NCBI RefSeq assembly: GCF_019740355.2
Contig: NZ_CP091819.1
Span: 930,001 to 994,000, forward strand
Source of the DNA: Paracrocinitomix mangrovi
GTDB taxonomy: Bacteria > Bacteroidota > Bacteroidia > Flavobacteriales_D > Crocinitomicaceae
Direction: 5' to 3'
Length of the DNA stretch: 64,000 nucleotides
Shown here: positions 1-64,000 of the stretch, piece by piece
Layout of the letters: every line of letters begins with the position of its first letter
How positions within the stretch are numbered: position 1 is the stretch's first letter
Position numbers and translations under genes: made by a program
The notes under the pieces: model-generated
Database searches by the model: none
What the model was told of the DNA's origin: nothing
Seen by the model: only the letters and a program-made list of their open reading frames with translations

Positions 1-1
1 T

Positions 2-499
2 TCTTTATGGTTTGGTTTGTTTCCTAGATGGTTCAAATTTGGTGTAGAATGCACTACAAATAATGACACAATATTCTATAGTAAAGATAATAAACCATTA
101 GCGCGAGCTAAATTCATAAATGATACTTTGGTTTTGAGCCTATTAGAAACAAATTTACACACAGTTGATTCTTATGTCAGAACCGAGCTTGATGTAGAGG
201 TAAAGAAATTGCTCATTGAGAATAGAATCAATTGGGAATTATTTGCTTTTATATGGGAGTTAAATCAACCTCAGAATATGCCTGATGTTGTATGTGACAT
301 GCACGTACCAGAACAACTTGATCTGAGAACTGATAATAATTCATCAATCATTTACGATCAAAATGTACTTTTATACCTGACACCAACAGATACAATTGGA
401 TTTTCCTTTGTATCTAATTCTGGTAACAATTTGGAATTACTTCATCACTGCTCGGATATGCTCGGTTTACATACATTGAGATACACAAAAGCAAATTAG
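2..499 (+). CDS. Hypothetical protein, 5' end outside window
   Basis: The frame is open to the first bases of the window, so the N-terminus is missing; about 165 residues are visible. They show no signal peptide, membrane segment or motif that I recognise. The gene ends 26 bases before the left core of attC-1, so it is the cargo of the first visible cassette, whose left border lies upstream. A TTG at 17 could be used as a start but there is no reason to prefer it over an upstream one. No function is proposed. Confidence 0.6.
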   Translation, partial: SLWFGLFPRWFKFGVECTTNNDTIFYSKDNKPLARAKFINDTLVLSLLETNLHTVDSYVRTELDVEVKKLLIENRINWELFAFIWELNQPQNMPDVVCDMHVPEQLDLRTDNNSSIIYDQNVLLYLTPTDTIGFSFVSNSGNNLELLHHCSDMLGLHTLRYTKAN

Positions 500-524
500 T
501 TAGTCCTGTTAAGTGAAAAACTGT

Positions 525-733
525 TTATAACATAATAGCTAAAGCCAACGTCCGCCCCTTGGCCGGCCATCTTCTCACACATTTCTTGTCCATAGTCCTG
601 TGCTGTCATCATCAACTTCGCCAAGGTTACGTTGATTCAAAACGGTTGGACAGCCATCCCGAGGACTCGGGAGGGGTTTTGGCCACCGAACATCAAGACG
701 GCATAAATGCCTAACTTTACCCAAACGTTATGA
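525..733 (+). repeat. attC-1 (cassette recombination site), unusually long
   Basis: Left core TTATAAC (525-531), then arm TAGCTAAAGCC and ACGTCC; right side CCTAACTTTACCCAAAC and core GTTATGA (727-733). The 209-base element has a GC-rich loop with GGCCGGCC, a CCCGAG/CTCGGG hairpin (about 659-673) and a TTTTGGCCACC counterpart, so the loop itself can fold. It is the longest site in the array. Confidence 0.75.
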
Positions 734-742
734 AGCATTAAA

Positions 743-1075
743 ATGCAAGATAAAGGGAAGTCAAAATACGGTTTGGAAAAAATTATTAAGAATTACTCTT
801 CAATCACCGAAGAGAATGTAATTGAATTTATTCAAAAGCTTAAATTGCATGGGGCAGGTTTTCTAGAAACAATAAAAATAATCCGAGAGATGTGTGGCTA
901 TTCTTTAATCGAAATTCAAAAGCACATGCAGGAATCTGGTGTTTGGAACAATGAATTAGAAACAACTGCTGAAATGGAGCAAGAATTTATGCGAATAGCA
1001 GCTAAAGATGCTGAAAATGTAGTTACGGACTTAGATGGGAATATAATCTCTCTGACAAAGAGTTCAAAAAAGTAA
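743..1075 (+). CDS. Hypothetical cassette protein, 110 aa
   Basis: A small soluble protein, Lys/Glu-rich, mostly predicted helix, starting 10 bases after the right core of attC-1. Residues about 44-63 (ETIKIIREMCGYSLIEIQ) resemble the helix-turn motif of ribosomal L7/L12-type C-terminal domains (LRExTGLSLxEAK), but this is only a pattern likeness and no function follows from it. The stop is 49 bases before attC-2. It has no signal peptide, unlike most neighbours. Confidence 0.7.
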   Translation: MQDKGKSKYGLEKIIKNYSSITEENVIEFIQKLKLHGAGFLETIKIIREMCGYSLIEIQKHMQESGVWNNELETTAEMEQEFMRIAAKDAENVVTDLDGNIISLTKSSKK

Positions 1076-1123
1076 GATAAGTTATTGTCTACAAAAAGTA
1101 ATCCTGCACAAACAGAAAACGCC

Positions 1124-1261
1124 ACCTAACACAATAGGTAAAGCACATGTCCTTCCCTTTTTTGCCAGCACTCCCGATAGCTATCGGGATCGCACGCAAT
1201 TCAACTTCAGTAAAACCTTCGTTGAACAAAGTAAATTGCTAGCTTTAGTCAAACGTTATAA
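1124..1261 (+). repeat. attC-2, group A loop
   Basis: Left core ACCTAAC (1124-1130), arm ATAGGTAAAGC, then ATGTCC; right arm GCTAGCTTTAGTCAAAC and core GTTATAA (1255-1261). The loop holds a perfect 16-base palindrome CCCGATAGCTATCGGG (1173-1188) and a second stem TTCAAC/GTTGAA. This is the best-preserved member of the long, palindrome-containing group. Confidence 0.85.
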
Positions 1262-1292
1262 ACCATTGGCAACTAGGGAAGAGAATTTAAGA

Positions 1293-1487
1293 ATGATTAA
1301 ATTATATGGCATAAGCTTGATTTGTCTCTCTTTCTTCATAATCTTAATGATTTATGGAGGTAATCATGAACACCTCATATTTCGTGCTCATATGTTAGAA
1401 GATTGGATTCTGTATGGTGCATCTTTATTATCGTTTATTTTTGGAATTCTTCTATTAATTAAGGCATTCAAAGCCAATAAAAAATAG
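1293..1487 (+). CDS. Small two-helix membrane protein, 64 aa
   Basis: Two hydrophobic segments, about residues 4-21 and 39-58, joined by a short polar loop with two histidines (GGNHEHL), and a basic tail (KAFKANKK). The frame is open upstream to a TTG inside the right arm of attC-2, but the ATG at 1293 lies after the core and gives a start right before the first helix, so I choose it. It is followed 9 bases later by the next gene with no attC between, so the two form one two-gene cassette. Family not recognised. Confidence 0.6.
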   Translation: MIKLYGISLICLSFFIILMIYGGNHEHLIFRAHMLEDWILYGASLLSFIFGILLLIKAFKANKK

Positions 1488-1496
1488 TAACCAAAA

Positions 1497-1931
1497 ATGA
1501 ACAATTTCAAAAATCCACATAGAAGTCCTAAAGAAGCTTGGACAACAACCCAAGAAGGAATAGATCTGGTTTATCCAATTTTTCATCATGACACGACCAT
1601 AGTACATGATCCTATAATTAAGCGAAATGTTAAAGAGGTTTGCGGAGATATTGACTTCTGGAGCTGGGACGGAAATGAAAATGACAGATTCGTTGATAGT
1701 ACTGGAAAAGTATTCCTTTCCAAGAACGAAAAATCTGGAATCTGGGCTTCTGGTCAATTTCCAGCGGAAGTTGAACGAACCATGGACATTTCAGAAATCA
1801 AAGGAATTATGAAAATGGGAATTGACACTAACAAATCGAACATTAAAGAAGATTCAGATTTATTAAAACTTGAACTTGATAAGCTTGAATCTATTCAGGA
1901 AGTTTTGTTGCTATGCGCCAGGTACTTTTGA
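1497..1931 (+). CDS. Hypothetical cassette protein, 144 aa
   Basis: A soluble protein with an aromatic and acidic middle (CGDIDFWSWDGNENDRF, residues about 48-64) and a C-terminal Lys/Leu-rich helix. No signal peptide and no recognised family. It is the second gene of a cassette shared with the small membrane protein just upstream, so a joint role is possible but unproven. The stop lies 7 bases before the left core of attC-3. Confidence 0.65.
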   Translation: MNNFKNPHRSPKEAWTTTQEGIDLVYPIFHHDTTIVHDPIIKRNVKEVCGDIDFWSWDGNENDRFVDSTGKVFLSKNEKSGIWASGQFPAEVERTMDISEIKGIMKMGIDTNKSNIKEDSDLLKLELDKLESIQEVLLLCARYF

Positions 1932-1938
1932 AAAATGC

Positions 1939-2073
1939 ATATAATTCAGTAAGCAAAGCTCACGTCCGACACTTGTCTATCTCTCCCGATAGCTATCAGG
2001 ATCGCACTAAATTCAACTTCAATAAAACTTTCGTTGAACAAAGTAAATTGCTCGTTTTATGTAAATGTTAACA
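1939..2073 (+). repeat. attC-3, group A loop
   Basis: Left core degenerate (ATATAAT, 1939-1945), arm AGTAAGCAAAGC and CACGTCCGAC; loop with CCCGATAGCTATCAGG, the attC-2 palindrome with one mismatch; right part GTTGAACAAAGTAAATTGC and core GTTAACA (2067-2073). Confidence 0.7.
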
Positions 2074-2123
2074 TCAATTACAAAAAGAATTGTCACGTTT
2101 TAATTATTTTAAGTTAAAAAGGT

Positions 2124-3083
2124 ATGCGTTTGATACTCACTATTAATCTAATTTTTGGTTTAAGCTCATTCAATTGTTTTTGCCAAAAAGAATTTAATTT
2201 CGATCAATTGAAATCAAATGCAACAGAGAAGATTATTAACATCCGATATTCTTTTGATTCTTTGATTGTAGATTCAATTAAGGAAAAATCAAGATTCATC
2301 ACTTACATTTATCAATATCCCAATGGACAAAAGGCTTACCTCACAGAGTTTAAATCTCCAAGAACTGGCTTAAACCATAAGGAAATTCAATTTAAAACGC
2401 ACTTTGGTAAAGACTCAATAATTTATGATTCCGTGTCTAATGGTTCCTTTCAAATTTTTGAACATAAGTATGACAGTCTTAATAGAGAAATACAATACCA
2501 TTGGAAAGTAATCAATGAAAATGACACAACTATTAATTCGAAGTATTACAACTACATTGACGAAATTAAATTTGGCAAAAAAACAACCATAAAAAACGCA
2601 TACAAAGTGTACTCTGATCATGAAAAAAAGGACAGCAGTTATTTTGGTAAAGCAATTACTTTGTTTCGCAGGAATGGAAGAGAAAAGGTTTACTACACCT
2701 TGAATTCAAAAGGATACAAAGGATGGCTAACAGAATTTAATTATTCTAGAAAGTTTACAAAATTAACCCATTACATTGATAATTCAGATGGGACAGGTCT
2801 AGAAGAGTTTTGGGTTGAATATATCGGAAATGATTTTGAGATTGACTGTATTAAAAGAGAGGTAATTCAATTTCCAACTATTAAATTGGAAAATATACGT
2901 CAAACGTTGCTCAATTTAATGCTCCAATATCATTCTTGGCTACAAGACTCAAAATGTTATGATACTGAACTCAAATTGTTTTCTGCTGACAAAAGAAATT
3001 TTCTTTACATCTATTTTGACAATGGAAATTATAACAATCGATATTCAGGAGATTTGATTTTGGAATTTGTTGTTAAAAACTGA
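2124..3083 (+). CDS. Secreted protein with sequence-repeat character, 319 aa
   Basis: Starts with a signal peptide ending near CFCQ (residues about 1-21), so the product should be exported across the inner membrane. The mature part has short segments of the type YPNGQKAYLTEF, which resemble MORN/YD-type repeats found in many Bacteroidota secreted proteins of unknown role; the N-terminal MRLIL start and general make-up resemble the 307-residue cassette protein at 18408. The start lies 51 bases after attC-3. No attC with both arms follows; only a right-arm remnant near 3218. Function unknown. Confidence 0.7.
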   Translation: MRLILTINLIFGLSSFNCFCQKEFNFDQLKSNATEKIINIRYSFDSLIVDSIKEKSRFITYIYQYPNGQKAYLTEFKSPRTGLNHKEIQFKTHFGKDSIIYDSVSNGSFQIFEHKYDSLNREIQYHWKVINENDTTINSKYYNYIDEIKFGKKTTIKNAYKVYSDHEKKDSSYFGKAITLFRRNGREKVYYTLNSKGYKGWLTEFNYSRKFTKLTHYIDNSDGTGLEEFWVEYIGNDFEIDCIKREVIQFPTIKLENIRQTLLNLMLQYHSWLQDSKCYDTELKLFSADKRNFLYIYFDNGNYNNRYSGDLILEFVVKN

Positions 3084-3217
3084 TGTGATGAATAAAAGAT
3101 TTATTTGAATATAGGCAGTCCAACTTTTCATATTTAAAGCATCTACAAATGTGATTATATACTTACCTTTAAATAGGTATTTTCTAGCATATTTAACCTT
3201 CTGGTTGAGTAGGTGTA

Positions 3218-3245
3218 AATAGCTAACTTTACTTGAAAATTTAGT
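3218..3245 (+). repeat. Right-arm attC remnant
   Basis: AATAGCTAACTTTACTTGAAA resembles the attC right arm, including TAACTTTA at 3224-3231, but the left arm and right GTTRRRY core are missing. It lies 10 bases before the next start codon, where a right arm would be expected. Confidence 0.35.
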
Positions 3246-3254
3246 GCAAGTAAT

Positions 3255-3776
3255 ATGAATTCAATGTTATCGAAAAAAAATTCATTTAAAAGTTTAATAA
3301 AATGGAGCCCGACTTTATTTTTTATCTGCTTATTTGCATGCCATATTAATCAAGATCCTAGGAATAAAAGCAAATCAAGCACACTTCATCTAAAGAAATT
3401 GAATTTGAAATTAGAGAGTCATTTCAAAAATGGAAATTATATTATATCAGTACATGACAGTGTTAGAAACAACTTGAAAGAACGATTCACCGCTCTAAAA
3501 GACTCTTCAGCATTTATGAATGATACAGTTGATTTGAAGTCTGTAGATTCATATTGGACTAAAAGGCATATCAACAGAGTTCTGCGTGAATGTATTGAAT
3601 TGAATAAAGCTCGGATATATTCAATCTCCGAATCGAGATATATTTATAATTTGAACAGGATCGTTTCCAAATCAAAATTTAACGAAGTGCACAATAGTTA
3701 TTTATATGCAAATGTCGAAAATGGAGATACAATTCTTTTCTCTTATTCTTTTGATCAAGGAACTTTCCCTTTTTAA
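3255..3776 (+). CDS. Lipoprotein, 173 aa, unknown function
   Basis: N-terminal signal with a lipobox LFAC, the lipid-bearing Cys being about residue 29; a second ATG three codons in (3264) would shorten it to the usual length. The rest is a Lys/Ser-rich periplasmic or surface-facing domain without a recognised motif. The next gene starts 31 bases downstream with no attC between, so both may belong to one cassette that ends at attC-4. Confidence 0.7.
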   Translation: MNSMLSKKNSFKSLIKWSPTLFFICLFACHINQDPRNKSKSSTLHLKKLNLKLESHFKNGNYIISVHDSVRNNLKERFTALKDSSAFMNDTVDLKSVDSYWTKRHINRVLRECIELNKARIYSISESRYIYNLNRIVSKSKFNEVHNSYLYANVENGDTILFSYSFDQGTFPF

Positions 3777-3806
3777 CTAAAAAGCAATAAACAATATAAA
3801 TATTAA

Positions 3807-4028
3807 ATGAATTACGACAAAGTAATTAAGCATTGTGATGAGTGCTGTAGTGAATACTTCAGATATGCTTCTCAAATGGAAACTATGTGTCCTGAATGCT
3901 CACACTTTCTTTACGGATATGAGAACTGCGAACATGAATTTGTAAACAAAAGATGTGTCAAGTGTTATTGGAACGGACAACACTCCGAATACGTTTTGAA
4001 TCTTATAAATAAGTCCAACGAAATATAA
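3807..4028 (+). CDS. Small Cys-rich zinc-ribbon-like protein, 73 aa
   Basis: Three CxxC-type pairs are visible (CDEC near residue 10, CPEC near 28, CVKC near 51) plus a further Cys/His pair (NCEHEF), which is the layout of a double zinc ribbon. The product should be cytoplasmic. Its stop codon TAA (4026-4028) lies inside the left core ATATAAT of attC-4, so the reading frame ends flush with the recombination site. Target or partner unknown; zinc binding is inferred from cysteine spacing only. Confidence 0.65.
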   Translation: MNYDKVIKHCDECCSEYFRYASQMETMCPECSHFLYGYENCEHEFVNKRCVKCYWNGQHSEYVLNLINKSNEI

Positions 4029-4180
4029 TGCAGTAAGCAAAGCTCACGTCCGACACTTGTCTACTCTCCAGATAGCTATCGGGATGCGCCCATTTGGCCT
4101 ACGCACTTCACGACGGCATTCTACTTCAGCTGCGCTTCCGTAGAATACGGTAAATGCCTAACTTTGCTTAAACGTTATGC
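4023..4180 (+). repeat. attC-4, groups A and B mixed loop
   Basis: Left core ATATAAT (4023-4029) containing the stop of the upstream gene, arm AGTAAGCAAAGC, loop with CCAGATAGCTATCGGG (palindrome, one mismatch) and then ACGACGGCATTCTACTTCAGC, right part TAACTTTGCTTAAAC and core GTTATGC (4174-4180). The first half matches attC-3 and the second half matches attC-7 and attC-12, so it looks like a hybrid site. Confidence 0.75.
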
Positions 4181-4223
4181 AACACAGTAATACTATTCAA
4201 GTAGTTATTTTGAAATCAATCAT

Positions 4224-5450
4224 ATGAAAAATTATATTCTAATTCTCACTGTGGTCTTTAGACTGACATCATGTGTATCAGATTCAGATAACTCAGAAGG
4301 CAATTCAAACGACAGTAAGAAACAAGCACAGAAAGAATTCTTTGACAATGTCTTTAATGACGATCAAATTGAAACACAAGTCTACACTATAGACGGAAAC
4401 TCCGATACTACATTGATTTGTAAAAATGGGTCAAAGCTTAGGATTTACAAAGAATCATTAATCTTAAATGGTGAAGACTATGAAGGTGAAATTGAGATTC
4501 ATTTCAAAGAGGCTCTAGAACCTATTGACTTTGTTATGGGTAATTTGACAACTGTATCTAATATAGGTAACCTTCAAAGTGGAGGCATGGTGTTTTTCGA
4601 AGCATATGCGGGTGATCAAATATTGCATATCAATACTGATGCTCCAGTTGGAGTAATTGTCCCTTGTGAACAAGTAGATGAAGCCATGACTACATGGCAC
4701 GGAAATAGAAATGATGATAGCGTTATGGAATGGAGTCAAGATGAACGTATGCTCAATAATGATGTTGAAGACTTGAATTTAGCTTGGACAAGGGTATTGT
4801 ACTGGCATCACAACTATGATGAAGATGAGTATAGCGAATTGGAGAAGACCTATGGAGACAGTATTAACAACTTTTTTTGGGATGTCAATAGTGTAGAAGG
4901 AAACAAGCTTGAGATTGAGGGCTGTGTAATTGAAATCATGAGAAAAGAAACCAAACTAGACTCTGTAGAATTGGAAGATTGGGCAGGAGGTATTTTTCTA
5001 TCTGAATTAATGAATGTGGGCAATGTAAATGAATTTAAAGAAGATCCAAATACAAGTTATTTGTTCACTTTGAATGATATAGGTTGGGCTAATATTGATA
5101 GACTATTCACTGATCCTAGATCTGAAAAAGTAGAACTTTTTACCTCAGTTGAGAATGAGGAAAATTATGATTTTGTCTATTCCACTTTGATGTTAAAAAA
5201 TGAATCAATGTATTTACCTGGATATCAAATGGAGGACAATACCTTCGGATTTACACACTACGACACTGAAAAACCGATACTACCTATTGGTGCAGAAGCC
5301 ATTGTATTGTGTACAGCCTACAAAGATGGAGTGCCGCATTATGATTACAAGAAATTTGATATTCAGAAAGAGCAAAAGATCAATTTGAAGCTAAAACCTT
5401 CAGAAATGGATGCCATGAAATCACAGTTGAAAGAATTGATGGAATCCTAG
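4224..5450 (+). CDS. Large lipoprotein, 408 aa, unknown function
   Basis: Lipobox RLTSC with the lipid-bearing Cys at residue 17, followed by a Ser/Asn/Asp-rich linker typical of Bacteroidota surface lipoproteins. The mature domain is acidic, with beta-rich segments (about residues 60-150) around GNLTTVSNIG and QSGGMVFFEAYAG, a pattern I have seen in uncharacterised Bacteroidota exported proteins but cannot name. No catalytic motif is visible. No attC follows it; a 179-base non-coding gap leads to the next gene. Confidence 0.7.
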   Translation: MKNYILILTVVFRLTSCVSDSDNSEGNSNDSKKQAQKEFFDNVFNDDQIETQVYTIDGNSDTTLICKNGSKLRIYKESLILNGEDYEGEIEIHFKEALEPIDFVMGNLTTVSNIGNLQSGGMVFFEAYAGDQILHINTDAPVGVIVPCEQVDEAMTTWHGNRNDDSVMEWSQDERMLNNDVEDLNLAWTRVLYWHHNYDEDEYSELEKTYGDSINNFFWDVNSVEGNKLEIEGCVIEIMRKETKLDSVELEDWAGGIFLSELMNVGNVNEFKEDPNTSYLFTLNDIGWANIDRLFTDPRSEKVELFTSVENEENYDFVYSTLMLKNESMYLPGYQMEDNTFGFTHYDTEKPILPIGAEAIVLCTAYKDGVPHYDYKKFDIQKEQKINLKLKPSEMDAMKSQLKELMES

Positions 5451-5629
5451 AAACCGTAAAAGACAATCCTGAAGAATTTAGGCTTAAATTATAAATTACC
5501 CCCCGTTCACGCGGATTTGACTTAAGTAACTAAAAGAATATTTCTCATTTATATTTGAGACCACTAATAGAAGTCAAATCATGAAATGTTATTTATTACC
5601 TAATCGTATCTTTAAAATTCTATATAGAA

Positions 5630-6211
5630 GTGAAGAATAAATTTTACCCAAAGGTTATTCTGGCAGCTTCATTATTATCACTAATGCAGATAGCTTGTAA
5701 TGGTAATGAATCAGCCACTGTAGCGATAAATAATGTTGACAGAGTAAATGTTGACTCATGTGATGAAGATTTTATACAAGCAATTGAATTGATTAAATCA
5801 GATTCTCCTTTTTTGTTTGTAGAACCTTTACTGAATGTGTTCCACAAAAAATTAGACACAAATAGAATTTGGAAAAACAAAGGTTTAGACAGTATTTTCA
5901 CTGATAATGATCTGTACTATTTACACGAAAAAGAATGGAATATTAACACGGCTTGTTATCCCATGTTTGAATTTACTTCAATTGATTCAGCAAAGTCAAG
6001 GATAGATCAATTTCTCAATGACAATAATTACCATGGTAATACCACCTATTATAGTGTATCAAAACCTATCAAATCATTGGATGGTAATTATCTTTTAATT
6101 GAAATGGACAAACATTGCTATGGCCTTTGTGGAATGGGAGAAACATTTCTCTTTCAAAAAACGCATGAAGGCTGGAAGAAGGTTTGGGAAGTATTTAGAT
6201 GGATTAGTTAG
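5630..6211 (+). CDS. Lipoprotein, 193 aa, unknown function
   Basis: GTG start chosen because it gives a complete lipoprotein signal (basic N-terminus, hydrophobic stretch, MQIAC with Cys at residue 23) and no in-frame ATG lies before it. The mature part is acidic with four further cysteines, two of them near the C-terminus (HCYGLCGMG), and ends in a Trp-rich beta segment. No recognised family. No attC-like element is visible between this gene and either neighbour. Confidence 0.6.
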   Translation: MKNKFYPKVILAASLLSLMQIACNGNESATVAINNVDRVNVDSCDEDFIQAIELIKSDSPFLFVEPLLNVFHKKLDTNRIWKNKGLDSIFTDNDLYYLHEKEWNINTACYPMFEFTSIDSAKSRIDQFLNDNNYHGNTTYYSVSKPIKSLDGNYLLIEMDKHCYGLCGMGETFLFQKTHEGWKKVWEVFRWIS

Positions 6212-6374
6212 TTTCATTGAAATTTCATCACTAATCTTTTGATGGTGGCCGTTTCATATATTTATTGCGGAAAATACGGTAATCAAATACAGTTCTGCCA
6301 ATTCTCCTTTTTATTTGCGATATTGAGGTGGATAAAGTGCATGGGGTGCTTTATTCGTAAATTAGATACAATTA

Positions 6375-7043
6375 ATGTCTTCAGCTCTAGCACATTATAT
6401 CTTCATGCATTACTCAAGGTATTTCACCAAACCTGAAGGTAGAGCATACAACCATTGGATTGCAAACGAAAAAGTAAATGCATTTGAAAATCAAGAGGTA
6501 AGAAGAAAAATGTACATCAGCAAGGGCATCATCTCTGAAGATCCAGAGGTTTTAGAATTACTTAGGGAAGGATTTGATCAATTCAAATTGAACACTGCAA
6601 AGCGAATCCTCAATGAGCATTCGAAAAATGTTTTTTTGAATTACTGTCCTAAATGTGGGGGACTTGCTAGAACTCCTAAAGCTCGTCAATGCAGACATTG
6701 CGGACATAAATGGCACGATCAAGTTGTCGGACAAATCATAACACATGAATTTTTAAGCACATCTGAAAAAGGATTGATTCTGGACTGTCAAATTTTCAAA
6801 GGTGAAGTCGAAATAGGTGATTGGATTGAATTCTACGAATTTGATTTAAATGAAAAAGGACTTGTAGAGCATGTCGGTGTGGTTAATCTTGAACCATCCA
6901 AAGATGGAGTAAATCGCCAAGTTATTAGGATTTCAGGATTATCTGATTTCGCAGAGTCATTACTGTTGGCCAATCAGTATTCCAAACTTCTAGAAGTATT
7001 GCGTGAGAAAACTGATGCTAACAAATTAGCTAAAGCTAAATAG
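6375..7043 (+). CDS. Zinc-ribbon protein with C-terminal beta domain, 222 aa
   Basis: Central zinc ribbon: Cys91, Cys94, Cys106 and Cys109 (CPKC-x11-CRHC). The N-terminal 85 residues are helical with charged repeats (EDPEVLELLREGF). The C-terminal part (about 115-195: GEVEIGDWIEFYE, then GLVEHVGVV) reads like a small beta barrel of the EF-Tu domain-II kind, a weak likeness. The last residues ANKLAKAK are translated from the left arm of attC-5 (GCTAAC, then TAGCTAAAGC), so the gene fuses into its recombination site. Likely cytoplasmic; nucleic-acid or protein binding would be a guess. Confidence 0.65.
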   Translation: MSSALAHYIFMHYSRYFTKPEGRAYNHWIANEKVNAFENQEVRRKMYISKGIISEDPEVLELLREGFDQFKLNTAKRILNEHSKNVFLNYCPKCGGLARTPKARQCRHCGHKWHDQVVGQIITHEFLSTSEKGLILDCQIFKGEVEIGDWIEFYEFDLNEKGLVEHVGVVNLEPSKDGVNRQVIRISGLSDFAESLLLANQYSKLLEVLREKTDANKLAKAK

Positions 7044-7113
7044 GTCGACACGGTCGACTCTACCTCGCGCCCTAAAGCCGCATTAAATTATTAGCTTTAG
7101 CCAAACGTTAGGG
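7017..7113 (+). repeat. attC-5, overlapped by the upstream coding region
   Basis: Left core GCTAAC (7017-7022) and arm TTAGCTAAAGC are inside the 3' end of the upstream gene; loop has the palindromic GTCGACACGGTCGAC; right arm TTAGCTTTAGCCAAAC and core GTTAGGG (7107-7113). Confidence 0.75.
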
Positions 7114-7154
7114 TGCATTGTACCAGAATTGAATGATTACATTATAGAAATACA

Positions 7155-7670
7155 ATGAGGATAATTCAAATAACCTTTCTTCTTCTATGTACAACTTCAT
7201 TTTCACAAAAGGACACGAGTGCCTGTGAAGTTAAAAAGGTAAGATTCACGAATTTCGGAAAACAGAAAGGTTATTCAACAGAAAATCTAAAATCTGGACA
7301 AATATGGAGGCTTGCTGACGAATCATCTATAGACTCGCTTTGTCTTGATTCAACAAAATTTTCAAAAATCCCATTAAAAATTTGGGAAAATAGTAGCTGC
7401 AGAGACACAAGTTACATTGAGTGCGGCTACGATTTTGATGATGGATTATTATACTGTTATTTACTATTCGATTCTACAGGTTACTTTGAATTTCTCTGGT
7501 TAGAACAAAAAGGTGGATATGAGATAGCAAATCGAACAAGTACTGTCACCGTTTATGATGTAGAAGAAAGTGATAGGCTCATTATATATTGGACAATTGT
7601 CCCAAAATATCCTTTACCTAAAGAGCCTTACAGCAGGTTTCTTGTTATTGATCCGAAAAACGCACCCTAA
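7155..7670 (+). CDS. Secreted protein, 171 aa, unknown function
   Basis: Signal peptide (residues about 1-18, ending FSQ) and a mature domain with five cysteines that may form disulfides (for example CRDTSYIEC). The C-terminus has a proline-rich stretch (PKYPLPKEPYS). The stop codon TAA (7668-7670) is part of the left core CCCTAAC of attC-6. The start is 42 bases after the right core of attC-5. Family not recognised. Confidence 0.7.
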   Translation: MRIIQITFLLLCTTSFSQKDTSACEVKKVRFTNFGKQKGYSTENLKSGQIWRLADESSIDSLCLDSTKFSKIPLKIWENSSCRDTSYIECGYDFDDGLLYCYLLFDSTGYFEFLWLEQKGGYEIANRTSTVTVYDVEESDRLIIYWTIVPKYPLPKEPYSRFLVIDPKNAP

Positions 7671-7753
7671 CACAATAGCTAAAGCTAACGTCCTACCCAT
7701 GGCCGGCACACTTCACGTCGCATTAATTTGCTAGCTATACCTAAACGTTAGGG
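7665..7753 (+). repeat. attC-6, near-ideal site
   Basis: Cores CCCTAAC (7665-7671) and GTTAGGG (7747-7753) are perfect inverted repeats; inner arms ATAGCTAAAGC and GCTAGCTATACC pair imperfectly; loop contains GGCCGGCACACTTCACGTCGC. At 89 bases it is a compact, standard-looking attC. Confidence 0.9.
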
Positions 7754-7836
7754 ATAATTGCGATAATCACAAATCAGTACTTTAAAATGCGCGATTCAAT
7801 TATTATTAGATGATTGATTGTTTGAATTTTGTAATC

Positions 7837-8424
7837 ATGAAAAAGCTGATTATCTTTTCGTTATTACTTCAGTTTACTTCCGGGTATTCTCAAAAAAAAG
7901 ACAGTTGTCGCATTTCTCTTTTTGAAGGTGTCAATAATATTCTAATTGGTCAGACCACTTTAAATAAAATTAAAGAAGAATATTCTGGAATTAAAATTAT
8001 CAAAAGACGGCACAGGAGATCGGACATTAGTTCAAGGCTGATAGAAAAAATAGTTTTGATAGATAGCTTAGATCTTGAAATACACTTGAAAAAACAAAGT
8101 TTGAAAAATATTTATTGGGTGTATTCAATAAAAATTAAAGACAATTGTCAGTGCCGTACAGTTGACGGAATCGGTATAGGTTCAAGCCGAGATGACATAG
8201 GTAAAATATACCCATCTATTTTTACAGATCATACCAGTCGTGTAATTAAGTACCACTGGGGAAATGAAAAATCAACCCAATTTTCTATTTGGAAGGGTTC
8301 GTTTCATGTTTCATTTATTGATAAAGGTTGGGTGAATGCAGATCAGTTTGTTACTGAAGAAATCGAATTATATTATTCTGATTTAAGAATTGTAAATGCT
8401 TACAGGTTGAAAAACAAACCCTAA
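7837..8424 (+). CDS. Secreted protein, 195 aa, unknown function
   Basis: The ATG at 7837 is chosen over an in-frame ATG at 7810 because it begins a normal signal peptide (MKKLIIFSLLLQFTSGYSQ). The mature part carries four cysteines, two as CQC, and a glycine turn (DGIGIGSSRDDI) that recalls short repeats in Bacteroidota proteins that measure as about 60-residue beta-alpha units; no family can be named. The stop TAA (8422-8424) is inside the CCCTAAC core of attC-7. Confidence 0.65.
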   Translation: MKKLIIFSLLLQFTSGYSQKKDSCRISLFEGVNNILIGQTTLNKIKEEYSGIKIIKRRHRRSDISSRLIEKIVLIDSLDLEIHLKKQSLKNIYWVYSIKIKDNCQCRTVDGIGIGSSRDDIGKIYPSIFTDHTSRVIKYHWGNEKSTQFSIWKGSFHVSFIDKGWVNADQFVTEEIELYYSDLRIVNAYRLKNKP

Positions 8425-8539
8425 CATAATAGCTAAAGCTTTCGTCTGATAAATATCCACCGCTACTCAAGATGGCATCCTATTGCAGCTGCGCTTCCGT
8501 AGAATACGGTAAATGACTAACTTTGCTTAAACGTTAACA
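8419..8539 (+). repeat. attC-7, group B loop
   Basis: Left core CCCTAAC (8419-8425), arm ATAGCTAAAGC; loop with GATGGCAT, TATTGCAGCTGCGCTTCCG and TAGAATACGG; right part TAACTTTGCTTAAAC and core GTTAACA (8533-8539). The motif CTTC-N20-TAACTTTG lies in the right half. Confidence 0.85.
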
Positions 8540-8548
8540 AACATTGAC

Positions 8549-8986
8549 TTGAATTACCTCTTATATTTAAATATAACTGAACCTAGACCAGACTTTAGAT
8601 TGGTTTGTACTTGGGTGACTCAAGACTTAGAAAATGTTGACACTGAGGGTGACTCTCATAACCCAGCTTCTCGTGAATGGACAAATTTGTACTTGGCCGA
8701 TAGAAAAAATAATGCTTGGTGTGGAGAAATAAACAAATCTTCTGATCCTATTAATATGTGGACAATCTCAGCATCTACACTCGAATTTGCAGCTTTCTTA
8801 GCTATCTTTCTAAAAGATGAGACAAATTGTGAAGTTTGGTTGGACTCAAATAAAAAGGAAGAATTAGATAGAAATGCTCTGATTAAATTGATTGAAAATT
8901 TTGATATAACGGAGTCAATTAATAGGACTGCAAATAGTATATGGAGAAAATCAACGCTAGTTGAACCATATCCCAACCTACTGTAA
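8549..8986 (+). CDS. Hypothetical cassette protein, 145 aa, TTG start
   Basis: TTG at 8549, 10 bases after the right core of attC-7, is the only reasonable initiator; no in-frame ATG occurs until deep in the protein. Soluble, no signal peptide, rich in Trp, Asp and Asn (TNLYLADRKNNAWCGEI), with a C-terminal helix. It has no motif that I recognise. attC-8 begins 9 bases after the stop. It is one of few cytoplasmic cargo proteins in this part. Confidence 0.6.
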   Translation: MNYLLYLNITEPRPDFRLVCTWVTQDLENVDTEGDSHNPASREWTNLYLADRKNNAWCGEINKSSDPINMWTISASTLEFAAFLAIFLKDETNCEVWLDSNKKEELDRNALIKLIENFDITESINRTANSIWRKSTLVEPYPNLL

Positions 8987-8994
8987 AAAACTGT

Positions 8995-9107
8995 ACACAA
9001 CACAACAATTAAAACGCATGTCCTACCCTTTCTTGCCACCACACAACAAGCTTTGCTTCCCTGAAGCTACACGAAAGCGAAGACCTAACTTTACTCAAAC
9101 GTTCTGT
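8995..9107 (+). repeat. attC-8
   Basis: Left core ACACAAC (8995-9001), arm CAATTAAAACGC and ATGTCC; right part CCTAACTTTACTCAAAC and core GTTCTGT (9101-9107). Loop shorter and unlike groups A and B except for the TAACTTTA motif. Confidence 0.75.
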
Positions 9108-9125
9108 GTAATTACGATTTAACAA

Positions 9126-9701
9126 ATGACCCGAAAATTTAAATTCTTGATCGCAAATTCTTTAATCTGTTTTGTCTTATTCTCTTGTAATTTTGAAATT
9201 GATCAATCAGATGAAAATGGTTTAACTGATCTAGATTGGGAAGTCACAACTCCTAATCTAGATTCTCAAAAAGACAATATTATTTTTTCAAAAATCAATG
9301 ATTTTCTGATCTCTGATTCTTCAGCCATTGTACAGAACTACTTTTTCCTCTGTGATACATCCCAAATTAAATCGTTTAGAGGATATAATGTTAAGCACAA
9401 GAACGAAAATATTTGGATTGGACTAGGAAAAGATAATGCTTCTGTGCGACCACTGCCGGATTCATATCCAGTTGAAGAAGGTCCAATTGGTGAATACAAT
9501 ATAGTGGATGATTCATTAGGACGCCTTCACAGTTATGTGTTAGAGTTTCAGTTCTCTGAAGAATATGAAATCGATTCAGTCTATGCTGTTTTGCGCTTTG
9601 CTCGAACCGAAAATGGAGTTAAGAAAGTCTCATATGTACGAGATATTCTAATTTCAGAGGACTATCTACTTGAAAAAAGAATACAAGAAAAAAACTGGTA
9701 G
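9126..9701 (+). CDS. Lipoprotein, 191 aa, unknown function
   Basis: Lipobox VLFSC with Cys at residue 21, then an acidic linker. The mature domain (about 60-185) is predicted beta-rich and acidic, and contains a proline loop (RPLPDSYPVEEGPIGEY). No family recognised. It starts 19 bases after attC-8 and its stop overlaps the left core of attC-9 by its last bases (TAG at 9699-9701), so the cassette has almost no untranslated DNA. Confidence 0.7.
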   Translation: MTRKFKFLIANSLICFVLFSCNFEIDQSDENGLTDLDWEVTTPNLDSQKDNIIFSKINDFLISDSSAIVQNYFFLCDTSQIKSFRGYNVKHKNENIWIGLGKDNASVRPLPDSYPVEEGPIGEYNIVDDSLGRLHSYVLEFQFSEEYEIDSVYAVLRFARTENGVKKVSYVRDILISEDYLLEKRIQEKNW

Positions 9702-9834
9702 TAACACAACAGGTAAAACGCATGTCCTTACCTTTTTTGCCTACTCTCCCAAAAGCTGTCAGGATCATGTAATTCAACTACAATTTCATTTTCGTTGAAC
9801 AAAGTAAATTGCTAATTTTAGCCAAACGTTATAT
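9699..9834 (+). repeat. attC-9, group A loop, decayed palindrome
   Basis: Left core TAGTAAC (9699-9705), arm CAGGTAAAACGC, ATGTCC; loop CTCCCAAAAGCTGTCAGGAT (decayed form of the attC-2 palindrome) and AATTCAAC/GTTGAAC stem; right arm GCTAATTTTAGCCAAAC and core GTTATAT (9828-9834). Confidence 0.8.
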
Positions 9835-9854
9835 GCAATTAGACAATTGCTTCA

Positions 9855-10292
9855 ATGGGATATAATAAAGAAATTATATTAGTAAAGGATGTTGACCAGA
9901 AGGAATTCTCGGCATTAAACCTTATCAATCTTCTGGAAAAAGATAATTGGAAAGAGACTCTTTCAATTATCGATCGTGGACAGAAATTCAATTGGATCAA
10001 TGCGAAAAGCAGTGCTGAATTTCATGAAATCTTAAAGTACAAAACTCACAATGATGAGTACATTGGATTCACCCTAAGGAATGAAATTAATGGAAGATAT
10101 GTCACTGTAAACATGGACAAGACTTCTATTATTTTTACTCTTGATATCAACAGTAAAGAAGACGAAATGAAGTGGTTTAATTGGTATCATAATCATCTAA
10201 TACCCAATCTTAAGGAAATAATAGCAAAAGTTGAATGGCGCACCAATTACGATAATGAAGTAATAAAATCAATAGAGAAAAACAGCATATAA
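9855..10292 (+). CDS. Hypothetical cassette protein, 145 aa
   Basis: Soluble protein without signal peptide; beta-strand-like stretches in the middle (KTSIIFTLDINS) and Trp-rich segment (MKWFNWYHNHL). No recognised family. The start is 21 bases after attC-9 and the stop TAA (10290-10292) is part of the left core ATATAAC of attC-10, so the coding region fills its cassette exactly. Confidence 0.65.
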   Translation: MGYNKEIILVKDVDQKEFSALNLINLLEKDNWKETLSIIDRGQKFNWINAKSSAEFHEILKYKTHNDEYIGFTLRNEINGRYVTVNMDKTSIIFTLDINSKEDEMKWFNWYHNHLIPNLKEIIAKVEWRTNYDNEVIKSIEKNSI

Positions 10293-10407
10293 CATATTAG
10301 CTAAAGCTAATGTCCAACCCTTGTCTGGCACACTTCATGTCGCAATTCAACTACAATTTCATTTTCGTTGAACTAAGTAAATTACTAGCTTTAGGTAAAT
10401 GTTATAT
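10287..10407 (+). repeat. attC-10, group A loop
   Basis: Left core ATATAAC (10287-10293), arm TTAGCTAAAGC, TGTCC; loop TGGCACACTTCATGTCGC followed by AATTCAAC/GTTGAAC; right arm ACTAGCTTTAGGTAAAT and core GTTATAT (10401-10407). Cores are perfect inverted repeats. Confidence 0.85.
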
Positions 10408-10418
10408 GCTATTACGAA

Positions 10419-11129
10419 ATGAATTTCTTTCATCATGCCATAACCCTATTTGCACTAAGCCAATTTCTTTTTGGTTGTAATAACAGTGACGCAGAAATGG
10501 CGGACTCAAATTTTGATTCACAATCTGAAGAAATGAATGCATCAGAATCTAACGAAATTGATCTATGGAATCGCATAGAGAATTGGACAAATGACAATGC
10601 TAAAGATGTTGACTTTGGACTAAATCCTGGAGCGACTGAAGAAGACTTCCAAAGTTTAGAGAATGTGATTCAAGCGGAACTACCTTCTGATTTTAAAGCA
10701 TTTTATCGCATTCATAACGGACAATCTGAAGACATTTTCACTCAAGGTTTGGTTGACGGAGAAGTTTTACTTTCAACAAAACAAATTGAAGCTGAATGGA
10801 AAATATGGAATGATTTTATTGAAAATGATTCTGATGCTAGAAATACAAAATCCGACCCCCAACTTGGAATTAAATCTGATTGGTGGAACAAACTTTGGAT
10901 TCCAATAACCTCGGCTGGGACAGGAGACTTCACCTGTATTGATTTGGATCCCGCTCCAGAGGGAAAAAGTGGTCAAATTATCCGAATGATACATGATGAC
11001 ACGTACAGAGAGCTATATTCTAGTTCATTTAGTGAATGGTTCAGAAGTTATGTTGAAGGACTTGAAGCAGGAGGGTATGTCTATTCTGATGACTGGGGAG
11101 GCATTGTCAGTAAGGAATATGTTGAATGA
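10419..11129 (+). CDS. SMI1/KNR4 (SUKH) family lipoprotein, 236 aa
   Basis: Residues about 65-220 have the SUKH/SMI1-KNR4 layout: an opening NPGATEEDFQSLEN helix, ELPSDFKAFYRIHNGQ, and a Trp-rich core (DWWNKLWIPITSAGTGDF). SUKH proteins include many immunity proteins against contact-dependent and polymorphic toxins. Here the domain sits behind a lipobox (FLFGC, Cys20), so it would be membrane-anchored outside the cytoplasm, which is unusual for the family. It starts 12 bases after attC-10 and ends 9 bases before attC-11. The family call is good; an immunity role is inference. Confidence 0.8.
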   Translation: MNFFHHAITLFALSQFLFGCNNSDAEMADSNFDSQSEEMNASESNEIDLWNRIENWTNDNAKDVDFGLNPGATEEDFQSLENVIQAELPSDFKAFYRIHNGQSEDIFTQGLVDGEVLLSTKQIEAEWKIWNDFIENDSDARNTKSDPQLGIKSDWWNKLWIPITSAGTGDFTCIDLDPAPEGKSGQIIRMIHDDTYRELYSSSFSEWFRSYVEGLEAGGYVYSDDWGGIVSKEYVE

Positions 11130-11137
11130 AAAACGAC

Positions 11138-11258
11138 ATTTAACATAATAGCTAAAGTTTTCGTCGGATATTTGCCCAGCGCTATTCAAGATGGCATTCT
11201 ACTGCAGCTGCGTTTCCATATAACATGGTAAATATCTAACTTTACCCAAACGTTGGGT
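11138..11258 (+). repeat. attC-11, group B loop
   Basis: Left core ATTTAAC (11138-11144), arm ATAGCTAAAG; loop CAAGATGGCATTCTACTGC; right part TTTC-N20-TAACTTTA, CCCAAAC and core GTTGGGT (11252-11258). Confidence 0.8.
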
Positions 11259-11272
11259 ACAATTAAATTTAA

Positions 11273-11926
11273 ATGAAACAACTTCTATTTATTGGTCTTT
11301 CTTTACTCTTCATTTCATGTAATGAAACAGAAAACATTAAGGAATATTACTATCAACTAGAGAACTTTGACGAACCTAAATATTATGTGTTCGAATATAT
11401 TGGAAATCCCGAGGGGTCCCAGTACTGGAAAATAAAAACAAACAAAGAAAAAAAAGAACTCACCACTGAAGTATTTAATTCCAAGTTTGAAAAAGCCGAA
11501 TTCTCAAAAGAGAAATTTGATGAATCAGGAGCTAAATTTATCGAATATAGTAGTTTCTCTAATGGTAGGAAAACTGAATCTAAAATCAATTCAAATAATG
11601 TATTTTTATGGGAACCTCATGAAGAGTACAATTATAGTATGACACTTTATGAGGATGGTATAGAGACGGAATTTAAAAAAGTTCGAGAATACATAGGCAA
11701 AGAAACGATCTTGGTATTAGGTAAGAAAACAGAGGCTATTAAATTTAAGGGGAGCTATACCTTTGACAACAGTTTTTATAAAGAACCTGTAAAATTTTGG
11801 CAGTATAGTTATTACACTAAAGATCATGCTTTTGTGAAATGGGAAAGACACTCGCCAAATGGGGAAATAATGATTATGGAACTAAAGGAAATCCTAACTG
11901 AAAACGAATGGAATAACCTTAAGTAA
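11273..11926 (+). CDS. Lipoprotein, 217 aa, unknown function
   Basis: Lipobox LFISC with Cys at residue 16. The mature protein is predicted all-beta with many Tyr and Lys residues (SYYTKDHAFVKWERHSP near the C-terminus), the usual make-up of Bacteroidota lipoproteins of unknown role. It starts 14 bases after attC-11. Instead of a full attC it is followed directly by a short right-core remnant (11926-11945), which makes it look joined to the next gene. Confidence 0.7.
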   Translation: MKQLLFIGLSLLFISCNETENIKEYYYQLENFDEPKYYVFEYIGNPEGSQYWKIKTNKEKKELTTEVFNSKFEKAEFSKEKFDESGAKFIEYSSFSNGRKTESKINSNNVFLWEPHEEYNYSMTLYEDGIETEFKKVREYIGKETILVLGKKTEAIKFKGSYTFDNSFYKEPVKFWQYSYYTKDHAFVKWERHSPNGEIMIMELKEILTENEWNNLK

Positions 11927-11945
11927 AATGTTATGTAGCATTAGA
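11922..11945 (+). repeat. Half attC (right core only)
   Basis: AGTAAAATGTTATGTAGCATTA matches the right end of intact sites (AAAC-GTTATGC-A) but the left arm and loop are absent. It marks where a site has probably lost its left half, fusing two cassettes. Confidence 0.4.
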
Positions 11946-11948
11946 CCT

Positions 11949-12512
11949 ATGAAAACATTCACCTACATATTACTATTGCTTATTATAGCTACCGGAAGTT
12001 TGTCTCTTTCAAATTGTTCGAGCCCAAAAGAAGACAAGTTGATTCATAACTATTATGATTACTACAATAACAAAAACTATAAGGAGTTATCTAAATTGCT
12101 TTCTGACACTATTAAACTGTTTGATGAGGGTTATCTAGTTCTAGAAGGAAAAGAGAAGTTTCTCGACATTGTGAAATGGGGCGAAGTGTTTAACTCCAAG
12201 AACACCTTGATTTCTCTAGAAAATAAAGACGGAGCTTGGATAGCTACTGAAAAACAATCCAGCGACAGAATTAACTTCTTGTACGGACATGATTTAAAAT
12301 CTGAGACAATATTCAGATTGTTTAAAAAGAAAATTGTTTCCATTGAATCCAATTTAATTGACTTCAATGCCGAAAAAGAGAATAAAAAAATGCATTTATT
12401 CATTGACTGGGTAAAGAATAACCACTCAGAATTAATGCAAAATATCTGGCAACTTAATTCTCAAGGAGCAAAGGACTTCAAGAAGGCAATGGAGCTTTAC
12501 CAGAATAAATAG
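11949..12512 (+). CDS. NTF2/SnoaL-like lipoprotein, 187 aa
   Basis: Start placed at ATG 11949, after the half attC, because it gives a standard lipoprotein signal (LSNC, Cys23); an in-frame ATG at 11928 would read through the remnant. The mature part opens with IHNYYDYYNNKNYKELSKLL and continues DTIKLFDEG, LEGKEKFLDIV, the order seen in NTF2-like/SnoaL domains (cone-shaped ligand-binding fold). No catalytic residues can be assigned. Exported and lipid-anchored if the signal is right. Confidence 0.65.
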   Translation: MKTFTYILLLLIIATGSLSLSNCSSPKEDKLIHNYYDYYNNKNYKELSKLLSDTIKLFDEGYLVLEGKEKFLDIVKWGEVFNSKNTLISLENKDGAWIATEKQSSDRINFLYGHDLKSETIFRLFKKKIVSIESNLIDFNAEKENKKMHLFIDWVKNNHSELMQNIWQLNSQGAKDFKKAMELYQNK

Positions 12513-12516
12513 CGCT

Positions 12517-12626
12517 ATATAACAGAGTAGCTAAACTACATATCCGGCGCTATTTAAGATGGCATTCTATTGCAGCTGGGCTTCCGTAGAACACGGTAAA
12601 TGCCTAACTTTGCTTAAACGTTGAAT
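12517..12626 (+). repeat. attC-12, group B loop
   Basis: Left core ATATAAC (12517-12523), arm GTAGCTAAACT; loop AAGATGGCATTCTATTGC and TTCCGTAGAACACGG; right part TAACTTTGCTTAAAC, core GTTGAAT (12620-12626). Confidence 0.8.
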
Positions 12627-12651
12627 AATTACAACCAAAACTCACCAAATT

Positions 12652-12909
12652 GTGAAAGGGCAATCTGAAATTAATTGGTATTTCATTAAAACGAAGGACA
12701 ATCCTATTTCCAAATTAGGTTTTGGAGTTTCCGCTTGGTCAGAAGAAGATGCTCTTCAATTACTCAAACAAACCGTATTTAACGGAGAAGATATTCCCAA
12801 AATAATAGAAATTCAGACTATCAAATCACTAGATGAACTTGAACAAAATCATGTTCGTCCTAATATTGGATCACCAACACATAGAGGAGTTTGGTTTCCT
12901 AATTATTAA
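12652..12909 (+). CDS. Small hypothetical protein with RGVWFPNY tail, 85 aa
   Basis: GTG start 26 bases after attC-12. Cytoplasmic, with an EEDALQLLKQ helix and a conserved-looking ending (NHVRPNIGSPTHRGVWFPNY) that I believe recurs in short uncharacterised bacterial proteins; I cannot name the family. No attC follows; instead there is a decayed reverse-strand gene fragment and then the acyltransferase gene, so the array is interrupted here. Confidence 0.65.
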   Translation: MKGQSEINWYFIKTKDNPISKLGFGVSAWSEEDALQLLKQTVFNGEDIPKIIEIQTIKSLDELEQNHVRPNIGSPTHRGVWFPNY

Positions 12910-12976
12910 ATAATTCAAAGTTACATCCTACACTAATCCAACAACTTAAAAATTCCAAACCTCCTATTTATTCAAC

Positions 12977-13025
12977 TTAAAGCGAATTAGCATCTACATC
13001 TTTACAGAGAGATTTAATTTCATCC
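12977..13025 (-). pseudogene. 3' fragment of a second copy of the 15241-15837 lipoprotein gene
   Basis: These 49 bases match 15241-15289 at 47 positions. Read on the reverse strand they encode DEIKSLCKDVDANSL and a stop, against the intact gene's ending DEIKSLCKDVDANAL. Upstream of the fragment the frame diverges and meets a stop, so only the tail of the duplicate survives. The two copies flank the acyltransferase gene in the same orientation. Confidence 0.75.
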
Positions 13026-13161
13026 TCAAAAGGCTGCAATAATTGTGAGTATTAAATACTGAATTGTCATGAATAAAGTTAAAATTACTTTATTTAGAAC
13101 TTTTACTAGTTTTATAAATTCAATTCTGATAAATGAAATTTTCATTTCACTAATAAAGAAA

Positions 13162-15156
13162 ATGCAAGTAAACCCAAAGAAGCTTGATTACAGACCTGAA
13201 ATTGATGGACTTAGAACTTTAGCGGTAATACCAGTTGTTTTATTTCATTTGGGCTATAAACAAGTAATAGGAGGATATTATGGTGTTGATGTATTCTTTG
13301 TTATATCTGGTTTTCTAATCACAAATATACTTGTCAATAAAGTCTTGAACAATAATTTTTCAATGTTCGAATTTTGGACTCGAAGAATTAAAAGGTTATT
13401 ACCTGCCTTGTTAACTGTTGTTTTGTCTGTTTTAATATTTTCACCTTTAATTATATATAAATTAGATGTACAGCAAATTTCTTCAGATGTTTTTCCAACA
13501 ATTTTCTCATTTTTCAATTTCCATGCGTATTTTGAATTCGGAAGTTATTGGGGAAGAGCTTCAGAAGAATCTTACTTTTTACATTCATGGTCCTTATCAG
13601 TAGAAGAACAATTCTATTTGCTTTATCCATTCTTTCTTTTCTTGGCATATAAGTTCTTTAAAAATTTTGCCATACCGATTTTATTAGTAACGCTTTTCAG
13701 TTTTATTTTTTTCTTTTATCAATTGAATATCAACAAAAATCTGGACTTCACTTTTTATATGCTTCCTACTAGGATGTGGGAATTATCTTTGGGAGGTTTA
13801 GGCTGTTTTATCACTACAAAAAAAATACCAACCTCATATTCTTCTTTAATATCTGCTATTGGAATTCTATTGATTTCGGCAGCCTATTTATATGGCAATA
13901 AACAAATTGATTATTGGGTTATCTTCCCGGTAATAGGAACTTTTATAGTATTGGTTTTTTGCTCGTCTGATGGTTTGGTAGGAAAAGTATTGTCAAGTAA
14001 GCCATTGGTACTAATTGGTAAAATGTCTTATTCAATTTATCTTTGGCATTGGGTGCTTATATCGCTAGTTGGAAGTCTTGCGTATAAATTTCAACATTTG
14101 AATTTTCATCTATTAAATGCTGTTACATTAGGCATCACACTGATCTTGTCTTTCTTGACTTATTTTTTAGTAGAAAACAAAACAAGAACTCATAAAAGCA
14201 CCTTAAAAATAGTAGGGATAGGATTAATTATAATTTCATCATTTACAATATTTTATCAATCAGAATTATTCAACCCTTATTATCATAGCAAGTTCAATGG
14301 ATATACCTCTTTTACCAAATACTATGATATTTCCCCTTCACAAGAAGAATTGAACGAATACATTGAAAAGGGAAAATTAGATTATGGTTTAATTATTCCT
14401 CAAAGATTAGAAATAAACAAAGATGCATATAGAAAGAATGGTATAATAACCAGTGAAAAAGACAAGTCCCCTGAAATTATGCTAATTGGAGATTCACATG
14501 GAGTAATGTGGGCAAAAGTAATAGACGAAATTGCAAATGATATAAACTTATCTCTTTCATGTTATACATCAAATGGAACAAATCCATTTTTCAATTTAAG
14601 AGATATTGAAAACCAAAATGAAACGAAGAATTTCACTAAACAGCAGAGAACGGACTACGCAAAATCGATTAAGAAGAATATAGAAGTATGGAAACCAAAA
14701 CTTGTAATAATAGTTTGCCATTGGTTATGGATGGAAGACAAGAAAAAAGAACAATTTAATGAACTATTGACATTTTTGGAAGAAATGAATGCACAAGTTC
14801 TATTATTTACGCAACCTCCAAAACTAAATTTCATGGTAAATAAAAATGCAAGTCAATATATTTCTTACTTGGGATTTAAACCTATAGAAGGATACAATTT
14901 GATTGACGTTATTGGATTGAATGAAATAGAAGGTGCAAATGAATATGTATTCCAACTTCAAAGCAAATATTCAAATGTTTCAGTATTTGATATTTATTCA
15001 AATTTCATTCAAGACAATAAGGTGAAGGTATCATATAACAATGACATCTTGTATTTTGATGATGATCATTTAAGTTATCCAGCTACTTTAATTCTCAAAA
15101 AGGAAATCTCTGCGATAATTAAAGAAATAATTGATCAATCGGACATAAAACCATAA
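13162..15156 (+). CDS. Membrane acyltransferase with SGNH domain (OafA/YrhL type), 664 aa
   Basis: N-terminal acyltransferase-3 domain (about residues 8-350): YRPEIDGLRTLAVIPVVLFH, FFVISGFLIT, TRRIKRLLPALL and SWSLSVEEQFYLLYP, with around ten membrane helices. The C-terminal part is an SGNH hydrolase-like domain with LIGDSHGVMWAK (nucleophile Ser) and DDDHLSYPA (Asp/His pair). Such proteins O-acylate surface polysaccharides or lipids, the membrane part supplying acyl groups and the SGNH part transferring them. ATG 13162 gives the family's normal start; an upstream in-frame ATG at 13069 adds 31 atypical residues. More AT-rich than neighbours and without attC, so probably not a cassette. Confidence 0.88.
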   Translation: MQVNPKKLDYRPEIDGLRTLAVIPVVLFHLGYKQVIGGYYGVDVFFVISGFLITNILVNKVLNNNFSMFEFWTRRIKRLLPALLTVVLSVLIFSPLIIYKLDVQQISSDVFPTIFSFFNFHAYFEFGSYWGRASEESYFLHSWSLSVEEQFYLLYPFFLFLAYKFFKNFAIPILLVTLFSFIFFFYQLNINKNLDFTFYMLPTRMWELSLGGLGCFITTKKIPTSYSSLISAIGILLISAAYLYGNKQIDYWVIFPVIGTFIVLVFCSSDGLVGKVLSSKPLVLIGKMSYSIYLWHWVLISLVGSLAYKFQHLNFHLLNAVTLGITLILSFLTYFLVENKTRTHKSTLKIVGIGLIIISSFTIFYQSELFNPYYHSKFNGYTSFTKYYDISPSQEELNEYIEKGKLDYGLIIPQRLEINKDAYRKNGIITSEKDKSPEIMLIGDSHGVMWAKVIDEIANDINLSLSCYTSNGTNPFFNLRDIENQNETKNFTKQQRTDYAKSIKKNIEVWKPKLVIIVCHWLWMEDKKKEQFNELLTFLEEMNAQVLLFTQPPKLNFMVNKNASQYISYLGFKPIEGYNLIDVIGLNEIEGANEYVFQLQSKYSNVSVFDIYSNFIQDNKVKVSYNNDILYFDDDHLSYPATLILKKEISAIIKEIIDQSDIKP

Positions 15157-15240
15157 AGTTGATTGAACTCTCTTAATTTTCTTGAGCATTCTCAACAAAC
15201 GTATAATTAAATTGTAGTTATTACTACGTTTTCATAAGAA

Positions 15241-15837
15241 TTAAAGCGCATTAGCATCTACATCTTTACATAGAGATTTAATTTCATCCATTGACATTTC
15301 TTCTCTCAATTTAAAATCTACTTCCGAATCTTGAACAAACTTGCCATCATCTGTTTGAAAATAGATAGAAGGGACACCAACTTTGTCTTGTGTTTCTCTA
15401 AAATCAACCATAAATGCACGAATAGTAAGTAGCAAATCATCTTTTCCGTCACCATTAAAATCAGCTATTTTGTGCGGAAAATCCTGTTCATTTTTAGCCG
15501 AAATAAAACCATAGCCAGCAGGATGCGTTGGCAACACTCCTCTATTTACTGAACCGGTGTAAAGCGTTAAAACAGATTGTGGATGTGTTTCATCATCATA
15601 AAACTCAGCCGTTAACTGAAAAGTATGAGGCTCGCCCAGGTAGTTCATTTCAAACTCAATATCAGCTGTACCTTCAAATGCAGTAAGTAAAACGGTTGAA
15701 TCAATCATCTCTGCTTCTACTACAACAGTATCTGTAATAGTTGTATCGGTGTCGGTTGCTTCTTCAGTATTATGCTCGGTAGATTCAGCACAAGCCACCA
15801 TAAAAACAATACTGTATAATAAAAGTAATTTATTCAT
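15241..15837 (-). CDS. Lipoprotein with Ca-binding-like DxNGDGxxD loop, 198 aa
   Basis: Lipobox FMVAC (Cys16) followed by a Thr/Asp-rich linker (TDTDTTITDTVVVE). The mature domain contains DFNGDGKDDLLLTI (about residue 125), the calcium-binding loop found in FG-GAP/VCBS repeats, so it may be one blade of such a fold. ATG at 15837 is chosen because it starts directly before the signal helix. It is the only intact reverse-strand gene before 33 kb. A fragment of a second copy lies at 12977-13025. Confidence 0.7.
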   Translation of the reverse strand: MNKLLLLYSIVFMVACAESTEHNTEEATDTDTTITDTVVVEAEMIDSTVLLTAFEGTADIEFEMNYLGEPHTFQLTAEFYDDETHPQSVLTLYTGSVNRGVLPTHPAGYGFISAKNEQDFPHKIADFNGDGKDDLLLTIRAFMVDFRETQDKVGVPSIYFQTDDGKFVQDSEVDFKLREEMSMDEIKSLCKDVDANAL

Positions 15838-15959
15838 GCCCAATAATTTGAGAACAAAATATCAATAATCTTTTAAAAAGGTTTATTTAGTGTAAAAGTG
15901 TGTTTTAATTTGGTTGCGAGTAATATCTGGTAAAAACTTATAATGGTTGATAATGTAAT

Positions 15960-16020
15960 TGGCCAGATTCACTTTTTGTACTTTCCATGTTCAAGTACTA
16001 ACTTTACTCAATCGTTCTGA
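15960..16020 (+). repeat. Right-arm attC remnant (group D)
   Basis: CCATGTTCAAGTACTAACTTTACTCAATCGTTCTGA ends in a GTTCTGA core (16014-16020) like attC-8, but the left arm is not recognisable. Similar CAAGTACTA[AG]CTTTA segments occur near 23251, 24917, 26848 and 27295. Confidence 0.55.
15975..16006 (+). promoter_or_regulatory. Predicted promoter inside attC remnant
   Basis: TTTG (15975-15978), 20 bases, TAACTTTA (15999-16006) matches the Bacteroidota housekeeping promoter TTTG-N19/20-TAnnTTTG with one mismatch at the last base. The start codon at 16030 is 24 bases downstream. The -7 element is the retained right arm of an attC site. Confidence 0.6.
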
Positions 16021-16029
16021 ATTATTGAA

Positions 16030-16557
16030 ATGTTAACACAAATTCTCAACTATATAAATCACTATTTAATAATTGGAATCCCCTCGACTATTCTAGTCGT
16101 TCTAATCATTAGTTGGGTTTGGAAAGATTTAAAATTGAAAATTTCATTCGGTCTTTTGAGATCATTTATTCTAACATATTCAATTTTAAATATCATTCTA
16201 ATCTCAGTTAGTTTACTCAATTCAGATTCGGAGTATTTTAAATTTATGAGTAGGGCTACTGGACCATATTACTATACATTCATTTTAATGATATTTTGCA
16301 ACACTTTTTTACCACTCATTCTATTGATAAAGAAGGTTTACAATAAAAAGCTTGTACTGCTCCTTGTCGGAATACTAATTAATATAGGTAATTACATGGA
16401 AACTTTTGTCATTATAATTACGAGCTATCACTCAAATGGCACAGTTTATTTACCAATAAAGATTTTTTATCTTCTCGGACTTGGTGGGATTACCGGACTA
16501 TTGATAGTTGGAGCGGAGCAAACCTATTATCGCCTATTGAATAAAAACGAAGCATAA
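16030..16557 (+). CDS. Membrane protein resembling the C-terminal half of NrfD/ActC, 175 aa
   Basis: About five membrane helices. The segment ATGPYYYTFILMIFCNTFLP, then ILINIGNYMETFVIIITSYH, follows the order of the C-terminal part of NrfD/ActC quinol-oxidoreductase subunits, where NIGMWxERFVIIVTSLH is typical; here the conserved Met-Trp-x-Glu-Arg is changed to Asn-Tyr-Met-Glu-Thr. Full-length ActC has about ten helices, so this would be half of one. It is a cassette: preceded by an attC remnant and ending with its stop (16555-16557) inside the GCATAAC core of attC-13. Likeness is from memory of the motif, not a search. Confidence 0.55.
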   Translation: MLTQILNYINHYLIIGIPSTILVVLIISWVWKDLKLKISFGLLRSFILTYSILNIILISVSLLNSDSEYFKFMSRATGPYYYTFILMIFCNTFLPLILLIKKVYNKKLVLLLVGILINIGNYMETFVIIITSYHSNGTVYLPIKIFYLLGLGGITGLLIVGAEQTYYRLLNKNEA

Positions 16558-16638
16558 CATAATAGCTAAAGGCAATGTCCGCCTTTGGATGGTACACTTT
16601 TCATTGAATAAATTACTAGCTTTAGACAAACGTTGTTC
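16552..16638 (+). repeat. attC-13, group C (short loop)
   Basis: Left core GCATAAC (16552-16558), arm ATAGCTAAAGGC, TGTCCG; loop GATGGTACACTTTTC; right arm ACTAGCTTTAGACAAAC and core GTTGTTC (16632-16638). Confidence 0.85.
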
Positions 16639-16649
16639 GTGATTATAAG

Positions 16650-17225
16650 ATGACTTTAAATTCAATAAAATTTGCATTCCTTTTGAACATTATTTCATTA
16701 CTAATATTGTCATGTAATGATAATAACGCATCAAATCAGACTTCGAATTTTGTCGAAACTGATAGTACAAATAATATTACTTCAGACAATATGGATATGC
16801 ACAATATGACTTGGTACACGGCGAATTTTGAATACGAAGGGTTGCCATTATTCGTCAGAAAACCAGGATTTGAAAACATCTATGAATTCGAATCAAAATT
16901 CCCATTTCTGTTTTTTGTAAGCCATCAACTTGATAGTGTTATGGAAAATGGATTACCTACTGCAGATTACAATTTGACTTTAATGAAATTTGATTCTTTT
17001 ATGACTGATCTATTTTCAACTGGAATTGAAGGAATACCAGTATTAAAAGAAACTTACAATGGAGAAAGAAACTACTGGTATTATGTTGATTCGGACAAGT
17101 ATACTGATCAGAAGAAACAATTTATACAAGAAAATTTTCCCAATCTTAAAATTCAAGTAAATTGCGCGCTTGATGAGAAATGGGGATTCATACGAGAGTA
17201 TCCGTTTGATCTATACCCAGGGTAG
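16650..17225 (+). CDS. Lipoprotein, 191 aa, unknown function
   Basis: Lipobox LILSC (Cys22) and an Asn/Ser/Thr-rich linker to about residue 50. The mature domain carries helices with aromatic residues (NYWYYVDSDKYTDQKKQF) and ends FDLYPG. No family recognised. It begins 12 bases after attC-13 and ends 8 bases before attC-14, so the coding sequence fills the cassette. Confidence 0.7.
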   Translation: MTLNSIKFAFLLNIISLLILSCNDNNASNQTSNFVETDSTNNITSDNMDMHNMTWYTANFEYEGLPLFVRKPGFENIYEFESKFPFLFFVSHQLDSVMENGLPTADYNLTLMKFDSFMTDLFSTGIEGIPVLKETYNGERNYWYYVDSDKYTDQKKQFIQENFPNLKIQVNCALDEKWGFIREYPFDLYPG

Positions 17226-17233
17226 AAAACGAC

Positions 17234-17366
17234 GCACAACATAGTAGGTAAAACACTTGTCTTACCCTTTTTTAGCTACACTCCCAAAAACAGTAAGGAC
17301 ACAATTCAACTACAATTTCATTTTCGTTGAACAAAGTAAATTGCTAGCTTTAGACAAACGTTGGGT
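17234..17366 (+). repeat. attC-14, group A loop, decayed palindrome
   Basis: Left core GCACAAC (17234-17240), arm GTAGGTAAAACAC; loop CTCCCAAAAACAGTAAGGAC, a further decayed form of the attC-2 palindrome, then AATTCAAC/GTTGAAC; right arm GCTAGCTTTAGACAAAC and core GTTGGGT (17360-17366). Confidence 0.8.
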
Positions 17367-17382
17367 TTAATCTGACAGTTCA

Positions 17383-17802
17383 ATGAAAAAGTTTGTAATT
17401 ATATGTCTAATAATGGTTCCATTTGTCGGGTACTGCGATACTCTCGACTATTGGACCGTGCATTTAAATAGCAAATTACTTGGGCAATACAACGAATTGT
17501 CAAATGATAACGAAATAGTTCTAAAAAGTGATTCAATTTTAGAAACCGATACAATTTTTATCACTTATGGAAATGATCATCCCTGTGTAAAATGCGAATA
17601 CTATTTTGCAGTAAAGGACTCTTTAGACGGCATTAAAATACATGTTGAAAGAAAACATCAAATACCAGCGAGAACATCATATCCTCTAAAAAAACTAAAG
17701 AATTTTCATGGACAAAAAGAATTCCTTTTCTTTCTTTATGAAGACGATTGGACTGGAGATCACAACATTTATACAGTTCTGTTCAGACTCAAAATTGAGT
17801 AG
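17383..17802 (+). CDS. Secreted protein, 139 aa, unknown function
   Basis: Signal peptide MKKFVIICLIMVPFVGYC, with cleavage near residue 18; the Cys-Asp at 18-19 could also serve as a poor lipobox. The mature part has a CVKCEYYF pair and alternates short beta strands; it ends EDDWTGDHNIYTVLFRL. Starts 17 bases after attC-14. No family recognised. Confidence 0.65.
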   Translation: MKKFVIICLIMVPFVGYCDTLDYWTVHLNSKLLGQYNELSNDNEIVLKSDSILETDTIFITYGNDHPCVKCEYYFAVKDSLDGIKIHVERKHQIPARTSYPLKKLKNFHGQKEFLFFLYEDDWTGDHNIYTVLFRLKIE

Positions 17803-17840
17803 CACAGAAATTTTGATCGCTAACTGGTAATAGAGATCGC

Positions 17841-17930
17841 ATCACAATATATTAGTTGAAGAAAGTATCCTCCCCTTTGTAAAAGCTCTATGGACAGAAT
17901 AAATTACTAGTTTTAGTCAAACGTATTATG
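17841..17930 (+). repeat. attC-15, degenerate
   Basis: Left end ATCACAATATATTAGTTGAA is a weakened core and arm; right arm ACTAGTTTTAGTCAAAC and altered core GTATTATG (17923-17930). The start codon of the next gene (17928) is inside the altered right core. Confidence 0.55.
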
Positions 17931-18320
17931 CAATTGCGATTACCCATAATTATCGGATTAATTATCAACTTGAACAGTCAGGCTCAAGTTAATATTGAGT
18001 TAATCAATGGAACTTGGACTTTCACTGATGACAACGATTCTACATGGATTAATTTCGAATTGGACACCCTTTGGATGATTCAATATCCTGGAATTTGTGA
18101 TTCTACTTTGTCGGAATATGCAGGTTACTATACCGCAAATTACCATCCATTTGGAACTGTAAAGTTTCAGTTCACAATTTGTGACTACGATCAAGTGACC
18201 TATATCTCAATGAGTAATGGCTGTATTAAAAGTACAGGAGAAATTCAGTCTATCTCTCAGAAAAAGCTTGAGATCAGTTGGGATGGAAAAGTCACAACTT
18301 ATTATCGTAAAGAGGAATAA
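17928..18320 (+). CDS. Small secreted lipocalin-like protein, 130 aa
   Basis: Signal peptide ending NSQAQ (about residue 20), then a domain opening INGTWTFTDDNDSTWINFE and ending TYYRKEE; a Gly-x-Trp near the mature N-terminus and a run of beta strands of this length are typical of lipocalin-like domains in Bacteroidota exported proteins. Four cysteines may pair. The ATG lies in the right core of attC-15, leaving almost no leader. The fold call is tentative. Confidence 0.55.
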   Translation: MQLRLPIIIGLIINLNSQAQVNIELINGTWTFTDDNDSTWINFELDTLWMIQYPGICDSTLSEYAGYYTANYHPFGTVKFQFTICDYDQVTYISMSNGCIKSTGEIQSISQKKLEISWDGKVTTYYRKEE

Positions 18321-18329
18321 GAAAACTGT

Positions 18330-18399
18330 TGTTAACACCCAACCGTAGGCTGACACAGTTTTCATAGAATTAATTGCTAGTTTTATCCATACGTTAAAC
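18330..18399 (+). repeat. attC-16, short
   Basis: Left core TGTTAAC (18330-18336) and right core GTTAAAC (18393-18399) with right arm GCTAGTTTTATCCATAC; the left arm is weak. At 70 bases it is one of the shortest sites. Confidence 0.6.
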
Positions 18400-18407
18400 G
18401 CTTTAAG

Positions 18408-19331
18408 TTGAGACTTATACTGAACATATACTTTATCTTTTTCACAATTTCCGCACTAGGACAAATTTGGGACTATCCTCCTTCATCATATACTGAACAA
18501 AACGTTTTGAAGGGAAATTATATCTCCGTTAGAAAAATTGAAACGTACAAATCCGAAATAAGGAACGGAAAAGAAACAGGAATTAAACAACTTGAATATT
18601 TTAAAGAATATGATGTTCAAGGAAATCTCATTCTTGAAGTTATTGACTCTGGAGATTCAACTGTATATGGAAATTACAATTCTGGTTTTTGGGGTTTCAA
18701 AAAAATGGCAAATCAAGACACAATTTTTCAGAATGTAATTTTTGATTTGAATGGGAAAGTTATTTATCACAGTACTTACAACCCTAATATTGCAGATGAT
18801 TCCTTAATTACTACTTCAAAATATGATGATAAAGGCAAGATATTATCTCGAAATTCTAATGGATCAAAATTTACTTGGAATTATAACAACGGTAATGATA
18901 GTATTATAAAAGAATTCCCACCGGTCCTTCAGAGTTGGGAATATATTGATCAAAAGATTATAAATTACTCTAAGTATGAAAACAACACTTTGGTAGAGTC
19001 AAGAACTTTCTCATATAATCATGACACAATATCCTATATCACAACTTTTTATTCTAATGGAAAGCCATATCCAATAAGTGACACAACAATTGGAGTTGTC
19101 AATAGTAATAATGAAGTATTGCATGTCATGTCCTACACAGATGGAGAAAAAGATCCTTATGAATTGAAATCCACATATAACGAAAAAGGGGAATTGTTAA
19201 TCCTCCAGCACGGATGTAAAAAGTTTCTTTATGAATATAACAAAGAGGGTCGTTTAATCAAAATCGAAAGTTATAATTGTGAAGGTGAATTATTTAATGT
19301 AGTGCTAAAAGAATACTATTTAGAAAAATGA
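18408..19331 (+). CDS. Secreted YD-repeat-like protein, 307 aa
   Basis: TTG start 9 bases after attC-16, giving a signal peptide (MRLILNIYFIFFTISALGQ). The mature protein holds at least five units of the pattern YDxxGxLIxxx: YDVQGNLILEV, FDLNGKVIYHS, YDDKGKILSRN, YNEKGELLILQ, YNKEGRLIKIE. These are YD/RHS-type beta-hairpin repeats, usually carbohydrate or surface binding. Resembles the secreted proteins starting at 2124 and 42896 in size and start. Exact role unknown. Confidence 0.7.
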   Translation: MRLILNIYFIFFTISALGQIWDYPPSSYTEQNVLKGNYISVRKIETYKSEIRNGKETGIKQLEYFKEYDVQGNLILEVIDSGDSTVYGNYNSGFWGFKKMANQDTIFQNVIFDLNGKVIYHSTYNPNIADDSLITTSKYDDKGKILSRNSNGSKFTWNYNNGNDSIIKEFPPVLQSWEYIDQKIINYSKYENNTLVESRTFSYNHDTISYITTFYSNGKPYPISDTTIGVVNSNNEVLHVMSYTDGEKDPYELKSTYNEKGELLILQHGCKKFLYEYNKEGRLIKIESYNCEGELFNVVLKEYYLEK

Positions 19332-19420
19332 ACTAATCTCAATAGTTAAATTTCATGACTGGTATTTGGCCAGCAATTCCTTTCAACGAATAAATTGTTA
19401 GTTTTAGTTAAACATTGTGC
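19327..19420 (+). repeat. attC-17, degenerate
   Basis: Weak left part (TGAACTAATCTCAATAGTTAA) overlapping the stop of the upstream gene; loop TGGTATTTGGCCAGC; right arm GTTAGTTTTAGTTAAAC followed by ATTGTGC (19414-19420), a core with its first G changed to A. Confidence 0.55.
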
Positions 19421-19429
19421 TTCATCTGA

Positions 19430-20383
19430 ATGAGCCTGAAAGAAAATATAATATTCATAGAAAATGGAAATTATTCTAACATCAAGGATGCGCTAAAACA
19501 GTGGATTGAACTTTATCAAGAAAAATTAGATTCTAACCTAAAATTTAAACTGTTCAAATATGAGGAAAATTATACGGTAATTGAACTGAATACGGAAATT
19601 GAAAACGAGCTTTTTAATTATTTAATAAACTACCTCACTTATCCTGAAAAGAATAAAAACAATGTCTTAGTAAAAGGATTTACTATAATAAAAGATAAGA
19701 AGATCTTCCCAGAAAACTTATTAAATAAATCTGTTCAAATTTCAGTACCGAAAAATGACAAAGATTTTGACAAAGTAATTGGAGTTGTAAAATCAGGGGA
19801 GACATACAAAATAGATTTCGGAGGGAACACTGCTTTAGTAAATAATGAAATAATATATTCTAAACCAGCAATCGAATATAAAAACTGTGCCTCTGAGATT
19901 ATTGAAATTGATAAAAAAAGTGTCAAAGAAAAACAGAATAACAATAAACTAAAGAAGTTTAATTTTCGATTTTTAATAATTACTTCCTGTTTTATAGCAG
20001 GAAACTTAATTGCCGGTTATTTAACTTATAAAACGGAGAACTTTGTAACCCTTGTTAAAATATCATCCTTCGGTTTATTTATTTGGACAATGCTTGAATA
20101 TGAGTTATTAAGATTAAATAGTGCTTATTTGAAATTACTTTCATTGTCTATTATTTTTAGTTTGTTAGGGTATTATTTATCAGTTGAAAATTCAAATGAC
20201 ACATGGTTTAAGTCGACTAAATTGAGTCTGTGTTTTCTAATTTTATATAAAATATTAAGATCGCTATATCTGGCAATTTATAAGAGAGAGCCTGATTTTG
20301 GTAACAATACAAATCTAATTGCTGACAGAATTTATTCCTTTATATTATTAGTAGGAACTTTATTGACTAGTTTATTATTGTAG
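19430..20383 (+). CDS. Membrane protein with N-terminal soluble domain, 317 aa
   Basis: Residues 1-170 are soluble and charged, with NIKDALKQWIELYQEKL and a later small beta segment; residues about 183-316 hold five hydrophobic helices, one containing ITSCFIAGNLIAGYL. There is no signal peptide, so the N-terminal domain should face the cytoplasm. No family recognised. It starts 10 bases after attC-17 and ends 8 bases before attC-18. It is one of the larger cassettes. Confidence 0.65.
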   Translation: MSLKENIIFIENGNYSNIKDALKQWIELYQEKLDSNLKFKLFKYEENYTVIELNTEIENELFNYLINYLTYPEKNKNNVLVKGFTIIKDKKIFPENLLNKSVQISVPKNDKDFDKVIGVVKSGETYKIDFGGNTALVNNEIIYSKPAIEYKNCASEIIEIDKKSVKEKQNNNKLKKFNFRFLIITSCFIAGNLIAGYLTYKTENFVTLVKISSFGLFIWTMLEYELLRLNSAYLKLLSLSIIFSLLGYYLSVENSNDTWFKSTKLSLCFLILYKILRSLYLAIYKREPDFGNNTNLIADRIYSFILLVGTLLTSLLL

Positions 20384-20390
20384 CAAGGCC

Positions 20391-20478
20391 GCATAACATA
20401 AAACGTATAGAATCCTTCCGCTACTTGACCGGTACACTTATCAAAGAATAAATTGTTAGTTTTAGTAAAACGATAAGA
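20391..20478 (+). repeat. attC-18, group C
   Basis: Left core GCATAAC (20391-20397); loop TTGACCGGTACACTTATC; right arm GTTAGTTTTAGTAAAAC and core GATAAGA (20472-20478), with GTT changed to GAT, which should lower recombination. Confidence 0.65.
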
Positions 20479-20491
20479 GCAATTAGTTGCA

Positions 20492-21004
20492 ATGACACAC
20501 ACCAAAAAAATTAAATGGAGTATTGATCTTGAATCCGAAAACTTTAAACTAGATTCAGATTACATTTTCTGTTTTAGTCACAATGACGGTTTTAGTGAAA
20601 AACTGATCTCAATTGACTTATCCATTGCTAAAAATTTTCAGTTCGAGCTTGAGGTTTCTGATTTTGACAACATACCTGCCTACTCCAATAAACCTTTCTT
20701 TGCAAGGCTTGAAGGAACAATTCCAACTCAATTAAAAGAGTTAATTGAAAAAGTAATCCTAATAAGAGATTTCAAACAATTTGAAATCTTCAACCCTTTG
20801 CATCCCGGAGCAACTGACCAAGGATATCAGCTTTTCTTAATTAACCGAACTGGACAAACCAGGCATGTTTACCTACCTATCGAAGAACTTAACTTGAATA
20901 CTTTGGAAGCAAACAAAGACCAAATGTTAATTCAAGAATTACATCATCACATTAACATTTGGACAAAAAGAATGTACCAGTTACTTAAAGAAAATTGTAG
21001 CTGA
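20492..21004 (+). CDS. Hypothetical cassette protein, 170 aa
   Basis: Soluble protein without signal peptide. A proline/glycine segment in the middle (FNPLHPGATDQGYQLFLI) precedes an arginine-rich strand and a C-terminal helix with HHHINIWTKRM. No recognised family. Its last codons (Asn-Cys-Ser-stop, AATTGTAGCTGA) run into the left arm of attC-19, as in the zinc-ribbon gene at 6375. Starts 14 bases after attC-18. Confidence 0.6.
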   Translation: MTHTKKIKWSIDLESENFKLDSDYIFCFSHNDGFSEKLISIDLSIAKNFQFELEVSDFDNIPAYSNKPFFARLEGTIPTQLKELIEKVILIRDFKQFEIFNPLHPGATDQGYQLFLINRTGQTRHVYLPIEELNLNTLEANKDQMLIQELHHHINIWTKRMYQLLKENCS

Positions 21005-21068
21005 TATCCGGTAATTAACCTCCACTCTTTTCAAATAATAAATTGCTAGCTTTAGTTAAACGTTGTGG
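20993..21068 (+). repeat. attC-19, left arm inside coding region
   Basis: Left arm TGTAGCTGATATCCGG corresponds to ATAGCTAAAGC-ACGTCCGG of intact sites, left core lost; right arm GCTAGCTTTAGTTAAAC and core GTTGTGG (21062-21068). Confidence 0.55.
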
Positions 21069-21087
21069 GTTATTACAATTTGACCTT

Positions 21088-21786
21088 ATGAACACCCAAA
21101 AGCACATTGTTCGATTATTAATTTGGTTTAAAAACCCAGATGATTCTCTTTATGAATTGACTAGATTGTTTGTACCCGTTTCTATGTTAATGAACAGACT
21201 ACTAAATGAATTATATTCAGGAAAAAAGATCAAGTTTCTCAATATCAATTTAAGGACAGCTGATTCATTTGAAAAAATTGAAAATGCATCAATCGACTAC
21301 GTTCATAGCTATGGAGGCCATATAAGTATTGACTCTATTCTTCCTTTAGACAAATTCAATTCTTTGAGTTATACAGAGCAACTTTACTTTGTTTGGGATC
21401 TTGCCAAAGAAGCTATATTGAAAATTTCTACTGATTTAAAGAATAATGATTTATCAGATGCAGTGCAAAAGGCTTATCAAAAAGGACTTGATCAAAATAT
21501 AGATTTGGATTTTGACCTTATTGTTGAAGAATTTCAGATTGGCAATCATACGTTTGTAGCTTCTTTAAAAATGGAATTTGATAAGAATATTGTTCATGCT
21601 CACTATAAGATTGTGTCAGACTCAAAATCAATTTTTAATCAAATTATTGACTCTACAACCTGTGATACTGAGTTCTTTTATGAAATGTTCAAATCAATAG
21701 TAACAGAAGGAAATCATATAGTACTCAAAGGCCATGAAGAAGTAGATTACTTACCATTATATGTAGAGATAGAAAACCAAACATAG
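21088..21786 (+). CDS. Hypothetical cassette protein, 232 aa
   Basis: ATG 21088 is used; the frame is open back to a TTG in the right arm of attC-19 but that part is attC sequence. The product is soluble, acidic, with no signal peptide, and has a helical middle (YTEQLYFVWDLAKEAILKI) and a C-terminal half rich in strands (HAHYKIVSDS). No recognised family. Stop at 21784-21786 is directly at the weak left end of attC-20. Confidence 0.6.
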   Translation: MNTQKHIVRLLIWFKNPDDSLYELTRLFVPVSMLMNRLLNELYSGKKIKFLNINLRTADSFEKIENASIDYVHSYGGHISIDSILPLDKFNSLSYTEQLYFVWDLAKEAILKISTDLKNNDLSDAVQKAYQKGLDQNIDLDFDLIVEEFQIGNHTFVASLKMEFDKNIVHAHYKIVSDSKSIFNQIIDSTTCDTEFFYEMFKSIVTEGNHIVLKGHEEVDYLPLYVEIENQT

Positions 21787-21918
21787 TACAATAAGTAAAG
21801 ATAAACATCCGATCTTTTTTGCCAATTCTCCAAAAAAAGCTGTTGAGATACACGCAATTCAACTACAATTTCATTTTCTTGAACAAAGTAAATTGTTAGA
21901 TTTACTCAAAAGTTAGGG
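21784..21918 (+). repeat. attC-20, group A loop, most decayed
   Basis: Left end AGTACAATAAGTAAAGATAA (core damaged), ATCCGA; loop CTCCAAAAAAAGCTGTTGAG (palindrome no longer pairs), then AATTCAAC with TTGAAC; right arm GTTAGATTTACTCAAAA and core GTTAGGG (21912-21918). Confidence 0.65.
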
Positions 21919-21928
21919 TCAACTAAAA

Positions 21929-22753
21929 ATGAATCTGTTTAAGAAAAATATTGGCAAAAACAGACTTTTAAAGTTATACAAAGCGGTTTCCCAATCAGAT
22001 GCAGAAGCCTTCGACACAAGAAGCTTGATTCATTTTTTGCTTAACGAGTTTGACCAATTACATCTGAATCTGGAACATTTTTATGTCACTGGACCTTACC
22101 CAAATAATGGATGGAAAACCAAGAAAGGGTTTCTAGATGGACTAAATAAGAAAGATTTTAAAAATGTCCACCATTTAATGATTTCAGATTCAGATGAATT
22201 AATGAGATTGAACTTTCGAAATTGGTCTCATAATAGGACTATTAAAATTGATTCTGATTCAATTGTAATCGAATTAATGTTTGACGAAAATACAATTACC
22301 GATAAAGGATTGGTATCATTAGGAAAAAGACTATTTGAAGTACTTAGTTTTGAATATGGCTACATCTTTTCCCAGTCAAAAATTTTCTCAATTTCTGAAG
22401 GAAAAATTAAAAATGGAATCTTCTTTTATTCCGAAAAAGAAAACGCTGAATATCAAAAATGGTCAAAATATAGTGCAGCCACAAAATTTGGTTTTATAAG
22501 GAATGTTTACAAGCTAAATTTTCTTTCACCTAACCACCTGGAAAATGAGGATTTAAATAAGGTGGTGAAAAGTATTGGTCAATTGAATACTTATGATCAC
22601 TTCTCAATTTGGACTCTTACGGATAGTGAAGTTGAGCAAGCATTGAAACTATTAAACTTATCTTCAGTTCTTGTGAAAAATGAATCATTTAATGACACAG
22701 AAATTTGTCAAAAAATTGATGATGAAATAAAAAAAATATATACAACATTATAA
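21929..22753 (+). CDS. Hypothetical protein, 274 aa, Imm52/DUF3396-like at low confidence
   Basis: Soluble, no signal peptide, starting 11 bases after attC-20. The segment AATKFGFIRNVYKLNFLSPNHL (about residues 186-207, shown here only in part in this motif sense: GFIRNVYKLNFLS) recalls GxxRxxYxxNFLS of DUF3396/immunity-type proteins. That is a pattern memory, not a search result. The next gene follows after 12 bases without an attC, so both share a cassette. Confidence 0.6.
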   Translation: MNLFKKNIGKNRLLKLYKAVSQSDAEAFDTRSLIHFLLNEFDQLHLNLEHFYVTGPYPNNGWKTKKGFLDGLNKKDFKNVHHLMISDSDELMRLNFRNWSHNRTIKIDSDSIVIELMFDENTITDKGLVSLGKRLFEVLSFEYGYIFSQSKIFSISEGKIKNGIFFYSEKENAEYQKWSKYSAATKFGFIRNVYKLNFLSPNHLENEDLNKVVKSIGQLNTYDHFSIWTLTDSEVEQALKLLNLSSVLVKNESFNDTEICQKIDDEIKKIYTTL

Positions 22754-22765
22754 ACATTTGAAACA

Positions 22766-23212
22766 GTGAGTAAAACGAACATAATCTTATTGTTATCCAT
22801 AGCAGGTATGTTCGTTATTTCTGGTTTTCTAATTTTGCTGGGATTCTATCCAAGAGGTACTTACGAGACAGAAAAAGACCAGATTAAAATCAAAGTTTCG
22901 ATTACTGAAAATACTTATGGCTTTGTAGATACTGAATTCACAAAAAAGGTTACTCTCGAAGACGGACCTGAAAAATACAAATTTGATTTTTGGTCAGTAG
23001 AATTGAAATTCAGCTTAATAAAAAGAGAAAAAGACGGAAAGAAATTCTGGATTATTGATGACTACATGCGTGGAGTTGCTAAAGTTCAAGACGGAACAAT
23101 AGAAAATTTCAGTTGTTCGGACTGTTCTTCAAATGAATCTCTTCAAGGTAACGACTTAACAACTTTCACCTTTGACCAATTTAAGTGGAATTACATAGAA
23201 AATGATTTATAA
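22766..23212 (+). CDS. Membrane-anchored hypothetical protein, 148 aa
   Basis: GTG start 12 bases after the previous stop. One N-terminal helix (about residues 6-27, LLLSIAGMFVISGFLILLGF) acts as an anchor or uncleaved signal; the remaining 120 residues are beta-rich and outside the cytoplasm, with a cluster FSCSDCSS. Co-transcribed with the 274-residue protein upstream. No family recognised. Downstream lies only a right-arm attC remnant. Confidence 0.6.
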   Translation: MSKTNIILLLSIAGMFVISGFLILLGFYPRGTYETEKDQIKIKVSITENTYGFVDTEFTKKVTLEDGPEKYKFDFWSVELKFSLIKREKDGKKFWIIDDYMRGVAKVQDGTIENFSCSDCSSNESLQGNDLTTFTFDQFKWNYIENDL

Positions 23213-23214
23213 GG

Positions 23215-23279
23215 TATTAGGCGACATTTTCCATTCACACGTACCATGTTCAAGTACTAGCTTTACTCAATCGTTTGTA
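23215..23279 (+). repeat. Right-arm attC remnant (group D)
   Basis: CCATGTTCAAGTACTAGC, TTTACTCAATC and core GTTTGTA (23273-23279). The left arm is reduced to an uncertain GTATTAGGCGAC. Very similar to the remnant at 15960-16020. Confidence 0.5.
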
Positions 23280-23325
23280 AGCATTAACATTTAAAATTTG
23301 GATTGATTTTTGTGATCAGACAGTT

Positions 23326-24039
23326 ATGCTCAGAATCATTTTTTTTCCATTTATATTTCTCTACTCGTTGAATAGCTTCTGCCAATTAAATGATTGTGAA
23401 GAAATTTTTGATTTATACAATGTAGATTCAGCTCTTTACGCCAATTTATATTCACCATCATATTGTGAAGGTGTGATTGAATCTTATAACAAATCCATCC
23501 CTACATATTTAATTCCTGAATCAAATATTTGCACTTATTGGGCATTAGAGAAAAATGGTATCAAGATCGTTGAAAATGATTTAGACATTGCTCCCTTGGA
23601 ATTTCATGAACAAACTACCGGCTTTAACTTTACAACCAAGTTGAGAGTAAAAAATGATCTTAATTTAGATTTTGATTCCCTTTGTAAAATTGACACTTCA
23701 TGGATAGAATTGGAGGATTATGAATTCGCAAAGCTTTTGATTGAATGCTTTGACTTCACAAAAAATGACTCCGGAAAAACTATAATGTATCTTAACAAAG
23801 ATAAAGTCACAAAATCATCTTTTAAAACCATGAATGGAACCGAGTTTACAATTAAACGGACAAAGGAACGCTTTCAATATGTAGATTTAATAGCTGGAAT
23901 TGAACTAACAGAAGTTGATTTGCAGAATGGAATAATTTACCTTGAATTCCACTTTGAGAACTATACGAACCCAAACAATGTTTGTTTATTGCGATACACA
24001 GGATATTCGGTTCCAATAAGGGTGGAATATGCTCCCTGA
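23326..24039 (+). CDS. Secreted protein, 237 aa, unknown function
   Basis: Signal peptide MLRIIFFPFIFLYSLNSFC ending near residue 20. The mature protein is acidic with seven cysteines, beta-rich toward the C-terminus (IIYLEFHFENYT). No recognised family. The stop TGA (24037-24039) lies in CCCTGAT, the altered left core of attC-21 (CCCTAAC in intact sites), so a TAAC-to-TGAT change kept a stop codon. Confidence 0.65.
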   Translation: MLRIIFFPFIFLYSLNSFCQLNDCEEIFDLYNVDSALYANLYSPSYCEGVIESYNKSIPTYLIPESNICTYWALEKNGIKIVENDLDIAPLEFHEQTTGFNFTTKLRVKNDLNLDFDSLCKIDTSWIELEDYEFAKLLIECFDFTKNDSGKTIMYLNKDKVTKSSFKTMNGTEFTIKRTKERFQYVDLIAGIELTEVDLQNGIIYLEFHFENYTNPNNVCLLRYTGYSVPIRVEYAP

Positions 24040-24104
24040 TATAATCGCTAAACCTCACTTCTCCTTTCAACGAATAAATTGTTAGATTTAGCCTTAGGTT
24101 ATAA
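24034..24104 (+). repeat. attC-21, short and degenerate, last two-armed site
   Basis: Left core CCCTGAT (24034-24040), arm AATCGCTAAACC; right arm GTTAGATTTAGCCTTAG and core GTTATAA (24098-24104). No site with both arms is visible to the right of this one. Confidence 0.6.
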
Positions 24105-24114
24105 ACCATTAAAT

Positions 24115-24501
24115 ATGAAGATCCTCGTTTATTCGTTGCTAATAATTACTAATTCCTATGCATTCAGTCAAGACCTCAATTGTTCTAGATTTAAGAATGG
24201 AAAATTTAGATATGAAGATGAAAAAGCGGGAGTAACAATCATAGAAAGAAAAGGATCTAATCAAATAGAATATGGCAGCCATGCCGGACTTAAAATTGAA
24301 TTCAAAGTAAAATGGCTTGACGATTGCACCTATACGTTAAAAGTTAAAAAAGTTATTGAGAACCCTATGAATATTACTATTTCCAATGACTTGATTCTAA
24401 CTGTGGAAATAATTGAAACAAAAGATAATTCATACGTACAAAAAACGTCTTCAAATCTATGGGAAACTGTGGTTAAAGGGGAACTATTTATCATTGAATG
24501 A
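24115..24501 (+). CDS. Secreted protein, 128 aa, Cys-containing Bacteroidota family
   Basis: ATG 24115 follows attC-21 by 10 bases and opens a signal peptide ending AFSQ. The mature part has CSRFKNGKF, an IIERKGSNQIEY strand and KWLDDCTYTLKV, a combination I recall from short uncharacterised secreted proteins of Bacteroidota; the two cysteines probably pair. The stop overlaps the start of the next gene (ATGA), so the two are translationally coupled in one cassette. Confidence 0.65.
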   Translation: MKILVYSLLIITNSYAFSQDLNCSRFKNGKFRYEDEKAGVTIIERKGSNQIEYGSHAGLKIEFKVKWLDDCTYTLKVKKVIENPMNITISNDLILTVEIIETKDNSYVQKTSSNLWETVVKGELFIIE

Positions 24502-24896
24502 AAACATGGGAATCATTTATAGCGATACTAGCATTTGTGCTTTCCACTATTCTCATGTTTTTCACAATACTTCTCTCAGTAGTTTTGATTCCACAATTGA
24601 AACCTGAGTTAGTTGAAATAATGATACTCCTTTCCTTTTTGCTTGAAATTGCAGGATACATAGGATTAATTATGGTGCTTAAAGGAAAAGTAAATGAGAA
24701 ACCAAAAAGAGTTCTGTTCCTTCTTCTATGTGGAATTTTATCTTTTTTGCTATTCACCAGCATTGTGGGAGGAAAAACAACATGGACATGGGTCTTAACT
24801 CTTCAAGAACCCTTTGAATGGTTTCTTATTTTATGGCCTACTCTGGTTTCTGCTTACTTTGTTGTTAAAGCAATTAGAGTGTTAAACTCTGCATAA
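24498..24896 (+). CDS. Integral membrane protein, 132 aa, four helices
   Basis: Starts in the ATGA overlap with the previous stop. Hydrophobic helices at about residues 6-30, 39-60, 71-90 and 106-124, with a Trp-rich loop (TTWTWVLTLQEPFEW). No recognised family. Coupling to a small secreted protein suggests a shared role, but none can be named. Downstream is a short right-arm attC remnant. Confidence 0.6.
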   Translation: MKTWESFIAILAFVLSTILMFFTILLSVVLIPQLKPELVEIMILLSFLLEIAGYIGLIMVLKGKVNEKPKRVLFLLLCGILSFLLFTSIVGGKTTWTWVLTLQEPFEWFLILWPTLVSAYFVVKAIRVLNSA

Positions 24897-24897
24897 A

Positions 24898-24945
24898 AAG
24901 TGAGATTTTTGTGTTGAAGTACTAATTTTAACCAACCACCATCAA
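24898..24945 (+). repeat. Right-arm attC remnant (group D), strongly decayed
   Basis: GTTGAAGTACTAATTTTAACC (cut to fit: GAAGTACTAATTTTAACC) keeps the TAATTTTA motif at 24923-24930 but no GTTRRRY core or left arm. Confidence 0.4.
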
Positions 24946-24951
24946 CCATAA

Positions 24952-25467
24952 ATGAAACTTCTCACCACAATATTTACTGTATTATCTCTTAGTTTATCTT
25001 TTTCACAAAATGAATTTGAGGATACCGTCAATTCTAAAGTATTGATGATAGAAAATTTAAACCTAAGTTCGGATACGATCTTTTGGGAGGAGCTGTCTGA
25101 TCATATGCCGGCCCTTGATGGTGGAGCTGAGCTGATAATCTACTACACATCTGAATTCAAAAAAATTAAAATTCAATTGGGGCTTTCTAATGGAATAAGA
25201 ACGATTACCTTATTTCTTGAAAATAGCGTTCCCATAAAGTTTATTGACATTGAAGAACGCTTTGTATTTGATCAGGAAAAATCAGAACTTAATTACACAA
25301 AAACAGATACTATTTCTAATTGTGAAGGATACATTTTAAGTTGGGAAAATGGTTCTTCAAAAACCACTTGTACCAGCATAAAACGACAAGAAACTTTATT
25401 GTATCAAACTGAAGATTATTACTACATCCTGGAGCTGGCTAAAATCTTCAAACCTAAATTCAAGTAA
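24952..25467 (+). CDS. Secreted protein, 171 aa, unknown function
   Basis: Signal peptide MKLLTTIFTVLSLSLSFSQ. The mature protein has repeated beta segments (IKIQLGLSNGIRTITLFLE) and a cysteine pair further on (NCEGYILSW, TTCTSIK). No recognised family. It starts 7 bases after an attC remnant; the 119 bases after its stop hold only AT-rich DNA with a weak inverted repeat GCGAATTAAATAATTCGC (25494-25511). Confidence 0.65.
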   Translation: MKLLTTIFTVLSLSLSFSQNEFEDTVNSKVLMIENLNLSSDTIFWEELSDHMPALDGGAELIIYYTSEFKKIKIQLGLSNGIRTITLFLENSVPIKFIDIEERFVFDQEKSELNYTKTDTISNCEGYILSWENGSSKTTCTSIKRQETLLYQTEDYYYILELAKIFKPKFK

Positions 25468-25493
25468 AAAAGGTTTAAAGCGGAATAACTATA

Positions 25494-25511
25494 GGCGAAT
25501 TAAATAATTCG
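25494..25511. repeat. Short palindrome between genes
   Basis: GCGAATTAAATAATTCGC can form a 7-base-pair stem (GCGAATT/AATTCGC) with a 4-base loop. No T-run follows directly, so it is not a clear terminator. Confidence 0.4.
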
Positions 25512-25586
25512 CATTTTTCGCAAATCCACATTGGTAAGCGCTAAATTCAATTATTAAAATGCTGGAGATGAAACGAAATTTGTTTC

Positions 25587-26114
25587 ATGAAGAAGATTTT
25601 AATTTTTATTGCATTGGTATCAAGTTTTGGAACAACCTACTCGCAAGAGAAGTCTAAATTGAAAGACCATCTCTTTATGTATGAACTAAATTCAGTTTAC
25701 CATTACATTCAAGGCACCTGTTCATGGTCACCATCAAACATGCTTTACGGCTTACAATACAAAAGGATAAGGGCATCAACTGAAGCCGGAATCTTTTCAT
25801 TTTTTACAGGATATACCGGAGCACTGAATTATACAAAATTGAATAACAACAATTTTCTAAACTCCAGTCTTGAATTTCACTTCAGATCATATCCACTTAC
25901 AGCACTCATTCGTTTTGGCGCCGGACTTGACTTTAGTACTGATTTCAACAAATCTAATTACCTCTCCTTTTATCCATCCATAGCATTTGACATTGGTCTG
26001 GTAGAAGTTTCTTACTCCTATCTCATTAACACTCATAGTAAAACAACATTTTCTGATCACAGAATAAAGCTTTCATTCGGGCCTTGGGTAAAATCTAAAA
26101 AGGATAATAGATAA
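25587..26114 (+). CDS. Outer-membrane beta-barrel-like protein, 175 aa
   Basis: Signal peptide MKKILIFIALVSSFGTTYSQ, then alternating hydrophobic/polar strands rich in Tyr, Phe and Gly (FSFFTGYTGALNY, SFYPSIAFDIGLVEVSYSY) and a final strand IKLSFGPWV. This looks like an eight- to ten-strand outer-membrane barrel of Bacteroidota. Specific role unknown. After the stop is a right-arm attC remnant containing GCTAGATTTAGCTAAAC. Confidence 0.65.
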   Translation: MKKILIFIALVSSFGTTYSQEKSKLKDHLFMYELNSVYHYIQGTCSWSPSNMLYGLQYKRIRASTEAGIFSFFTGYTGALNYTKLNNNNFLNSSLEFHFRSYPLTALIRFGAGLDFSTDFNKSNYLSFYPSIAFDIGLVEVSYSYLINTHSKTTFSDHRIKLSFGPWVKSKKDNR

Positions 26115-26141
26115 ATTGCTAGATTTAGCTAAACCCAAAAT
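26112..26141 (+). repeat. Right-arm attC remnant
   Basis: AAATTGCTAGATTTAGC then TAAACCCAAAAT: the right arm is clear, the GTTRRRY core has become CCCAAAA and no left arm remains. Confidence 0.5.
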
Positions 26142-26148
26142 ACCATTG

Positions 26149-26805
26149 ATGAACATCAGATTAACTTTTTATTTTCTAATTGTACTGTTGCCTTCCTGCG
26201 GAAGTAAAGAATCAAAATGCGAATGCCCTAAGTGTCCTGAAAAAGAAACACATTCTCCACCGGTTTGTAGACCTGAAGGTTTTAGTGATTCAAGTTCAGT
26301 AATTTTAAATTTCTTTATCGACACTAATTATATTGCAGGTATTAATTCTGACACGCTTAAACCGGCAATCAACTTACCATTTATCACCAGTGAAGATCAG
26401 GGTCATGAAGGCTATCCTTTCATTCTTGGCCATTTAGATTATTTTGTACTTGATTCATTTATAATGTCTGATGAGCTGGTAATTAAATTAATATATGCTG
26501 AAATTCCAAAAGATACCATCCAAGACGAAATTGACTACTATCGAATCATTCATTTAATGAGTTACGACTCAAAAGGTAATTTTACAACAAAGGAAACCAT
26601 TTGTAAACGGTACATAAGAGGAGAATATTATTCATCAGTTTTAACTGAATTTGATAAAAACGATATTACAATATCCAAACACGAACAGTGGAAATCTGCA
26701 AGTGGTCGTTTGTATAGTGAATGGTCGGATAATTACTATGTATTAACATATCAAGGCTACTTAAAAGAATGGGCCAAATCTCAAAGACATTGGTGCAAAG
26801 ATTAG
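26149..26805 (+). CDS. Cys-rich lipoprotein, 218 aa, unknown function
   Basis: ATG 26149 gives a lipoprotein signal (LLPSC, Cys17); the upstream open frame from 26116 is attC sequence. After the anchor comes a cysteine-proline cluster CECPKCPEKETHSPPVC, which could bind metal or form disulfides close to the membrane. The mature domain is a mix of strands and helices with WCKD at the end. No family recognised. Confidence 0.65.
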   Translation: MNIRLTFYFLIVLLPSCGSKESKCECPKCPEKETHSPPVCRPEGFSDSSSVILNFFIDTNYIAGINSDTLKPAINLPFITSEDQGHEGYPFILGHLDYFVLDSFIMSDELVIKLIYAEIPKDTIQDEIDYYRIIHLMSYDSKGNFTTKETICKRYIRGEYYSSVLTEFDKNDITISKHEQWKSASGRLYSEWSDNYYVLTYQGYLKEWAKSQRHWCKD

Positions 26806-26844
26806 AAAAGTAAATCCTACTTAAAAAGTTCGAGATTTGGAATC

Positions 26845-26866
26845 CAGTACTAATTTTAACCAACCC
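26845..26866 (+). repeat. Right-arm attC remnant (group D)
   Basis: CCAGTACTAATTTTAACCAACC: same motif as at 24917, without cores or left arm. It lies about 40 bases before the next start codon. Confidence 0.4.
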
Positions 26867-26898
26867 TCTGACTCTAATTAATCTTACATTACAATAAG

Positions 26899-27162
26899 AT
26901 GAGGACATTAAAAATATTATTGATAGCCGGATTAATCTCTTTAGTAGTTGGAATAATTTCCATCATTGTTTCTTATAACATCCTGATAAAATTGTACCCC
27001 TCAACATACACTTTAGAAAATGGAGAGGTAGTCAATGGAATGCCAATGGGACAACTCTTCACTAGTATCATTATTGGGGTGATATTATTTGCAAGCGTAA
27101 TGATTGTCCTATCCTATATCTTAGATAAAAGAATGTTTCAAGGTGAGAAAAAACACCTTTAA
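26899..27162 (+). CDS. Small two-helix membrane protein, 87 aa
   Basis: Helices at about residues 5-29 and 53-76 with a short polar loop between (YPSTYTLENGEVVNGMPMGQ) and a basic C-terminal tail. Likely inner membrane. No family recognised. Confidence 0.6.
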   Translation: MRTLKILLIAGLISLVVGIISIIVSYNILIKLYPSTYTLENGEVVNGMPMGQLFTSIIIGVILFASVMIVLSYILDKRMFQGEKKHL

Positions 27163-27276
27163 CCTCATACCAAACAAAATGGTAGGGATGTTTTCACACT
27201 ACATAACTTCTTGACAACGTTTATGGAAATGAATGGAGTTGAAAGTTTCCCTTAATACATTGGCAATAGCTGACCA

Positions 27277-27320
27277 TTTGTTTAGTTATTGCTTAAGTAC
27301 TAACTTTACTAAAGTAGTTT
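27277..27320 (+). promoter_or_regulatory. Predicted promoter made from an attC right-arm remnant
   Basis: TTTG (27277-27280), 20 bases, TAACTTTA (27301-27308), then CTAAAG. The part from TAAGTAC to CTAAA matches the group D attC right arm. The next start codon (27337) is 29 bases downstream. The spacing and both boxes fit the Bacteroidota consensus. Confidence 0.6.
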
Positions 27321-27336
27321 CCCAAAACTTGATTGA

Positions 27337-28137
27337 ATGAAATCTTTGATTTTTATTTTACTTCTATTACTACCTGCATTAACTTTTGGTCATAATTCTC
27401 GGAATTTCACCAAGTTTGATTTTTCAAAAATCTATACAGTAGGTAAAAATTTCCATTTCACCTATTCAGTGATAAAGGATAAACTGGAATACAAAATCGT
27501 TCCTAAAAAGCCTGAAGGAACAGGAATGAATGTACGTTCGAGAAGTGAATATGAAGAATATTTACTACCAATAACAACGGATACAATCTTCCTGGATACA
27601 TTGATTCTTTCTGTTCAAGAACTACGAGTTAAAAAAGGCAAAAAATTTAAATCTGTTGGCTCAAGAATTTGGTTTGTGGGTGAAAACAATCAAAGAGAAT
27701 TTGGCATTGCGCAACTGGTAAATTCAAAGGACTTTCTTAAAATTTTTCCTTTTGAAGAAACCTGGTATGAATCCGGCTTTATGAATACTATTCAGGCTAA
27801 CCCTGCGCTAATGATGACAAATTTTCCTGAAAGAGATACAAGTTGGACAGACGCATTCTCCATTTCTCAAAAATATTCAAACGACAAATGGCAAACATGG
27901 ACAGACAGCTTGAATGTTAAGTCAAGGTATAACATAATTGGTAAAGACTCCATTTCAACCGCTTTGGGTAAAGTTGATACTTGGAAAATTTCTGCGACTG
28001 CCGAGTCTAAAATTGGACGTTCTAGTTTAGAATCATACTTTTCAATTAAATACGGTTTTGTCAGAATAAACTACACTCTTGTTGATGGCACCCAATTGAA
28101 TTTGGAATTGGTAAGTGTGGAGGAAAAGGAAAAGTAG
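27337..28137 (+). CDS. Secreted protein, 266 aa, unknown function
   Basis: Signal peptide MKSLIFILLLLLPALTFG. The mature part is basic and beta-rich; the C-terminal third (TALGKVDTWKISATAESKIG, then YFSIKYGFVRINYT) resembles proteins that describe a periplasmic beta-sandwich of the DUF3108 type (conserved GxVxTWKIxAxS, YxxxxGFVRxxY), which is a tentative likeness. Preceded by a good promoter. No attC after it. Confidence 0.6.
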   Translation: MKSLIFILLLLLPALTFGHNSRNFTKFDFSKIYTVGKNFHFTYSVIKDKLEYKIVPKKPEGTGMNVRSRSEYEEYLLPITTDTIFLDTLILSVQELRVKKGKKFKSVGSRIWFVGENNQREFGIAQLVNSKDFLKIFPFEETWYESGFMNTIQANPALMMTNFPERDTSWTDAFSISQKYSNDKWQTWTDSLNVKSRYNIIGKDSISTALGKVDTWKISATAESKIGRSSLESYFSIKYGFVRINYTLVDGTQLNLELVSVEEKEK

Positions 28138-28180
28138 TGAGAATGGATAATTATTAAATTTAGAAGAACTTTTATTAAAG

Positions 28181-28822
28181 ATGGGCAACTACTCTATTCA
28201 AGCGGAAGATTTTGTAAAAACCAATTATGGTCCAGAATTTAGTATTGTGAAAAGTAGTATTCAAGACTTACCGGACCTGTTTTGTTTTACATTTCAATCT
28301 GTCCAATATTTAGAATCCAGGAATTTGGAAGATCTGGCTGTAGGATCAGGTTATAACTTTATACAAAAATCAAACAATAGAGTTTTTAGTTATGGATCCG
28401 GGCATGGTTTTGATGAAGCTCTTGACATTACCAGAGCAAAGATTAGGCAAGAAGAATATATCAATGATATTATTCCTGAATTTGATATTCAAAAACACTA
28501 TAATTTAAGAATTCTAAAAGTTCATAAAAACCAAATGCTATTAGACGTCTTGCTGAAATACAAGTTGACGTATGTAGTTCCTGATGTAGTTGGAAACACC
28601 ATATATAGGGTTCTAAAAACTTATAAAAAGAATCTCTTAACTGAAAAATTATCCAACACGCCTGTTACATTTCATGGAATAAACCAAAATGTACTTCCTG
28701 AAATGATAATTGCCATTTCAACTAATTCATCCTGCGAATTTGAAATAGTTGAATATGCAGATAGAAATTTTGTAAATTATTTGGACAAAGCAACAGATGA
28801 AGATTTAGCCACTATTTGGTGA
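28181..28822 (+). CDS. Hypothetical protein with Imm35-like N-terminus, 213 aa
   Basis: Residues about 45-80 (FIQKSNNRVFSYGSGHGFDEAL) resemble the YrhB/Imm35 immunity domain, in which a residue pattern of the type V-x-x-x-TGxVFxxGSxxxxEEAL is usual. The rest is mixed helix and strand and has no recognised motif. No signal peptide. If the likeness holds the protein could be an immunity factor, but no toxin gene is adjacent. Confidence 0.55.
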   Translation: MGNYSIQAEDFVKTNYGPEFSIVKSSIQDLPDLFCFTFQSVQYLESRNLEDLAVGSGYNFIQKSNNRVFSYGSGHGFDEALDITRAKIRQEEYINDIIPEFDIQKHYNLRILKVHKNQMLLDVLLKYKLTYVVPDVVGNTIYRVLKTYKKNLLTEKLSNTPVTFHGINQNVLPEMIIAISTNSSCEFEIVEYADRNFVNYLDKATDEDLATIW

Positions 28823-28891
28823 GTTTGAAGGAGAAATTTTCAATTGCTAAAAGTACTTAACAAACTATATAATTGACCTCACCCACAGCAA

Positions 28892-29071
28892 ATGAAGCGT
28901 TTAATTGAAATCGGTTTTATTTTTCTTCTCCTACTTTCTTGTCGGTCGCGTAAAGATTGGAATCAGTTGGATTATAGAAACTCCCTTAGCTATTTGGACA
29001 GTGTAGAACAAGACTCCACAATATTTGGTTATTACGGTAACCCAATGATAAAATTCTTGAATTTTGATTAG
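28892..29071 (+). CDS. Very small lipoprotein, 59 aa
   Basis: MKRLIEIGFIFLLLLSC gives a clear lipoprotein signal with Cys17, then only 42 residues (KDWNQLDYRNSLSYLDSVEQ within). The stop at 29069-29071 is followed one base later by the ATG of the next lipoprotein gene, indicating co-translation. Either a genuine small lipoprotein or the truncated start of a larger one. No family recognised. Confidence 0.55.
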   Translation: MKRLIEIGFIFLLLLSCRSRKDWNQLDYRNSLSYLDSVEQDSTIFGYYGNPMIKFLNFD

Positions 29072-29072
29072 C

Positions 29073-29534
29073 ATGCGGATCATTTTAGTAGTTATAATTC
29101 TTAATATGATTAGTAGTTGTGCAGGAGAAAACCAGCAAACTATATCAGATGAAAATGAAACTGAAAGTAAACTATGTCTCCATGACTCTCTCAAACAAAG
29201 ATTAAGTTTTAGCTATACTGTTTATGAAGAATACAACCATGATAATCTGTCTTTATTTAAACCTAAAATGGAGACATTGCGCACTCAAGATTCAATTATA
29301 TTGACAATATCATATATTGAGTCTGGATCTCCTACTTTAGAAGGGGGATTTGAATTAGATAAAAACACTTTAGTTCTTACCTTACTTGATATTTACCCAG
29401 AAGTAAGTTGCAGCTGTGAAGAATTTTACGTTTCAGTTTTCAAGATACCTGAAAAAGACATATCCTTCGACACAGTAGTTTTGAAAAGAATCTATAACAA
29501 TAGAATAATAAGGGATACTTTATTGAATAACTAA
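29073..29534 (+). CDS. Lipoprotein, 153 aa, unknown function
   Basis: ATG 29073 is preferred to a TTG at 29064 because it follows the upstream stop and starts the lipoprotein signal (MISSC, Cys16). The mature domain has a cysteine pair CSCEEF and beta strands; it ends with IYNNRIIRDTLL. Follows the 59-residue lipoprotein directly, and another lipoprotein gene starts 15 bases after its stop. Confidence 0.65.
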   Translation: MRIILVVIILNMISSCAGENQQTISDENETESKLCLHDSLKQRLSFSYTVYEEYNHDNLSLFKPKMETLRTQDSIILTISYIESGSPTLEGGFELDKNTLVLTLLDIYPEVSCSCEEFYVSVFKIPEKDISFDTVVLKRIYNNRIIRDTLLNN

Positions 29535-29549
29535 GAAAAAATCGATTTA

Positions 29550-29939
29550 ATGCAATTCGAATTTATAAATACGAAACGGGGTAAACTGAATTTATTGATT
29601 ATAATATTACCACTATTACTCATTTTTAGCTGTCGCAGAAATAGAGAAGAGCTTGAACATTTAAAAACTGATGAAATTGTGGATGGTATCTTTATTGAAT
29701 TGTATGTTGATAATTCGGGAGGAGCATTTGCCAGTTCAACATATTATTATTATTTAACTGATTCTAACAATTTCAGAAAATTCATGTCTATTAGAGATGA
29801 TGATAATGGTGTATATATTAACACTGCATCAAACGGAGTTTTTTTGAATATTTATTATTCCCGGATGCGCGGCAATTTAAAGGATTCAACCTTTTATGAT
29901 GTTGAGAAACTCAAGAAAGAAAATGAATTTGACGACTGA
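29550..29939 (+). CDS. Lipoprotein, 129 aa, unknown function
   Basis: Lipobox LIFSC with Cys28 after a longer than usual polar N-terminus. The mature part has an aromatic stretch ASSTYYYYLTDSNNF and ends in a charged helix. Third lipoprotein in a row (28892, 29073, 29550), all closely spaced on one strand, so probably one transcription unit. Confidence 0.65.
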   Translation: MQFEFINTKRGKLNLLIIILPLLLIFSCRRNREELEHLKTDEIVDGIFIELYVDNSGGAFASSTYYYYLTDSNNFRKFMSIRDDDNGVYINTASNGVFLNIYYSRMRGNLKDSTFYDVEKLKKENEFDD

Positions 29940-29958
29940 AAACTAAAAAACAACTCAC

Positions 29959-30591
29959 TTGAAACTCTATTGCCTAAGCGGACTTGGTGTTGACCACAGA
30001 GCATTTCAAAATCTCCAACTAGAAGGAGTAGAAATGGTTCATATTGCTTGGATTCCACCGCAAAAAAAAGAATCACTTAAGTCATACGCTCAAAGACTTT
30101 TTGAATCTCAAAATATACCTGAAGATTATAATCTTATTGGAGTTTCTTTTGGAGGAATGATTGCACAGGAATTTGCTAAAATTCGAAAGCCTAAAAATTT
30201 GTTTCTTATTTCTACTATTCGCAACAAATCCGAACTGCCTTTTAAACTCAAAATTGCAGGGAATTTAAGGCTAGACAAAATTGCTCCTATCCTCTTGTTA
30301 AAATCTGGAAATGCGCTTACCTACTACTTTTTTGGAGTAAAAAAAGTGGAAGACAAAGCATTGCTCAAACAAATTCTCAAAGACACAAATGGAAAGTTTC
30401 TACGTTGGGCCATGCGGGCAATTCTAAATTGGGACAAAACCGAAAATGTTGGTGGAACAAGCATCCATGGTACCAAAGACAGAATCTTAAAAAATCATTC
30501 AACTGAACACCCAATTCTCGGAGCCGGACACTTTATGATTGTCACCCATGCAGATGAAGTAAAAGATGCGGTGATGAAGAATTGGTTGTAG
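29959..30591 (+). CDS. Alpha/beta hydrolase, 210 aa
   Basis: TTG start. The catalytic triad is readable: Ser63 in the nucleophile elbow GVSFGG, Asp174 in HGTKDRIL and His191 in GAGHFMIV; MKLYCLSGLGVDHRAFQ at the N-terminus holds the oxyanion region. A small cap segment lies at about 95-155. Substrate unknown; family members are esterases, lipases or similar. Cytoplasmic, unlike most neighbours. A right-arm attC remnant with a possible promoter follows it. Confidence 0.8.
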   Translation: MKLYCLSGLGVDHRAFQNLQLEGVEMVHIAWIPPQKKESLKSYAQRLFESQNIPEDYNLIGVSFGGMIAQEFAKIRKPKNLFLISTIRNKSELPFKLKIAGNLRLDKIAPILLLKSGNALTYYFFGVKKVEDKALLKQILKDTNGKFLRWAMRAILNWDKTENVGGTSIHGTKDRILKNHSTEHPILGAGHFMIVTHADEVKDAVMKNWL

Positions 30592-30622
30592 AATGAAATT
30601 GTTAGCTTTAAGGGAACATTTA
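30582..30622 (+). promoter_or_regulatory. Possible promoter within attC right-arm remnant
   Basis: TTG (30582-30584), 18 bases, TAGCTTTA (30603-30610) in AAATTGTTAGCTTTAAGG; the segment copies the attC right arm. Start codon of the next gene at 30645. Weaker than the promoters at 15975 and 27277. Confidence 0.4.
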
Positions 30623-30644
30623 ACCTTCAACTAATATTACAATT

Positions 30645-31229
30645 ATGGGATTTAATATTTCTGGATTAGCAATAAATAAGAACTACGAGAATAATTTTGA
30701 TGAATTACAAAAGGAGTTAAACTGGAGTCTTGAAAAACAAGGAGAAATTGACTTTGAAACCGCCTCTTCAAATTGGAAAGAAGAAGGAATTTGTGATGTC
30801 TACTTTTCTGATAACGGTACACTCCTTTTTATCAGTATGGATATGTGTACTGATGCATGGCCATTAAAGGAAGCGAACTCTTTAACTTTTGCTTTATCAG
30901 AAATATCAATGGCTTTTAATTTAAACTACTGTGAAAACGGAGTAATGAAAAGGTCCATCATGGAGGTTGAAGACAATAGATTAACTGAAGAAGGAGAGAA
31001 ATTAGAGGTAGAACAAAAATCTCAAGACACTTCTGAAATTATCTGGAATCAAATGGGTGCAGTTATAGGTAAAAGTTTTTGGGATATTGAGCCTGAAGAA
31101 AAAGCAGTTCGATACGTATTTGTCAAACAAAAAAGACAAGAACCAAGTAGCAAACCTAGTTCTGACAGGATTGAAAAGAAAGAAACAGTTCAAAAGTTAG
31201 ACAAGAAGTGGTGGCAATTTTGGAAATAA
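30645..31229 (+). CDS. Hypothetical protein, 194 aa
   Basis: Cytoplasmic, without signal peptide; helical N-terminus (DELQKELNWSLEKQG), a central strand region (LLFISMDMCTDAWPLKEAN), and a lysine-rich disordered segment (about 160-182) ending with a Trp motif KKWWQFWK. The Trp-rich end may be a short membrane- or partner-binding peptide. Family not recognised. Confidence 0.6.
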   Translation: MGFNISGLAINKNYENNFDELQKELNWSLEKQGEIDFETASSNWKEEGICDVYFSDNGTLLFISMDMCTDAWPLKEANSLTFALSEISMAFNLNYCENGVMKRSIMEVEDNRLTEEGEKLEVEQKSQDTSEIIWNQMGAVIGKSFWDIEPEEKAVRYVFVKQKRQEPSSKPSSDRIEKKETVQKLDKKWWQFWK

Positions 31230-31230
31230 A

Positions 31231-31923
31231 ATGAAGTCTTTTCACTTTACACTAAGGAAATTCTGGGCAGTCAAAAACATTCTTTCATTGAAAAATAGTC
31301 AAATAAAAATTCGCTATTTACTGATATTCAGTTTAATCACTTTTATCTTAGCTTGTAGAAATGATAATTCTGAAAATGTAGAAAAGAAGAATCCTCTAGA
31401 GGATATTTTAAAGGATTTACCAGACATTAATCAATTTCAACCAAAAGGGCAATTAATTGCTTCTTTTGATTGTTTAGTAAGAACCGAAGATCCGGAATGG
31501 TTAGAAACATTCCCTGACGGGATTATACCATGGGTTAATATTGAAAATCCTATGGAAGATATAGATATGTTGATGAATAAAGATCAAATTGTACTTTCCG
31601 AAACCCAAGCAATACTTGTAATTGACTATCCTGTTGGTGAACCTATTGAAATAGATATTCAAACTACCAATTCTGGTGGTTTTACCCTTGAAGAAATAGT
31701 ATTAATTACAAGTAGAGAGTACATCCGTGTATATCAAGAAGATTTTGAAACAGCTCGAATAGAAATGTTAAATTCAAAAGACACAACCTTAATGGATGGA
31801 ATTAAAACCAAGGGAAAATATGGCATTTGGGGGCATGGAATTTCTGAACTTGATTTATCAAGTATCGAAACTAGAATGGATTCAGAGGGAAAGGTTTTCA
31901 TTTATTTGAATGTGGTATCGTAG
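31231..31923 (+). CDS. Lipoprotein, 230 aa, start uncertain
   Basis: From ATG 31231 the lipid Cys (FILAC) is residue 42, which is long for a signal; the in-frame TTG at 31288 would give Cys23 and is a plausible real start. The mature domain includes LEDILKDLPDINQF and a strand-rich acidic part. It begins one base after the previous stop, so it is probably co-translated with it. No family recognised. Confidence 0.6.
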   Translation: MKSFHFTLRKFWAVKNILSLKNSQIKIRYLLIFSLITFILACRNDNSENVEKKNPLEDILKDLPDINQFQPKGQLIASFDCLVRTEDPEWLETFPDGIIPWVNIENPMEDIDMLMNKDQIVLSETQAILVIDYPVGEPIEIDIQTTNSGGFTLEEIVLITSREYIRVYQEDFETARIEMLNSKDTTLMDGIKTKGKYGIWGHGISELDLSSIETRMDSEGKVFIYLNVVS

Positions 31924-31988
31924 AAAATTGTTAAAACCCAATTGTAAAACTTAATTTAACTGTTTTTGAGAAAAGGCGAGCTTTAAAC

Positions 31989-32432
31989 ATGAGTCATCAA
32001 TCTGAAATTCAAACTTTTATTAATAAATTTTACTTGTATTTCGTTTTGTTTCCCCTATTAACAATTGGAGGAATCTCTCTTTTATTTCAACTAAGTACAC
32101 CACCAACTGATCCCTTTTCAGGAATGGCCAACTTTATATGGAAATTGCTTTTTTTGTTGTATGTAATACTGATGGTAGTAGCTTCTTTAGGTGTACTTAG
32201 TTCCAAGATAAGGTGGGTTCAAAAAAATGTGTTTTTTGAAATATTGCTTTGGTTTATAGCACCATTTTTCTTAGACTTTATCATTGTTTTTGGCAGGATA
32301 AATGGCAATGATTTGGATATAGGATTAATTTCTGCAAACCTTATGTTATTGCTAGCTATTAGCAATTTAATTACACTTGTTATTGGATATTATCAATATA
32401 GAATGAAATTAAAATCAATCTTAGAACATTAG
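31989..32432 (+). CDS. Four-helix membrane protein, 147 aa
   Basis: Hydrophobic helices at about residues 14-34, 47-68, 80-100 and 112-135 with short loops. No charged motif or family recognised; inner membrane. The 138 bases after it hold only AT-rich DNA. Confidence 0.6.
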   Translation: MSHQSEIQTFINKFYLYFVLFPLLTIGGISLLFQLSTPPTDPFSGMANFIWKLLFLLYVILMVVASLGVLSSKIRWVQKNVFFEILLWFIAPFFLDFIIVFGRINGNDLDIGLISANLMLLLAISNLITLVIGYYQYRMKLKSILEH

Positions 32433-32570
32433 TTAGCTTTCAATGACTATTTAAAGAAACTCTTTAGTATTTTATTAGTTTTTGTCAGTATCATTTATTT
32501 ATTGAGTTATTTTATATTTCCCGAAGCATATAGTCATTTATAGCTTAATTTTGAAGCAAACGAACCAAAG

Positions 32571-33431
32571 ATGATGAAGAATTCTGTTAGCACTAAATTG
32601 TTTAAGTACTTAAGCATATGTTGTGCAGGTCTTTTGGGTTTTGCAAATTTATCTTGCAAAAAAGACAGTGAAGTAAAACCAGAAGGAAACAGTCAGGCCA
32701 TTGCGGTTTATAATCAAGCATATTGTGAGAATTATGAAGCTGATAATATTGACGATATCATTCAAGAAGCCAAAAATGCCTATGTATTAGTAGATCCTTT
32801 TGCTGACGGAGTTGTAGAGAAAATCCCCCAGATTAAGACAAATAACAACCAAGTAGGTGGATATATTAGTATTGGTACCGGAGAAAATTGGAGAGATGAC
32901 TTTAACGCAATGCAGCCATATTTAGTAAGTAAACAATGGGGTGAATGGGATGGAGAATATTTTGTCAAAGAAACTACTACCGGAATAATTGAAATTATGA
33001 AAGCTCGAATTGACAAATTAGCTGATTGGGGCTGTGATTGGGTTGAATTTGATAATATGGATTGGTTCTTTGATGAAGAAAGCAATGACACTTATGGAAT
33101 TAATGTAACAGAAGCTGAAGGAATTGCTTATTACAATGAATTGTGTGATTATGCTCATTCAAAAGGATTGAAATGTATGGCTAAAAACCATGTTGTCCAG
33201 GCTGTAAATTTTGATGGTGTTTTGTATGAATCTTACAATAAAGAAAAAGATTGGTGGGATCATGCAGGTGCGCAGAGTTTTTTAGATTCAGGCAAACTAG
33301 TGATCATCAATCATTATCATGAGAAACAACCTAACCTTGTATATTCAGAATACATGGATTTGTACAACAGTGGAATTTCATATATCTGCGAAAGCTCCAA
33401 AGAAAAAAAGTACATCCATTATAATCAATAG
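32571..33431 (+). CDS. GH114-like (alpha-1,4-polygalactosaminidase family) lipoprotein, 286 aa
   Basis: Lipobox NLSC (Cys29), then a single TIM-barrel-type domain: AIAVYNQAYCENYEAD, YVLVDPFADG, VGGYISIGTGENWRDDF, the acidic strand WVEFDNMDWF (about 157-166) and LCDYAHSKGLKCMAKNH. The order matches the GH114 / endo-alpha-1,4-polygalactosaminidase-like family, which includes enzymes acting on galactosamine-rich exopolysaccharides and many members of unknown substrate. Acidic residues in DNMD are candidates for catalysis. Product is exported and lipid-anchored. Confidence 0.75.
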   Translation: MMKNSVSTKLFKYLSICCAGLLGFANLSCKKDSEVKPEGNSQAIAVYNQAYCENYEADNIDDIIQEAKNAYVLVDPFADGVVEKIPQIKTNNNQVGGYISIGTGENWRDDFNAMQPYLVSKQWGEWDGEYFVKETTTGIIEIMKARIDKLADWGCDWVEFDNMDWFFDEESNDTYGINVTEAEGIAYYNELCDYAHSKGLKCMAKNHVVQAVNFDGVLYESYNKEKDWWDHAGAQSFLDSGKLVIINHYHEKQPNLVYSEYMDLYNSGISYICESSKEKKYIHYNQ

Positions 33432-33452
33432 TAAAAATTGAATTTATTGGTT

Positions 33453-34883
33453 TTAATCAAAGAAAATTCCAATTGTAAAGTCATTATCTACTAAGTCTAA
33501 TTTGTGCTTATTGTTTGTTACTCCATAGGTTGTGATTAACGTTAAATGGACCATTTTTTTGGTATCAGTAACGATTTTCAATCCCTCTTTTTTAGTTCTT
33601 AGATTCTTAGCGTAATCCGCGGAAATTGTGAACTCAGTTGCATAAAATTTCATTTCACATATATTAATAACATCATCTTTTCTGTCTATTAATAGATCAA
33701 TTTGAAATCCTTTATTGAATACATCACTCTTCTTGTGTAAATAGCTATTTATAGAAGTTTGTACACCTGAAATCCCGAGTGCATTTTTAATCTTATCTGA
33801 ATGTTTCATACAAAGATTTTCAAAGGCATATCCGCACCATATTTTATACTTTTGTTCTTGACTGATCCTCATCCATTCATCTTTGGCAGGAGCTTTTAAA
33901 CCTTCAATAAAACTTAGATAAAAAAGTGAATATTCATCCGTGAGGCGGTAGAGCGTTTCTTTCTTTTTGTTTTCCAAAGGCAGATTAGTTGTAATAAAAC
34001 CAGATGACTCTAATTCACTCAGAATTTTTGAGAATGTCCCTCCATCTGAAATACCTGTAGTATCCAGAATTTCTTGTCTTTCAAACCCTTTTGACTTACT
34101 GGATAGGGCTTTTATTATTTTTATGTGATTACCAGCATTGTCAAATAAAGCAGGATAAAGATTTTCAAATTCATTCCTTAAAACGCCATCCTTGTCAAAA
34201 CACATTTCCTGAATATTTTGTGCTGCACTTTTGCCCTTTTGGATTTGTTCTAAATAATGAGGAATTCCGCCAATTGCCATATACAGTTGTATAATTTGAT
34301 AATCACTGATCTCAATATTCTTAGCTTTTAAAAACAACTTTGTTTCTTCTAAATTGAAAGGTAGCAGGGTAATTAACTTAGTTATCCTATTATGAAGCCC
34401 TCCTTTTGCATTCACTACATGCTCAAGCATCCAGGAAGCAGCAGAACCACATAGCACTACTACTATATTTTGTTGAGATGCCCAATTGTTCCACCAATGT
34501 GCCAAAGCTTCAGTAAATCCGGATTTTTTACCAGCTATCCAGGGTACTTCGTCAAAAAACAAAACCCGCTTAGTGGAATTCTCTTGTTTTTGAATTTCAT
34601 TGCTTAGTAGATTAAATGCTAATAACCAACTATCGGGCTGCTCAAATTGATTCCCATTTCCAAAGTAAGCATTCATTTGAAGTGTAAAATTGGTTAATTG
34701 ACTTCTCAAATCTGCACCTTTTAGACCGGTCATCTCAAATACTTTGAACTTCTTATAAACTTCTCTAATTAGAAATGTTTTTCCAACACGGCGTCTTCCT
34801 ATCACAGCAACCAAATGAGCTTTATCATCTTGTATATAAGATTCCATCATTGCGATTTCTTCTTTCCTACCTATAATTTTCAT
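33453..34883 (-). CDS. AAA ATPase with DUF234 C-terminal domain, 476 aa
   Basis: N-terminal ATPase of the archaeal-ATPase/AAA_14 group: Walker A GRRRVGKT (about 29-36), Walker B RVLFFDEVPW (about 106-115), and a sensor-like strand VVLCGSAASWM. A winged-helix stretch (FERQEILDTTGISDGGTF) follows. The C-terminal domain contains QIDLLIDR and ICEMKF, i.e. an Asp-x(n)-Glu-x-Lys arrangement of the PD-(D/E)XK nuclease fold seen in DUF234. Function in the family is uncertain (often mobile or defence-linked). Transcribed leftward; upstream lies a tandem operator-like repeat (34896-34982). Confidence 0.82.
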   Translation of the reverse strand: MKIIGRKEEIAMMESYIQDDKAHLVAVIGRRRVGKTFLIREVYKKFKVFEMTGLKGADLRSQLTNFTLQMNAYFGNGNQFEQPDSWLLAFNLLSNEIQKQENSTKRVLFFDEVPWIAGKKSGFTEALAHWWNNWASQQNIVVVLCGSAASWMLEHVVNAKGGLHNRITKLITLLPFNLEETKLFLKAKNIEISDYQIIQLYMAIGGIPHYLEQIQKGKSAAQNIQEMCFDKDGVLRNEFENLYPALFDNAGNHIKIIKALSSKSKGFERQEILDTTGISDGGTFSKILSELESSGFITTNLPLENKKKETLYRLTDEYSLFYLSFIEGLKAPAKDEWMRISQEQKYKIWCGYAFENLCMKHSDKIKNALGISGVQTSINSYLHKKSDVFNKGFQIDLLIDRKDDVINICEMKFYATEFTISADYAKNLRTKKEGLKIVTDTKKMVHLTLITTYGVTNNKHKLDLVDNDFTIGIFFD

Positions 34884-34895
34884 CTTATATTCTTT

Positions 34896-34982
34896 AGCGG
34901 AATCTCATCTAATATACAATATTTTCGCTACATATTAATTTATATCCAGCGGAATCTATATTTTATTTAATCTTTCCGCTAC
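34896..34982. repeat. Tandem inverted-repeat units upstream of the ATPase gene
   Basis: Two units, each AGCGGAATCT ... TTTTCGCTAC or TTTCCGCTAC: AGCGGAATCT at 34896-34905 and 34948-34957, and CGCTAC at 34926-34931 and 34977-34982. In each unit the arms AGCGGAA and TTCCGCT (TTTTCGCT in the first) are complementary. The spacing between units is about 51 bases. They begin 13 bases upstream of the ATG, so they look like binding sites for the ATPase or a regulator. Confidence 0.55.
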
Positions 34983-35019
34983 CTATAGACTGCTCCAAAA
35001 TTAAAACATACTTAAAACT

Positions 35020-35068
35020 AAAGTGAAAATACAACCACCTATTCTCCTAGTTTTATTAGCTTTAACTA
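35020..35068 (+). repeat. Leader direct repeat, copy 1
   Basis: Matches 35702-35750 at 44 of 49 aligned positions, e.g. TATTCTCCTAGTTTT at both. It contains a GTG-initiated frame of 22 codons (35023-35091) for a hydrophobic peptide whose TGA overlaps the next ATG (ATGA). Confidence 0.6.
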
Positions 35069-35087
35069 TCACAATTAGACAACAACA

Positions 35088-35585
35088 ATGACCCAATTTA
35101 TCATACCCCTATTTACCGCAATAATTCTATTTAGCGCTTGTTCCAATGAACCAACCACGAACATCCAAACACAAGAATTAGAAACAAAAGAAATAATCCG
35201 GTTTGATATTAACGGGATTTCGCTTATGGATTCCTTTAAGCTGGAACGCTTTATTGAGGCTTGCGGAAAACCAGATTCAATTATAACCGGAGGTCCTGAA
35301 ATTGTGCAGGAATTTGGAGCAGATGACTATTTACTATATTATAAAAACGTCCAAATTTCCGCTGGGCATGGATATATTCTATCAGCAAAAATTAAATCAA
35401 CAGATTTTGCAATCAACGGACTCAAAATTGGAGATAACTTAAATAAAGTAAATAGTACCTTTTCTTCAAACTTTGAACATTCAGATACCATCAACATTCT
35501 AAGTTCAAGTGATGACAACCTCAAATTATTGCTGGATGATAATGGCATGATCAAAGAGATGTCACTCTGGTGCAATGTGTTGTGA
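35088..35585 (+). CDS. Lipoprotein, 165 aa, unknown function
   Basis: Lipobox LFSAC (Cys18). The mature domain looks like a short repeat protein of two halves, each with a small beta-turn and GLKIGDNLNKVNSTF / GISLMDSFKLERF type helices, a pattern common in uncharacterised Bacteroidota lipoproteins. The ATG overlaps the stop of a short leader frame inside the direct repeat. No family recognised. Confidence 0.65.
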   Translation: MTQFIIPLFTAIILFSACSNEPTTNIQTQELETKEIIRFDINGISLMDSFKLERFIEACGKPDSIITGGPEIVQEFGADDYLLYYKNVQISAGHGYILSAKIKSTDFAINGLKIGDNLNKVNSTFSSNFEHSDTINILSSSDDNLKLLLDDNGMIKEMSLWCNVL

Positions 35586-35701
35586 TTAGGGAAAGTAGCT
35601 AATGAATTTAACTCAATTATAGTAAGGAATCTAATCAATAATCTTACTTAGTACTTTTTGTTACTTCTATACATTAAAACTACGGGAATACACCTTCAAC
35701 A

Positions 35702-35750
35702 AAAGTGAAAATATATCCAACTATTCTCCTAGTTTTCTTAGCTTTATCTA
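35702..35750 (+). repeat. Leader direct repeat, copy 2
   Basis: Second copy of 35020-35068. Here the GTG (35705) frame is not closed but runs into the next gene, so the same peptide would be its N-terminal extension. Confidence 0.6.
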
Positions 35751-35767
35751 AACTCAATCAACAACTT

Positions 35768-36511
35768 ATGAAATTTTTAACTCAAATCCTTATCGTAATG
35801 GTTGCGTTCAATTCTTATGGACAGCAACTAAATATCGGTTTACATATCAGTAATCCAATCAGAGACACAAAAGTTGGCTGGTATGATATAGACGCAGAAT
35901 CATTTGATGATCATGATTTAAAAAACAGATCAATAGCCTATGAGTTAACTTCAACTTATGCTTTGAAAAAGTTTGATTTACGATTAAGGATGAACTACAT
36001 GCGAATCAATATTCTTGAATATCAAGATAATTACTTTGCGGGTACACGAAACCAAGTAGACGTTCAAGCTACTCAAAACAAATTTTCAATTTCACCCGGT
36101 ATATTCAAAAGAATTAATATTGAACAATTGTCATTGTCCTTTGGATTTGAAGCAATTTACACTTATCATGGTCAATTCAAAATGAACCTTGAATCGCTAC
36201 AATCCGACTCTATTTCAGGTACTGTTTTTTTTGATTCCTTTGGCACCTCAACCATTCCCAGTGGCTATGCAATAGGATTAGGAACTCCATTTAATTTTGG
36301 ATTTAAAATAGGTAATAGATTCGTCATACAGGCAGAATATTCACCATCAATGTACTACGCAAAGCTTGGTGGTACAACCGTATCAACAGAATACTCTAAC
36401 AACCCTTTTTATTCCGATAGTGGAAGCTGGTATACTGAAGATGTCTATGAAGGTTTTGCTCATTTAGAACACCGTTTTTCCTTTGGCTTGGTATATTGGA
36501 TGAAGCTTTAA
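35768..36511 (+). CDS. Outer-membrane beta-barrel-like protein, 247 aa
   Basis: ATG 35768 opens a signal peptide (MKFLTQILIVMVAFNSYGQ); an in-frame GTG at 35705 would add 21 residues from the leader repeat. The mature part shows amphipathic strands (LNIGLHISNPI, FGFKIGNRFVIQAEYSPSMYY) and ends HRFSFGLVYWMKL, a strand with terminal aromatic residues as in Bacteroidota outer-membrane barrels. Specific function unknown. Confidence 0.65.
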   Translation: MKFLTQILIVMVAFNSYGQQLNIGLHISNPIRDTKVGWYDIDAESFDDHDLKNRSIAYELTSTYALKKFDLRLRMNYMRINILEYQDNYFAGTRNQVDVQATQNKFSISPGIFKRINIEQLSLSFGFEAIYTYHGQFKMNLESLQSDSISGTVFFDSFGTSTIPSGYAIGLGTPFNFGFKIGNRFVIQAEYSPSMYYAKLGGTTVSTEYSNNPFYSDSGSWYTEDVYEGFAHLEHRFSFGLVYWMKL

Positions 36512-36527
36512 AAAAGTCATAGTAAGT

Positions 36528-36944
36528 ATGAACATGCTCATCAAAACCTTTATATCAAATCCTAAAAAGCTCTTATTATTAGATGCATCAGGTGCACTTT
36601 TATCTGCTTTTTTGTTGGGTGTTGTTTTAGTAAAAATCAATACAGTTGTTGGCATTCCTGTTTCTGCATTGTACATATTAGCTATCATTCCGTGCTTTTT
36701 CGTTGTATTTGATTTATTTGCCATTTCACGTAAAAATGAGCAGTTAGGGAGATACTTAAGGATTATTGGTGCACTCAATTTAATGTATTGCATCACCTCA
36801 ATAGTCTTTGTTATTATCCATTCAGATAGCATTGAAGTATTAGGTTGGGTTTATATACTTTCTGAACTCATTATAGTTATCACTTTAGCAGGAGTAGAAT
36901 TTTATGTATCCGGGAAAGTGAAAATGGGTACCATCAATAGTTAA
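36528..36944 (+). CDS. Four-helix membrane protein, 138 aa
   Basis: Helices at about residues 13-32, 41-59, 77-96 and 104-123. No family recognised. Starts 16 bases after the barrel gene, so probably co-transcribed. A right-arm attC remnant (AAATTGTTAGCTTTAAGG) lies just after the stop. Confidence 0.6.
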   Translation: MNMLIKTFISNPKKLLLLDASGALLSAFLLGVVLVKINTVVGIPVSALYILAIIPCFFVVFDLFAISRKNEQLGRYLRIIGALNLMYCITSIVFVIIHSDSIEVLGWVYILSELIIVITLAGVEFYVSGKVKMGTINS

Positions 36945-36956
36945 ATCTTATAGTTG

Positions 36957-36990
36957 GAAATTGTTAGCTTTAAGGGCAAAGCTAAGTAAC
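36957..36990 (+). repeat. Right-arm attC remnant, last one seen
   Basis: GGAAATTGTTAGCTTTAAGG, almost the same as at 30595-30614, with TAGCTTTA at 36965-36972. No cores. It is the rightmost recognisable trace of the attC family. Confidence 0.4.
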
Positions 36991-37032
36991 CTTTTCTGTT
37001 TCAAACTTTATAACCAAAAAAGGATAACCCAA

Positions 37033-37881
37033 ATGATCCACAAAGGAATCGTATTTCTGATTTTTATATTTCAATCCAATTTACATTATGGTCAATCTGA
37101 TACCATAATAATTCAACATTGGAATCAATTATCCAAGGATGGTATTTACAAAATTTCCGTCAATCATACTTGGGATTCAAGTACCACTGTTTATTGCGGA
37201 GCATACAAAAACAATAAATACATAGGAACCTGGATAAAATATTACGGGGGTGATTCTATCTTTTACTCTTATACAGATGAAGGCATCTTAGTGGAAAGAA
37301 AAGAATACTTTGGTGGCAAAATTCTCAATCATGATCAGATCAAATTTGATACATTGGATTCTCCAATTATTATCACAAAAAAATATCGATTATGGCATAG
37401 AAAAGAACCTTATAATTATGAGAACCGACCAGTAAGCACTCATTATTTCAAGATCATAGATAGTCTTTGTGATTATTCTAAATTTGATTACTTATGGCAA
37501 TCACCTATTGGAGGTGATGGTGTTTATATTTCTGACACTAATCACAGAATTCATTCATATAAAGGTTATTATCAGGCATGTCCCAAAAATCAATTCAAAT
37601 CTCAATTTGAAAGTTTTGAATCTCAAGGAAAAAGACATTTAATCTTCAGGAAAGAATTCAAAGGAGATTCTATTATGAAAAATTCGTTAAACGAAGCATA
37701 CTATTATGATGGTTCTAAAGAAACGCTTATTGCGAAATTTGAATCAAATGGTGAACTCACTTTATTAATTCCTCGAAAGATGGCAAATGAAATTGTCGAT
37801 AGTTTTGAAAATACATCATGGTTAGCTAGAGACCATAAAAATAAGTTCAAGTATACTGTTTTAGCAATGTTTATGAAATGA
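37033..37881 (+). CDS. Secreted MORN-like protein, 282 aa
   Basis: ATG 37033 starts a signal peptide (MIHKGIVFLIFIFQSNLHYG); the frame upstream is attC remnant. The mature part begins with MORN-like units (YKNNKYIGTWIKYYGG, YTDEGILVERKEYFGG), then a domain with SPIGGDGVYISD. Overlaps the next start by 4 bases (ATGA), so translation is coupled. Role unknown. Confidence 0.6.
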   Translation: MIHKGIVFLIFIFQSNLHYGQSDTIIIQHWNQLSKDGIYKISVNHTWDSSTTVYCGAYKNNKYIGTWIKYYGGDSIFYSYTDEGILVERKEYFGGKILNHDQIKFDTLDSPIIITKKYRLWHRKEPYNYENRPVSTHYFKIIDSLCDYSKFDYLWQSPIGGDGVYISDTNHRIHSYKGYYQACPKNQFKSQFESFESQGKRHLIFRKEFKGDSIMKNSLNEAYYYDGSKETLIAKFESNGELTLLIPRKMANEIVDSFENTSWLARDHKNKFKYTVLAMFMK

Positions 37882-38843
37882 AACCAATACTCTCAATATT
37901 ACTTCTGTTTACTTTCATATCCTGCTCAACTGAAAATGCTGAACAAAATGAAAACCAAACAATTTCTGTCCTTTCAGAAAAAACTAAAAAACATTACACT
38001 GCAGTGTATGATAGAAATGGTGTGATTGGCACTAGATATTTTAAAACTTGTGGTGATGATCATGAACATTTTTCCTACTTGAGAGATAGTGTAAGTATCT
38101 CAGAACTATTATACATGCTAGATGACACATGTTCTCCGGCATTTAAGGTTTTCCTTATTCAAGAGATTCACTCTAGTTCACCAGAATATGACAGCTTTCT
38201 CCGAACAAAATTTGAAGCAGACTCTACTAAAATTTTATTCACAACCAGCTGTGTTGGAATTGCCTTCTATCAAACTTTGGGCATGACCTGTAGGAATATT
38301 TTAATATATAATTCATTCATGACACCTGAAGGCAAAATAGTAGATTATATGAAACATAAAAGGCATTTCTTTCCTGACAGTATTCTCTCCTACTCAACCG
38401 ATAAATTTCCTGAATCTTGGGATACAAAAAGAAAATTAAGAAAATCTGATTCTGAAGTTTTAATGTGGGAACACATCTGTGACAGCATTGGTAGAGAATT
38501 TAAATTATGTCTTACTTATTTGGAACAAGTGGATTCCAGCGGAGATAAAAACATAATAATTGAACAATCATATTCTGAATCGCCATATTTTGATAAATGG
38601 AAAACTGCCTATATTACTGTAGAAATTGATTCAGTTGAATTTACAGACTTGCTAAAAAAGGACTTTAACCATAATCCAAAGGAGTTTGAAATGTATCAGC
38701 TATTTGATGAATTTAGGATTCATGCGATCCATGAAAATTGGATGACTATTGAGGCTGGAATTGATCTCTCACTTTGGGCAGAAAGATTAGGCTACACACC
38801 TTTGGAATATTTTAGCAAAGTAAGATCTCACATGGTACATTAA
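37878..38843 (+). CDS. Lipoprotein, 321 aa, unknown function
   Basis: Lipobox FISC with Cys16. The mature protein contains many cysteines in the first 150 residues (FKTCGDDHEH, DDTCSP, TSCVGIAF, MTCRNI) and an acidic, helical C-terminal half. Possibly disulfide-bonded. Coupled to the upstream MORN-like gene by the ATGA overlap. No family recognised. Confidence 0.65.
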   Translation: MKPILSILLLFTFISCSTENAEQNENQTISVLSEKTKKHYTAVYDRNGVIGTRYFKTCGDDHEHFSYLRDSVSISELLYMLDDTCSPAFKVFLIQEIHSSSPEYDSFLRTKFEADSTKILFTTSCVGIAFYQTLGMTCRNILIYNSFMTPEGKIVDYMKHKRHFFPDSILSYSTDKFPESWDTKRKLRKSDSEVLMWEHICDSIGREFKLCLTYLEQVDSSGDKNIIIEQSYSESPYFDKWKTAYITVEIDSVEFTDLLKKDFNHNPKEFEMYQLFDEFRIHAIHENWMTIEAGIDLSLWAERLGYTPLEYFSKVRSHMVH

Positions 38844-38865
38844 ATTGTCACATTTACCTTTTAAA

Positions 38866-39222
38866 ATGAATTTAAAGTGTTTTTATTCCTGGCTTATCTT
38901 GATTAGTCTTCTACTAACAAATTGTAGTGAATGCGAAGGATGCATGGATTGTGAATATTCCAATTTTGAAGACAGCATGATTGTTGACAATTTTACCTTA
39001 AGTGGAGATTCTATTTCAACCGTAATACTGACATTTACAGATACTTCAAAAAAATGGAAAATTCTTTTGGATTCACTTGAACTATACGAAGTTGTTAAGT
39101 ACGAATTTGATATTTCAGAATTTACTAATAAGGAGAATAGATATAGAGTAAATGGCACTAAAATTATTCAAGGCTCTTGTTCAAGTCCTTATGGGATAGA
39201 AGAAATAGAATTAATACAATAG
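38866..39222 (+). CDS. Small Cys-rich lipoprotein, 118 aa
   Basis: ATG 38866 gives a lipobox LLTNC (Cys20) directly followed by ECEGCMDCEY, so four cysteines lie near the anchor. The mature part is a single beta-rich domain. An in-frame TTG at 38845 is possible but adds nothing. Starts 22 bases after the previous stop, same transcription unit probable. Confidence 0.6.
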   Translation: MNLKCFYSWLILISLLLTNCSECEGCMDCEYSNFEDSMIVDNFTLSGDSISTVILTFTDTSKKWKILLDSLELYEVVKYEFDISEFTNKENRYRVNGTKIIQGSCSSPYGIEEIELIQ

Positions 39223-39282
39223 CTTGAATTCATATTTTCAAATTATGAGATTTTATAAATTCAACAAATACGAGTCGCTAAC

Positions 39283-39843
39283 ATGAAGTCTTTTACAACA
39301 TTATCTCTCATTTTACTTTCTTGTTCTTGTGGTAATCCCGAGCAAAATGAAACTGATTATCAACAGGAAGAAATCAATCTTGACACTACAACTCAAGTTG
39401 GAAATGAAATCATTCGTCCAAATTATCCGAATAATTTAAACAGCATTTGGGATTCTGTAGAGTTTATAGCGGACTGGTTTAAGCATGATGCAAAAGATTC
39501 TAAAACACTTGAAAATGTGCCCAATGACTTTACAAGCTTTTATGATGAATTCATTTCCGATAGTTCCTATCAAAAGAAATCAATTGACTTTACCGGTTTT
39601 TTAGGTGTTATTGGTGAATGTGATTCAACTATTAGATTGCATAATAGTAACTGGGATTATGACAAATGGGACTTTCGTGATTTTTTTAATCAAGAAGAAG
39701 GATGGGATGACAGAATCTATGTAAAGAAAAACGTATTCTATTATGAGTTTGATTTAATCGAAATAGGAATAATTTACCGCAGAGGATTTCTTAAAATTGA
39801 TGGAGTTTGGAAAATGGTTTTTGAAGAAGTTAATACTTGCTAA
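39283..39843 (+). CDS. Lipoprotein, 186 aa, unknown function
   Basis: Signal ending LLSCSC (lipid Cys probably residue 14), then an acidic linker. The mature domain is tryptophan/aspartate-rich (NWDYDKWDFRDFFNQEEGWDD) and ends in beta strands (GIIYRRGFLKIDGVWKMVFEE), a pattern often seen in small-secreted SH3-like folds but not specific. Last gene before a strong terminator. Confidence 0.65.
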   Translation: MKSFTTLSLILLSCSCGNPEQNETDYQQEEINLDTTTQVGNEIIRPNYPNNLNSIWDSVEFIADWFKHDAKDSKTLENVPNDFTSFYDEFISDSSYQKKSIDFTGFLGVIGECDSTIRLHNSNWDYDKWDFRDFFNQEEGWDDRIYVKKNVFYYEFDLIEIGIIYRRGFLKIDGVWKMVFEEVNTC

Positions 39844-39846
39844 AAA

Positions 39847-39873
39847 AAATGGAGGCTTTTTACACCTCCATTT
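39847..39873. terminator. Bidirectional terminator hairpin
   Basis: AAATGGAGG (39847-39855) pairs with CCTCCATTT (39865-39873), 9-base loop. A-run before and T-rich tail after serve both converging transcription units. Confidence 0.75.
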
Positions 39874-39879
39874 CCTTAT

Positions 39880-40383
39880 TTAAAGTTTAACAATTTTAAA
39901 TTGCTTACTGAGAGCGCCGTTCACACTTCGTAAATTTAGAATCCATGTTCCTGCGGGCAGTTCAGACATATCTACTTGTCCATTGAAACTGCTCACAACA
40001 GTGAAATTTGGAATATTAATCACTTCTCTTCCTAATAAATCAACTATTGAACCTGTCAATTCTTGATTCTCAAACCCTTCAATCTGATAATTCAAGATAT
40101 CAGTTACCGGATTAGGAAAAATTGAAACACTGGCATTAAAGTCAGTTTCTGTAATCCCGGATTGTGAAGCAGCATCTACTTGCTGAAAACCTTCTGACAA
40201 TATCAATCCCGGATTGTGATAAGTAACCGCAAACTCCCCCAGTGTCCAAGAAACCTGAAATCCTGTTGTGGTACTTACTCCCGCAGTTGCAACTACATCT
40301 CGGTCTAAACTTACCTGAGCGTATGAACTCAGTCCGAAAAAAGTAGTCGCAATAAATGCTGTTGAATACAATAATTTCTTCAT
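39880..40383 (-). CDS. T9SS C-terminal sorting-domain protein, 167 aa
   Basis: Signal peptide ending SSYAQ, a short middle (about 24-75), and a C-terminal type A sorting domain (about 85-167) with the usual order: SIFPNPVTDILNY, GSIVDLLGREV, DMSELPAGTWILNL, FKIVKL. This domain is cleaved on export by the type IX secretion system, which is restricted to Bacteroidota. The middle has few features; almost the whole protein is export signal plus tail. Downstream of the S74 protein gene with 1 base between, so one unit. Confidence 0.88.
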   Translation of the reverse strand: MKKLLYSTAFIATTFFGLSSYAQVSLDRDVVATAGVSTTTGFQVSWTLGEFAVTYHNPGLILSEGFQQVDAASQSGITETDFNASVSIFPNPVTDILNYQIEGFENQELTGSIVDLLGREVINIPNFTVVSSFNGQVDMSELPAGTWILNLRSVNGALSKQFKIVKL

Positions 40384-40384
40384 A

Positions 40385-41338
40385 CTACTTTTCTTTTATT
40401 AGTGCTTTCAATTCAGCCATTTCTTTCTTAAGATTTTCAACTTCATCATTCAACTCCTGAATAGCTTTAATAGATACCACCGCAAATCCGTCATAAACAA
40501 TTCCTGAATATCCATTTTCAATATCTCTCACTAAATCAGGAAATAAAGGCTCCACATCTTGTGCAACAAAACCATATGATCTTTTATCATCTGCCTTGTT
40601 TCCATTGTAATAATAAGATGAAGGCTTTAATTGCATTATCTTACCCAATACCGGTTCTAAATCAACTATATCGTGCTTTAATCTTCTATCAGATGTTTGA
40701 ATGTATGCACCATCAGCTGAAGCAATATCTGCACGCCCCAAACCATTGAAAATAAATTTATAGTTATGTGTATTAACTCCTATTCCATGCTCCCAATAGT
40801 CTGTAGTTGTTTGATGTTCAACTCTAATAGCTTTATTTGAAACAGTTTGTTTAATGTGAAGTGACAGTGCCGGACTCGCAGTATTGATTCCTACATATCC
40901 TCCATTGTAATATACCGCAGTTCCATTTTCTAACCAAGGTCCTGCTGATAAAGCGTGTAAAGCATAAGGTACTGACATAAGCTGAGCTGTTCCTAAATCA
41001 ACATAACCACCACCCAAATCTATTTCAACTTTTAAGTGATGTTCATTTGTTCCCCAACCAATTGATGAAAACGTCCCGGAAGAAACGGTACCTGTTCCTA
41101 CTTGCAATGAAAATTGTCCGTATTGATTAGTAGTAATAGCATGAGTTTCTTCATACTCTAAAGTGGCCGCGCCAGAACCTGAATAAATTCCAATTTTAAC
41201 GTCCAATGACTGGCTACTTAATAAGTTTCCCGCTCCGTCTCTAGCTACCGCCTGATAATTAAATGCTTCAGGAGCTTGTGCAAAACCAAAGTGAGCAATT
41301 GCGAAGAATATCGCCAATATGTAAAATTTTGTTTTCAT
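40385..41338 (-). CDS. Tail-fibre-like surface protein with S74 intramolecular chaperone domain, 317 aa
   Basis: Signal peptide MKTKFYILAIFFAIAHFG; N-terminal beta region with YQAVARDGAGNLL (common in Bacteroidota surface proteins), a middle domain, and a C-terminal S74 peptidase-type domain starting at Ser216 of SDRRLKHDI, where the family self-cleaves, followed by GFVAQDVEPLFP and a trimer coiled coil (ELNDEVENLKKEMAELK). Such domains fold trimeric fibres and then are released. Followed by a T9SS cargo gene. Confidence 0.82.
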   Translation of the reverse strand: MKTKFYILAIFFAIAHFGFAQAPEAFNYQAVARDGAGNLLSSQSLDVKIGIYSGSGAATLEYEETHAITTNQYGQFSLQVGTGTVSSGTFSSIGWGTNEHHLKVEIDLGGGYVDLGTAQLMSVPYALHALSAGPWLENGTAVYYNGGYVGINTASPALSLHIKQTVSNKAIRVEHQTTTDYWEHGIGVNTHNYKFIFNGLGRADIASADGAYIQTSDRRLKHDIVDLEPVLGKIMQLKPSSYYYNGNKADDKRSYGFVAQDVEPLFPDLVRDIENGYSGIVYDGFAVVSIKAIQELNDEVENLKKEMAELKALIKEK

Positions 41339-41551
41339 GTTTTTCTTTTTATAGATTTCAATATTGAAACTAAGTTAGCTGGGGTCACTTCAATTTTAGC
41401 TGATCAAAATCATTTACCTATTTGATTCTACTCACTTATGTGACATTAATTTGAACACGAATTCAACCTCAACCATTTCGAATAATAATTAGCAATCTGA
41501 TTGTCAATAAAGTCTGCTGGTATTTAATAGCTCAACTAATAACTTGGCCAA

Positions 41552-42049
41552 ATGAAATCGCTATACATCTTGTTGCCCGTATTACTTTTTTCCTGCGTCA
41601 GAACTGAAAAGAAAATAGTAAAAGAAGTAGTCTATCAAACTGACACTATTTATATTGAATTGGAGGACACCTCAACAAAACCATGGGAATTAGAATGCCT
41701 TGACACCGCATACACTACTTTAGACATGAATGTTTGTTCGTTAGATTGTTTCCTGGTAGCGGATAGCGTACTAGAAGTGCGATATGACAACATTATAGCA
41801 TATTATAATAAAGGTATAAATGGATCTGAAGGGATGGATTATGCTAAAAGATGTAAAATTCAAAAAAAGAGGTTTCAAACCTTTCACAATGATTTTCTCA
41901 AAATGCGAGACACCATGGAAGAAATGGTAAGCACCGCCTTTGAGGGAATTAGATTTAGTCCATTATATGTTAATTCCTACACCTTGGGAATGACAGAAGA
42001 TCAAATTGAGCTTTATGAGAATTTTCATGAAGTGATGGACACCAGATAG
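41552..42049 (+). CDS. Lipoprotein, 165 aa, DUF1311-like at low confidence
   Basis: Lipobox LLFSC (Cys15). The mature domain is helical with CLDTAYTTLDMNVCSLDCF and KRFQTFHNDFLKMRDTMEEM, which recalls the helical lysozyme-inhibitor LprI/DUF1311 fold with paired cysteines, but I do not see its conserved Glu/Trp set. First gene of a rightward run of exported proteins to 46247. Confidence 0.6.
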   Translation: MKSLYILLPVLLFSCVRTEKKIVKEVVYQTDTIYIELEDTSTKPWELECLDTAYTTLDMNVCSLDCFLVADSVLEVRYDNIIAYYNKGINGSEGMDYAKRCKIQKKRFQTFHNDFLKMRDTMEEMVSTAFEGIRFSPLYVNSYTLGMTEDQIELYENFHEVMDTR

Positions 42050-42081
42050 CTTTAATTTCTGATTATATTACCAAGGTAAAA

Positions 42082-42789
42082 ATGTATAAATATTTACTCA
42101 TAATCCTTTCAACCTTGGCTTTTGGATGCACTAATCCTGAAAGCAAAAATGAGACTGTGCGCGAAACCACTTTCACAGAAAAAGATTCTATAATACCCAA
42201 TGCAATTAGAGATTCAATTCGCGCAGCAAACCATCTAATTATTGAGAACATATTAGTGAAAAACAAGATTGAAGTTGATTTTAAGCATTATGACCTGGAT
42301 GAATGTTTCCCAACCTCATACGACACGGTAAATACAACATTTGAAGCAGCTAATAACTTAGGAAAGATTTTGAATGATGATAATGAAGTATACACCATTG
42401 TATTAAATCCTCTAAACTTTTGTGAAGAAGGGCAATCCTATTACTTTACTGCAGATTTACCCCGTTTATCTACAGATTCAGAATGTTGTCATCCCAATAG
42501 CTTATTTAGTGTTGGAGATCTTGATGAAGATGGTATTGATGAGATCGGACAATATTATTCATCTTGTACCAGCAGATACAAATCATTGAAAGTGTACAGT
42601 TTAAAAAATAACGCCTGGAATGAAATAGGAAAATGCACTTATGACCTTGCTTATTCAGATTTCGGAATAGGTGAATTTTCAAATTATGTTCGCAAACTGG
42701 GCAAAGGAGTTTTTGAAATGCTGGAAATCACAGATATTGGAGACCCAAAATATGAAGGCAAACCAAACTGGATCAGGTTTCAGATGTAG
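42082..42789 (+). CDS. Lipoprotein with FG-GAP-like loop, 235 aa
   Basis: Lipobox AFGC (Cys16). The segment VGDLDEDGIDEIGQYY (about residue 148) is a calcium-binding DxDxDGxxD loop of the kind found in FG-GAP/integrin-like repeats. It has two cysteine clusters (ECCHP, SSCTSR). Exported. No more specific function can be given. Confidence 0.65.
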   Translation: MYKYLLIILSTLAFGCTNPESKNETVRETTFTEKDSIIPNAIRDSIRAANHLIIENILVKNKIEVDFKHYDLDECFPTSYDTVNTTFEAANNLGKILNDDNEVYTIVLNPLNFCEEGQSYYFTADLPRLSTDSECCHPNSLFSVGDLDEDGIDEIGQYYSSCTSRYKSLKVYSLKNNAWNEIGKCTYDLAYSDFGIGEFSNYVRKLGKGVFEMLEITDIGDPKYEGKPNWIRFQM

Positions 42790-42895
42790 TGTGGTTTAAT
42801 TGGTTAGATTTAAAATCAGTAGATAGATAATCAAATTTTTTCCGGTAAATTGCTTGTATTGATAGTTCAGCACTACGCACATTAACCCAAAACAA

Positions 42896-43732
42896 ATGAA
42901 ACATTTATTCATATTAATATTACTACTTTCCTTTAATACTCTCTTTTCTCAAGAGCATTCCTATTTGTTTGAAAAAAGTGTAATCAAGGAAAATAGAGTT
43001 TATAAAATTGTAGAGTATGATCCTGAGGATTCTGTAAAGTTCTTTGAACAATATCTAAATGGTTATTATTCTCTCTATGACACTTTTGGAAGGATGGTAG
43101 AATCTAATTTTTACGTCCCTAATTATCTTGACACAGCTTGGATTCCATTTGAGACAAAGAATTATTTTATGTATGATTCTTTAGACAACAAAATTGGTTT
43201 TATTCAAATGGATCAGTTTCCTTCTCCCTCTTTCAGAAAGATTGAACTGAAGTCATATGGATACAATTCAGACTCTGTAAAAAAAGTAGCATTGGAATCT
43301 CCCTGGGAAACGCACTCAAATTTCATTTTTACAGAATATAGTTTAAATGAAGAGCAAAAGCATATGGCTACAGACACTTTTAAAATTAATGATTATCACA
43401 AAAGTGTAAGTTACTTTAATGATTCAACTCGATTTGCAGACATTTTCTACAATCAATATGGATTAATAGATTCCATCATCCGACATGATATTTGTATTGG
43501 TGCACCTGGCAGACACATTTGCCAAACAAGAATAGTAAACACTTATGATTCAAAGGGAAATTTGGTAAAGAGGGTTGTGCAATTATATCAGCTAATCAGA
43601 GAAAAAAAGCTCTATTCAGAAATTGAATATTATTATCTACAAAGCGGTTTACTTGATTATATAACAACGTATTTCACAAGTACCCAAGAGAAACAAACTT
43701 CAAAGTTTAAGTATTACTACAGGACGATTTAA
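42896..43732 (+). CDS. Secreted YD-repeat-like protein, 278 aa
   Basis: Signal peptide MKHLFILILLLSFNTLFSQ. The mature part has units such as YDTFGRMVESNFY, YNQYGLIDSIIRH and YDSKGNLVKRVVQ, i.e. YD/RHS-like hairpins, comparable with the cassette protein at 18408. It is therefore a likely member of the same family lying outside the visible attC array. Function unknown. Confidence 0.65.
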   Translation: MKHLFILILLLSFNTLFSQEHSYLFEKSVIKENRVYKIVEYDPEDSVKFFEQYLNGYYSLYDTFGRMVESNFYVPNYLDTAWIPFETKNYFMYDSLDNKIGFIQMDQFPSPSFRKIELKSYGYNSDSVKKVALESPWETHSNFIFTEYSLNEEQKHMATDTFKINDYHKSVSYFNDSTRFADIFYNQYGLIDSIIRHDICIGAPGRHICQTRIVNTYDSKGNLVKRVVQLYQLIREKKLYSEIEYYYLQSGLLDYITTYFTSTQEKQTSKFKYYYRTI

Positions 43733-43760
43733 GGCAATCAATACTAATTTGACAACAAAC

Positions 43761-44321
43761 ATGTTCACAAAAACTTACATACTTCAATTTTTCTTATTAG
43801 CAGGTCTTTTTATTGCCACAACTATCTCCTTTGGTCAAAAGCAAAGAACAGTAAGTGATACACAATATTTTTTATGCGAAGCTGACTCTATTTACAACAG
43901 ATTTATAAAAGATTTAAAATCAAAATCTGTAGATACCATCTTCACCTTACACTATGATTTTGATAACGGCAGAGTAGAAAATTCGGCTTTCTTTATTATT
44001 TGGAGAGATCGTGGTAAAGGGTTTGTAAGACAATTTGTTGGATGTGATTCAATTAAATCTGATACCACTTATGCAGACACTACCTCAATTGTTGAGGATT
44101 ATTTCAGCATGAACGTTTACAATACAAAAGGCATAATTGAAACTGACATTATACAGTCTCATGGAATGGGATATACAGTGGTTGTTCAAATCATGGATCT
44201 GCAATATTCTCACAATGTTAGAGATTGGCAAAGAAATAATGCCCTAAACCCTTCTGATCAAAGAATACAATGGATAGACCTATTTGAAAAGAAAATTGGT
44301 AACCCTTGTTTGGTAGAATAA
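43761..44321 (+). CDS. Secreted protein, 186 aa, unknown function
   Basis: ATG 43761 begins a signal sequence (MFTKTYILQFFLLAGLF, then SFGQK); the TTG at 43749 gives four extra residues only. The mature domain is predicted beta-rich and has GCDSIKSD and NPCLVE cysteine positions. It lies 28 bases after the YD-repeat protein gene and may share its transcript. No family recognised. Confidence 0.6.
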   Translation: MFTKTYILQFFLLAGLFIATTISFGQKQRTVSDTQYFLCEADSIYNRFIKDLKSKSVDTIFTLHYDFDNGRVENSAFFIIWRDRGKGFVRQFVGCDSIKSDTTYADTTSIVEDYFSMNVYNTKGIIETDIIQSHGMGYTVVVQIMDLQYSHNVRDWQRNNALNPSDQRIQWIDLFEKKIGNPCLVE

Positions 44322-44359
44322 AATGTATCTTTATGTGCACAATGTAACCCAAAAATATT

Positions 44360-45481
44360 ATGAAATTCTACTTCATTGCAATTTCTTTATTTACATCAAT
44401 TGTTTCGTTTTCTCAGAATAAAAAAGCAGCTTTGATAGTAGCCGAGTTTGTAGGAACAGAACCAAACATGTACTTCGATTGTATCACAGCCACTCATTTC
44501 AAAAATGGAAAGTTCGTATCAAAAGAGAGTATTCTTAACAAATCTGATATTTCCTGGTGGAGTAAAAAGAGTAAACAACCTTTTGAATATGGCCCATATT
44601 ATATAGCCTCTAATCGTTTTGTGGTGTACAAATTTGGATTTTGTTTTGATACTAAAACAAAGAAAATTTTTAATATCGACGGTTTAATTCTAAATGTCAC
44701 CGACAGTTCAGTTGTTTATACTACACAGGAGAGATTTAAAGAACCTCTTTATTATAAGTACAATTTTGATAATGAAACTACCTGTGAAATTCAATATTTA
44801 CCTTCCAATTCAAAAAGAGTAATATCTCCTAATCAATCCGCCTTTGCTGAATCCAAATATCAAGAAAAGTTATTCATTAAAATTGGATCTACTAATACAA
44901 TAGACACTTTCACCTGGGTTGACACACTTGTCAGTCGAAATCAAATAATTAGCTCTGATCAGATAATTATGCACTGGCTGGATAATAGTACTCTTATAGT
45001 CAGTTTAGAGATTTTAACGTCAAAAGGAATAGGTATTTTACTTGTTGCTTATGATCTTGAGAAAAAAAAGAAAACTGTAATTGAACCTTTTATTAGAAAT
45101 AGGTTCTTTGATCACAATACAAAATTCCGATCTAAATCGGATCAGTACGTCTATTTAGATTTGGAAAATGGTTATCTCCAATTAGATGTGAATACTTTGG
45201 AAATAAAAACTGGTTCAGGACTTAAGTATAACTACAATATTGAAAGATCTGTTGCTGAAGATGGCTCCACTATTCTTTTGCATAATTCTGATACTATTAG
45301 GAAAGGGAATATTGCTTTTCCTATTGCTGTCACTTCAGACTATATCGGAATGGACCTACCTACTGAAGACATCAATATGTTTTTCTCTGAAAAGTATACC
45401 GTATGGAACTCCAAAAAAAATAATTGGATTGAATTTGATACCAAAGGAGCTTGCAGAGTAATTGGTTGGATTAATGAATAA
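44360..45481 (+). CDS. Secreted beta-propeller-like protein, 373 aa
   Basis: Signal peptide ending SIVSFSQ. The mature part is a series of similar beta segments with aromatic ends (FVVYKFGFCFDTKTKKIFNI, IGILLVAYDLEKKKKTVIEP, YVYLDLENGYLQLDVNTLEI), the look of a WD40/YVTN-type propeller without clear repeat signature. No enzyme motif seen. The stop precedes the next signal ATG by one base (stop 45479-45481, ATG 45483). Confidence 0.55.
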   Translation: MKFYFIAISLFTSIVSFSQNKKAALIVAEFVGTEPNMYFDCITATHFKNGKFVSKESILNKSDISWWSKKSKQPFEYGPYYIASNRFVVYKFGFCFDTKTKKIFNIDGLILNVTDSSVVYTTQERFKEPLYYKYNFDNETTCEIQYLPSNSKRVISPNQSAFAESKYQEKLFIKIGSTNTIDTFTWVDTLVSRNQIISSDQIIMHWLDNSTLIVSLEILTSKGIGILLVAYDLEKKKKTVIEPFIRNRFFDHNTKFRSKSDQYVYLDLENGYLQLDVNTLEIKTGSGLKYNYNIERSVAEDGSTILLHNSDTIRKGNIAFPIAVTSDYIGMDLPTEDINMFFSEKYTVWNSKKNNWIEFDTKGACRVIGWINE

Positions 45482-45482
45482 T

Positions 45483-46247
45483 ATGAGACCTTTATTAATC
45501 ACAGTAACGATCCTCTTTTCTTTTTCAAGCCTATTGGCCCAGAAAAATGATTGTAAATCTCCATCTTTTGACCACATTGTATTTTTTGTGAATGATACTA
45601 CAATAGAGAATTCTTTATCGCCAATTTTTACTTTAGGTGAAAAACTAACCACCGTTCATCAGCATCAGGGAACTACCAGTAAATTCTACTTATTTTACAA
45701 CACATTTATCGAATTCATCTACCCAACTGATACGTCTGCTATCAAATTAAATTCTGTGAGTTTTGGTAGTAATTATTTTGAAAGGTGGCAAGATTCAATA
45801 GAGGTATGTAAACTGGGAGTTGGAATGATTCGCGAACCTTTTGACAGCACTTGTAAAGACGTTCACCCATACTACAGCAAAGACAACCCTGACTACTATT
45901 TGATGGAAAAAAACAACCAAAACAAATCTGATGTCCTCATCTACTCATCTTCTTCAAAACATACCTACTTTAAAATTGATTCCATTGAAGATTTGAAGAA
46001 GTTTCATGCACCTCCATTTTTGAAAGATTTTGAGGATTATTGTCAGCACCCTTCCGGCATAAAAAAACTCACAGGATTTAGAATCAAAGGACCATCCTTT
46101 GAGACGAAAGTAAATTTTAAACTGCTTTCTGAAACGACTTGGATTGAGTTAAAAAATAGCTCCAGGTTTAAATTCATCCTGGAGTTTGACAATCACAATC
46201 AAAACAAAACTCTCAAGGTCAATAAATGGCTAAAAATCAAGTATTAA
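45483..46247 (+). CDS. Exported VOC/glyoxalase-like protein, 254 aa
   Basis: ATG 45483 opens a signal peptide (MRPLLITVTILFSFSSLLAQ). The mature domain starts FDHIVFFVNDTTIEN and has FYLFYNTFIEFIYP, the strand order of vicinal-oxygen-chelate/glyoxalase-like domains (first metal-ligand His in FDHIV, later Glu in IEF). Export of such a domain is unusual. The alternative is a distant hypothetical family. Last gene of the exported-protein run before the monooxygenase on the other strand. Confidence 0.55.
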   Translation: MRPLLITVTILFSFSSLLAQKNDCKSPSFDHIVFFVNDTTIENSLSPIFTLGEKLTTVHQHQGTTSKFYLFYNTFIEFIYPTDTSAIKLNSVSFGSNYFERWQDSIEVCKLGVGMIREPFDSTCKDVHPYYSKDNPDYYLMEKNNQNKSDVLIYSSSSKHTYFKIDSIEDLKKFHAPPFLKDFEDYCQHPSGIKKLTGFRIKGPSFETKVNFKLLSETTWIELKNSSRFKFILEFDNHNQNKTLKVNKWLKIKY

Positions 46248-46264
46248 ACATTGACACTACAATC

Positions 46265-47806
46265 TTACTTCAACCCCACTTTCTCTAGATACTCTGACAT
46301 CTGCTTTTCCTCTACTTCATTTGAAATAAAAGCAATGTAATTGTCCGGACGTACCAGAATAAACATTTCGTTCACAACTCCTAAAGCTTTCCACTTCTCT
46401 GTATTTTGATCTTCTATCACCTCTATTGGCAAATGGAATGAGGCTTTTAAAATGTCTTTTTGTTCATCTGTCATTGGAGATGAATGGATGTGAACCATAC
46501 TAAATCCTGCTGATTTCATTTTTAGATGCAAGTTGTCATCCTGAAAATATGGAAATCTATCGCCGGCATCAAAAAGCAACTCATCATCACTGGCATCAAT
46601 AGACATATTGGCATCTACGTATGAATATCCGGTTTGAGATACTGTTTTAAAAATTCTAGGTCGAACTTTGCTGTTTTTAAACATTCTGGCAGCCAATGGC
46701 AAGGCAATGAACTTTCTGGCAAATCTGTAAAACCAATTGGTGCTGCTCATCAAAGTAAAACCTCTATCGGTAAACTTTAACAACCATTTTGCAAAAGGCA
46801 TTCGTTCTTCATCATAAGTATTCAACAACTTCTCAGGGCTCTGACCTTTCAGTACAAAAGCCATTTTCCAGGCAAGATTATAAGCATCTTGCAATCCGGT
46901 ATTCATTCCTTGTCCTCCAGCAGGACTGTGAATATGTGCAGCATCTCCTGCTAAATAAACTCTGTCTTCACTGAAATGATCTACGGCTCTGTGATGCAGT
47001 TTATATGTAGCAAACCAATTCACTTCTTTGAATTCCATTGGAATTTTCATGGTTTTCTTTACCACTTCTGATAAATGGTCAAAAGTTAACTCCTGCACTT
47101 TATTCAACTTACGCGGAATGGTTCCTATTATCCTGTAATTCTCATCTCCGGATAATGGCATAAAAGCACAAAAATTATATTGAGAAGGTGATATTATCAA
47201 TTTATTATAACCTTCTTTCCAGTCCACTTTTGCATCAGCTACAAAGAACTTTTGTTCATAAGTACCTCCTTTAAAACTAAAATCTAATTGTCGTCTTACA
47301 ATACTTCTGGCTCCTTCACAAGAAACTACATACTTGGCTTTGATCTCAAATTTATCACCATCCTTTTCTGCCAGTGCAATTACCTTTTCTTTATATTCCT
47401 TGAGCTCAATAAATTTGGTTTGCCACATCACTTCTTTCCCTTGAGCTTGCAAATGCTTGTACAATAAACTTTCATTCTTGTATTGCTCAAAAGCTAACAT
47501 ATATGAGAAATCGGTCAATCCTTTTCCTATCTCCCCTATTTTCACCTCTGCTTTTGCTTTACCATTGCGATACAAGCTAAAAGACTCCATTCTTTTCCCA
47601 TTGGACAACACTTCATCCGCTAGTCCCATTTGCTGATAAATCTCCATGCTACGGGCCGTTACAGCAATAGCTCTTGATTCAACAGTTGGTCCGTCTTTTA
47701 AATCGATAATGGTAAAATTGATGTCGAATCGGGCAAGTTGATTAGCCATCATAAGTCCTGTAGGACCAGCCCCAACAATCAATACGTCAGTTGTGATATC
47801 ATTCAT
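46265..47806 (-). CDS. FAD-dependent monooxygenase (PheA/UbiH type), 513 aa
   Basis: FAD-binding Rossmann motif VGAGPTGLMMANQLA near the N-terminus, the DG-type segment in VSCEGARSIVRRQLD, and the GD motif YLAGDAAHIHSPAGGQGMNT (about 278-297), all standard for class A flavoprotein hydroxylases, with a C-terminal thioredoxin-like domain as in PheA/TfdB enzymes. It would hydroxylate an aromatic or polyketide-like substrate using NAD(P)H and O2. Start moved to ATG 47806, directly before the Rossmann strand. Substrate unknown. Confidence 0.85.
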   Translation of the reverse strand: MNDITTDVLIVGAGPTGLMMANQLARFDINFTIIDLKDGPTVESRAIAVTARSMEIYQQMGLADEVLSNGKRMESFSLYRNGKAKAEVKIGEIGKGLTDFSYMLAFEQYKNESLLYKHLQAQGKEVMWQTKFIELKEYKEKVIALAEKDGDKFEIKAKYVVSCEGARSIVRRQLDFSFKGGTYEQKFFVADAKVDWKEGYNKLIISPSQYNFCAFMPLSGDENYRIIGTIPRKLNKVQELTFDHLSEVVKKTMKIPMEFKEVNWFATYKLHHRAVDHFSEDRVYLAGDAAHIHSPAGGQGMNTGLQDAYNLAWKMAFVLKGQSPEKLLNTYDEERMPFAKWLLKFTDRGFTLMSSTNWFYRFARKFIALPLAARMFKNSKVRPRIFKTVSQTGYSYVDANMSIDASDDELLFDAGDRFPYFQDDNLHLKMKSAGFSMVHIHSSPMTDEQKDILKASFHLPIEVIEDQNTEKWKALGVVNEMFILVRPDNYIAFISNEVEEKQMSEYLEKVGLK

Positions 47807-47878
47807 AGAGTAGAAGGTTTTACCCAAAATAATACAACTTTTGACAAAAAGTAGCTTTAAATCAAGAAAATTTCAGAT

Positions 47879-50800
47879 TTACTGCATGTCGTCTTTGAAG
47901 CTCATTTTCCCCTCTTCTCTCCATTTCTTGGCTTGTAGCCATTTGATAAATGCAACTAGAGATAAGACTCCAAATAATCCAACAGCTATTGGAACCCACA
48001 ACGGAATTGGAACAGGGTCTCCTTGTGCATATGAGTGCAATCCTGACAAATAGAAGTTTACACCAAAGAAGGTCATAATAATACTTCCAAATGCCCAGAA
48101 AGACCAGAAGTTAAATGCAAACTGACTCTTCATAAAAGGAATGAATCTGATGTGCAATAACATTACGTATGCCACTACAGAAGCTAATGCCCATGTTTCT
48201 TTTGGATCCCATCCCCAATATCTACCCCAGCTTTCATTGGCCCATACTCCTCCAAGGAATGTTCCTATGGTAAGCATAAATAAACCTATGGTGATGATAA
48301 TCTCTGAAATGTGAGATAACTCTTTACTAGTCAACAAAATCTTCTTGTAGTTGTCTCTATTCATGAAAACAAATAGGCTCATGATAATTAAACCAATCAT
48401 TGCTCCTAATCCAAGGAAAGCATAACTTCCCGTAATTACAGCCACATGTATCATTAACCAGTAAGATTTCAGTACAGGTACCAAAGGGGTAATGGTTGGA
48501 TCCATTTGGTTCATATGGGCAACAAACAATAATAACCAAATTAAAATTCCGGCTGCACCTAAAACGATTCTGTTTTTAAAGTAGAAGATCATTCCTGCAA
48601 CTAGCGTCACAAAGGCTATAAATACCACTGCTTCATATCCATCACTCCAAGGAGCATGCCCTGACAAATACCAACGAACACCTAATCCCAAACCATGCAA
48701 GATTCCAAAAACAGCCATCAACCAAAAGCCGATTTTCATCATCCAGCCAAATTTGAAACTGGTAGCAAAAATTTGAATGAAGTATAAAACCAACAATACC
48801 AATGAAATAAACAGAATGAAATTCATGATTATTTTAAAGATATTCAGCTTATTGTATGCTATCTCCAACTCCACTTTTGTTGATGAAGGCAACATTTCTT
48901 CAGGTGTTGTTTTGTGTTGATAAGTAGATATTAAATCCACTACTTTATTAGCTCCATCCCAATCTCCGGTTTGCGTTCCTTCAATTACACTGTTCATGTA
49001 TAATTTCATAGCGCCAGAAACAAATAATGAATCTTCTGTCGTTCTGTTAGCTGATCCGTCATAAGGAGAGTACCAAGTATGAGTTGTGTCATTAGGCTTA
49101 GGGAAGATTCTCAAATAATATCCATTAATTACCCCCAACATAATACTGAATCGCTCATCAGTTTTAATCAAATCTTTGTCGTATTCACTTCTGCTAGATG
49201 CACTTTTTCTATTGGCTTCAGCTACTTCCTCTTCCAGAATGTAGCTCATATCTGTATTCATAAAATCAATGAATGCAGCTCTGCTTCCATCAAGGTTCAG
49301 TTTCTCTCTCAGTTTAGGGCCAGACACAAAAATGATCGGTTCTTGAAACCATAAAAACGGATGTGTATGCCAGCTAATGAAGGTTTGTGTAGCACTTTGA
49401 TCCTTATAAGAAGATTGTCTACTCACTTTTCTCAGTAGCTCTAAAGCGGTAGTATGCACCGGTTTAATTCTACCTTCAAAATCTTGAATTAATAGTCTGG
49501 AGAATTTATCTGCATGTTCTGCATCAATTACCGGTAAATCAATTTGCTGATTATCTTGAGCGTATGTTGTGGTGGATAAACCAATCAACAAAAGCAACAT
49601 TAAACTCAATTTCTCTCTCTTCTCTCTGATTTCATCTGCTTTTTTAATGAGCATTCTAAATCTTGAATTTTTTCCAAATAAATTAATGAAGAAGCCAATT
49701 CCCAATAATAAATAGCCTAAATAAGTTAGAATAGTTCCGGGTTTGTCATGGTTAACACTTAAAATGGTTCCTCTTTCATCAGGATCATAAGATGATTGGA
49801 AAAATCTGTACCCTCTGTGATCCAATACATTGTTCATGAAAATTCTATAATCTTCATTTATTCCTTCTTCGGTATCAATCAAAGTTACCTCACTTGCGTA
49901 GGAAGAGGGTTTCATTGTTCCGGGATACTTTTCCATTTGAAAATCTCTCAATGCCAGTGAAAATGGCAATTCTATCACTCTTGAACCAAAAGCAATTTCA
50001 TAATACATATCTCCTATTTGTATGTATTCATAAGCAGGATATTGACCTTTTCCTCCCTTTAGTAAAAGTTCTGTTTTATCACCATCTTGATCAATTTCAA
50101 GTCTGAGTGCAACATAGCCATTCATATTTCTATTACTGGCTAAAACTTCTTTGCGGGCACCTAGATAGAAATTGTTGAACATGATGTTCATCTCCCCAAT
50201 TTGATAAAGATGTTTAGGTATGAACTCATGGATTGAATCTTTAAAAATTACTCCTTGCTCTATATTAGAAGTATCCATCACACCTGGTCTTGGACCATTC
50301 ATCTTCATCCATCCCATGTCATATGGAGACAATACGTATAATCCTGTATCTGTTTGAAATACTTTAACTGCTTCAGGAAATGCTTCTGTTTCAAAGCTAA
50401 TTTTTAAACCATTCTCAAATTGTTTGGTTGTTCCTGCCTGAATATAATGATGTTGCATTCCACCGGTTACCAAATCAATATAAGCATCACCTTCTACATC
50501 CGGAATTAAAGTATCCATTGGATTGCGGATGATATCCAAACTTTTCATTTGAATGTTATGCTCTTTAAAATCAAAAGCATGTTCAAAATAATTGTTGTGG
50601 TTAAAGGCAAAACTCAATGGATGACTCCACTTAGTATCTTCACTTACATAAGAAATGGCATTGGTATCAAGGTATACCGGCAAGTCAAAAGTGTATTGAT
50701 CTTGCGTATCATGCGCTTTTATCTGCAAATAAGTATCCTGTGTAACAATGATATTGCTAGATGCTCCTTCTCTGATTGTCATTACCCCTTCATATCCAAT

Positions 50801-51091
50801 ATAACGAGTTACCAAAGCTCCTATGGCAATCACTAAAAATGCTAGGTGGAAAAGCAAGCTGCTCATTTTTTGCCAACGAAGCAATTTGTATCTTATAATG
50901 TTGTACAGTAATGAAAAAGAAAGGTAAAAGAGTAAAAGAGTGAACCAATTAGTTCTGTAAACCCACTTATATGCTACATCTCTTCCAAAATCATTTTCAA
51001 TAAAAGTTGCCCAGCCAATGAGCATAAAAAATGCCAATAAAGCCAGAACAGTTAAGGGCATTGAGAAAATTTTATTGAGTGATTGCTTCAT
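47879..51091 (-). CDS. ccsBA: Cytochrome c biogenesis protein CcsBA (fused CcsB-CcsA), 1070 aa
   Basis: System II cytochrome c maturation protein that brings haem to the outside and attaches it to apocytochromes. N-terminal ResB/CcsB-like part: membrane helices near residues 14-31, 45-60 and 77-98, a periplasmic domain, another helix near 455-472; then a long soluble segment (about 515-740); C-terminal CcsA part with about eight helices and the tryptophan-rich WWD-type haem motif WGRYWGWDPKETWAL (about 954-968) with flanking histidines. Fusions of this kind are common in Bacteroidota and epsilonproteobacteria. A TAACTTTG box lies at 51126-51133 (reverse strand). Confidence 0.9.
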   Translation of the reverse strand: MKQSLNKIFSMPLTVLALLAFFMLIGWATFIENDFGRDVAYKWVYRTNWFTLLLFYLSFSLLYNIIRYKLLRWQKMSSLLFHLAFLVIAIGALVTRYIGYEGVMTIREGASSNIIVTQDTYLQIKAHDTQDQYTFDLPVYLDTNAISYVSEDTKWSHPLSFAFNHNNYFEHAFDFKEHNIQMKSLDIIRNPMDTLIPDVEGDAYIDLVTGGMQHHYIQAGTTKQFENGLKISFETEAFPEAVKVFQTDTGLYVLSPYDMGWMKMNGPRPGVMDTSNIEQGVIFKDSIHEFIPKHLYQIGEMNIMFNNFYLGARKEVLASNRNMNGYVALRLEIDQDGDKTELLLKGGKGQYPAYEYIQIGDMYYEIAFGSRVIELPFSLALRDFQMEKYPGTMKPSSYASEVTLIDTEEGINEDYRIFMNNVLDHRGYRFFQSSYDPDERGTILSVNHDKPGTILTYLGYLLLGIGFFINLFGKNSRFRMLIKKADEIREKREKLSLMLLLLIGLSTTTYAQDNQQIDLPVIDAEHADKFSRLLIQDFEGRIKPVHTTALELLRKVSRQSSYKDQSATQTFISWHTHPFLWFQEPIIFVSGPKLREKLNLDGSRAAFIDFMNTDMSYILEEEVAEANRKSASSRSEYDKDLIKTDERFSIMLGVINGYYLRIFPKPNDTTHTWYSPYDGSANRTTEDSLFVSGAMKLYMNSVIEGTQTGDWDGANKVVDLISTYQHKTTPEEMLPSSTKVELEIAYNKLNIFKIIMNFILFISLVLLVLYFIQIFATSFKFGWMMKIGFWLMAVFGILHGLGLGVRWYLSGHAPWSDGYEAVVFIAFVTLVAGMIFYFKNRIVLGAAGILIWLLLFVAHMNQMDPTITPLVPVLKSYWLMIHVAVITGSYAFLGLGAMIGLIIMSLFVFMNRDNYKKILLTSKELSHISEIIITIGLFMLTIGTFLGGVWANESWGRYWGWDPKETWALASVVAYVMLLHIRFIPFMKSQFAFNFWSFWAFGSIIMTFFGVNFYLSGLHSYAQGDPVPIPLWVPIAVGLFGVLSLVAFIKWLQAKKWREEGKMSFKDDMQ

Positions 51092-51295
51092 GTACTACAG
51101 CTAACTGATTAGTAAAAAGTGAGCACAAAGTTAATGTGTTTTTTCAGTTTTTGAGATTTTTCTGACAAGTAGATTATTATCGTCCGATACCTCTCAAAAC
51201 TCCTAAAAATCCTGATTTATTGGGGCAGTGGAAGTTTTGATATGAAATATATGCGAAACATTATTTAAACAAAGTCCTAATATCAGTTAAATAGA

Positions 51296-51326
51296 TTGGT
51301 ATAATCGAATTGAAGTTCTATATTTG
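51296..51326 (+). promoter_or_regulatory. secDF promoter
   Basis: TTG (51296-51298), 20 bases, TATATTTG (51319-51326), an exact Bacteroidota TAnnTTTG box, followed by GCACC. The start codon is 34 bases downstream. This matches the box type seen in attC right arms. Confidence 0.75.
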
Positions 51327-51359
51327 CACCCGTTCAAAAAAGTACATTAAGTAAAAACA

Positions 51360-54300
51360 ATGAAAAACAAAGGATTTTTTTGGTCCGTAACGATTGCACT
51401 GGCACTAGCGTGCATTTACCAGCTTTCTTTCACATTAGCTACAAACAATTTTGAGAAAAAAGCTGAAGATTCTGCAGATGCAAAAATCGATTCAATTCTT
51501 AACCCTGAATTTGGCGTAACTAGCGTTGAATTAGGTGGTGAAACTTATGATCCAACAATTGCATTGGATTTAGAGGAAATCAGAGAGTTCTATATCGACG
51601 AGTATTTGAGATCTAACGCGAATGAAGAGGCACATCCATTTGGATTTACCTACGCAGAGTGTCAAAAAAGTGAGATCAATCTAGGATTGGACCTTCAAGG
51701 AGGAATGAGTGTGACTTTGGAAATTTCTGTACCAGAGTTAGTAAAGGATTTAGCAGGTAACACAAGAAACCCGGCTTTTAATGATGCTTACGCAGTTGCG
51801 CAAGAGCAGACAAATGCTGGTGAAGGTGATTTTATCGACCTATTTGTTCGTGAGTGGGAAGCTAAAAATCCAAATGAGCCATTGGCAAAGATTTTCTCAA
51901 TCAGAAACCCTGATCAATTAGCAAGTAACTCTTCAAATGAAGAAGTAAAATCTTTCTTAAGTAGACAGGCTAACGAAGCTTTAGACGGAGTTGAAATCAT
52001 TATTGAGAAAAGGGTAAACTCTTTTGGAGTTGCTCAACCAACTATTCAAAAACTACCTGGTTCAAACAGAATTTTTGTTGAGTTACCTGGTATTAAAGAC
52101 AAGGAATCTGCAAAAAGAAAATTACAATCTACTGCAAATCTTGAATTCTATGAGGTTTATGATAACATCAGAAACCCAGAGCAACCTTTTGGTGTAGGTG
52201 AAATTTTATATGGAGCAGGAAGCAACATTGAGTCTGAATTGTCTGAAGCTTTATTTGGAGAAGATGCAATTACTGAGGATAAAGAAGATACTTTATCTAC
52301 AGAACTTCCAATCGACACTTCAGCTACAGCACCTGATACTACAAACAATTTGTTATCAGATCCTGCAGAATTGTTAGGTGAAGATCCTGAAAACGAATTA
52401 TTACAAGAGTCTGATAGCGGACCTGATTCATTAGGGGCTGAGCAACTTTCAAGAGCTGAGCAATTACGTAAGTATCCATTACAGTCTTACTTGATGCCTA
52501 ACACTAACCGTGAAGGAAATGCTTTATTGGCAGGACCGGTAGTTGGTATCGCACAAGTAAAAGATACTGCTGTTATCATGACAAGATTGAGACATGAGGT
52601 TGTTAGATCTAAATTCCCAGAAGATTTAGTATTCATGTGGGGAGCGGAAGAACTTCAAAATGCTCAAAAACAAGACAACGGATTCATTTACCTATATGCT
52701 ATTAAAGTTCCGGATAGAGGAGCAAGAGTAGACGGTGATGATATTAAAGATTCATACACAGCTACTGATAACACTAGTATCAATGAATACAGAGTTGTAT
52801 TAAACTTTACAGATTTAGGATCTCAAAAATGGGGTGAAATGACTGGTGACAACGTTGGAAAACCTGTTGCTATCACAATGGATGAATTAGTTTATTCAGC
52901 ACCTTACGTTGAAGAGAAAATGACACATTCATCTTCAATCACTGGAGGATTTGACTTATTTGAAGCAAAAGACCTTTCAGGATTGTTGAACGCTGGTGCA
53001 CTACCTGCTCCGGTAAACATTGTAGATGAAACTATCGTTGGACCATCTTTAGGACACGAGAATATCAACTCAGGAATGTGGTCATTTGTTTTTGCCATCA
53101 GTCTTGTATTGATTTACATGATTTTCTATTATGCAAAAGCCGGTATCATTGCTGACTTAGCATTGATCATCAACATTTTCTTCTTAGTTGGAGCTTTAGC
53201 ATCAATGAAAGCGATTTTAACTTTACCTGGTATCGCAGGTATCGTATTAACCATTGGTATGTCAGTGGATGCCAACGTACTAATCTTTGAGAGAATCAGA
53301 GAAGAGTTACGTCATGGAAAAGGTAAAAAAGGAGCGGTTAAAGACGGTTTCCAAAAAGCCTTGGCTGCAATCTTGGATGCGAACATTACTACCTTGTTAA
53401 CAGGTATTGTTTTAGCAACATTTGGAACAGGACCTATCAAAGGTTTCGCCACTACATTAATCATTGGTATTTTCACCTCTTTCTTTGCGGCAGTGGTAAT
53501 TACCAGATTAATTGTTACATCTTTCCTTGACAAAGACAAAGACGTTTCTTTCTCTACAAAAATCACAGAAAACTGGTTTACTAACACAGCCATTCCTTTT
53601 GTTAAAAAGAGAAAATTATTCTACCTGATTTCAGGAGCAATTGTGATAGGAGGTTTAGCTTCTCTATTTACTAAGGGACTTGACCTTGGTGTTGACTTTT
53701 CTGGAGGTAGAAAATATGTTATTGAATTAAATCAAGAAGCAGATTACCAGGGAATCAGAGAAAACCTTACATCTGTATTTGAAGGTAACACACCAGAAGT
53801 TAAGAAAGTAGACAATAGCCATACAGCTATGATTACTACTAAATACAGAATTAACGAACCAGGTCTTGAAGTAGATACTACTGTTCAGGCAATGGTATTG
53901 GGTGGATTAAATGACATGGGATATGAAGTTACCGATAAGAGCATTAAATCTTCTAATGTACTTGCTCCTACCATTTCAAAGGATTTGAAAAACAATTCAA
54001 TCTACGCAATTGGATTCTCTTTGATTATTATCTTCTTGTACATCTTGTTTAGATTCCGTAAATGGCAATATGGTTTAGGAGCCTTGATTGCAATGGCGCA
54101 TGACGTTGTTATTGTATTATCATTGTTCTCAATCTTCTATGGTATTTTACCATTCTCAATGGAGATTGACCAGGCATTTATTGCTGCGATTCTGACAGTT
54201 GTGGGTTACTCAATAAACGATACGGTGGTTGTATTTGACCGTATTCGTGAGTATTTAAAAATTCACCACAAAAAAGACCAAAAAGAAGTAATCAATATGG

Positions 54301-54524
54301 CATTGAACTCTACTTTAAGTAGAACAATCAATACATCAGTGTCTACATTTATTGTATTGTTGATAATTTTCTTGATGGGTGGAGACGCAATTAAAGGATT
54401 CACATTTGCCTTAATGGTAGGCGTAGTCGTAGGTACTTACTCATCTCTATTCATTGCAACGCCTGCTGTAATAGATTTTTCTAAAAGATCTAAAGAAGAA
54501 AAGGCAAGCACTGAAGTAGAATAG
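51360..54524 (+). CDS. secDF: Protein translocase SecDF fusion, 1054 aa
   Basis: Membrane part of the Sec translocon that uses the proton motive force to pull exported proteins out. SecD half: first helix at residues 8-27, the P1 domain with INLGLDLQGGMSVTLEI and the head loop TMDELVYSAPYV, then helices with GMSVDANVLIFERIREE. SecF half: LGVDFSGGRKYVIEL and VVGYSINDTVVVFDRIREY. Between SecD P1 parts (about residues 300-370) sits an acidic Ser/Thr/Asp/Glu-rich insert as in other Bacteroidota. Own promoter and a strong terminator. Confidence 0.95.
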   Translation: MKNKGFFWSVTIALALACIYQLSFTLATNNFEKKAEDSADAKIDSILNPEFGVTSVELGGETYDPTIALDLEEIREFYIDEYLRSNANEEAHPFGFTYAECQKSEINLGLDLQGGMSVTLEISVPELVKDLAGNTRNPAFNDAYAVAQEQTNAGEGDFIDLFVREWEAKNPNEPLAKIFSIRNPDQLASNSSNEEVKSFLSRQANEALDGVEIIIEKRVNSFGVAQPTIQKLPGSNRIFVELPGIKDKESAKRKLQSTANLEFYEVYDNIRNPEQPFGVGEILYGAGSNIESELSEALFGEDAITEDKEDTLSTELPIDTSATAPDTTNNLLSDPAELLGEDPENELLQESDSGPDSLGAEQLSRAEQLRKYPLQSYLMPNTNREGNALLAGPVVGIAQVKDTAVIMTRLRHEVVRSKFPEDLVFMWGAEELQNAQKQDNGFIYLYAIKVPDRGARVDGDDIKDSYTATDNTSINEYRVVLNFTDLGSQKWGEMTGDNVGKPVAITMDELVYSAPYVEEKMTHSSSITGGFDLFEAKDLSGLLNAGALPAPVNIVDETIVGPSLGHENINSGMWSFVFAISLVLIYMIFYYAKAGIIADLALIINIFFLVGALASMKAILTLPGIAGIVLTIGMSVDANVLIFERIREELRHGKGKKGAVKDGFQKALAAILDANITTLLTGIVLATFGTGPIKGFATTLIIGIFTSFFAAVVITRLIVTSFLDKDKDVSFSTKITENWFTNTAIPFVKKRKLFYLISGAIVIGGLASLFTKGLDLGVDFSGGRKYVIELNQEADYQGIRENLTSVFEGNTPEVKKVDNSHTAMITTKYRINEPGLEVDTTVQAMVLGGLNDMGYEVTDKSIKSSNVLAPTISKDLKNNSIYAIGFSLIIIFLYILFRFRKWQYGLGALIAMAHDVVIVLSLFSIFYGILPFSMEIDQAFIAAILTVVGYSINDTVVVFDRIREYLKIHHKKDQKEVINMALNSTLSRTINTSVSTFIVLLIIFLMGGDAIKGFTFALMVGVVVGTYSSLFIATPAVIDFSKRSKEEKASTEVE

Positions 54525-54548
54525 TGAAATAAATATTAAGTAAATTTG

Positions 54549-54584
54549 CACCCTGACTTGTTTATCATGTCAGGGTGTTTTTTT
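54549..54584 (+). terminator. secDF terminator
   Basis: CACCCTGAC (54549-54557) pairs with GTCAGGGTG (54569-54577), followed by seven T (54578-54584): a textbook intrinsic terminator. Confidence 0.85.
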
Positions 54585-54592
54585 ATAATTGA

Positions 54593-54934
54593 ATGATGTT
54601 ACTTTTTTTAAATAGTCTTGGAACCTGGGAAGTATTTTTCATACTTCTTGTAGCTCTTATGCTATTTGGATCAAAAGGAATTCCGGATGTGGTGAAGAAT
54701 TTAGGGAGAGGAATGAATGAAATCCGCAATGCATCAAATGAAATAAAAAAAGACATTCAAAAGTCGGCATTAGAAATGCGTAAAGACCTAGAACTGGACA
54801 AACACCTGCAGGACATTACGAATATGGACAAATTGCTTGAGGACAAACCAAAACAGGTTCATTCAACTCCTCAAAATCAAGAATCTACCGATACCGATCC
54901 TGAAACCCAATCTGAAGAACCTAAAGACAAATAA
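54593..54934 (+). CDS. tatA: Twin-arginine translocase TatA/B-type protein, 113 aa
   Basis: Single N-terminal membrane helix (about residues 8-26, VFFILLVALMLFG), the FGxxxxP-type turn FGSKGIPDV, and an amphipathic helix VVKNLGRGMNEIRNASNEIK, then a charged acidic tail. This is the TatA/TatE/TatB layout; Bacteroidota Tat systems usually have TatA and TatC, so a TatC gene elsewhere is expected. ATG 54593 is preceded by the secDF terminator; it overlaps nothing. The next gene begins 3 bases after the stop. Confidence 0.88.
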   Translation: MMLLFLNSLGTWEVFFILLVALMLFGSKGIPDVVKNLGRGMNEIRNASNEIKKDIQKSALEMRKDLELDKHLQDITNMDKLLEDKPKQVHSTPQNQESTDTDPETQSEEPKDK

Positions 54935-54936
54935 GC

Positions 54937-55893
54937 ATGATGTACCTTTTACTAATATTAGGACTTGTCACTTTAATTGTAGGTGGTGAGTTTTTAGTAC
55001 GTGGGGCAGTGGGTATTGCCAAAAAAGCACAAGTATCTACGCTTGTGATCGGTATGACTGTTATCTCATTTGGAACATCTGCTCCTGAACTTTTTGTTAG
55101 TATTGATGCAGCATTAGATGGTAATCCTGAAATTGCCATAGGAAATGTTGTTGGATCAAATATTGCCAACATTGCTTTAGTATTAGGAATAACTGTATTG
55201 ATCTTCCCAATCGCAGCCGGAAGAAATAGTAAAATCATTGACTGGCCAATGATGATGCTGGCCACTATTTTATTCTTTGTCTTTTCACTTGATTTGGAAA
55301 TTCAAACATGGGAAGGAATTGTGTTATTTGGCATTTTGGTGATATTCACTTTTGGCCTCATTAGAAATTCACGGAGAACCATGAAAAAGAACAAGGCAGC
55401 TGCTGAAGATGATGACGAAGAAATTTCCAAAGTAAAAGACAAGATTGGTATATCCTTGTTATTCACGCTTGGAGGTTTAGTTGGACTTTACTTTGGTGCT
55501 GAATGGTTGGTTGAAGGAGCTATTAAGATTGCAGAATCATTTGGGATGGAGAAAAGAGTTATTGCAGTTACAGTAGTAGCATTTGGAACATCTGTACCTG
55601 AATTGGTAACATCAGCTGTGGCAGCATTCAAGAAAGAAACTGATATATCAGTTGGGAATTTAATTGGATCTAACATCTTTAACATCATGGCTGTTATTGG
55701 AATTACCTCCATTGTAAAGCCTATTGGAGTTGAAGCTGAAACCATCAATTTTGATATGTGGTGGGTATTAGGAATAGCTTTGGCCTTGCTTCCAATGATG
55801 ATAATTGGAAAGAAAATCGGTCGATTAAAAGGAGCTATTCTTTTAAGTTCTTATGTTGTTTACATATCTTTATTGGTGATGTCTATTAATTAA
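54937..55893 (+). CDS. Calcium/sodium antiporter (YrbG/CaCA family), 318 aa
   Basis: Ten or so membrane helices in two homologous halves, each with an alpha repeat: FGTSAPELFVSIDAAL ... GNVVGSNIANI (about 47-85) and FGTSVPELVTSAVAAF ... GNLIGSNIFNI (about 213-250). The acidic residues in PEL are the cation-binding ones in Na+/Ca2+ exchangers. Moves Ca2+ or other cations out in exchange for Na+ or K+. An acidic loop (KAAAEDDDEEIS) separates the halves. Cotranscription with tatA likely. Confidence 0.9.
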   Translation: MMYLLLILGLVTLIVGGEFLVRGAVGIAKKAQVSTLVIGMTVISFGTSAPELFVSIDAALDGNPEIAIGNVVGSNIANIALVLGITVLIFPIAAGRNSKIIDWPMMMLATILFFVFSLDLEIQTWEGIVLFGILVIFTFGLIRNSRRTMKKNKAAAEDDDEEISKVKDKIGISLLFTLGGLVGLYFGAEWLVEGAIKIAESFGMEKRVIAVTVVAFGTSVPELVTSAVAAFKKETDISVGNLIGSNIFNIMAVIGITSIVKPIGVEAETINFDMWWVLGIALALLPMMIIGKKIGRLKGAILLSSYVVYISLLVMSIN

Positions 55894-55902
55894 GGACAAA
55901 CC

Positions 55903-56529
55903 GTGAAGTATATTTTATCTGTAATTTTCTTAGTTTCATTTTATAGTTTCTCTCAAAAGAACTTGTTGAAATTCATTCCTAAGTTTGAATCAGATAGCTT
56001 GCACATTTATCCAAGTGCTTATTCCAACTTATTGACATACGCTAAAGACAAACAAACTTTTAGATTTAATGGAGAAGTAATTCCACAATTTGTAGCAAGA
56101 GAATTTGGCTTGGATAGTTTGTATAAAGCAAAGGCTTATGTAGGAATAGGAAAATTCAAGTTTGATGCTACTTCAAAATATCAAGGTGTTGTTGTGGGCA
56201 TTGAATATTCATACGCCTACAGTTCTAAAATCATTTTAGCGGTAATTGATAAAACTACCAACAAGATTGTCTTTAATACAGATTTGGCCTATTACTCAGT
56301 AATTGAGGGGACAGCAGAGCTTTTACAAAATGCCACTATTTGTGATTTAGACCATGATGGCGATTTAGACATTGCTGTTATCTCCAATACAATTGACTAT
56401 GAACTACCAACTGATGAACTTCCTAATGCATCAGGTACAGCAGGCTATACATATTTGTACGAAAATGGGAATTTAGTTTACAGCTCAATGAGTAAGTCAT
56501 TGTTTAAAGTAATGTGGATTCTCAAATAG
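55903..56529 (+). CDS. Secreted FG-GAP-like protein, 208 aa
   Basis: GTG start giving a signal peptide (MKYILSVIFLVSFYSFSQ). The segment CDLDHDGDLDIAVIS (about 148-162) is a DxDxDGDxD calcium loop typical of FG-GAP repeats; two glycine-rich strands surround it. 10 bases after the antiporter stop, so likely in the same unit. Function unknown. Confidence 0.65.
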   Translation: MKYILSVIFLVSFYSFSQKNLLKFIPKFESDSLHIYPSAYSNLLTYAKDKQTFRFNGEVIPQFVAREFGLDSLYKAKAYVGIGKFKFDATSKYQGVVVGIEYSYAYSSKIILAVIDKTTNKIVFNTDLAYYSVIEGTAELLQNATICDLDHDGDLDIAVISNTIDYELPTDELPNASGTAGYTYLYENGNLVYSSMSKSLFKVMWILK

Positions 56530-56530
56530 C

Positions 56531-56881
56531 CTAAATCTCTTCATCTAAAATATCATCTGTGTTTTTGCGTTTTGCTTCTTCCTGAATGGGCCACTTACGT
56601 TTAACTGTAGAAATCAATATTAAAGGCCAAATAATCAAAATTAACAGGCTTAGTAGCATCCAGGTAATAATCTCATCCAGCCCGCACAAAAAAGCATGAC
56701 AATCCAAGCTAGGATAAACTATCACTAACCAAAGTAAAAACAATACCGCTACTGCTCCAATTAGATTATAAAAGAATAAGGTAACTCCCTTTCCTGCGCC
56801 ATGTTTATTTGACAATACGGCAGCATAAATCCATAGAAAAAGGACGCCGGCAACTATTAGTAAAACGAATTAGTCACCCAT
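56531..56881 (-). pseudogene. Membrane protein with premature stop at codon 4 (or TTG-started short form)
   Basis: On the reverse strand an ATG at 56881 is followed in frame by GGT GAC TAA; after the TAA the same frame continues TTC GTT TTA CTA ATA GTT and codes a clean membrane helix (FVLLIVAGVLFLWIYAAVL), then residues SNKHGAGKG and two further helices (VAVLFLLWLVIVY; WMLLSLLILIIWPLIL) to the stop. Only TTG at 56815 could start a shorter form (94 residues), which would lose the first helix. So either a nonsense mutation, a sequence error, or an unusual start. Confidence 0.6.
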
Positions 56882-56902
56882 AAGTTTTGGTTTAAAGAAT
56901 AA

Positions 56903-57769
56903 CTAGTCTACTACTACAACCAGGTATTTTGATACCTTCCAAAACGACTTTGGATCGTTGATTTTAATAGTATGGTTTTCACCGGTAGACACTACTTCAT
57001 AAGCAGAAGAAGGGTGATCCGTTACAAATTTCACTTTTTCTCCAGTGATTTGAATTGTCTTTGTTCTAGTGATGTCAATTGGCGTAAAATATTCGTCATT
57101 CATATTATCTGCCAACTCAGTACGTTTCTTCATTCCAAGAAAACCACCTTCTCTAACAATAACTCCATTTGCTTCTAACTCCTTAGTAGATCCGTAAGCA
57201 TAATATGCTTTGTTTAATTCCTGTAAAGTTTGAGCAGTAATCATTGTTTGCTCTTCGTAAGCCTCTAACAATTCAACATACTCTCTATCTAAATCAGCTA
57301 ACTCTACACGCAACATTTCAATTTCTTCTTCTTGCACCTGGATTTTGTCCATTAGGCTAGTGATCATGTTTTGCAATTCTTCAATTTGCAAGTTTTTGTT
57401 CTCCAAAGATTTGTTCAACTCTTTTACTTTCTTGGTGTTTTCTTCACGCAAGTAGTTGATATTTTGAATTTCTTGTAAAATCCATTGTTTACCATCTTCC
57501 TCTAACTCAATGTCATTTGATTTAAATCTGATCTCATCTTCTTTTAGATTGATCATTGCCAGATTCTGCTCAATCTCATTAAACAACATCATTGTCTCAT
57601 TGATTACAGAATCTTTCTCTGCCAATTGATCTTCCAACACTCTCATTTCGGATTTTAGTCTTGCAACTTCCTCGCTATCTCCGTTTGAAGTTCCTTCAGT
57701 TCCTTCTCCTTCACCTTTGCATGATAAAATGAATACCGATAAAATTGTTAATGCTAAAATCTTTTTCAT
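56903..57769 (-). CDS. Coiled-coil lipoprotein, 288 aa
   Basis: ATG 57769 gives a standard lipoprotein signal (VFILSC, Cys17); a TTG/ATG further up (57790) is less fitting. Residues about 35-190 are a long coiled coil with many Glu, Leu and Lys heptads (LENKNLQIEELQNMITSLMD), followed by a compact C-terminal domain with strands that end VSTGENHTIKINDPKSFW. Resembles uncharacterised Bacteroidota envelope proteins; possibly structural. No enzyme motif. Confidence 0.75.
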   Translation of the reverse strand: MKKILALTILSVFILSCKGEGEGTEGTSNGDSEEVARLKSEMRVLEDQLAEKDSVINETMMLFNEIEQNLAMINLKEDEIRFKSNDIELEEDGKQWILQEIQNINYLREENTKKVKELNKSLENKNLQIEELQNMITSLMDKIQVQEEEIEMLRVELADLDREYVELLEAYEEQTMITAQTLQELNKAYYAYGSTKELEANGVIVREGGFLGMKKRTELADNMNDEYFTPIDITRTKTIQITGEKVKFVTDHPSSAYEVVSTGENHTIKINDPKSFWKVSKYLVVVVD

Positions 57770-57906
57770 GTTGTAAATTTTGATCATCATTAATTTCTGA
57801 AAATTGTACTAATTGCGGTTTATACACCGTTTTAGCCAATTAGCAATAGGACAAAGCTAATTATTATTTAATTCAAATGTTTACTTTTGAACTAAAATCA
57901 CAGGAA

Positions 57907-59685
57907 ATGACTAAACGCTTTTTTTTATTGCTGGTATGCTTTTATTTTTCGTTGAATTCTTTAGCGATTAAAATTGACTATCAATTAGGGATGAAAACTC
58001 CCAACTCACATTATTTTCAAGTAGAAATGTACGTTTCAGACTTTAAAGCAAAGGAATTGGAGGTTAAAATGCCTGTTTGGGCTCCCGGTTCATACTTGGT
58101 AAGAGAGTTTGCTAAAAGCGTTAATCTGGTTACTGCCAAAGATGAGAACGGTAAAGACCTTGAAGTGACAAAAACCAACAAAAACACCTGGATTATTCCT
58201 ACTAAAAAGGTTAAAAAAGTTACTATCAGTTATGAAGTATATGCATTTGAATTATCAGTAAGAACTAGCTTTTTGGATGATTCGCACGGATATGTAAACG
58301 GAACTTCAATGTTTATGTATGTAGCCGGAGAAAAAGATGCGAGTGGAACTTTGGCAATTAAACCTCATGCTTCATTTAGTAAAATTTCAACTGCTCTTAA
58401 AAGTGAAGGAAACAATACTTTTAGCTACGAAAACTATGATCAATTGGTAGACTGTCCTATTGAAATTGGAAATCAGGAGATTTTTACTTTTGACGCAGGT
58501 GGTGTAAAACACACAGTTGCCATGTACGGTGAAGGAAACTACCACATCCCTACCCTACAAAGAGATATGGCAAAAATCGTAGAAGCTGAAACAAAGGTTT
58601 TTGGTCAAAATCCTAACAAAGAATACTTGTTTATAGTTCACAACTTAACTGTTCCATCCGGAGGTTTAGAGCACAAAAGTTCTACCACATTAGAAGTTAA
58701 CAGATGGACCTATGAAGGAAGCGCTTACTTAGGTTTTTTAAGTCTTGTAGCACATGAATACTTTCATTTATGGAATGTTAAAAGAATCAGACCAAAAGCA
58801 CTTGGACCATTTGATTATGACAATGAAAACTATACAGATTTATTATGGGTAATGGAAGGTTTTACATCATACTATGATGAGTTAATTTTAAGAAGAGCCG
58901 GATTTTACTCAGAAGAGGATTACATAGGAAAATTAATAGGGACAATCAACTATGTTGAAAGTCAGCCCGGAAACAAAGTTCAGCCTGTTGCACACGCAAG
59001 TTTTGATGCTTGGATCAAAGCTTATCGCCACAATGAAAACTCGGTAAATACAACCATTTCATATTACTCAAAAGGGCAAATTTTAGCTGCTATGTTGGAC
59101 CTTTATATCATCAATAAATTCAATGCAGAAAAATCATTGGACAACTTTATGCAAAAGCTTTGGAGTGATTTTTATGGTAAAGATGGTTCAGGATTTACTG
59201 AAGATGAATTTAAAAAGACCTTGGAAGATTTCTTGGGAGAAAACATGGACTGGTTCTTTGACCCTTATGTTTATGGTACAGAAACCGTAGATTATATGAA
59301 ATTCTTTAACGGGGTTGGACTAAAACTGGTTCAATCTAGAGCTAAGGTAAATGCTTCATTAGGCGTTTCAACTTCAAATCAAGGAGGTAAACTAATTGTC
59401 AATACTGTTTATGCCGGTAGTGCGGCTGAACAGCAAGGAATTTCTGTAAATGATGAGATTATTGCAGTTGATGGATATCGTGTAGATCAGGAAGAATTGA
59501 GTGGAATTATTGGACGAAAAGAAGTTGGAGATCCAATAGAAGTGATTCTTTCAAGAGACAATATTATTAAGAATTATACGATTAAACTTGGAGGCAGCAA
59601 TGCTACCAGGTATCAATATGATGCAGCAGTAGAAGAAAGCTACACCAAAAAATTCAACTACTGGTTGCGTGTTGATTTGAAATAA
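57907..59685 (+). CDS. M61 family metallopeptidase with PDZ domain, 592 aa
   Basis: Signal peptide (MTKRFFLLLVCFYFSLNSLA) and an N-terminal beta domain, then the gluzincin active site HEYFHLWNVKRIRP (zinc ligands are the two His; the catalytic residue is Glu), followed by a helical domain and a C-terminal PDZ domain (VYAGSAAEQQGISVNDEIIAVDGY). M61 (glycyl aminopeptidase) enzymes cleave N-terminal Gly or Ala from peptides. Exported, probably periplasmic. ATG 57907 chosen for the signal; 57877 is in frame upstream. Confidence 0.9.
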   Translation: MTKRFFLLLVCFYFSLNSLAIKIDYQLGMKTPNSHYFQVEMYVSDFKAKELEVKMPVWAPGSYLVREFAKSVNLVTAKDENGKDLEVTKTNKNTWIIPTKKVKKVTISYEVYAFELSVRTSFLDDSHGYVNGTSMFMYVAGEKDASGTLAIKPHASFSKISTALKSEGNNTFSYENYDQLVDCPIEIGNQEIFTFDAGGVKHTVAMYGEGNYHIPTLQRDMAKIVEAETKVFGQNPNKEYLFIVHNLTVPSGGLEHKSSTTLEVNRWTYEGSAYLGFLSLVAHEYFHLWNVKRIRPKALGPFDYDNENYTDLLWVMEGFTSYYDELILRRAGFYSEEDYIGKLIGTINYVESQPGNKVQPVAHASFDAWIKAYRHNENSVNTTISYYSKGQILAAMLDLYIINKFNAEKSLDNFMQKLWSDFYGKDGSGFTEDEFKKTLEDFLGENMDWFFDPYVYGTETVDYMKFFNGVGLKLVQSRAKVNASLGVSTSNQGGKLIVNTVYAGSAAEQQGISVNDEIIAVDGYRVDQEELSGIIGRKEVGDPIEVILSRDNIIKNYTIKLGGSNATRYQYDAAVEESYTKKFNYWLRVDLK

Positions 59686-59690
59686 ATCAA

Positions 59691-61589
59691 ATGAACAACA
59701 TCTTACCAAAATATTTGCGAAAGCTACTTTTGAAAATGGGCATTTTTATGCTCATTTTCAGTTTATGCAGATTGCTCTTTTATCTCTACAACAAAGAGTC
59801 TTTTCCTAATGTTGGCTTTAGCGATTTTTTGGCAGGAATGTGGTTTGATTTGATCACCACAAGTTTCTTATTCTATCCAATTATATTAATTGAATTATTT
59901 CCGAACAAAGACAGGACTAAAAAATGGTTTCGTAGAACAACCCTCCTAACAACTTCTATCATTATTAGTTTGGGGATGTTTTTTAACCTTGTTGACATTG
60001 TATACTATCCATTTTCAATGGCTAGGTCAAATAGCTCCTTATTTACCATGCTTGGATTTGGAAACGATTTAAGGGATCAAATCCCATCATACATTGCAGA
60101 TTTTTGGTGGCTCATTTTGCTTTATGTAGGACTTATGTTTGCCAGTTTTTATGGATTTAAGAAAATTGGTCAAATAGAAGATGACAGTGCTCAAATCAAG
60201 CCCTGGAAACAATGGACAATTTATATTTTATCTGCATTGATGGTTGTTTTCATTAGCAGAGGAGGTTGGGTTTACAAGCCTATTCGTCCCACTGAAGCTT
60301 CAAAGTATACCAGCACTGAAAATGTCCAATTGATTTTAAATTCAACCTATACAATGATTAGCAGTATAGGCCAATTGAATCTTGAAGAAAAAAGTTATTT
60401 CAGTGAAGAAGAAGTTGCAATTATGATTCCTACTGTGCACAAAGAAAAAGGTGTGGGCAGATACAAGGATCAAAACGTCATGATCATCATCCTGGAAAGC
60501 TTTAGCATAGAGTATATTTCTTCACTGAACAAAACAGGCAAGTCTAATGCCACATTTTTTGATCAGATGGTAGATTCATCACTGGTATTTGATTGGGCTT
60601 TTGCCAATGGTAAAAAATCAATTGATGCCGTTCCGTCTATTTTGGCTTCTATTCCAAAATTCATGAATGACGAGTATCTACTAACCCCCTATTCTACTAA
60701 CAATCTACACGGATTGCCTAAAATTTTCAACGAATTGGGATATGAAACTTCTTTTTATCATGGAGCCAGCAATGGTTCTATGAATTTTGATGCTTTCTGT
60801 TATTTGCTAGGATTTCAAAACTATGTTGGACGTAATGAATTCAATAATGACGAGCATTATGACGGAACCTGGGGAATTTTTGATCATGAATTTCTACCAT
60901 GGACTGCCAAAAAAATAGATGATGTTGACAAGCCGTTTTTTGCGACGGTATTTACCATCTCCAGTCATCCACCCTATACATTACCAGATGAATTTGAAAA
61001 TAGCTTCCCCAATGCTACAACACCAATGGAAAAATGTATTGAATATGCGGATTCGTCGTTGCACATCTTTTTTAATGAAGCCAGAAAACAACCTTGGTTT
61101 AATAATACTTTATTTGTTATCACTGCTGACCATACACCAAGTTCAGAAGACTACCATTATACACATGACAGAGGAAGACTGCATGTTCCATTAATGATAT
61201 ATCACCCCAATGACAGTATTTTAAAAGGACACATTTCAAAAACAGTAGGACACATAGATATTATGCCTACAGTATTGGATTTAATTGGATATGAACAAAG
61301 CTATTTTGCTTTTGGAAATTCAATGTTGGGAAATAAGGGCGGATACTCAGTTTCAAATGTGGCTCAAAAAAATTACTTCATGATGGACATTGACTCCAAC
61401 GGATATCAACTCATAAAAATGGGAGATGAAATAATGGGATTGTATGCTTATGCAGATAACAACATGTCATATAACTTACTGGAATCTAAACCGGAAATTT
61501 TATCTATTATTAATAAAAAAATGAAGGCTTTTGAACAAGTCTATAATCATGCATTAATTCATAACCAAACATCCATTGAAAGACAGTAA
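59691..61589 (+). CDS. LTA-synthase-like membrane sulfatase, 632 aa
   Basis: N-terminal five membrane helices (to about residue 180) and an external alkaline-phosphatase/sulfatase fold: metal site in IILESFSIEYI, candidate nucleophile region NGKKSIDAVPSILASIPKF, and the metal residues VITADHTPSS plus GHIDIMPTVLDLIG. Family members transfer phosphoglycerol or phosphoethanolamine groups to lipids or sugars at the cell surface. Starts 5 bases after the M61 gene. Substrate in Bacteroidota is unclear. Confidence 0.88.
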   Translation: MNNILPKYLRKLLLKMGIFMLIFSLCRLLFYLYNKESFPNVGFSDFLAGMWFDLITTSFLFYPIILIELFPNKDRTKKWFRRTTLLTTSIIISLGMFFNLVDIVYYPFSMARSNSSLFTMLGFGNDLRDQIPSYIADFWWLILLYVGLMFASFYGFKKIGQIEDDSAQIKPWKQWTIYILSALMVVFISRGGWVYKPIRPTEASKYTSTENVQLILNSTYTMISSIGQLNLEEKSYFSEEEVAIMIPTVHKEKGVGRYKDQNVMIIILESFSIEYISSLNKTGKSNATFFDQMVDSSLVFDWAFANGKKSIDAVPSILASIPKFMNDEYLLTPYSTNNLHGLPKIFNELGYETSFYHGASNGSMNFDAFCYLLGFQNYVGRNEFNNDEHYDGTWGIFDHEFLPWTAKKIDDVDKPFFATVFTISSHPPYTLPDEFENSFPNATTPMEKCIEYADSSLHIFFNEARKQPWFNNTLFVITADHTPSSEDYHYTHDRGRLHVPLMIYHPNDSILKGHISKTVGHIDIMPTVLDLIGYEQSYFAFGNSMLGNKGGYSVSNVAQKNYFMMDIDSNGYQLIKMGDEIMGLYAYADNNMSYNLLESKPEILSIINKKMKAFEQVYNHALIHNQTSIERQ

Positions 61590-62451
61590 AAAAATATTGT
61601 TTTTGATCAATCCCAAATCAGGGATTGGAAGTAAGGAAGACTTGCCTGATCTAATTAAAGCACAAACTCCTGAAAATTTTGAAATGGAGATTACCAAAAC
61701 GCAATCCAAGGATCATGCTAAGGAAATTTGTGAAGCAAACAGAAATGATTTAGATGCAATTGTTGCCATTGGTGGAGATGGAACAGTAAGTGAAGTTGGC
61801 AGTCATTTAGTAGGATCAAATTGTGCTTTAGGAATTGTTCCTTCAGGTTCAGGTAATGGTTTGGCTCGTCATTTAAAAGTGCCTTTAAACATCAAATCTG
61901 CCGTAGAAAGAATCTATCACTTTGATAAAAAGAAATACGATACAGGCACTGTCAATGATCGCTTTTTTGTATGTGCTGCAGGTTTTGGTTTTGACGGCTA
62001 TATAGCCGGGATATTTGATGAACAACCTAAAAGAGGATTTCTTACATACGCTAAGCTGGTTGCTAGTTCATACGCAGCTTTTGAACCAATCGAATTTAAA
62101 TTTGAATTAGATGGAAAAACGCATGTGGAAAAGTCACTATTATGTGCTGTAGCCAACGCTTCACAATTTGGAAATGGATTTACAATTTCTCCTTCATCCG
62201 ATATGCAAGATGGACAATTTGAGTTAGTTTTTGTAGAAAAATTCCCTTTAATAGGTACTCCTGTTGTTGGAACTCAATTTTTTACCCAAAGTATCAATAA
62301 ATCTAAATACTGGAAATCTTTTACCATTAAGGATAAGCTTACATTGGAGGTATTAAATGCAGAAAGCTACTTTCATTTGGATGGTGAACCGGCAAAAGGC
62401 ACTAAATTGTTCAACATAGCAATTAAACCCGGAAGTTTGTATATACTATAA
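61576..62451 (+). CDS. Diacylglycerol/lipid kinase (YegS/DagK type), 291 aa
   Basis: TTG start overlapping the previous gene by 14 bases, which couples translation. Motifs: NPKSGIGSKEDL, IVAIGGDGTVSEVGSHL (ATP site GGDGT) and LGIVPSGSGNGLARHL, all typical of the DAGK catalytic domain, plus the C-terminal beta domain. Phosphorylates diacylglycerol or a related lipid, consistent with recycling lipid left over by the neighbouring sulfatase-type transferase, which is an inference from order. Confidence 0.9.
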   Translation: MKDSKKILFLINPKSGIGSKEDLPDLIKAQTPENFEMEITKTQSKDHAKEICEANRNDLDAIVAIGGDGTVSEVGSHLVGSNCALGIVPSGSGNGLARHLKVPLNIKSAVERIYHFDKKKYDTGTVNDRFFVCAAGFGFDGYIAGIFDEQPKRGFLTYAKLVASSYAAFEPIEFKFELDGKTHVEKSLLCAVANASQFGNGFTISPSSDMQDGQFELVFVEKFPLIGTPVVGTQFFTQSINKSKYWKSFTIKDKLTLEVLNAESYFHLDGEPAKGTKLFNIAIKPGSLYIL

Positions 62452-62454
62452 AAC

Positions 62455-62829
62455 ATGTGGCAATTAACTTTCATATTAATCCTGGGCGTTGCTGCCATTT
62501 TAACCAGCATACTGGGCTGGAGACTGAAAGAGAAATCACTCACAGTTATTGCAATTGTGGCATTAGGGGTGCAAATGATCTTCTATTTTGCCTCTTTTCA
62601 AACTGTTTTATTCTTGATTCTCTTCTCTAATTTCTTCATGCTATTTGTATTTGCTTCCTTAATAATTATTCCTGTAATATTCATCATTAAATCATACGAC
62701 GACAAACCGGTGGTGACTGAAGAAATTGATGGTCCGGTTATTAATGGACAACCCACACAAGAATACCTGGACAACATTATCAATGGTCCGGATGAGGATC
62801 TTAACCTGGAAGATGATTACGATTTGTAG
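62455..62829 (+). CDS. Small membrane protein, 124 aa
   Basis: Three hydrophobic helices (about residues 4-21, 28-45 and 51-77) and a C-terminal acidic tail (GPDEDLNLEDDYDL). Starts 3 bases after the lipid kinase stop, so same unit. No family recognised. Confidence 0.65.
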   Translation: MWQLTFILILGVAAILTSILGWRLKEKSLTVIAIVALGVQMIFYFASFQTVLFLILFSNFFMLFVFASLIIIPVIFIIKSYDDKPVVTEEIDGPVINGQPTQEYLDNIINGPDEDLNLEDDYDL

Positions 62830-62833
62830 GTGA

Positions 62834-63775
62834 TTACTCCTCTACCGGAGTATCTTTTCCTTTTTTCAGTTTTCCAATAAACCTAAAAGTCAAAAACAAA
62901 CCTATTAAAACTAGAGGAATACTTAAGTATTGCCCCATATTTAGTCCTTCGGTTTTTTCTAATCCACTTTCCATAAATCCATCTGCCTGATTAGACTTGA
63001 TGAACTCAATGAAGAATCTGAATCCGAAAACTAAAATGAAAAATACACCCAATAAAAAACCTTTGATTTTTCCTGCATTAGTTTTCCAATACAAGAAAAA
63101 CAAGATTCCAAAAGTGATAAAGTAAAAAATTGCTTCGTACAACTGTGCAGGATATCTATTGGGAACCTCTGCCAACACCTGAGCAAATTCAGGATTGTTA
63201 GCAATTTGATCATAAGCTGCACCAACATTATTTTCACCAGTAATAGCCAAAGCCTCTCCCGCTCCAATATCATGTCTTAAAAACTTAAATCCACTATCAG
63301 TTCCGGTAGGAACTCCAACAATTTCGTGATTGAATAAATTACCTAATCTGATCAATCCACCCACCATTGCTGTGGCCACAACCAACCGGTCTAAAACCCA
63401 CAACACTGATCTTTTAAAGTACTTTCTGGAAATGAAAATTGAAGTTATTATTACACCAATCGCTCCACCATGGCTGGCTAATCCACCTTCCCATATTTTA
63501 ATAATCTCAATTGGATTTGCTAAATAATAATCTGCCTGGTAAAAGAAACAATGTCCTAATCTGGCGCCTAAAACTCCTCCTAACAAAGTAAACATGAAAG
63601 TTTTATCCATCCAGTCTGCAGGAACTTTTTCAGACTTATACATGCGATTAACAATGATGAATCCAAAATAAAATCCCAAAGCCCACATAATTCCGTACCA
63701 GGCTGGTATTTTATATCCCGGAATCACATTTGGATGAAAATTCCAAACAATTTCTAGTAGAGTGAAGTTCGCCAT
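62834..63775 (-). CDS. lgt: Prolipoprotein diacylglyceryl transferase
   Basis: Transfers diacylglycerol to the lipobox cysteine of prolipoproteins, the first step of lipoprotein maturation. Seven membrane helices; the signature GGVLGARLGHCFFYQ, the Lgt motif WEGGLASHGGAIG, RLGNLFNHEIVG and YPAQLYEA are all present, with the conserved Arg and Asn. Length 313 is slightly above the usual due to a loop insert (about 185-215). It serves the many lipoproteins in this region. A possible promoter is at 63781-63814 on the reverse strand. Confidence 0.94.
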   Translation of the reverse strand: MANFTLLEIVWNFHPNVIPGYKIPAWYGIMWALGFYFGFIIVNRMYKSEKVPADWMDKTFMFTLLGGVLGARLGHCFFYQADYYLANPIEIIKIWEGGLASHGGAIGVIITSIFISRKYFKRSVLWVLDRLVVATAMVGGLIRLGNLFNHEIVGVPTGTDSGFKFLRHDIGAGEALAITGENNVGAAYDQIANNPEFAQVLAEVPNRYPAQLYEAIFYFITFGILFFLYWKTNAGKIKGFLLGVFFILVFGFRFFIEFIKSNQADGFMESGLEKTEGLNMGQYLSIPLVLIGLFLTFRFIGKLKKGKDTPVEE

Positions 63776-63780
63776 AACGG

Positions 63781-63814
63781 CAAAATTAATTATTTCAATC
63801 GTGCATCTGACAAA
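63781..63814 (-). promoter_or_regulatory. Possible lgt promoter
   Basis: Reverse strand reads TTTG, 22 bases, TAATTTTG (63788-63781), an exact TAnnTTTG box just upstream of the lgt start; spacing is a little long. Confidence 0.45.
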
Positions 63815-63908
63815 TCTTAAAAAAGAATCAAACTTTAGTATAAATTATATGGCTGTTTGACAGAAATCCTATTCCTTTGTGCTTGCGTCTTTGCTTAACC
63901 ATAGTATT

Positions 63909-64000
63909 ATGAAAACAAAACACAATTTTGGCGCGGGTCCGTGCATTTTACCGCAAGAAGTTTTTGAAGAAGCTTCAAAAGCAGTTTTAGATTTTAATGG
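63909..64000 (+). CDS. serC: Phosphoserine aminotransferase, 5' end only
   Basis: The first 30 codons read [31 protein letters not shown]. NFGAGPxxLPxxVxxxA at the N-terminus is the SerC signature (NFSAGPA in proteobacteria). SerC makes 3-phosphoserine from 3-phosphohydroxypyruvate with glutamate in serine synthesis. The rest is outside the window. Confidence 0.85.

Follow-up and report, generated by a model that had tools for sequence, protein, structure and literature searches.

The question raised by this locus is whether the repeated elements between its genes form an integron-type cassette array and, if so, what moves the cassettes. The window, a stretch of 64,000 nucleotides, corresponds to G000:C1:930,001-994,000 of the complete 4.37-Mb genome of Paracrocinitomix mangrovi. 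A sequence-only reading had described elements with two cores and two arms in this DNA, and they were found where it had placed them, all on the plus strand (Table 1). About 24 right-hand cores with no more than three mismatches lie at window positions 705 to 24,100, and three further cores lie to the left of the window, out to G000:C1:925,060. Array 1 extends from ~5 kb left of the window (about C1:925,060) to ~24.1 kb within it and fades between 24.1 and 27.3 kb, with cores in evident decay. A CALIN has at least two attC sites and no integrase in cis, and this is what the window array contains. Thus, the earlier interpretation of an attC cassette array, either sedentary or an integrase-less cluster, was supported.

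Pfam was searched with 30 ORFs of the array region (29 on the same strand and 1 antisense). For 26 of the 29 same-strand proteins, no Pfam family was found, and the antisense ORF gave only weak FG-GAP matches below the cut-off. Rfam returned zero matches within the window at the gathering threshold.

Table 1. Positions of the array 1 sites and of array genes with a Pfam family, in window coordinates
Feature	Position	Strand	Remark
Array 1, window part (CALIN)	1..24110	+	Continues left to about G000:C1:925,060
attC site	519..739	+	R'' vs own cassette start 7/7
attC site	1118..1267	+	
attC site, diverged	1930..2079	+	
attC right half, decayed	3218..3252	+	
attC site	4014..4186	+	
attC site	7010..7119	+	Core is the start of the 7107-7671 cassette; exact start/R'' pair
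attC site	7659..7759	+	R'' vs own cassette start 7/7
attC site	8413..8545	+	
attC site	8989..9113	+	
attC site	9693..9840	+	
attC site	10281..10413	+	
Cassette gene, SUKH-1 (SMI1/KNR4) family	10419..11129	+	Pfam
attC site	11132..11264	+	
attC site	12511..12632	+	
Array gene, acyltransferase-3 plus SGNH	13069..15156	+	Pfam
attC right half	15982..16026	+	
attC site	16546..16644	+	
Cassette gene, DUF695	16650..17225	+	Pfam
attC site	17228..17372	+	
attC site, mutated core (GTA)	17836..17935	+	
attC site, left end approximate	18320..18405	+	
attC site, decayed core, left end approximate	19333..19426	+	
attC site, decayed core	20385..20484	+	
attC site, left end approximate	20995..21074	+	
attC site, left end approximate	21770..21924	+	
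attC site, left end approximate	23215..23285	+	
attC site, last clear one, left end approximate	24036..24110	+	
Array tail, decayed core relics at about 24916, 26113, 26844, 27294	24912..27320	+	

In integrons, which are known for the dissemination of resistance genes, the cassette circle opens at G^TT, so the R'' box that closes a cassette has to agree with that cassette's own start. Here, the R'' box of the attC site (AAC-N7-AAC) matched the start of its own cassette (GTT-N7-ATT) and not that of the next one. Across 58 cassettes, 5.5 of the 7 variable R'' positions agreed with the cassette's own start, compared with 3.2 for the next start and 3.0 ± 0.16 for shuffled starts. The cores had previously been described as pairing with each other within a site. 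This view needs correction, since R'' pairs across the cassette with its own start, which is the core of the previous site. One of the two examples given for pairing within a site, at 7665, agreed with the next start at only 4 of 7 positions and with its own start at all 7; the other, at 10287, fits both starts by coincidence. Such a match of R'' to its own start is characteristic of a circle closed at G^TT.

When the sites were rebuilt as they would stand in their own circles, 95.5% of the cells were paired, and sliding the partner by 1 to 3 columns left no more than 52% paired. The ten R base pairs are followed by a fixed A.C mismatch (2% match) and then by A-T pairs. Covariation over the R and L stems was 0.447, compared with 0.137 ± 0.012 after shuffling, and none of 500 shuffles reached the observed value. 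One L-stem pair was broken in 9 of 35 sites; in a first count of all sites, 68 of 119 were complementary at one L-box position, and the covariation was clearer on a selected set. In folding, 72 rebuilt sites from 15 loci gave a mean z of -5.0 against dinucleotide shuffles, with 69 of them below -2, and the bottom strand was more stable than the top strand in 67. The bottom strand is the one used in known integrons, and it is probably the substrate here. The sites thus have the complementary R and L boxes and the capacity to fold as single strands that characterize attC. Many fit the canonical core consensus (RYYYAAC / GTTRRRY) only in part, as in GTTAGCA and GTTATGC, and the box here is longer.

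The 15-base core pattern TTTASNCAAACGTTR occurred 92 times genome-wide, compared with once for the reversed control, in five clusters: 925-954 kb, 1,771-1,803 kb, 2,128-2,159 kb (minus strand), 2,331-2,361 kb, and 2,444-2,466 kb. These five arrays hold 133 sites in a strict scan. The 2.331-2.361-Mb array is immediately preceded by a tyrosine recombinase gene and an attI-like palindrome, and the window array and the three others are attC arrays with no integrase in cis. Several cassettes recur. A 681-bp cassette occurred three times at 100% identity, twice in the 1.77-Mb array and once in the integrase array, and a 677-bp cassette was present in four copies (99-100%). A 761-bp cassette was common to the 1.77- and 2.13-Mb arrays (98.8%), a 921-bp cassette occurred twice in the integrase array, and another was common to the integrase and 2.44-Mb arrays, at about 98% over 857 aligned bp. 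The ends of these recurring cassettes (677-921 bp, 98-100%) lie exactly at G^TT with differing neighbors, and for each of them the similarity of the flanks falls to family level at G^TT on both sides. A comparison for gain or loss of whole cassettes at the cores had been proposed earlier as a test; evidence of this kind came from the sister arrays of the one genome, in which whole cassettes recur in different places. These boundaries indicate that a cassette moves as a unit, with G^TT as the cutting point.

A REP- or MITE-like family dispersed among the genes and unconnected to cassette movement would also give intergenic repeats that are alike in sequence, as these are. However, repeat and gene travel together, cut exactly at G^TT, and R'' follows its own gene and not the neighboring repeat copy. 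Such a family was rejected on these grounds, and we give it almost no credence.

No cassette of the window array had a recurring copy in the other arrays of the genome, and its cores matched worse; for these reasons, the window array looks like an old, sedentary, and decayed CALIN. In contrast, the 1.77-, 2.13-, and 2.44-Mb arrays are linked with one another or with the integrase array by exact copies of whole cassettes. This sets the three arrays apart from typical CALINs and suggests that they are still served in trans.

Which enzyme might serve them was addressed in the complete genome, which encodes four PF00589 tyrosine recombinases: XerC, XerD, one near 381 kb, and one at G000:C1:2,329,887-2,331,029 that points into the best-preserved array. 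A search for an IntI-type recombinase had been suggested, but the complete genome contains no IntI. The sole candidate integrase is the 2.33-Mb enzyme, ~1.4 Mb from the window array, and no other integron-like recombinase was found in the complete genome. Its catalytic residues (R236, K261, H326, R329, H352, and Y361) aligned and were invariant in 16 sequences. The protein passed the cut-off of NF040815 ("site-specific tyrosine recombinase/integron integrase") and fell below that of TIGR02249, with model positions 180-239 unmatched. It has 34 residues where the integron integrase VchIntIA (2A3V) has 76, and the spacing between two of the catalytic motifs was 65-67 residues in its clade (where readable), 69 in XerC, and 107 in every IntI measured. 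The IntI-type insert of ~41 residues, which holds the I2 helix, was absent in all measurable relatives. In the tree, the recombinase fell into a separate clade (SH-aLRT 94), distinct from IntI (100) and within a broad XerA-like group. The recombinase is nearest to XerA. As far as sequence comparison goes, the recombinase is not an IntI, and the IntI-specific I2 domain is missing.

The first ~75 residues form a conserved N-terminal domain with no sequence match in Pfam or the PDB. Its model (pLDDT 88) has the order b-b-a-b-b-a. A HARP-like domain had been guessed before the fold search, which returned XPB (probability 0.85-0.90) and the SMARCAL1 HARP domain (probability 0.44) at E values of 0.1-0.4, which are not significant. 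XPB and the SMARCAL1 HARP domain bind DNA in a structure-specific manner. A HARP/XPB-like N-terminal domain is thus only a lead offered by the predicted model. In one genome (G070), a short recombinase without this domain also lies upstream of similar cores. No relative of the recombinase was found in phage records.

The stop codon of the recombinase is directly followed by the palindrome GAATAAAGTAACTAGTTACTTTATTC, its right arm separated by a few bases from the GTT at which the first cassette begins. The longest perfect arm averaged 8.2 bp in 23 relatives, compared with 4.9 bp in shuffled sequences (shuffle maximum, 5.6 bp), and fresh genomes had the identical layout, with the palindrome and then GTT-N7 behind the recombinase. 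The first cassette of this genome was not the same as that of two further genomes of the genus. Adjoining the integrase at the start of the array, the palindrome has the position of an attI and is a good candidate for one.

The nature of the recombinase and of this palindrome bears on the main rival explanation, in which the cassettes would move as double-stranded sites in an Xer/dif-like reaction. The hairpin would then simply follow from the inverted arrangement of the R and L boxes, and without folding of single-stranded DNA no I2 would be needed. An enzyme nearest to XerA and lacking I2, together with an attI that is a double-strand palindrome, would suit this reaction. However, a simple double-strand site would need no R'', and R'' covaries with R' at the seven variable positions; the sites also fold far better than their shuffles, with a strand bias toward the bottom. 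On balance, we consider a double-stranded reaction unlikely and prefer an integron-type reaction on folded attC sites.

The distribution of the recombinase was analyzed in Bacteroidia. The system recurs widely in this class. Of 396 genomes sampled from it, 17 had close relatives (16 of 199 genera), and the wider family extends beyond these. The exact 15-base core pattern was nearly absent outside the genus, a few genomes excepted, because attC sequences diverge. Thus, a sequence-independent test of start/R'' pairs was used. In 80 loci fetched by protein similarity alone, 28 exact pairs lay downstream on the recombinase strand, compared with none upstream (468 kb) and none on the other strand (600 kb). 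They included pairs in Winogradskyella ursingii, Flavobacteriaceae S0862, Seonamhaeicola aphaedonensis, and Aequorivita sinensis, and also in Rufibacter, Flavobacterium enshiense, Algibacter onchidii, and a few others. A second sample of 15 further loci, drawn class-wide and found after the signature had been fixed, gave 35 pairs with none reversed, including three single-contig genomes of other families; at two fresh loci (L259 and L263), the exact pair was lacking despite more than 2 kb downstream. Because a relaxed test produced chance pairs in AT-rich loci, a strict 13-base version with control signatures was adopted. It gave 70 pairs, compared with 0-1 for the controls, some of the loci overlapping so that a few cassettes were counted twice. 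The contig of most draft relatives breaks off no more than a few kb past the recombinase, as expected of a repeat-rich array, and the linkage in those genomes is indicated only by the attI-like palindrome and the first cassette start.

These data also bear on a smaller rival, in which the arrays would be true integron arrays whose cassettes are moved by the host XerC/XerD or in trans by an IntI from plasmids or phages, with the neighboring recombinase a bystander. XerC, XerD, and one more integrase are present and could act in trans, and elsewhere a foreign IntI can make use of CALINs in trans (PMC9668308). However, besides the lack of an IntI in this genome, true IntI (TIGR02249 over the cut-off) was found in 107 of 392 genomes sampled across the GTDB phylum, and only 1 of the 107 belongs to the class of this genome. 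A bystander would hardly be expected where the recombinase clade lies upstream of an attI-like palindrome and arrays, on the same strand, in many genera. Service in trans by XerCD or a foreign IntI therefore seems improbable, and the 2.33-Mb recombinase is the enzyme that most likely moves the cassettes.

Thus, we propose with high, though not full, confidence an integron-type system in which an XerA-like integrase without I2 serves five cassette arrays. The proposal is drawn from sequence, namely from the arrays, the covariation, the exact boundaries, the recurrence of whole cassettes, the conserved attI-like palindrome, the absence of I2, and the linkage in many genera. Each cassette would be a DNA circle running TT...G that leaves its array by joining at G^TT. 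The attC site would fold as single-stranded DNA, most stably as the bottom strand, into a hairpin with a 10-bp R stem (GTT-N7/N7'-AAC), the conserved A.C mismatch, two more A-T pairs, and the L stem. The recombinase would presumably join the folded attC to attI or to another attC; in this way, it would insert circles at the palindrome behind its own gene and shuffle them between arrays at G^TT. The N-terminal domain of ~75 residues may recognize the folded site in place of I2.

In several respects, this system resembles chromosomal (sedentary) integrons such as that of Vibrio cholerae. The attI adjoins the integrase, the attC sites have R and L boxes in one orientation, the small genes mostly lack a known family, the cassettes are cut at G^TT, and the bottom strand folds best. 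In contrast to those integrons, the integrase has an additional N-terminal domain but not the I2 insert, its gene points toward the array, the attI is a palindrome, and the R stem has 10 bp with a fixed A.C mismatch in place of the 7-bp GTTRRRY core. The absence of the I2 helix distinguishes the recombinase from described IntI, including the integron integrases that other classes of the same GTDB phylum carry. Its core and catalytic domains resemble, in sequence and in predicted fold, those of XerA-like recombinases (NF040815; PDB 4A8E and 5HXY), which also lack I2, but it differs from them in its N-terminal extension and in being linked to cassette arrays and not to dif. Because the I2 domain is absent, the system cannot be classified as a canonical integron, although it appears to work like one in nearly every other testable feature of its sequence.

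As reported previously, integron surveys recognize IntI by the IntI-specific domain with helix I2 (PMC9668308), and since they require this domain, systems without I2 would be passed over. Only one complete integron has been reported in Bacteroidetes (PMC9024848). No description of a system of the present type was found in the open-access literature, which was the scope of our search (subscription papers and preprints lay outside it). I2 has been described as solving the constraints of single-strand recombination, and its deletion abolishes the function of IntI1 (PMC7790495). Either I2 is dispensable, or there are integrons of a second kind. More tentatively, and with somewhat less than even confidence, we suggest a second integron lineage across Bacteroidia, with an XerA-like integrase that never had I2 and an N-terminal domain, similar to HARP/XPB-DRD, that reads the hairpin. 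If this were true, single-strand cassette recombination would have arisen twice or would predate I2. In any case, a natural system without I2 would make the I2 requirement testable, and it would open up a large unread pool of mobile genes in Bacteroidia.

The acyltransferase/SGNH gene in the window's cassette array is flanked by a 49-base direct repeat with copies 96% alike, an arrangement that gives the impression of a segment inserted into the array or partly duplicated there. At the locus of the candidate integrase, the XerA-like tyrosine recombinase of P. mangrovi, a tRNA-Ala (GGC) gene was located approximately 600 bases upstream of the recombinase gene, with a 130-residue open reading frame on the opposite strand between them.

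Coordinates of the features discussed
Feature	Source	Position
Repeat copy 1	window	12977-13025
Acyltransferase/SGNH gene	window	13069-15156
Repeat copy 2	window	15241-15289
tRNA-Ala (GGC)	L012 (P. mangrovi recombinase locus)	6197-6271 (G000:C1:2,329,196-2,329,270)
True IntI	sampled genome G155	C40:3592-4530
Short recombinase	sampled genome G070, locus L094	2165-2944

Cassette starts matched by the R'' box of the same cassette's attC were also found downstream of recombinases outside the main clade (loci L126, L127, L115, and L132, from Flavobacterium enshiense, Algibacter, Rufibacter, and one Spirochaetota MAG). A true IntI, scoring above the TIGR02249 cut-off, was carried by G155, the sole genome of the same class with one in the phylum draw. 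In plasmid records, relatives of the recombinase were present in Persicobacter, Rufibacter, Pontibacter, and Chryseobacterium, and the short form is similar to a recombinase carried by many Acinetobacter plasmids under the name TnpF.

In G070, a short recombinase (open frame of 284 residues) lacking the N-terminal domain lies immediately 5' of cores whose sequence type is shared with the arrays here. Because it adjoins cores of the same type, the N-terminal domain may not be required by every such system.
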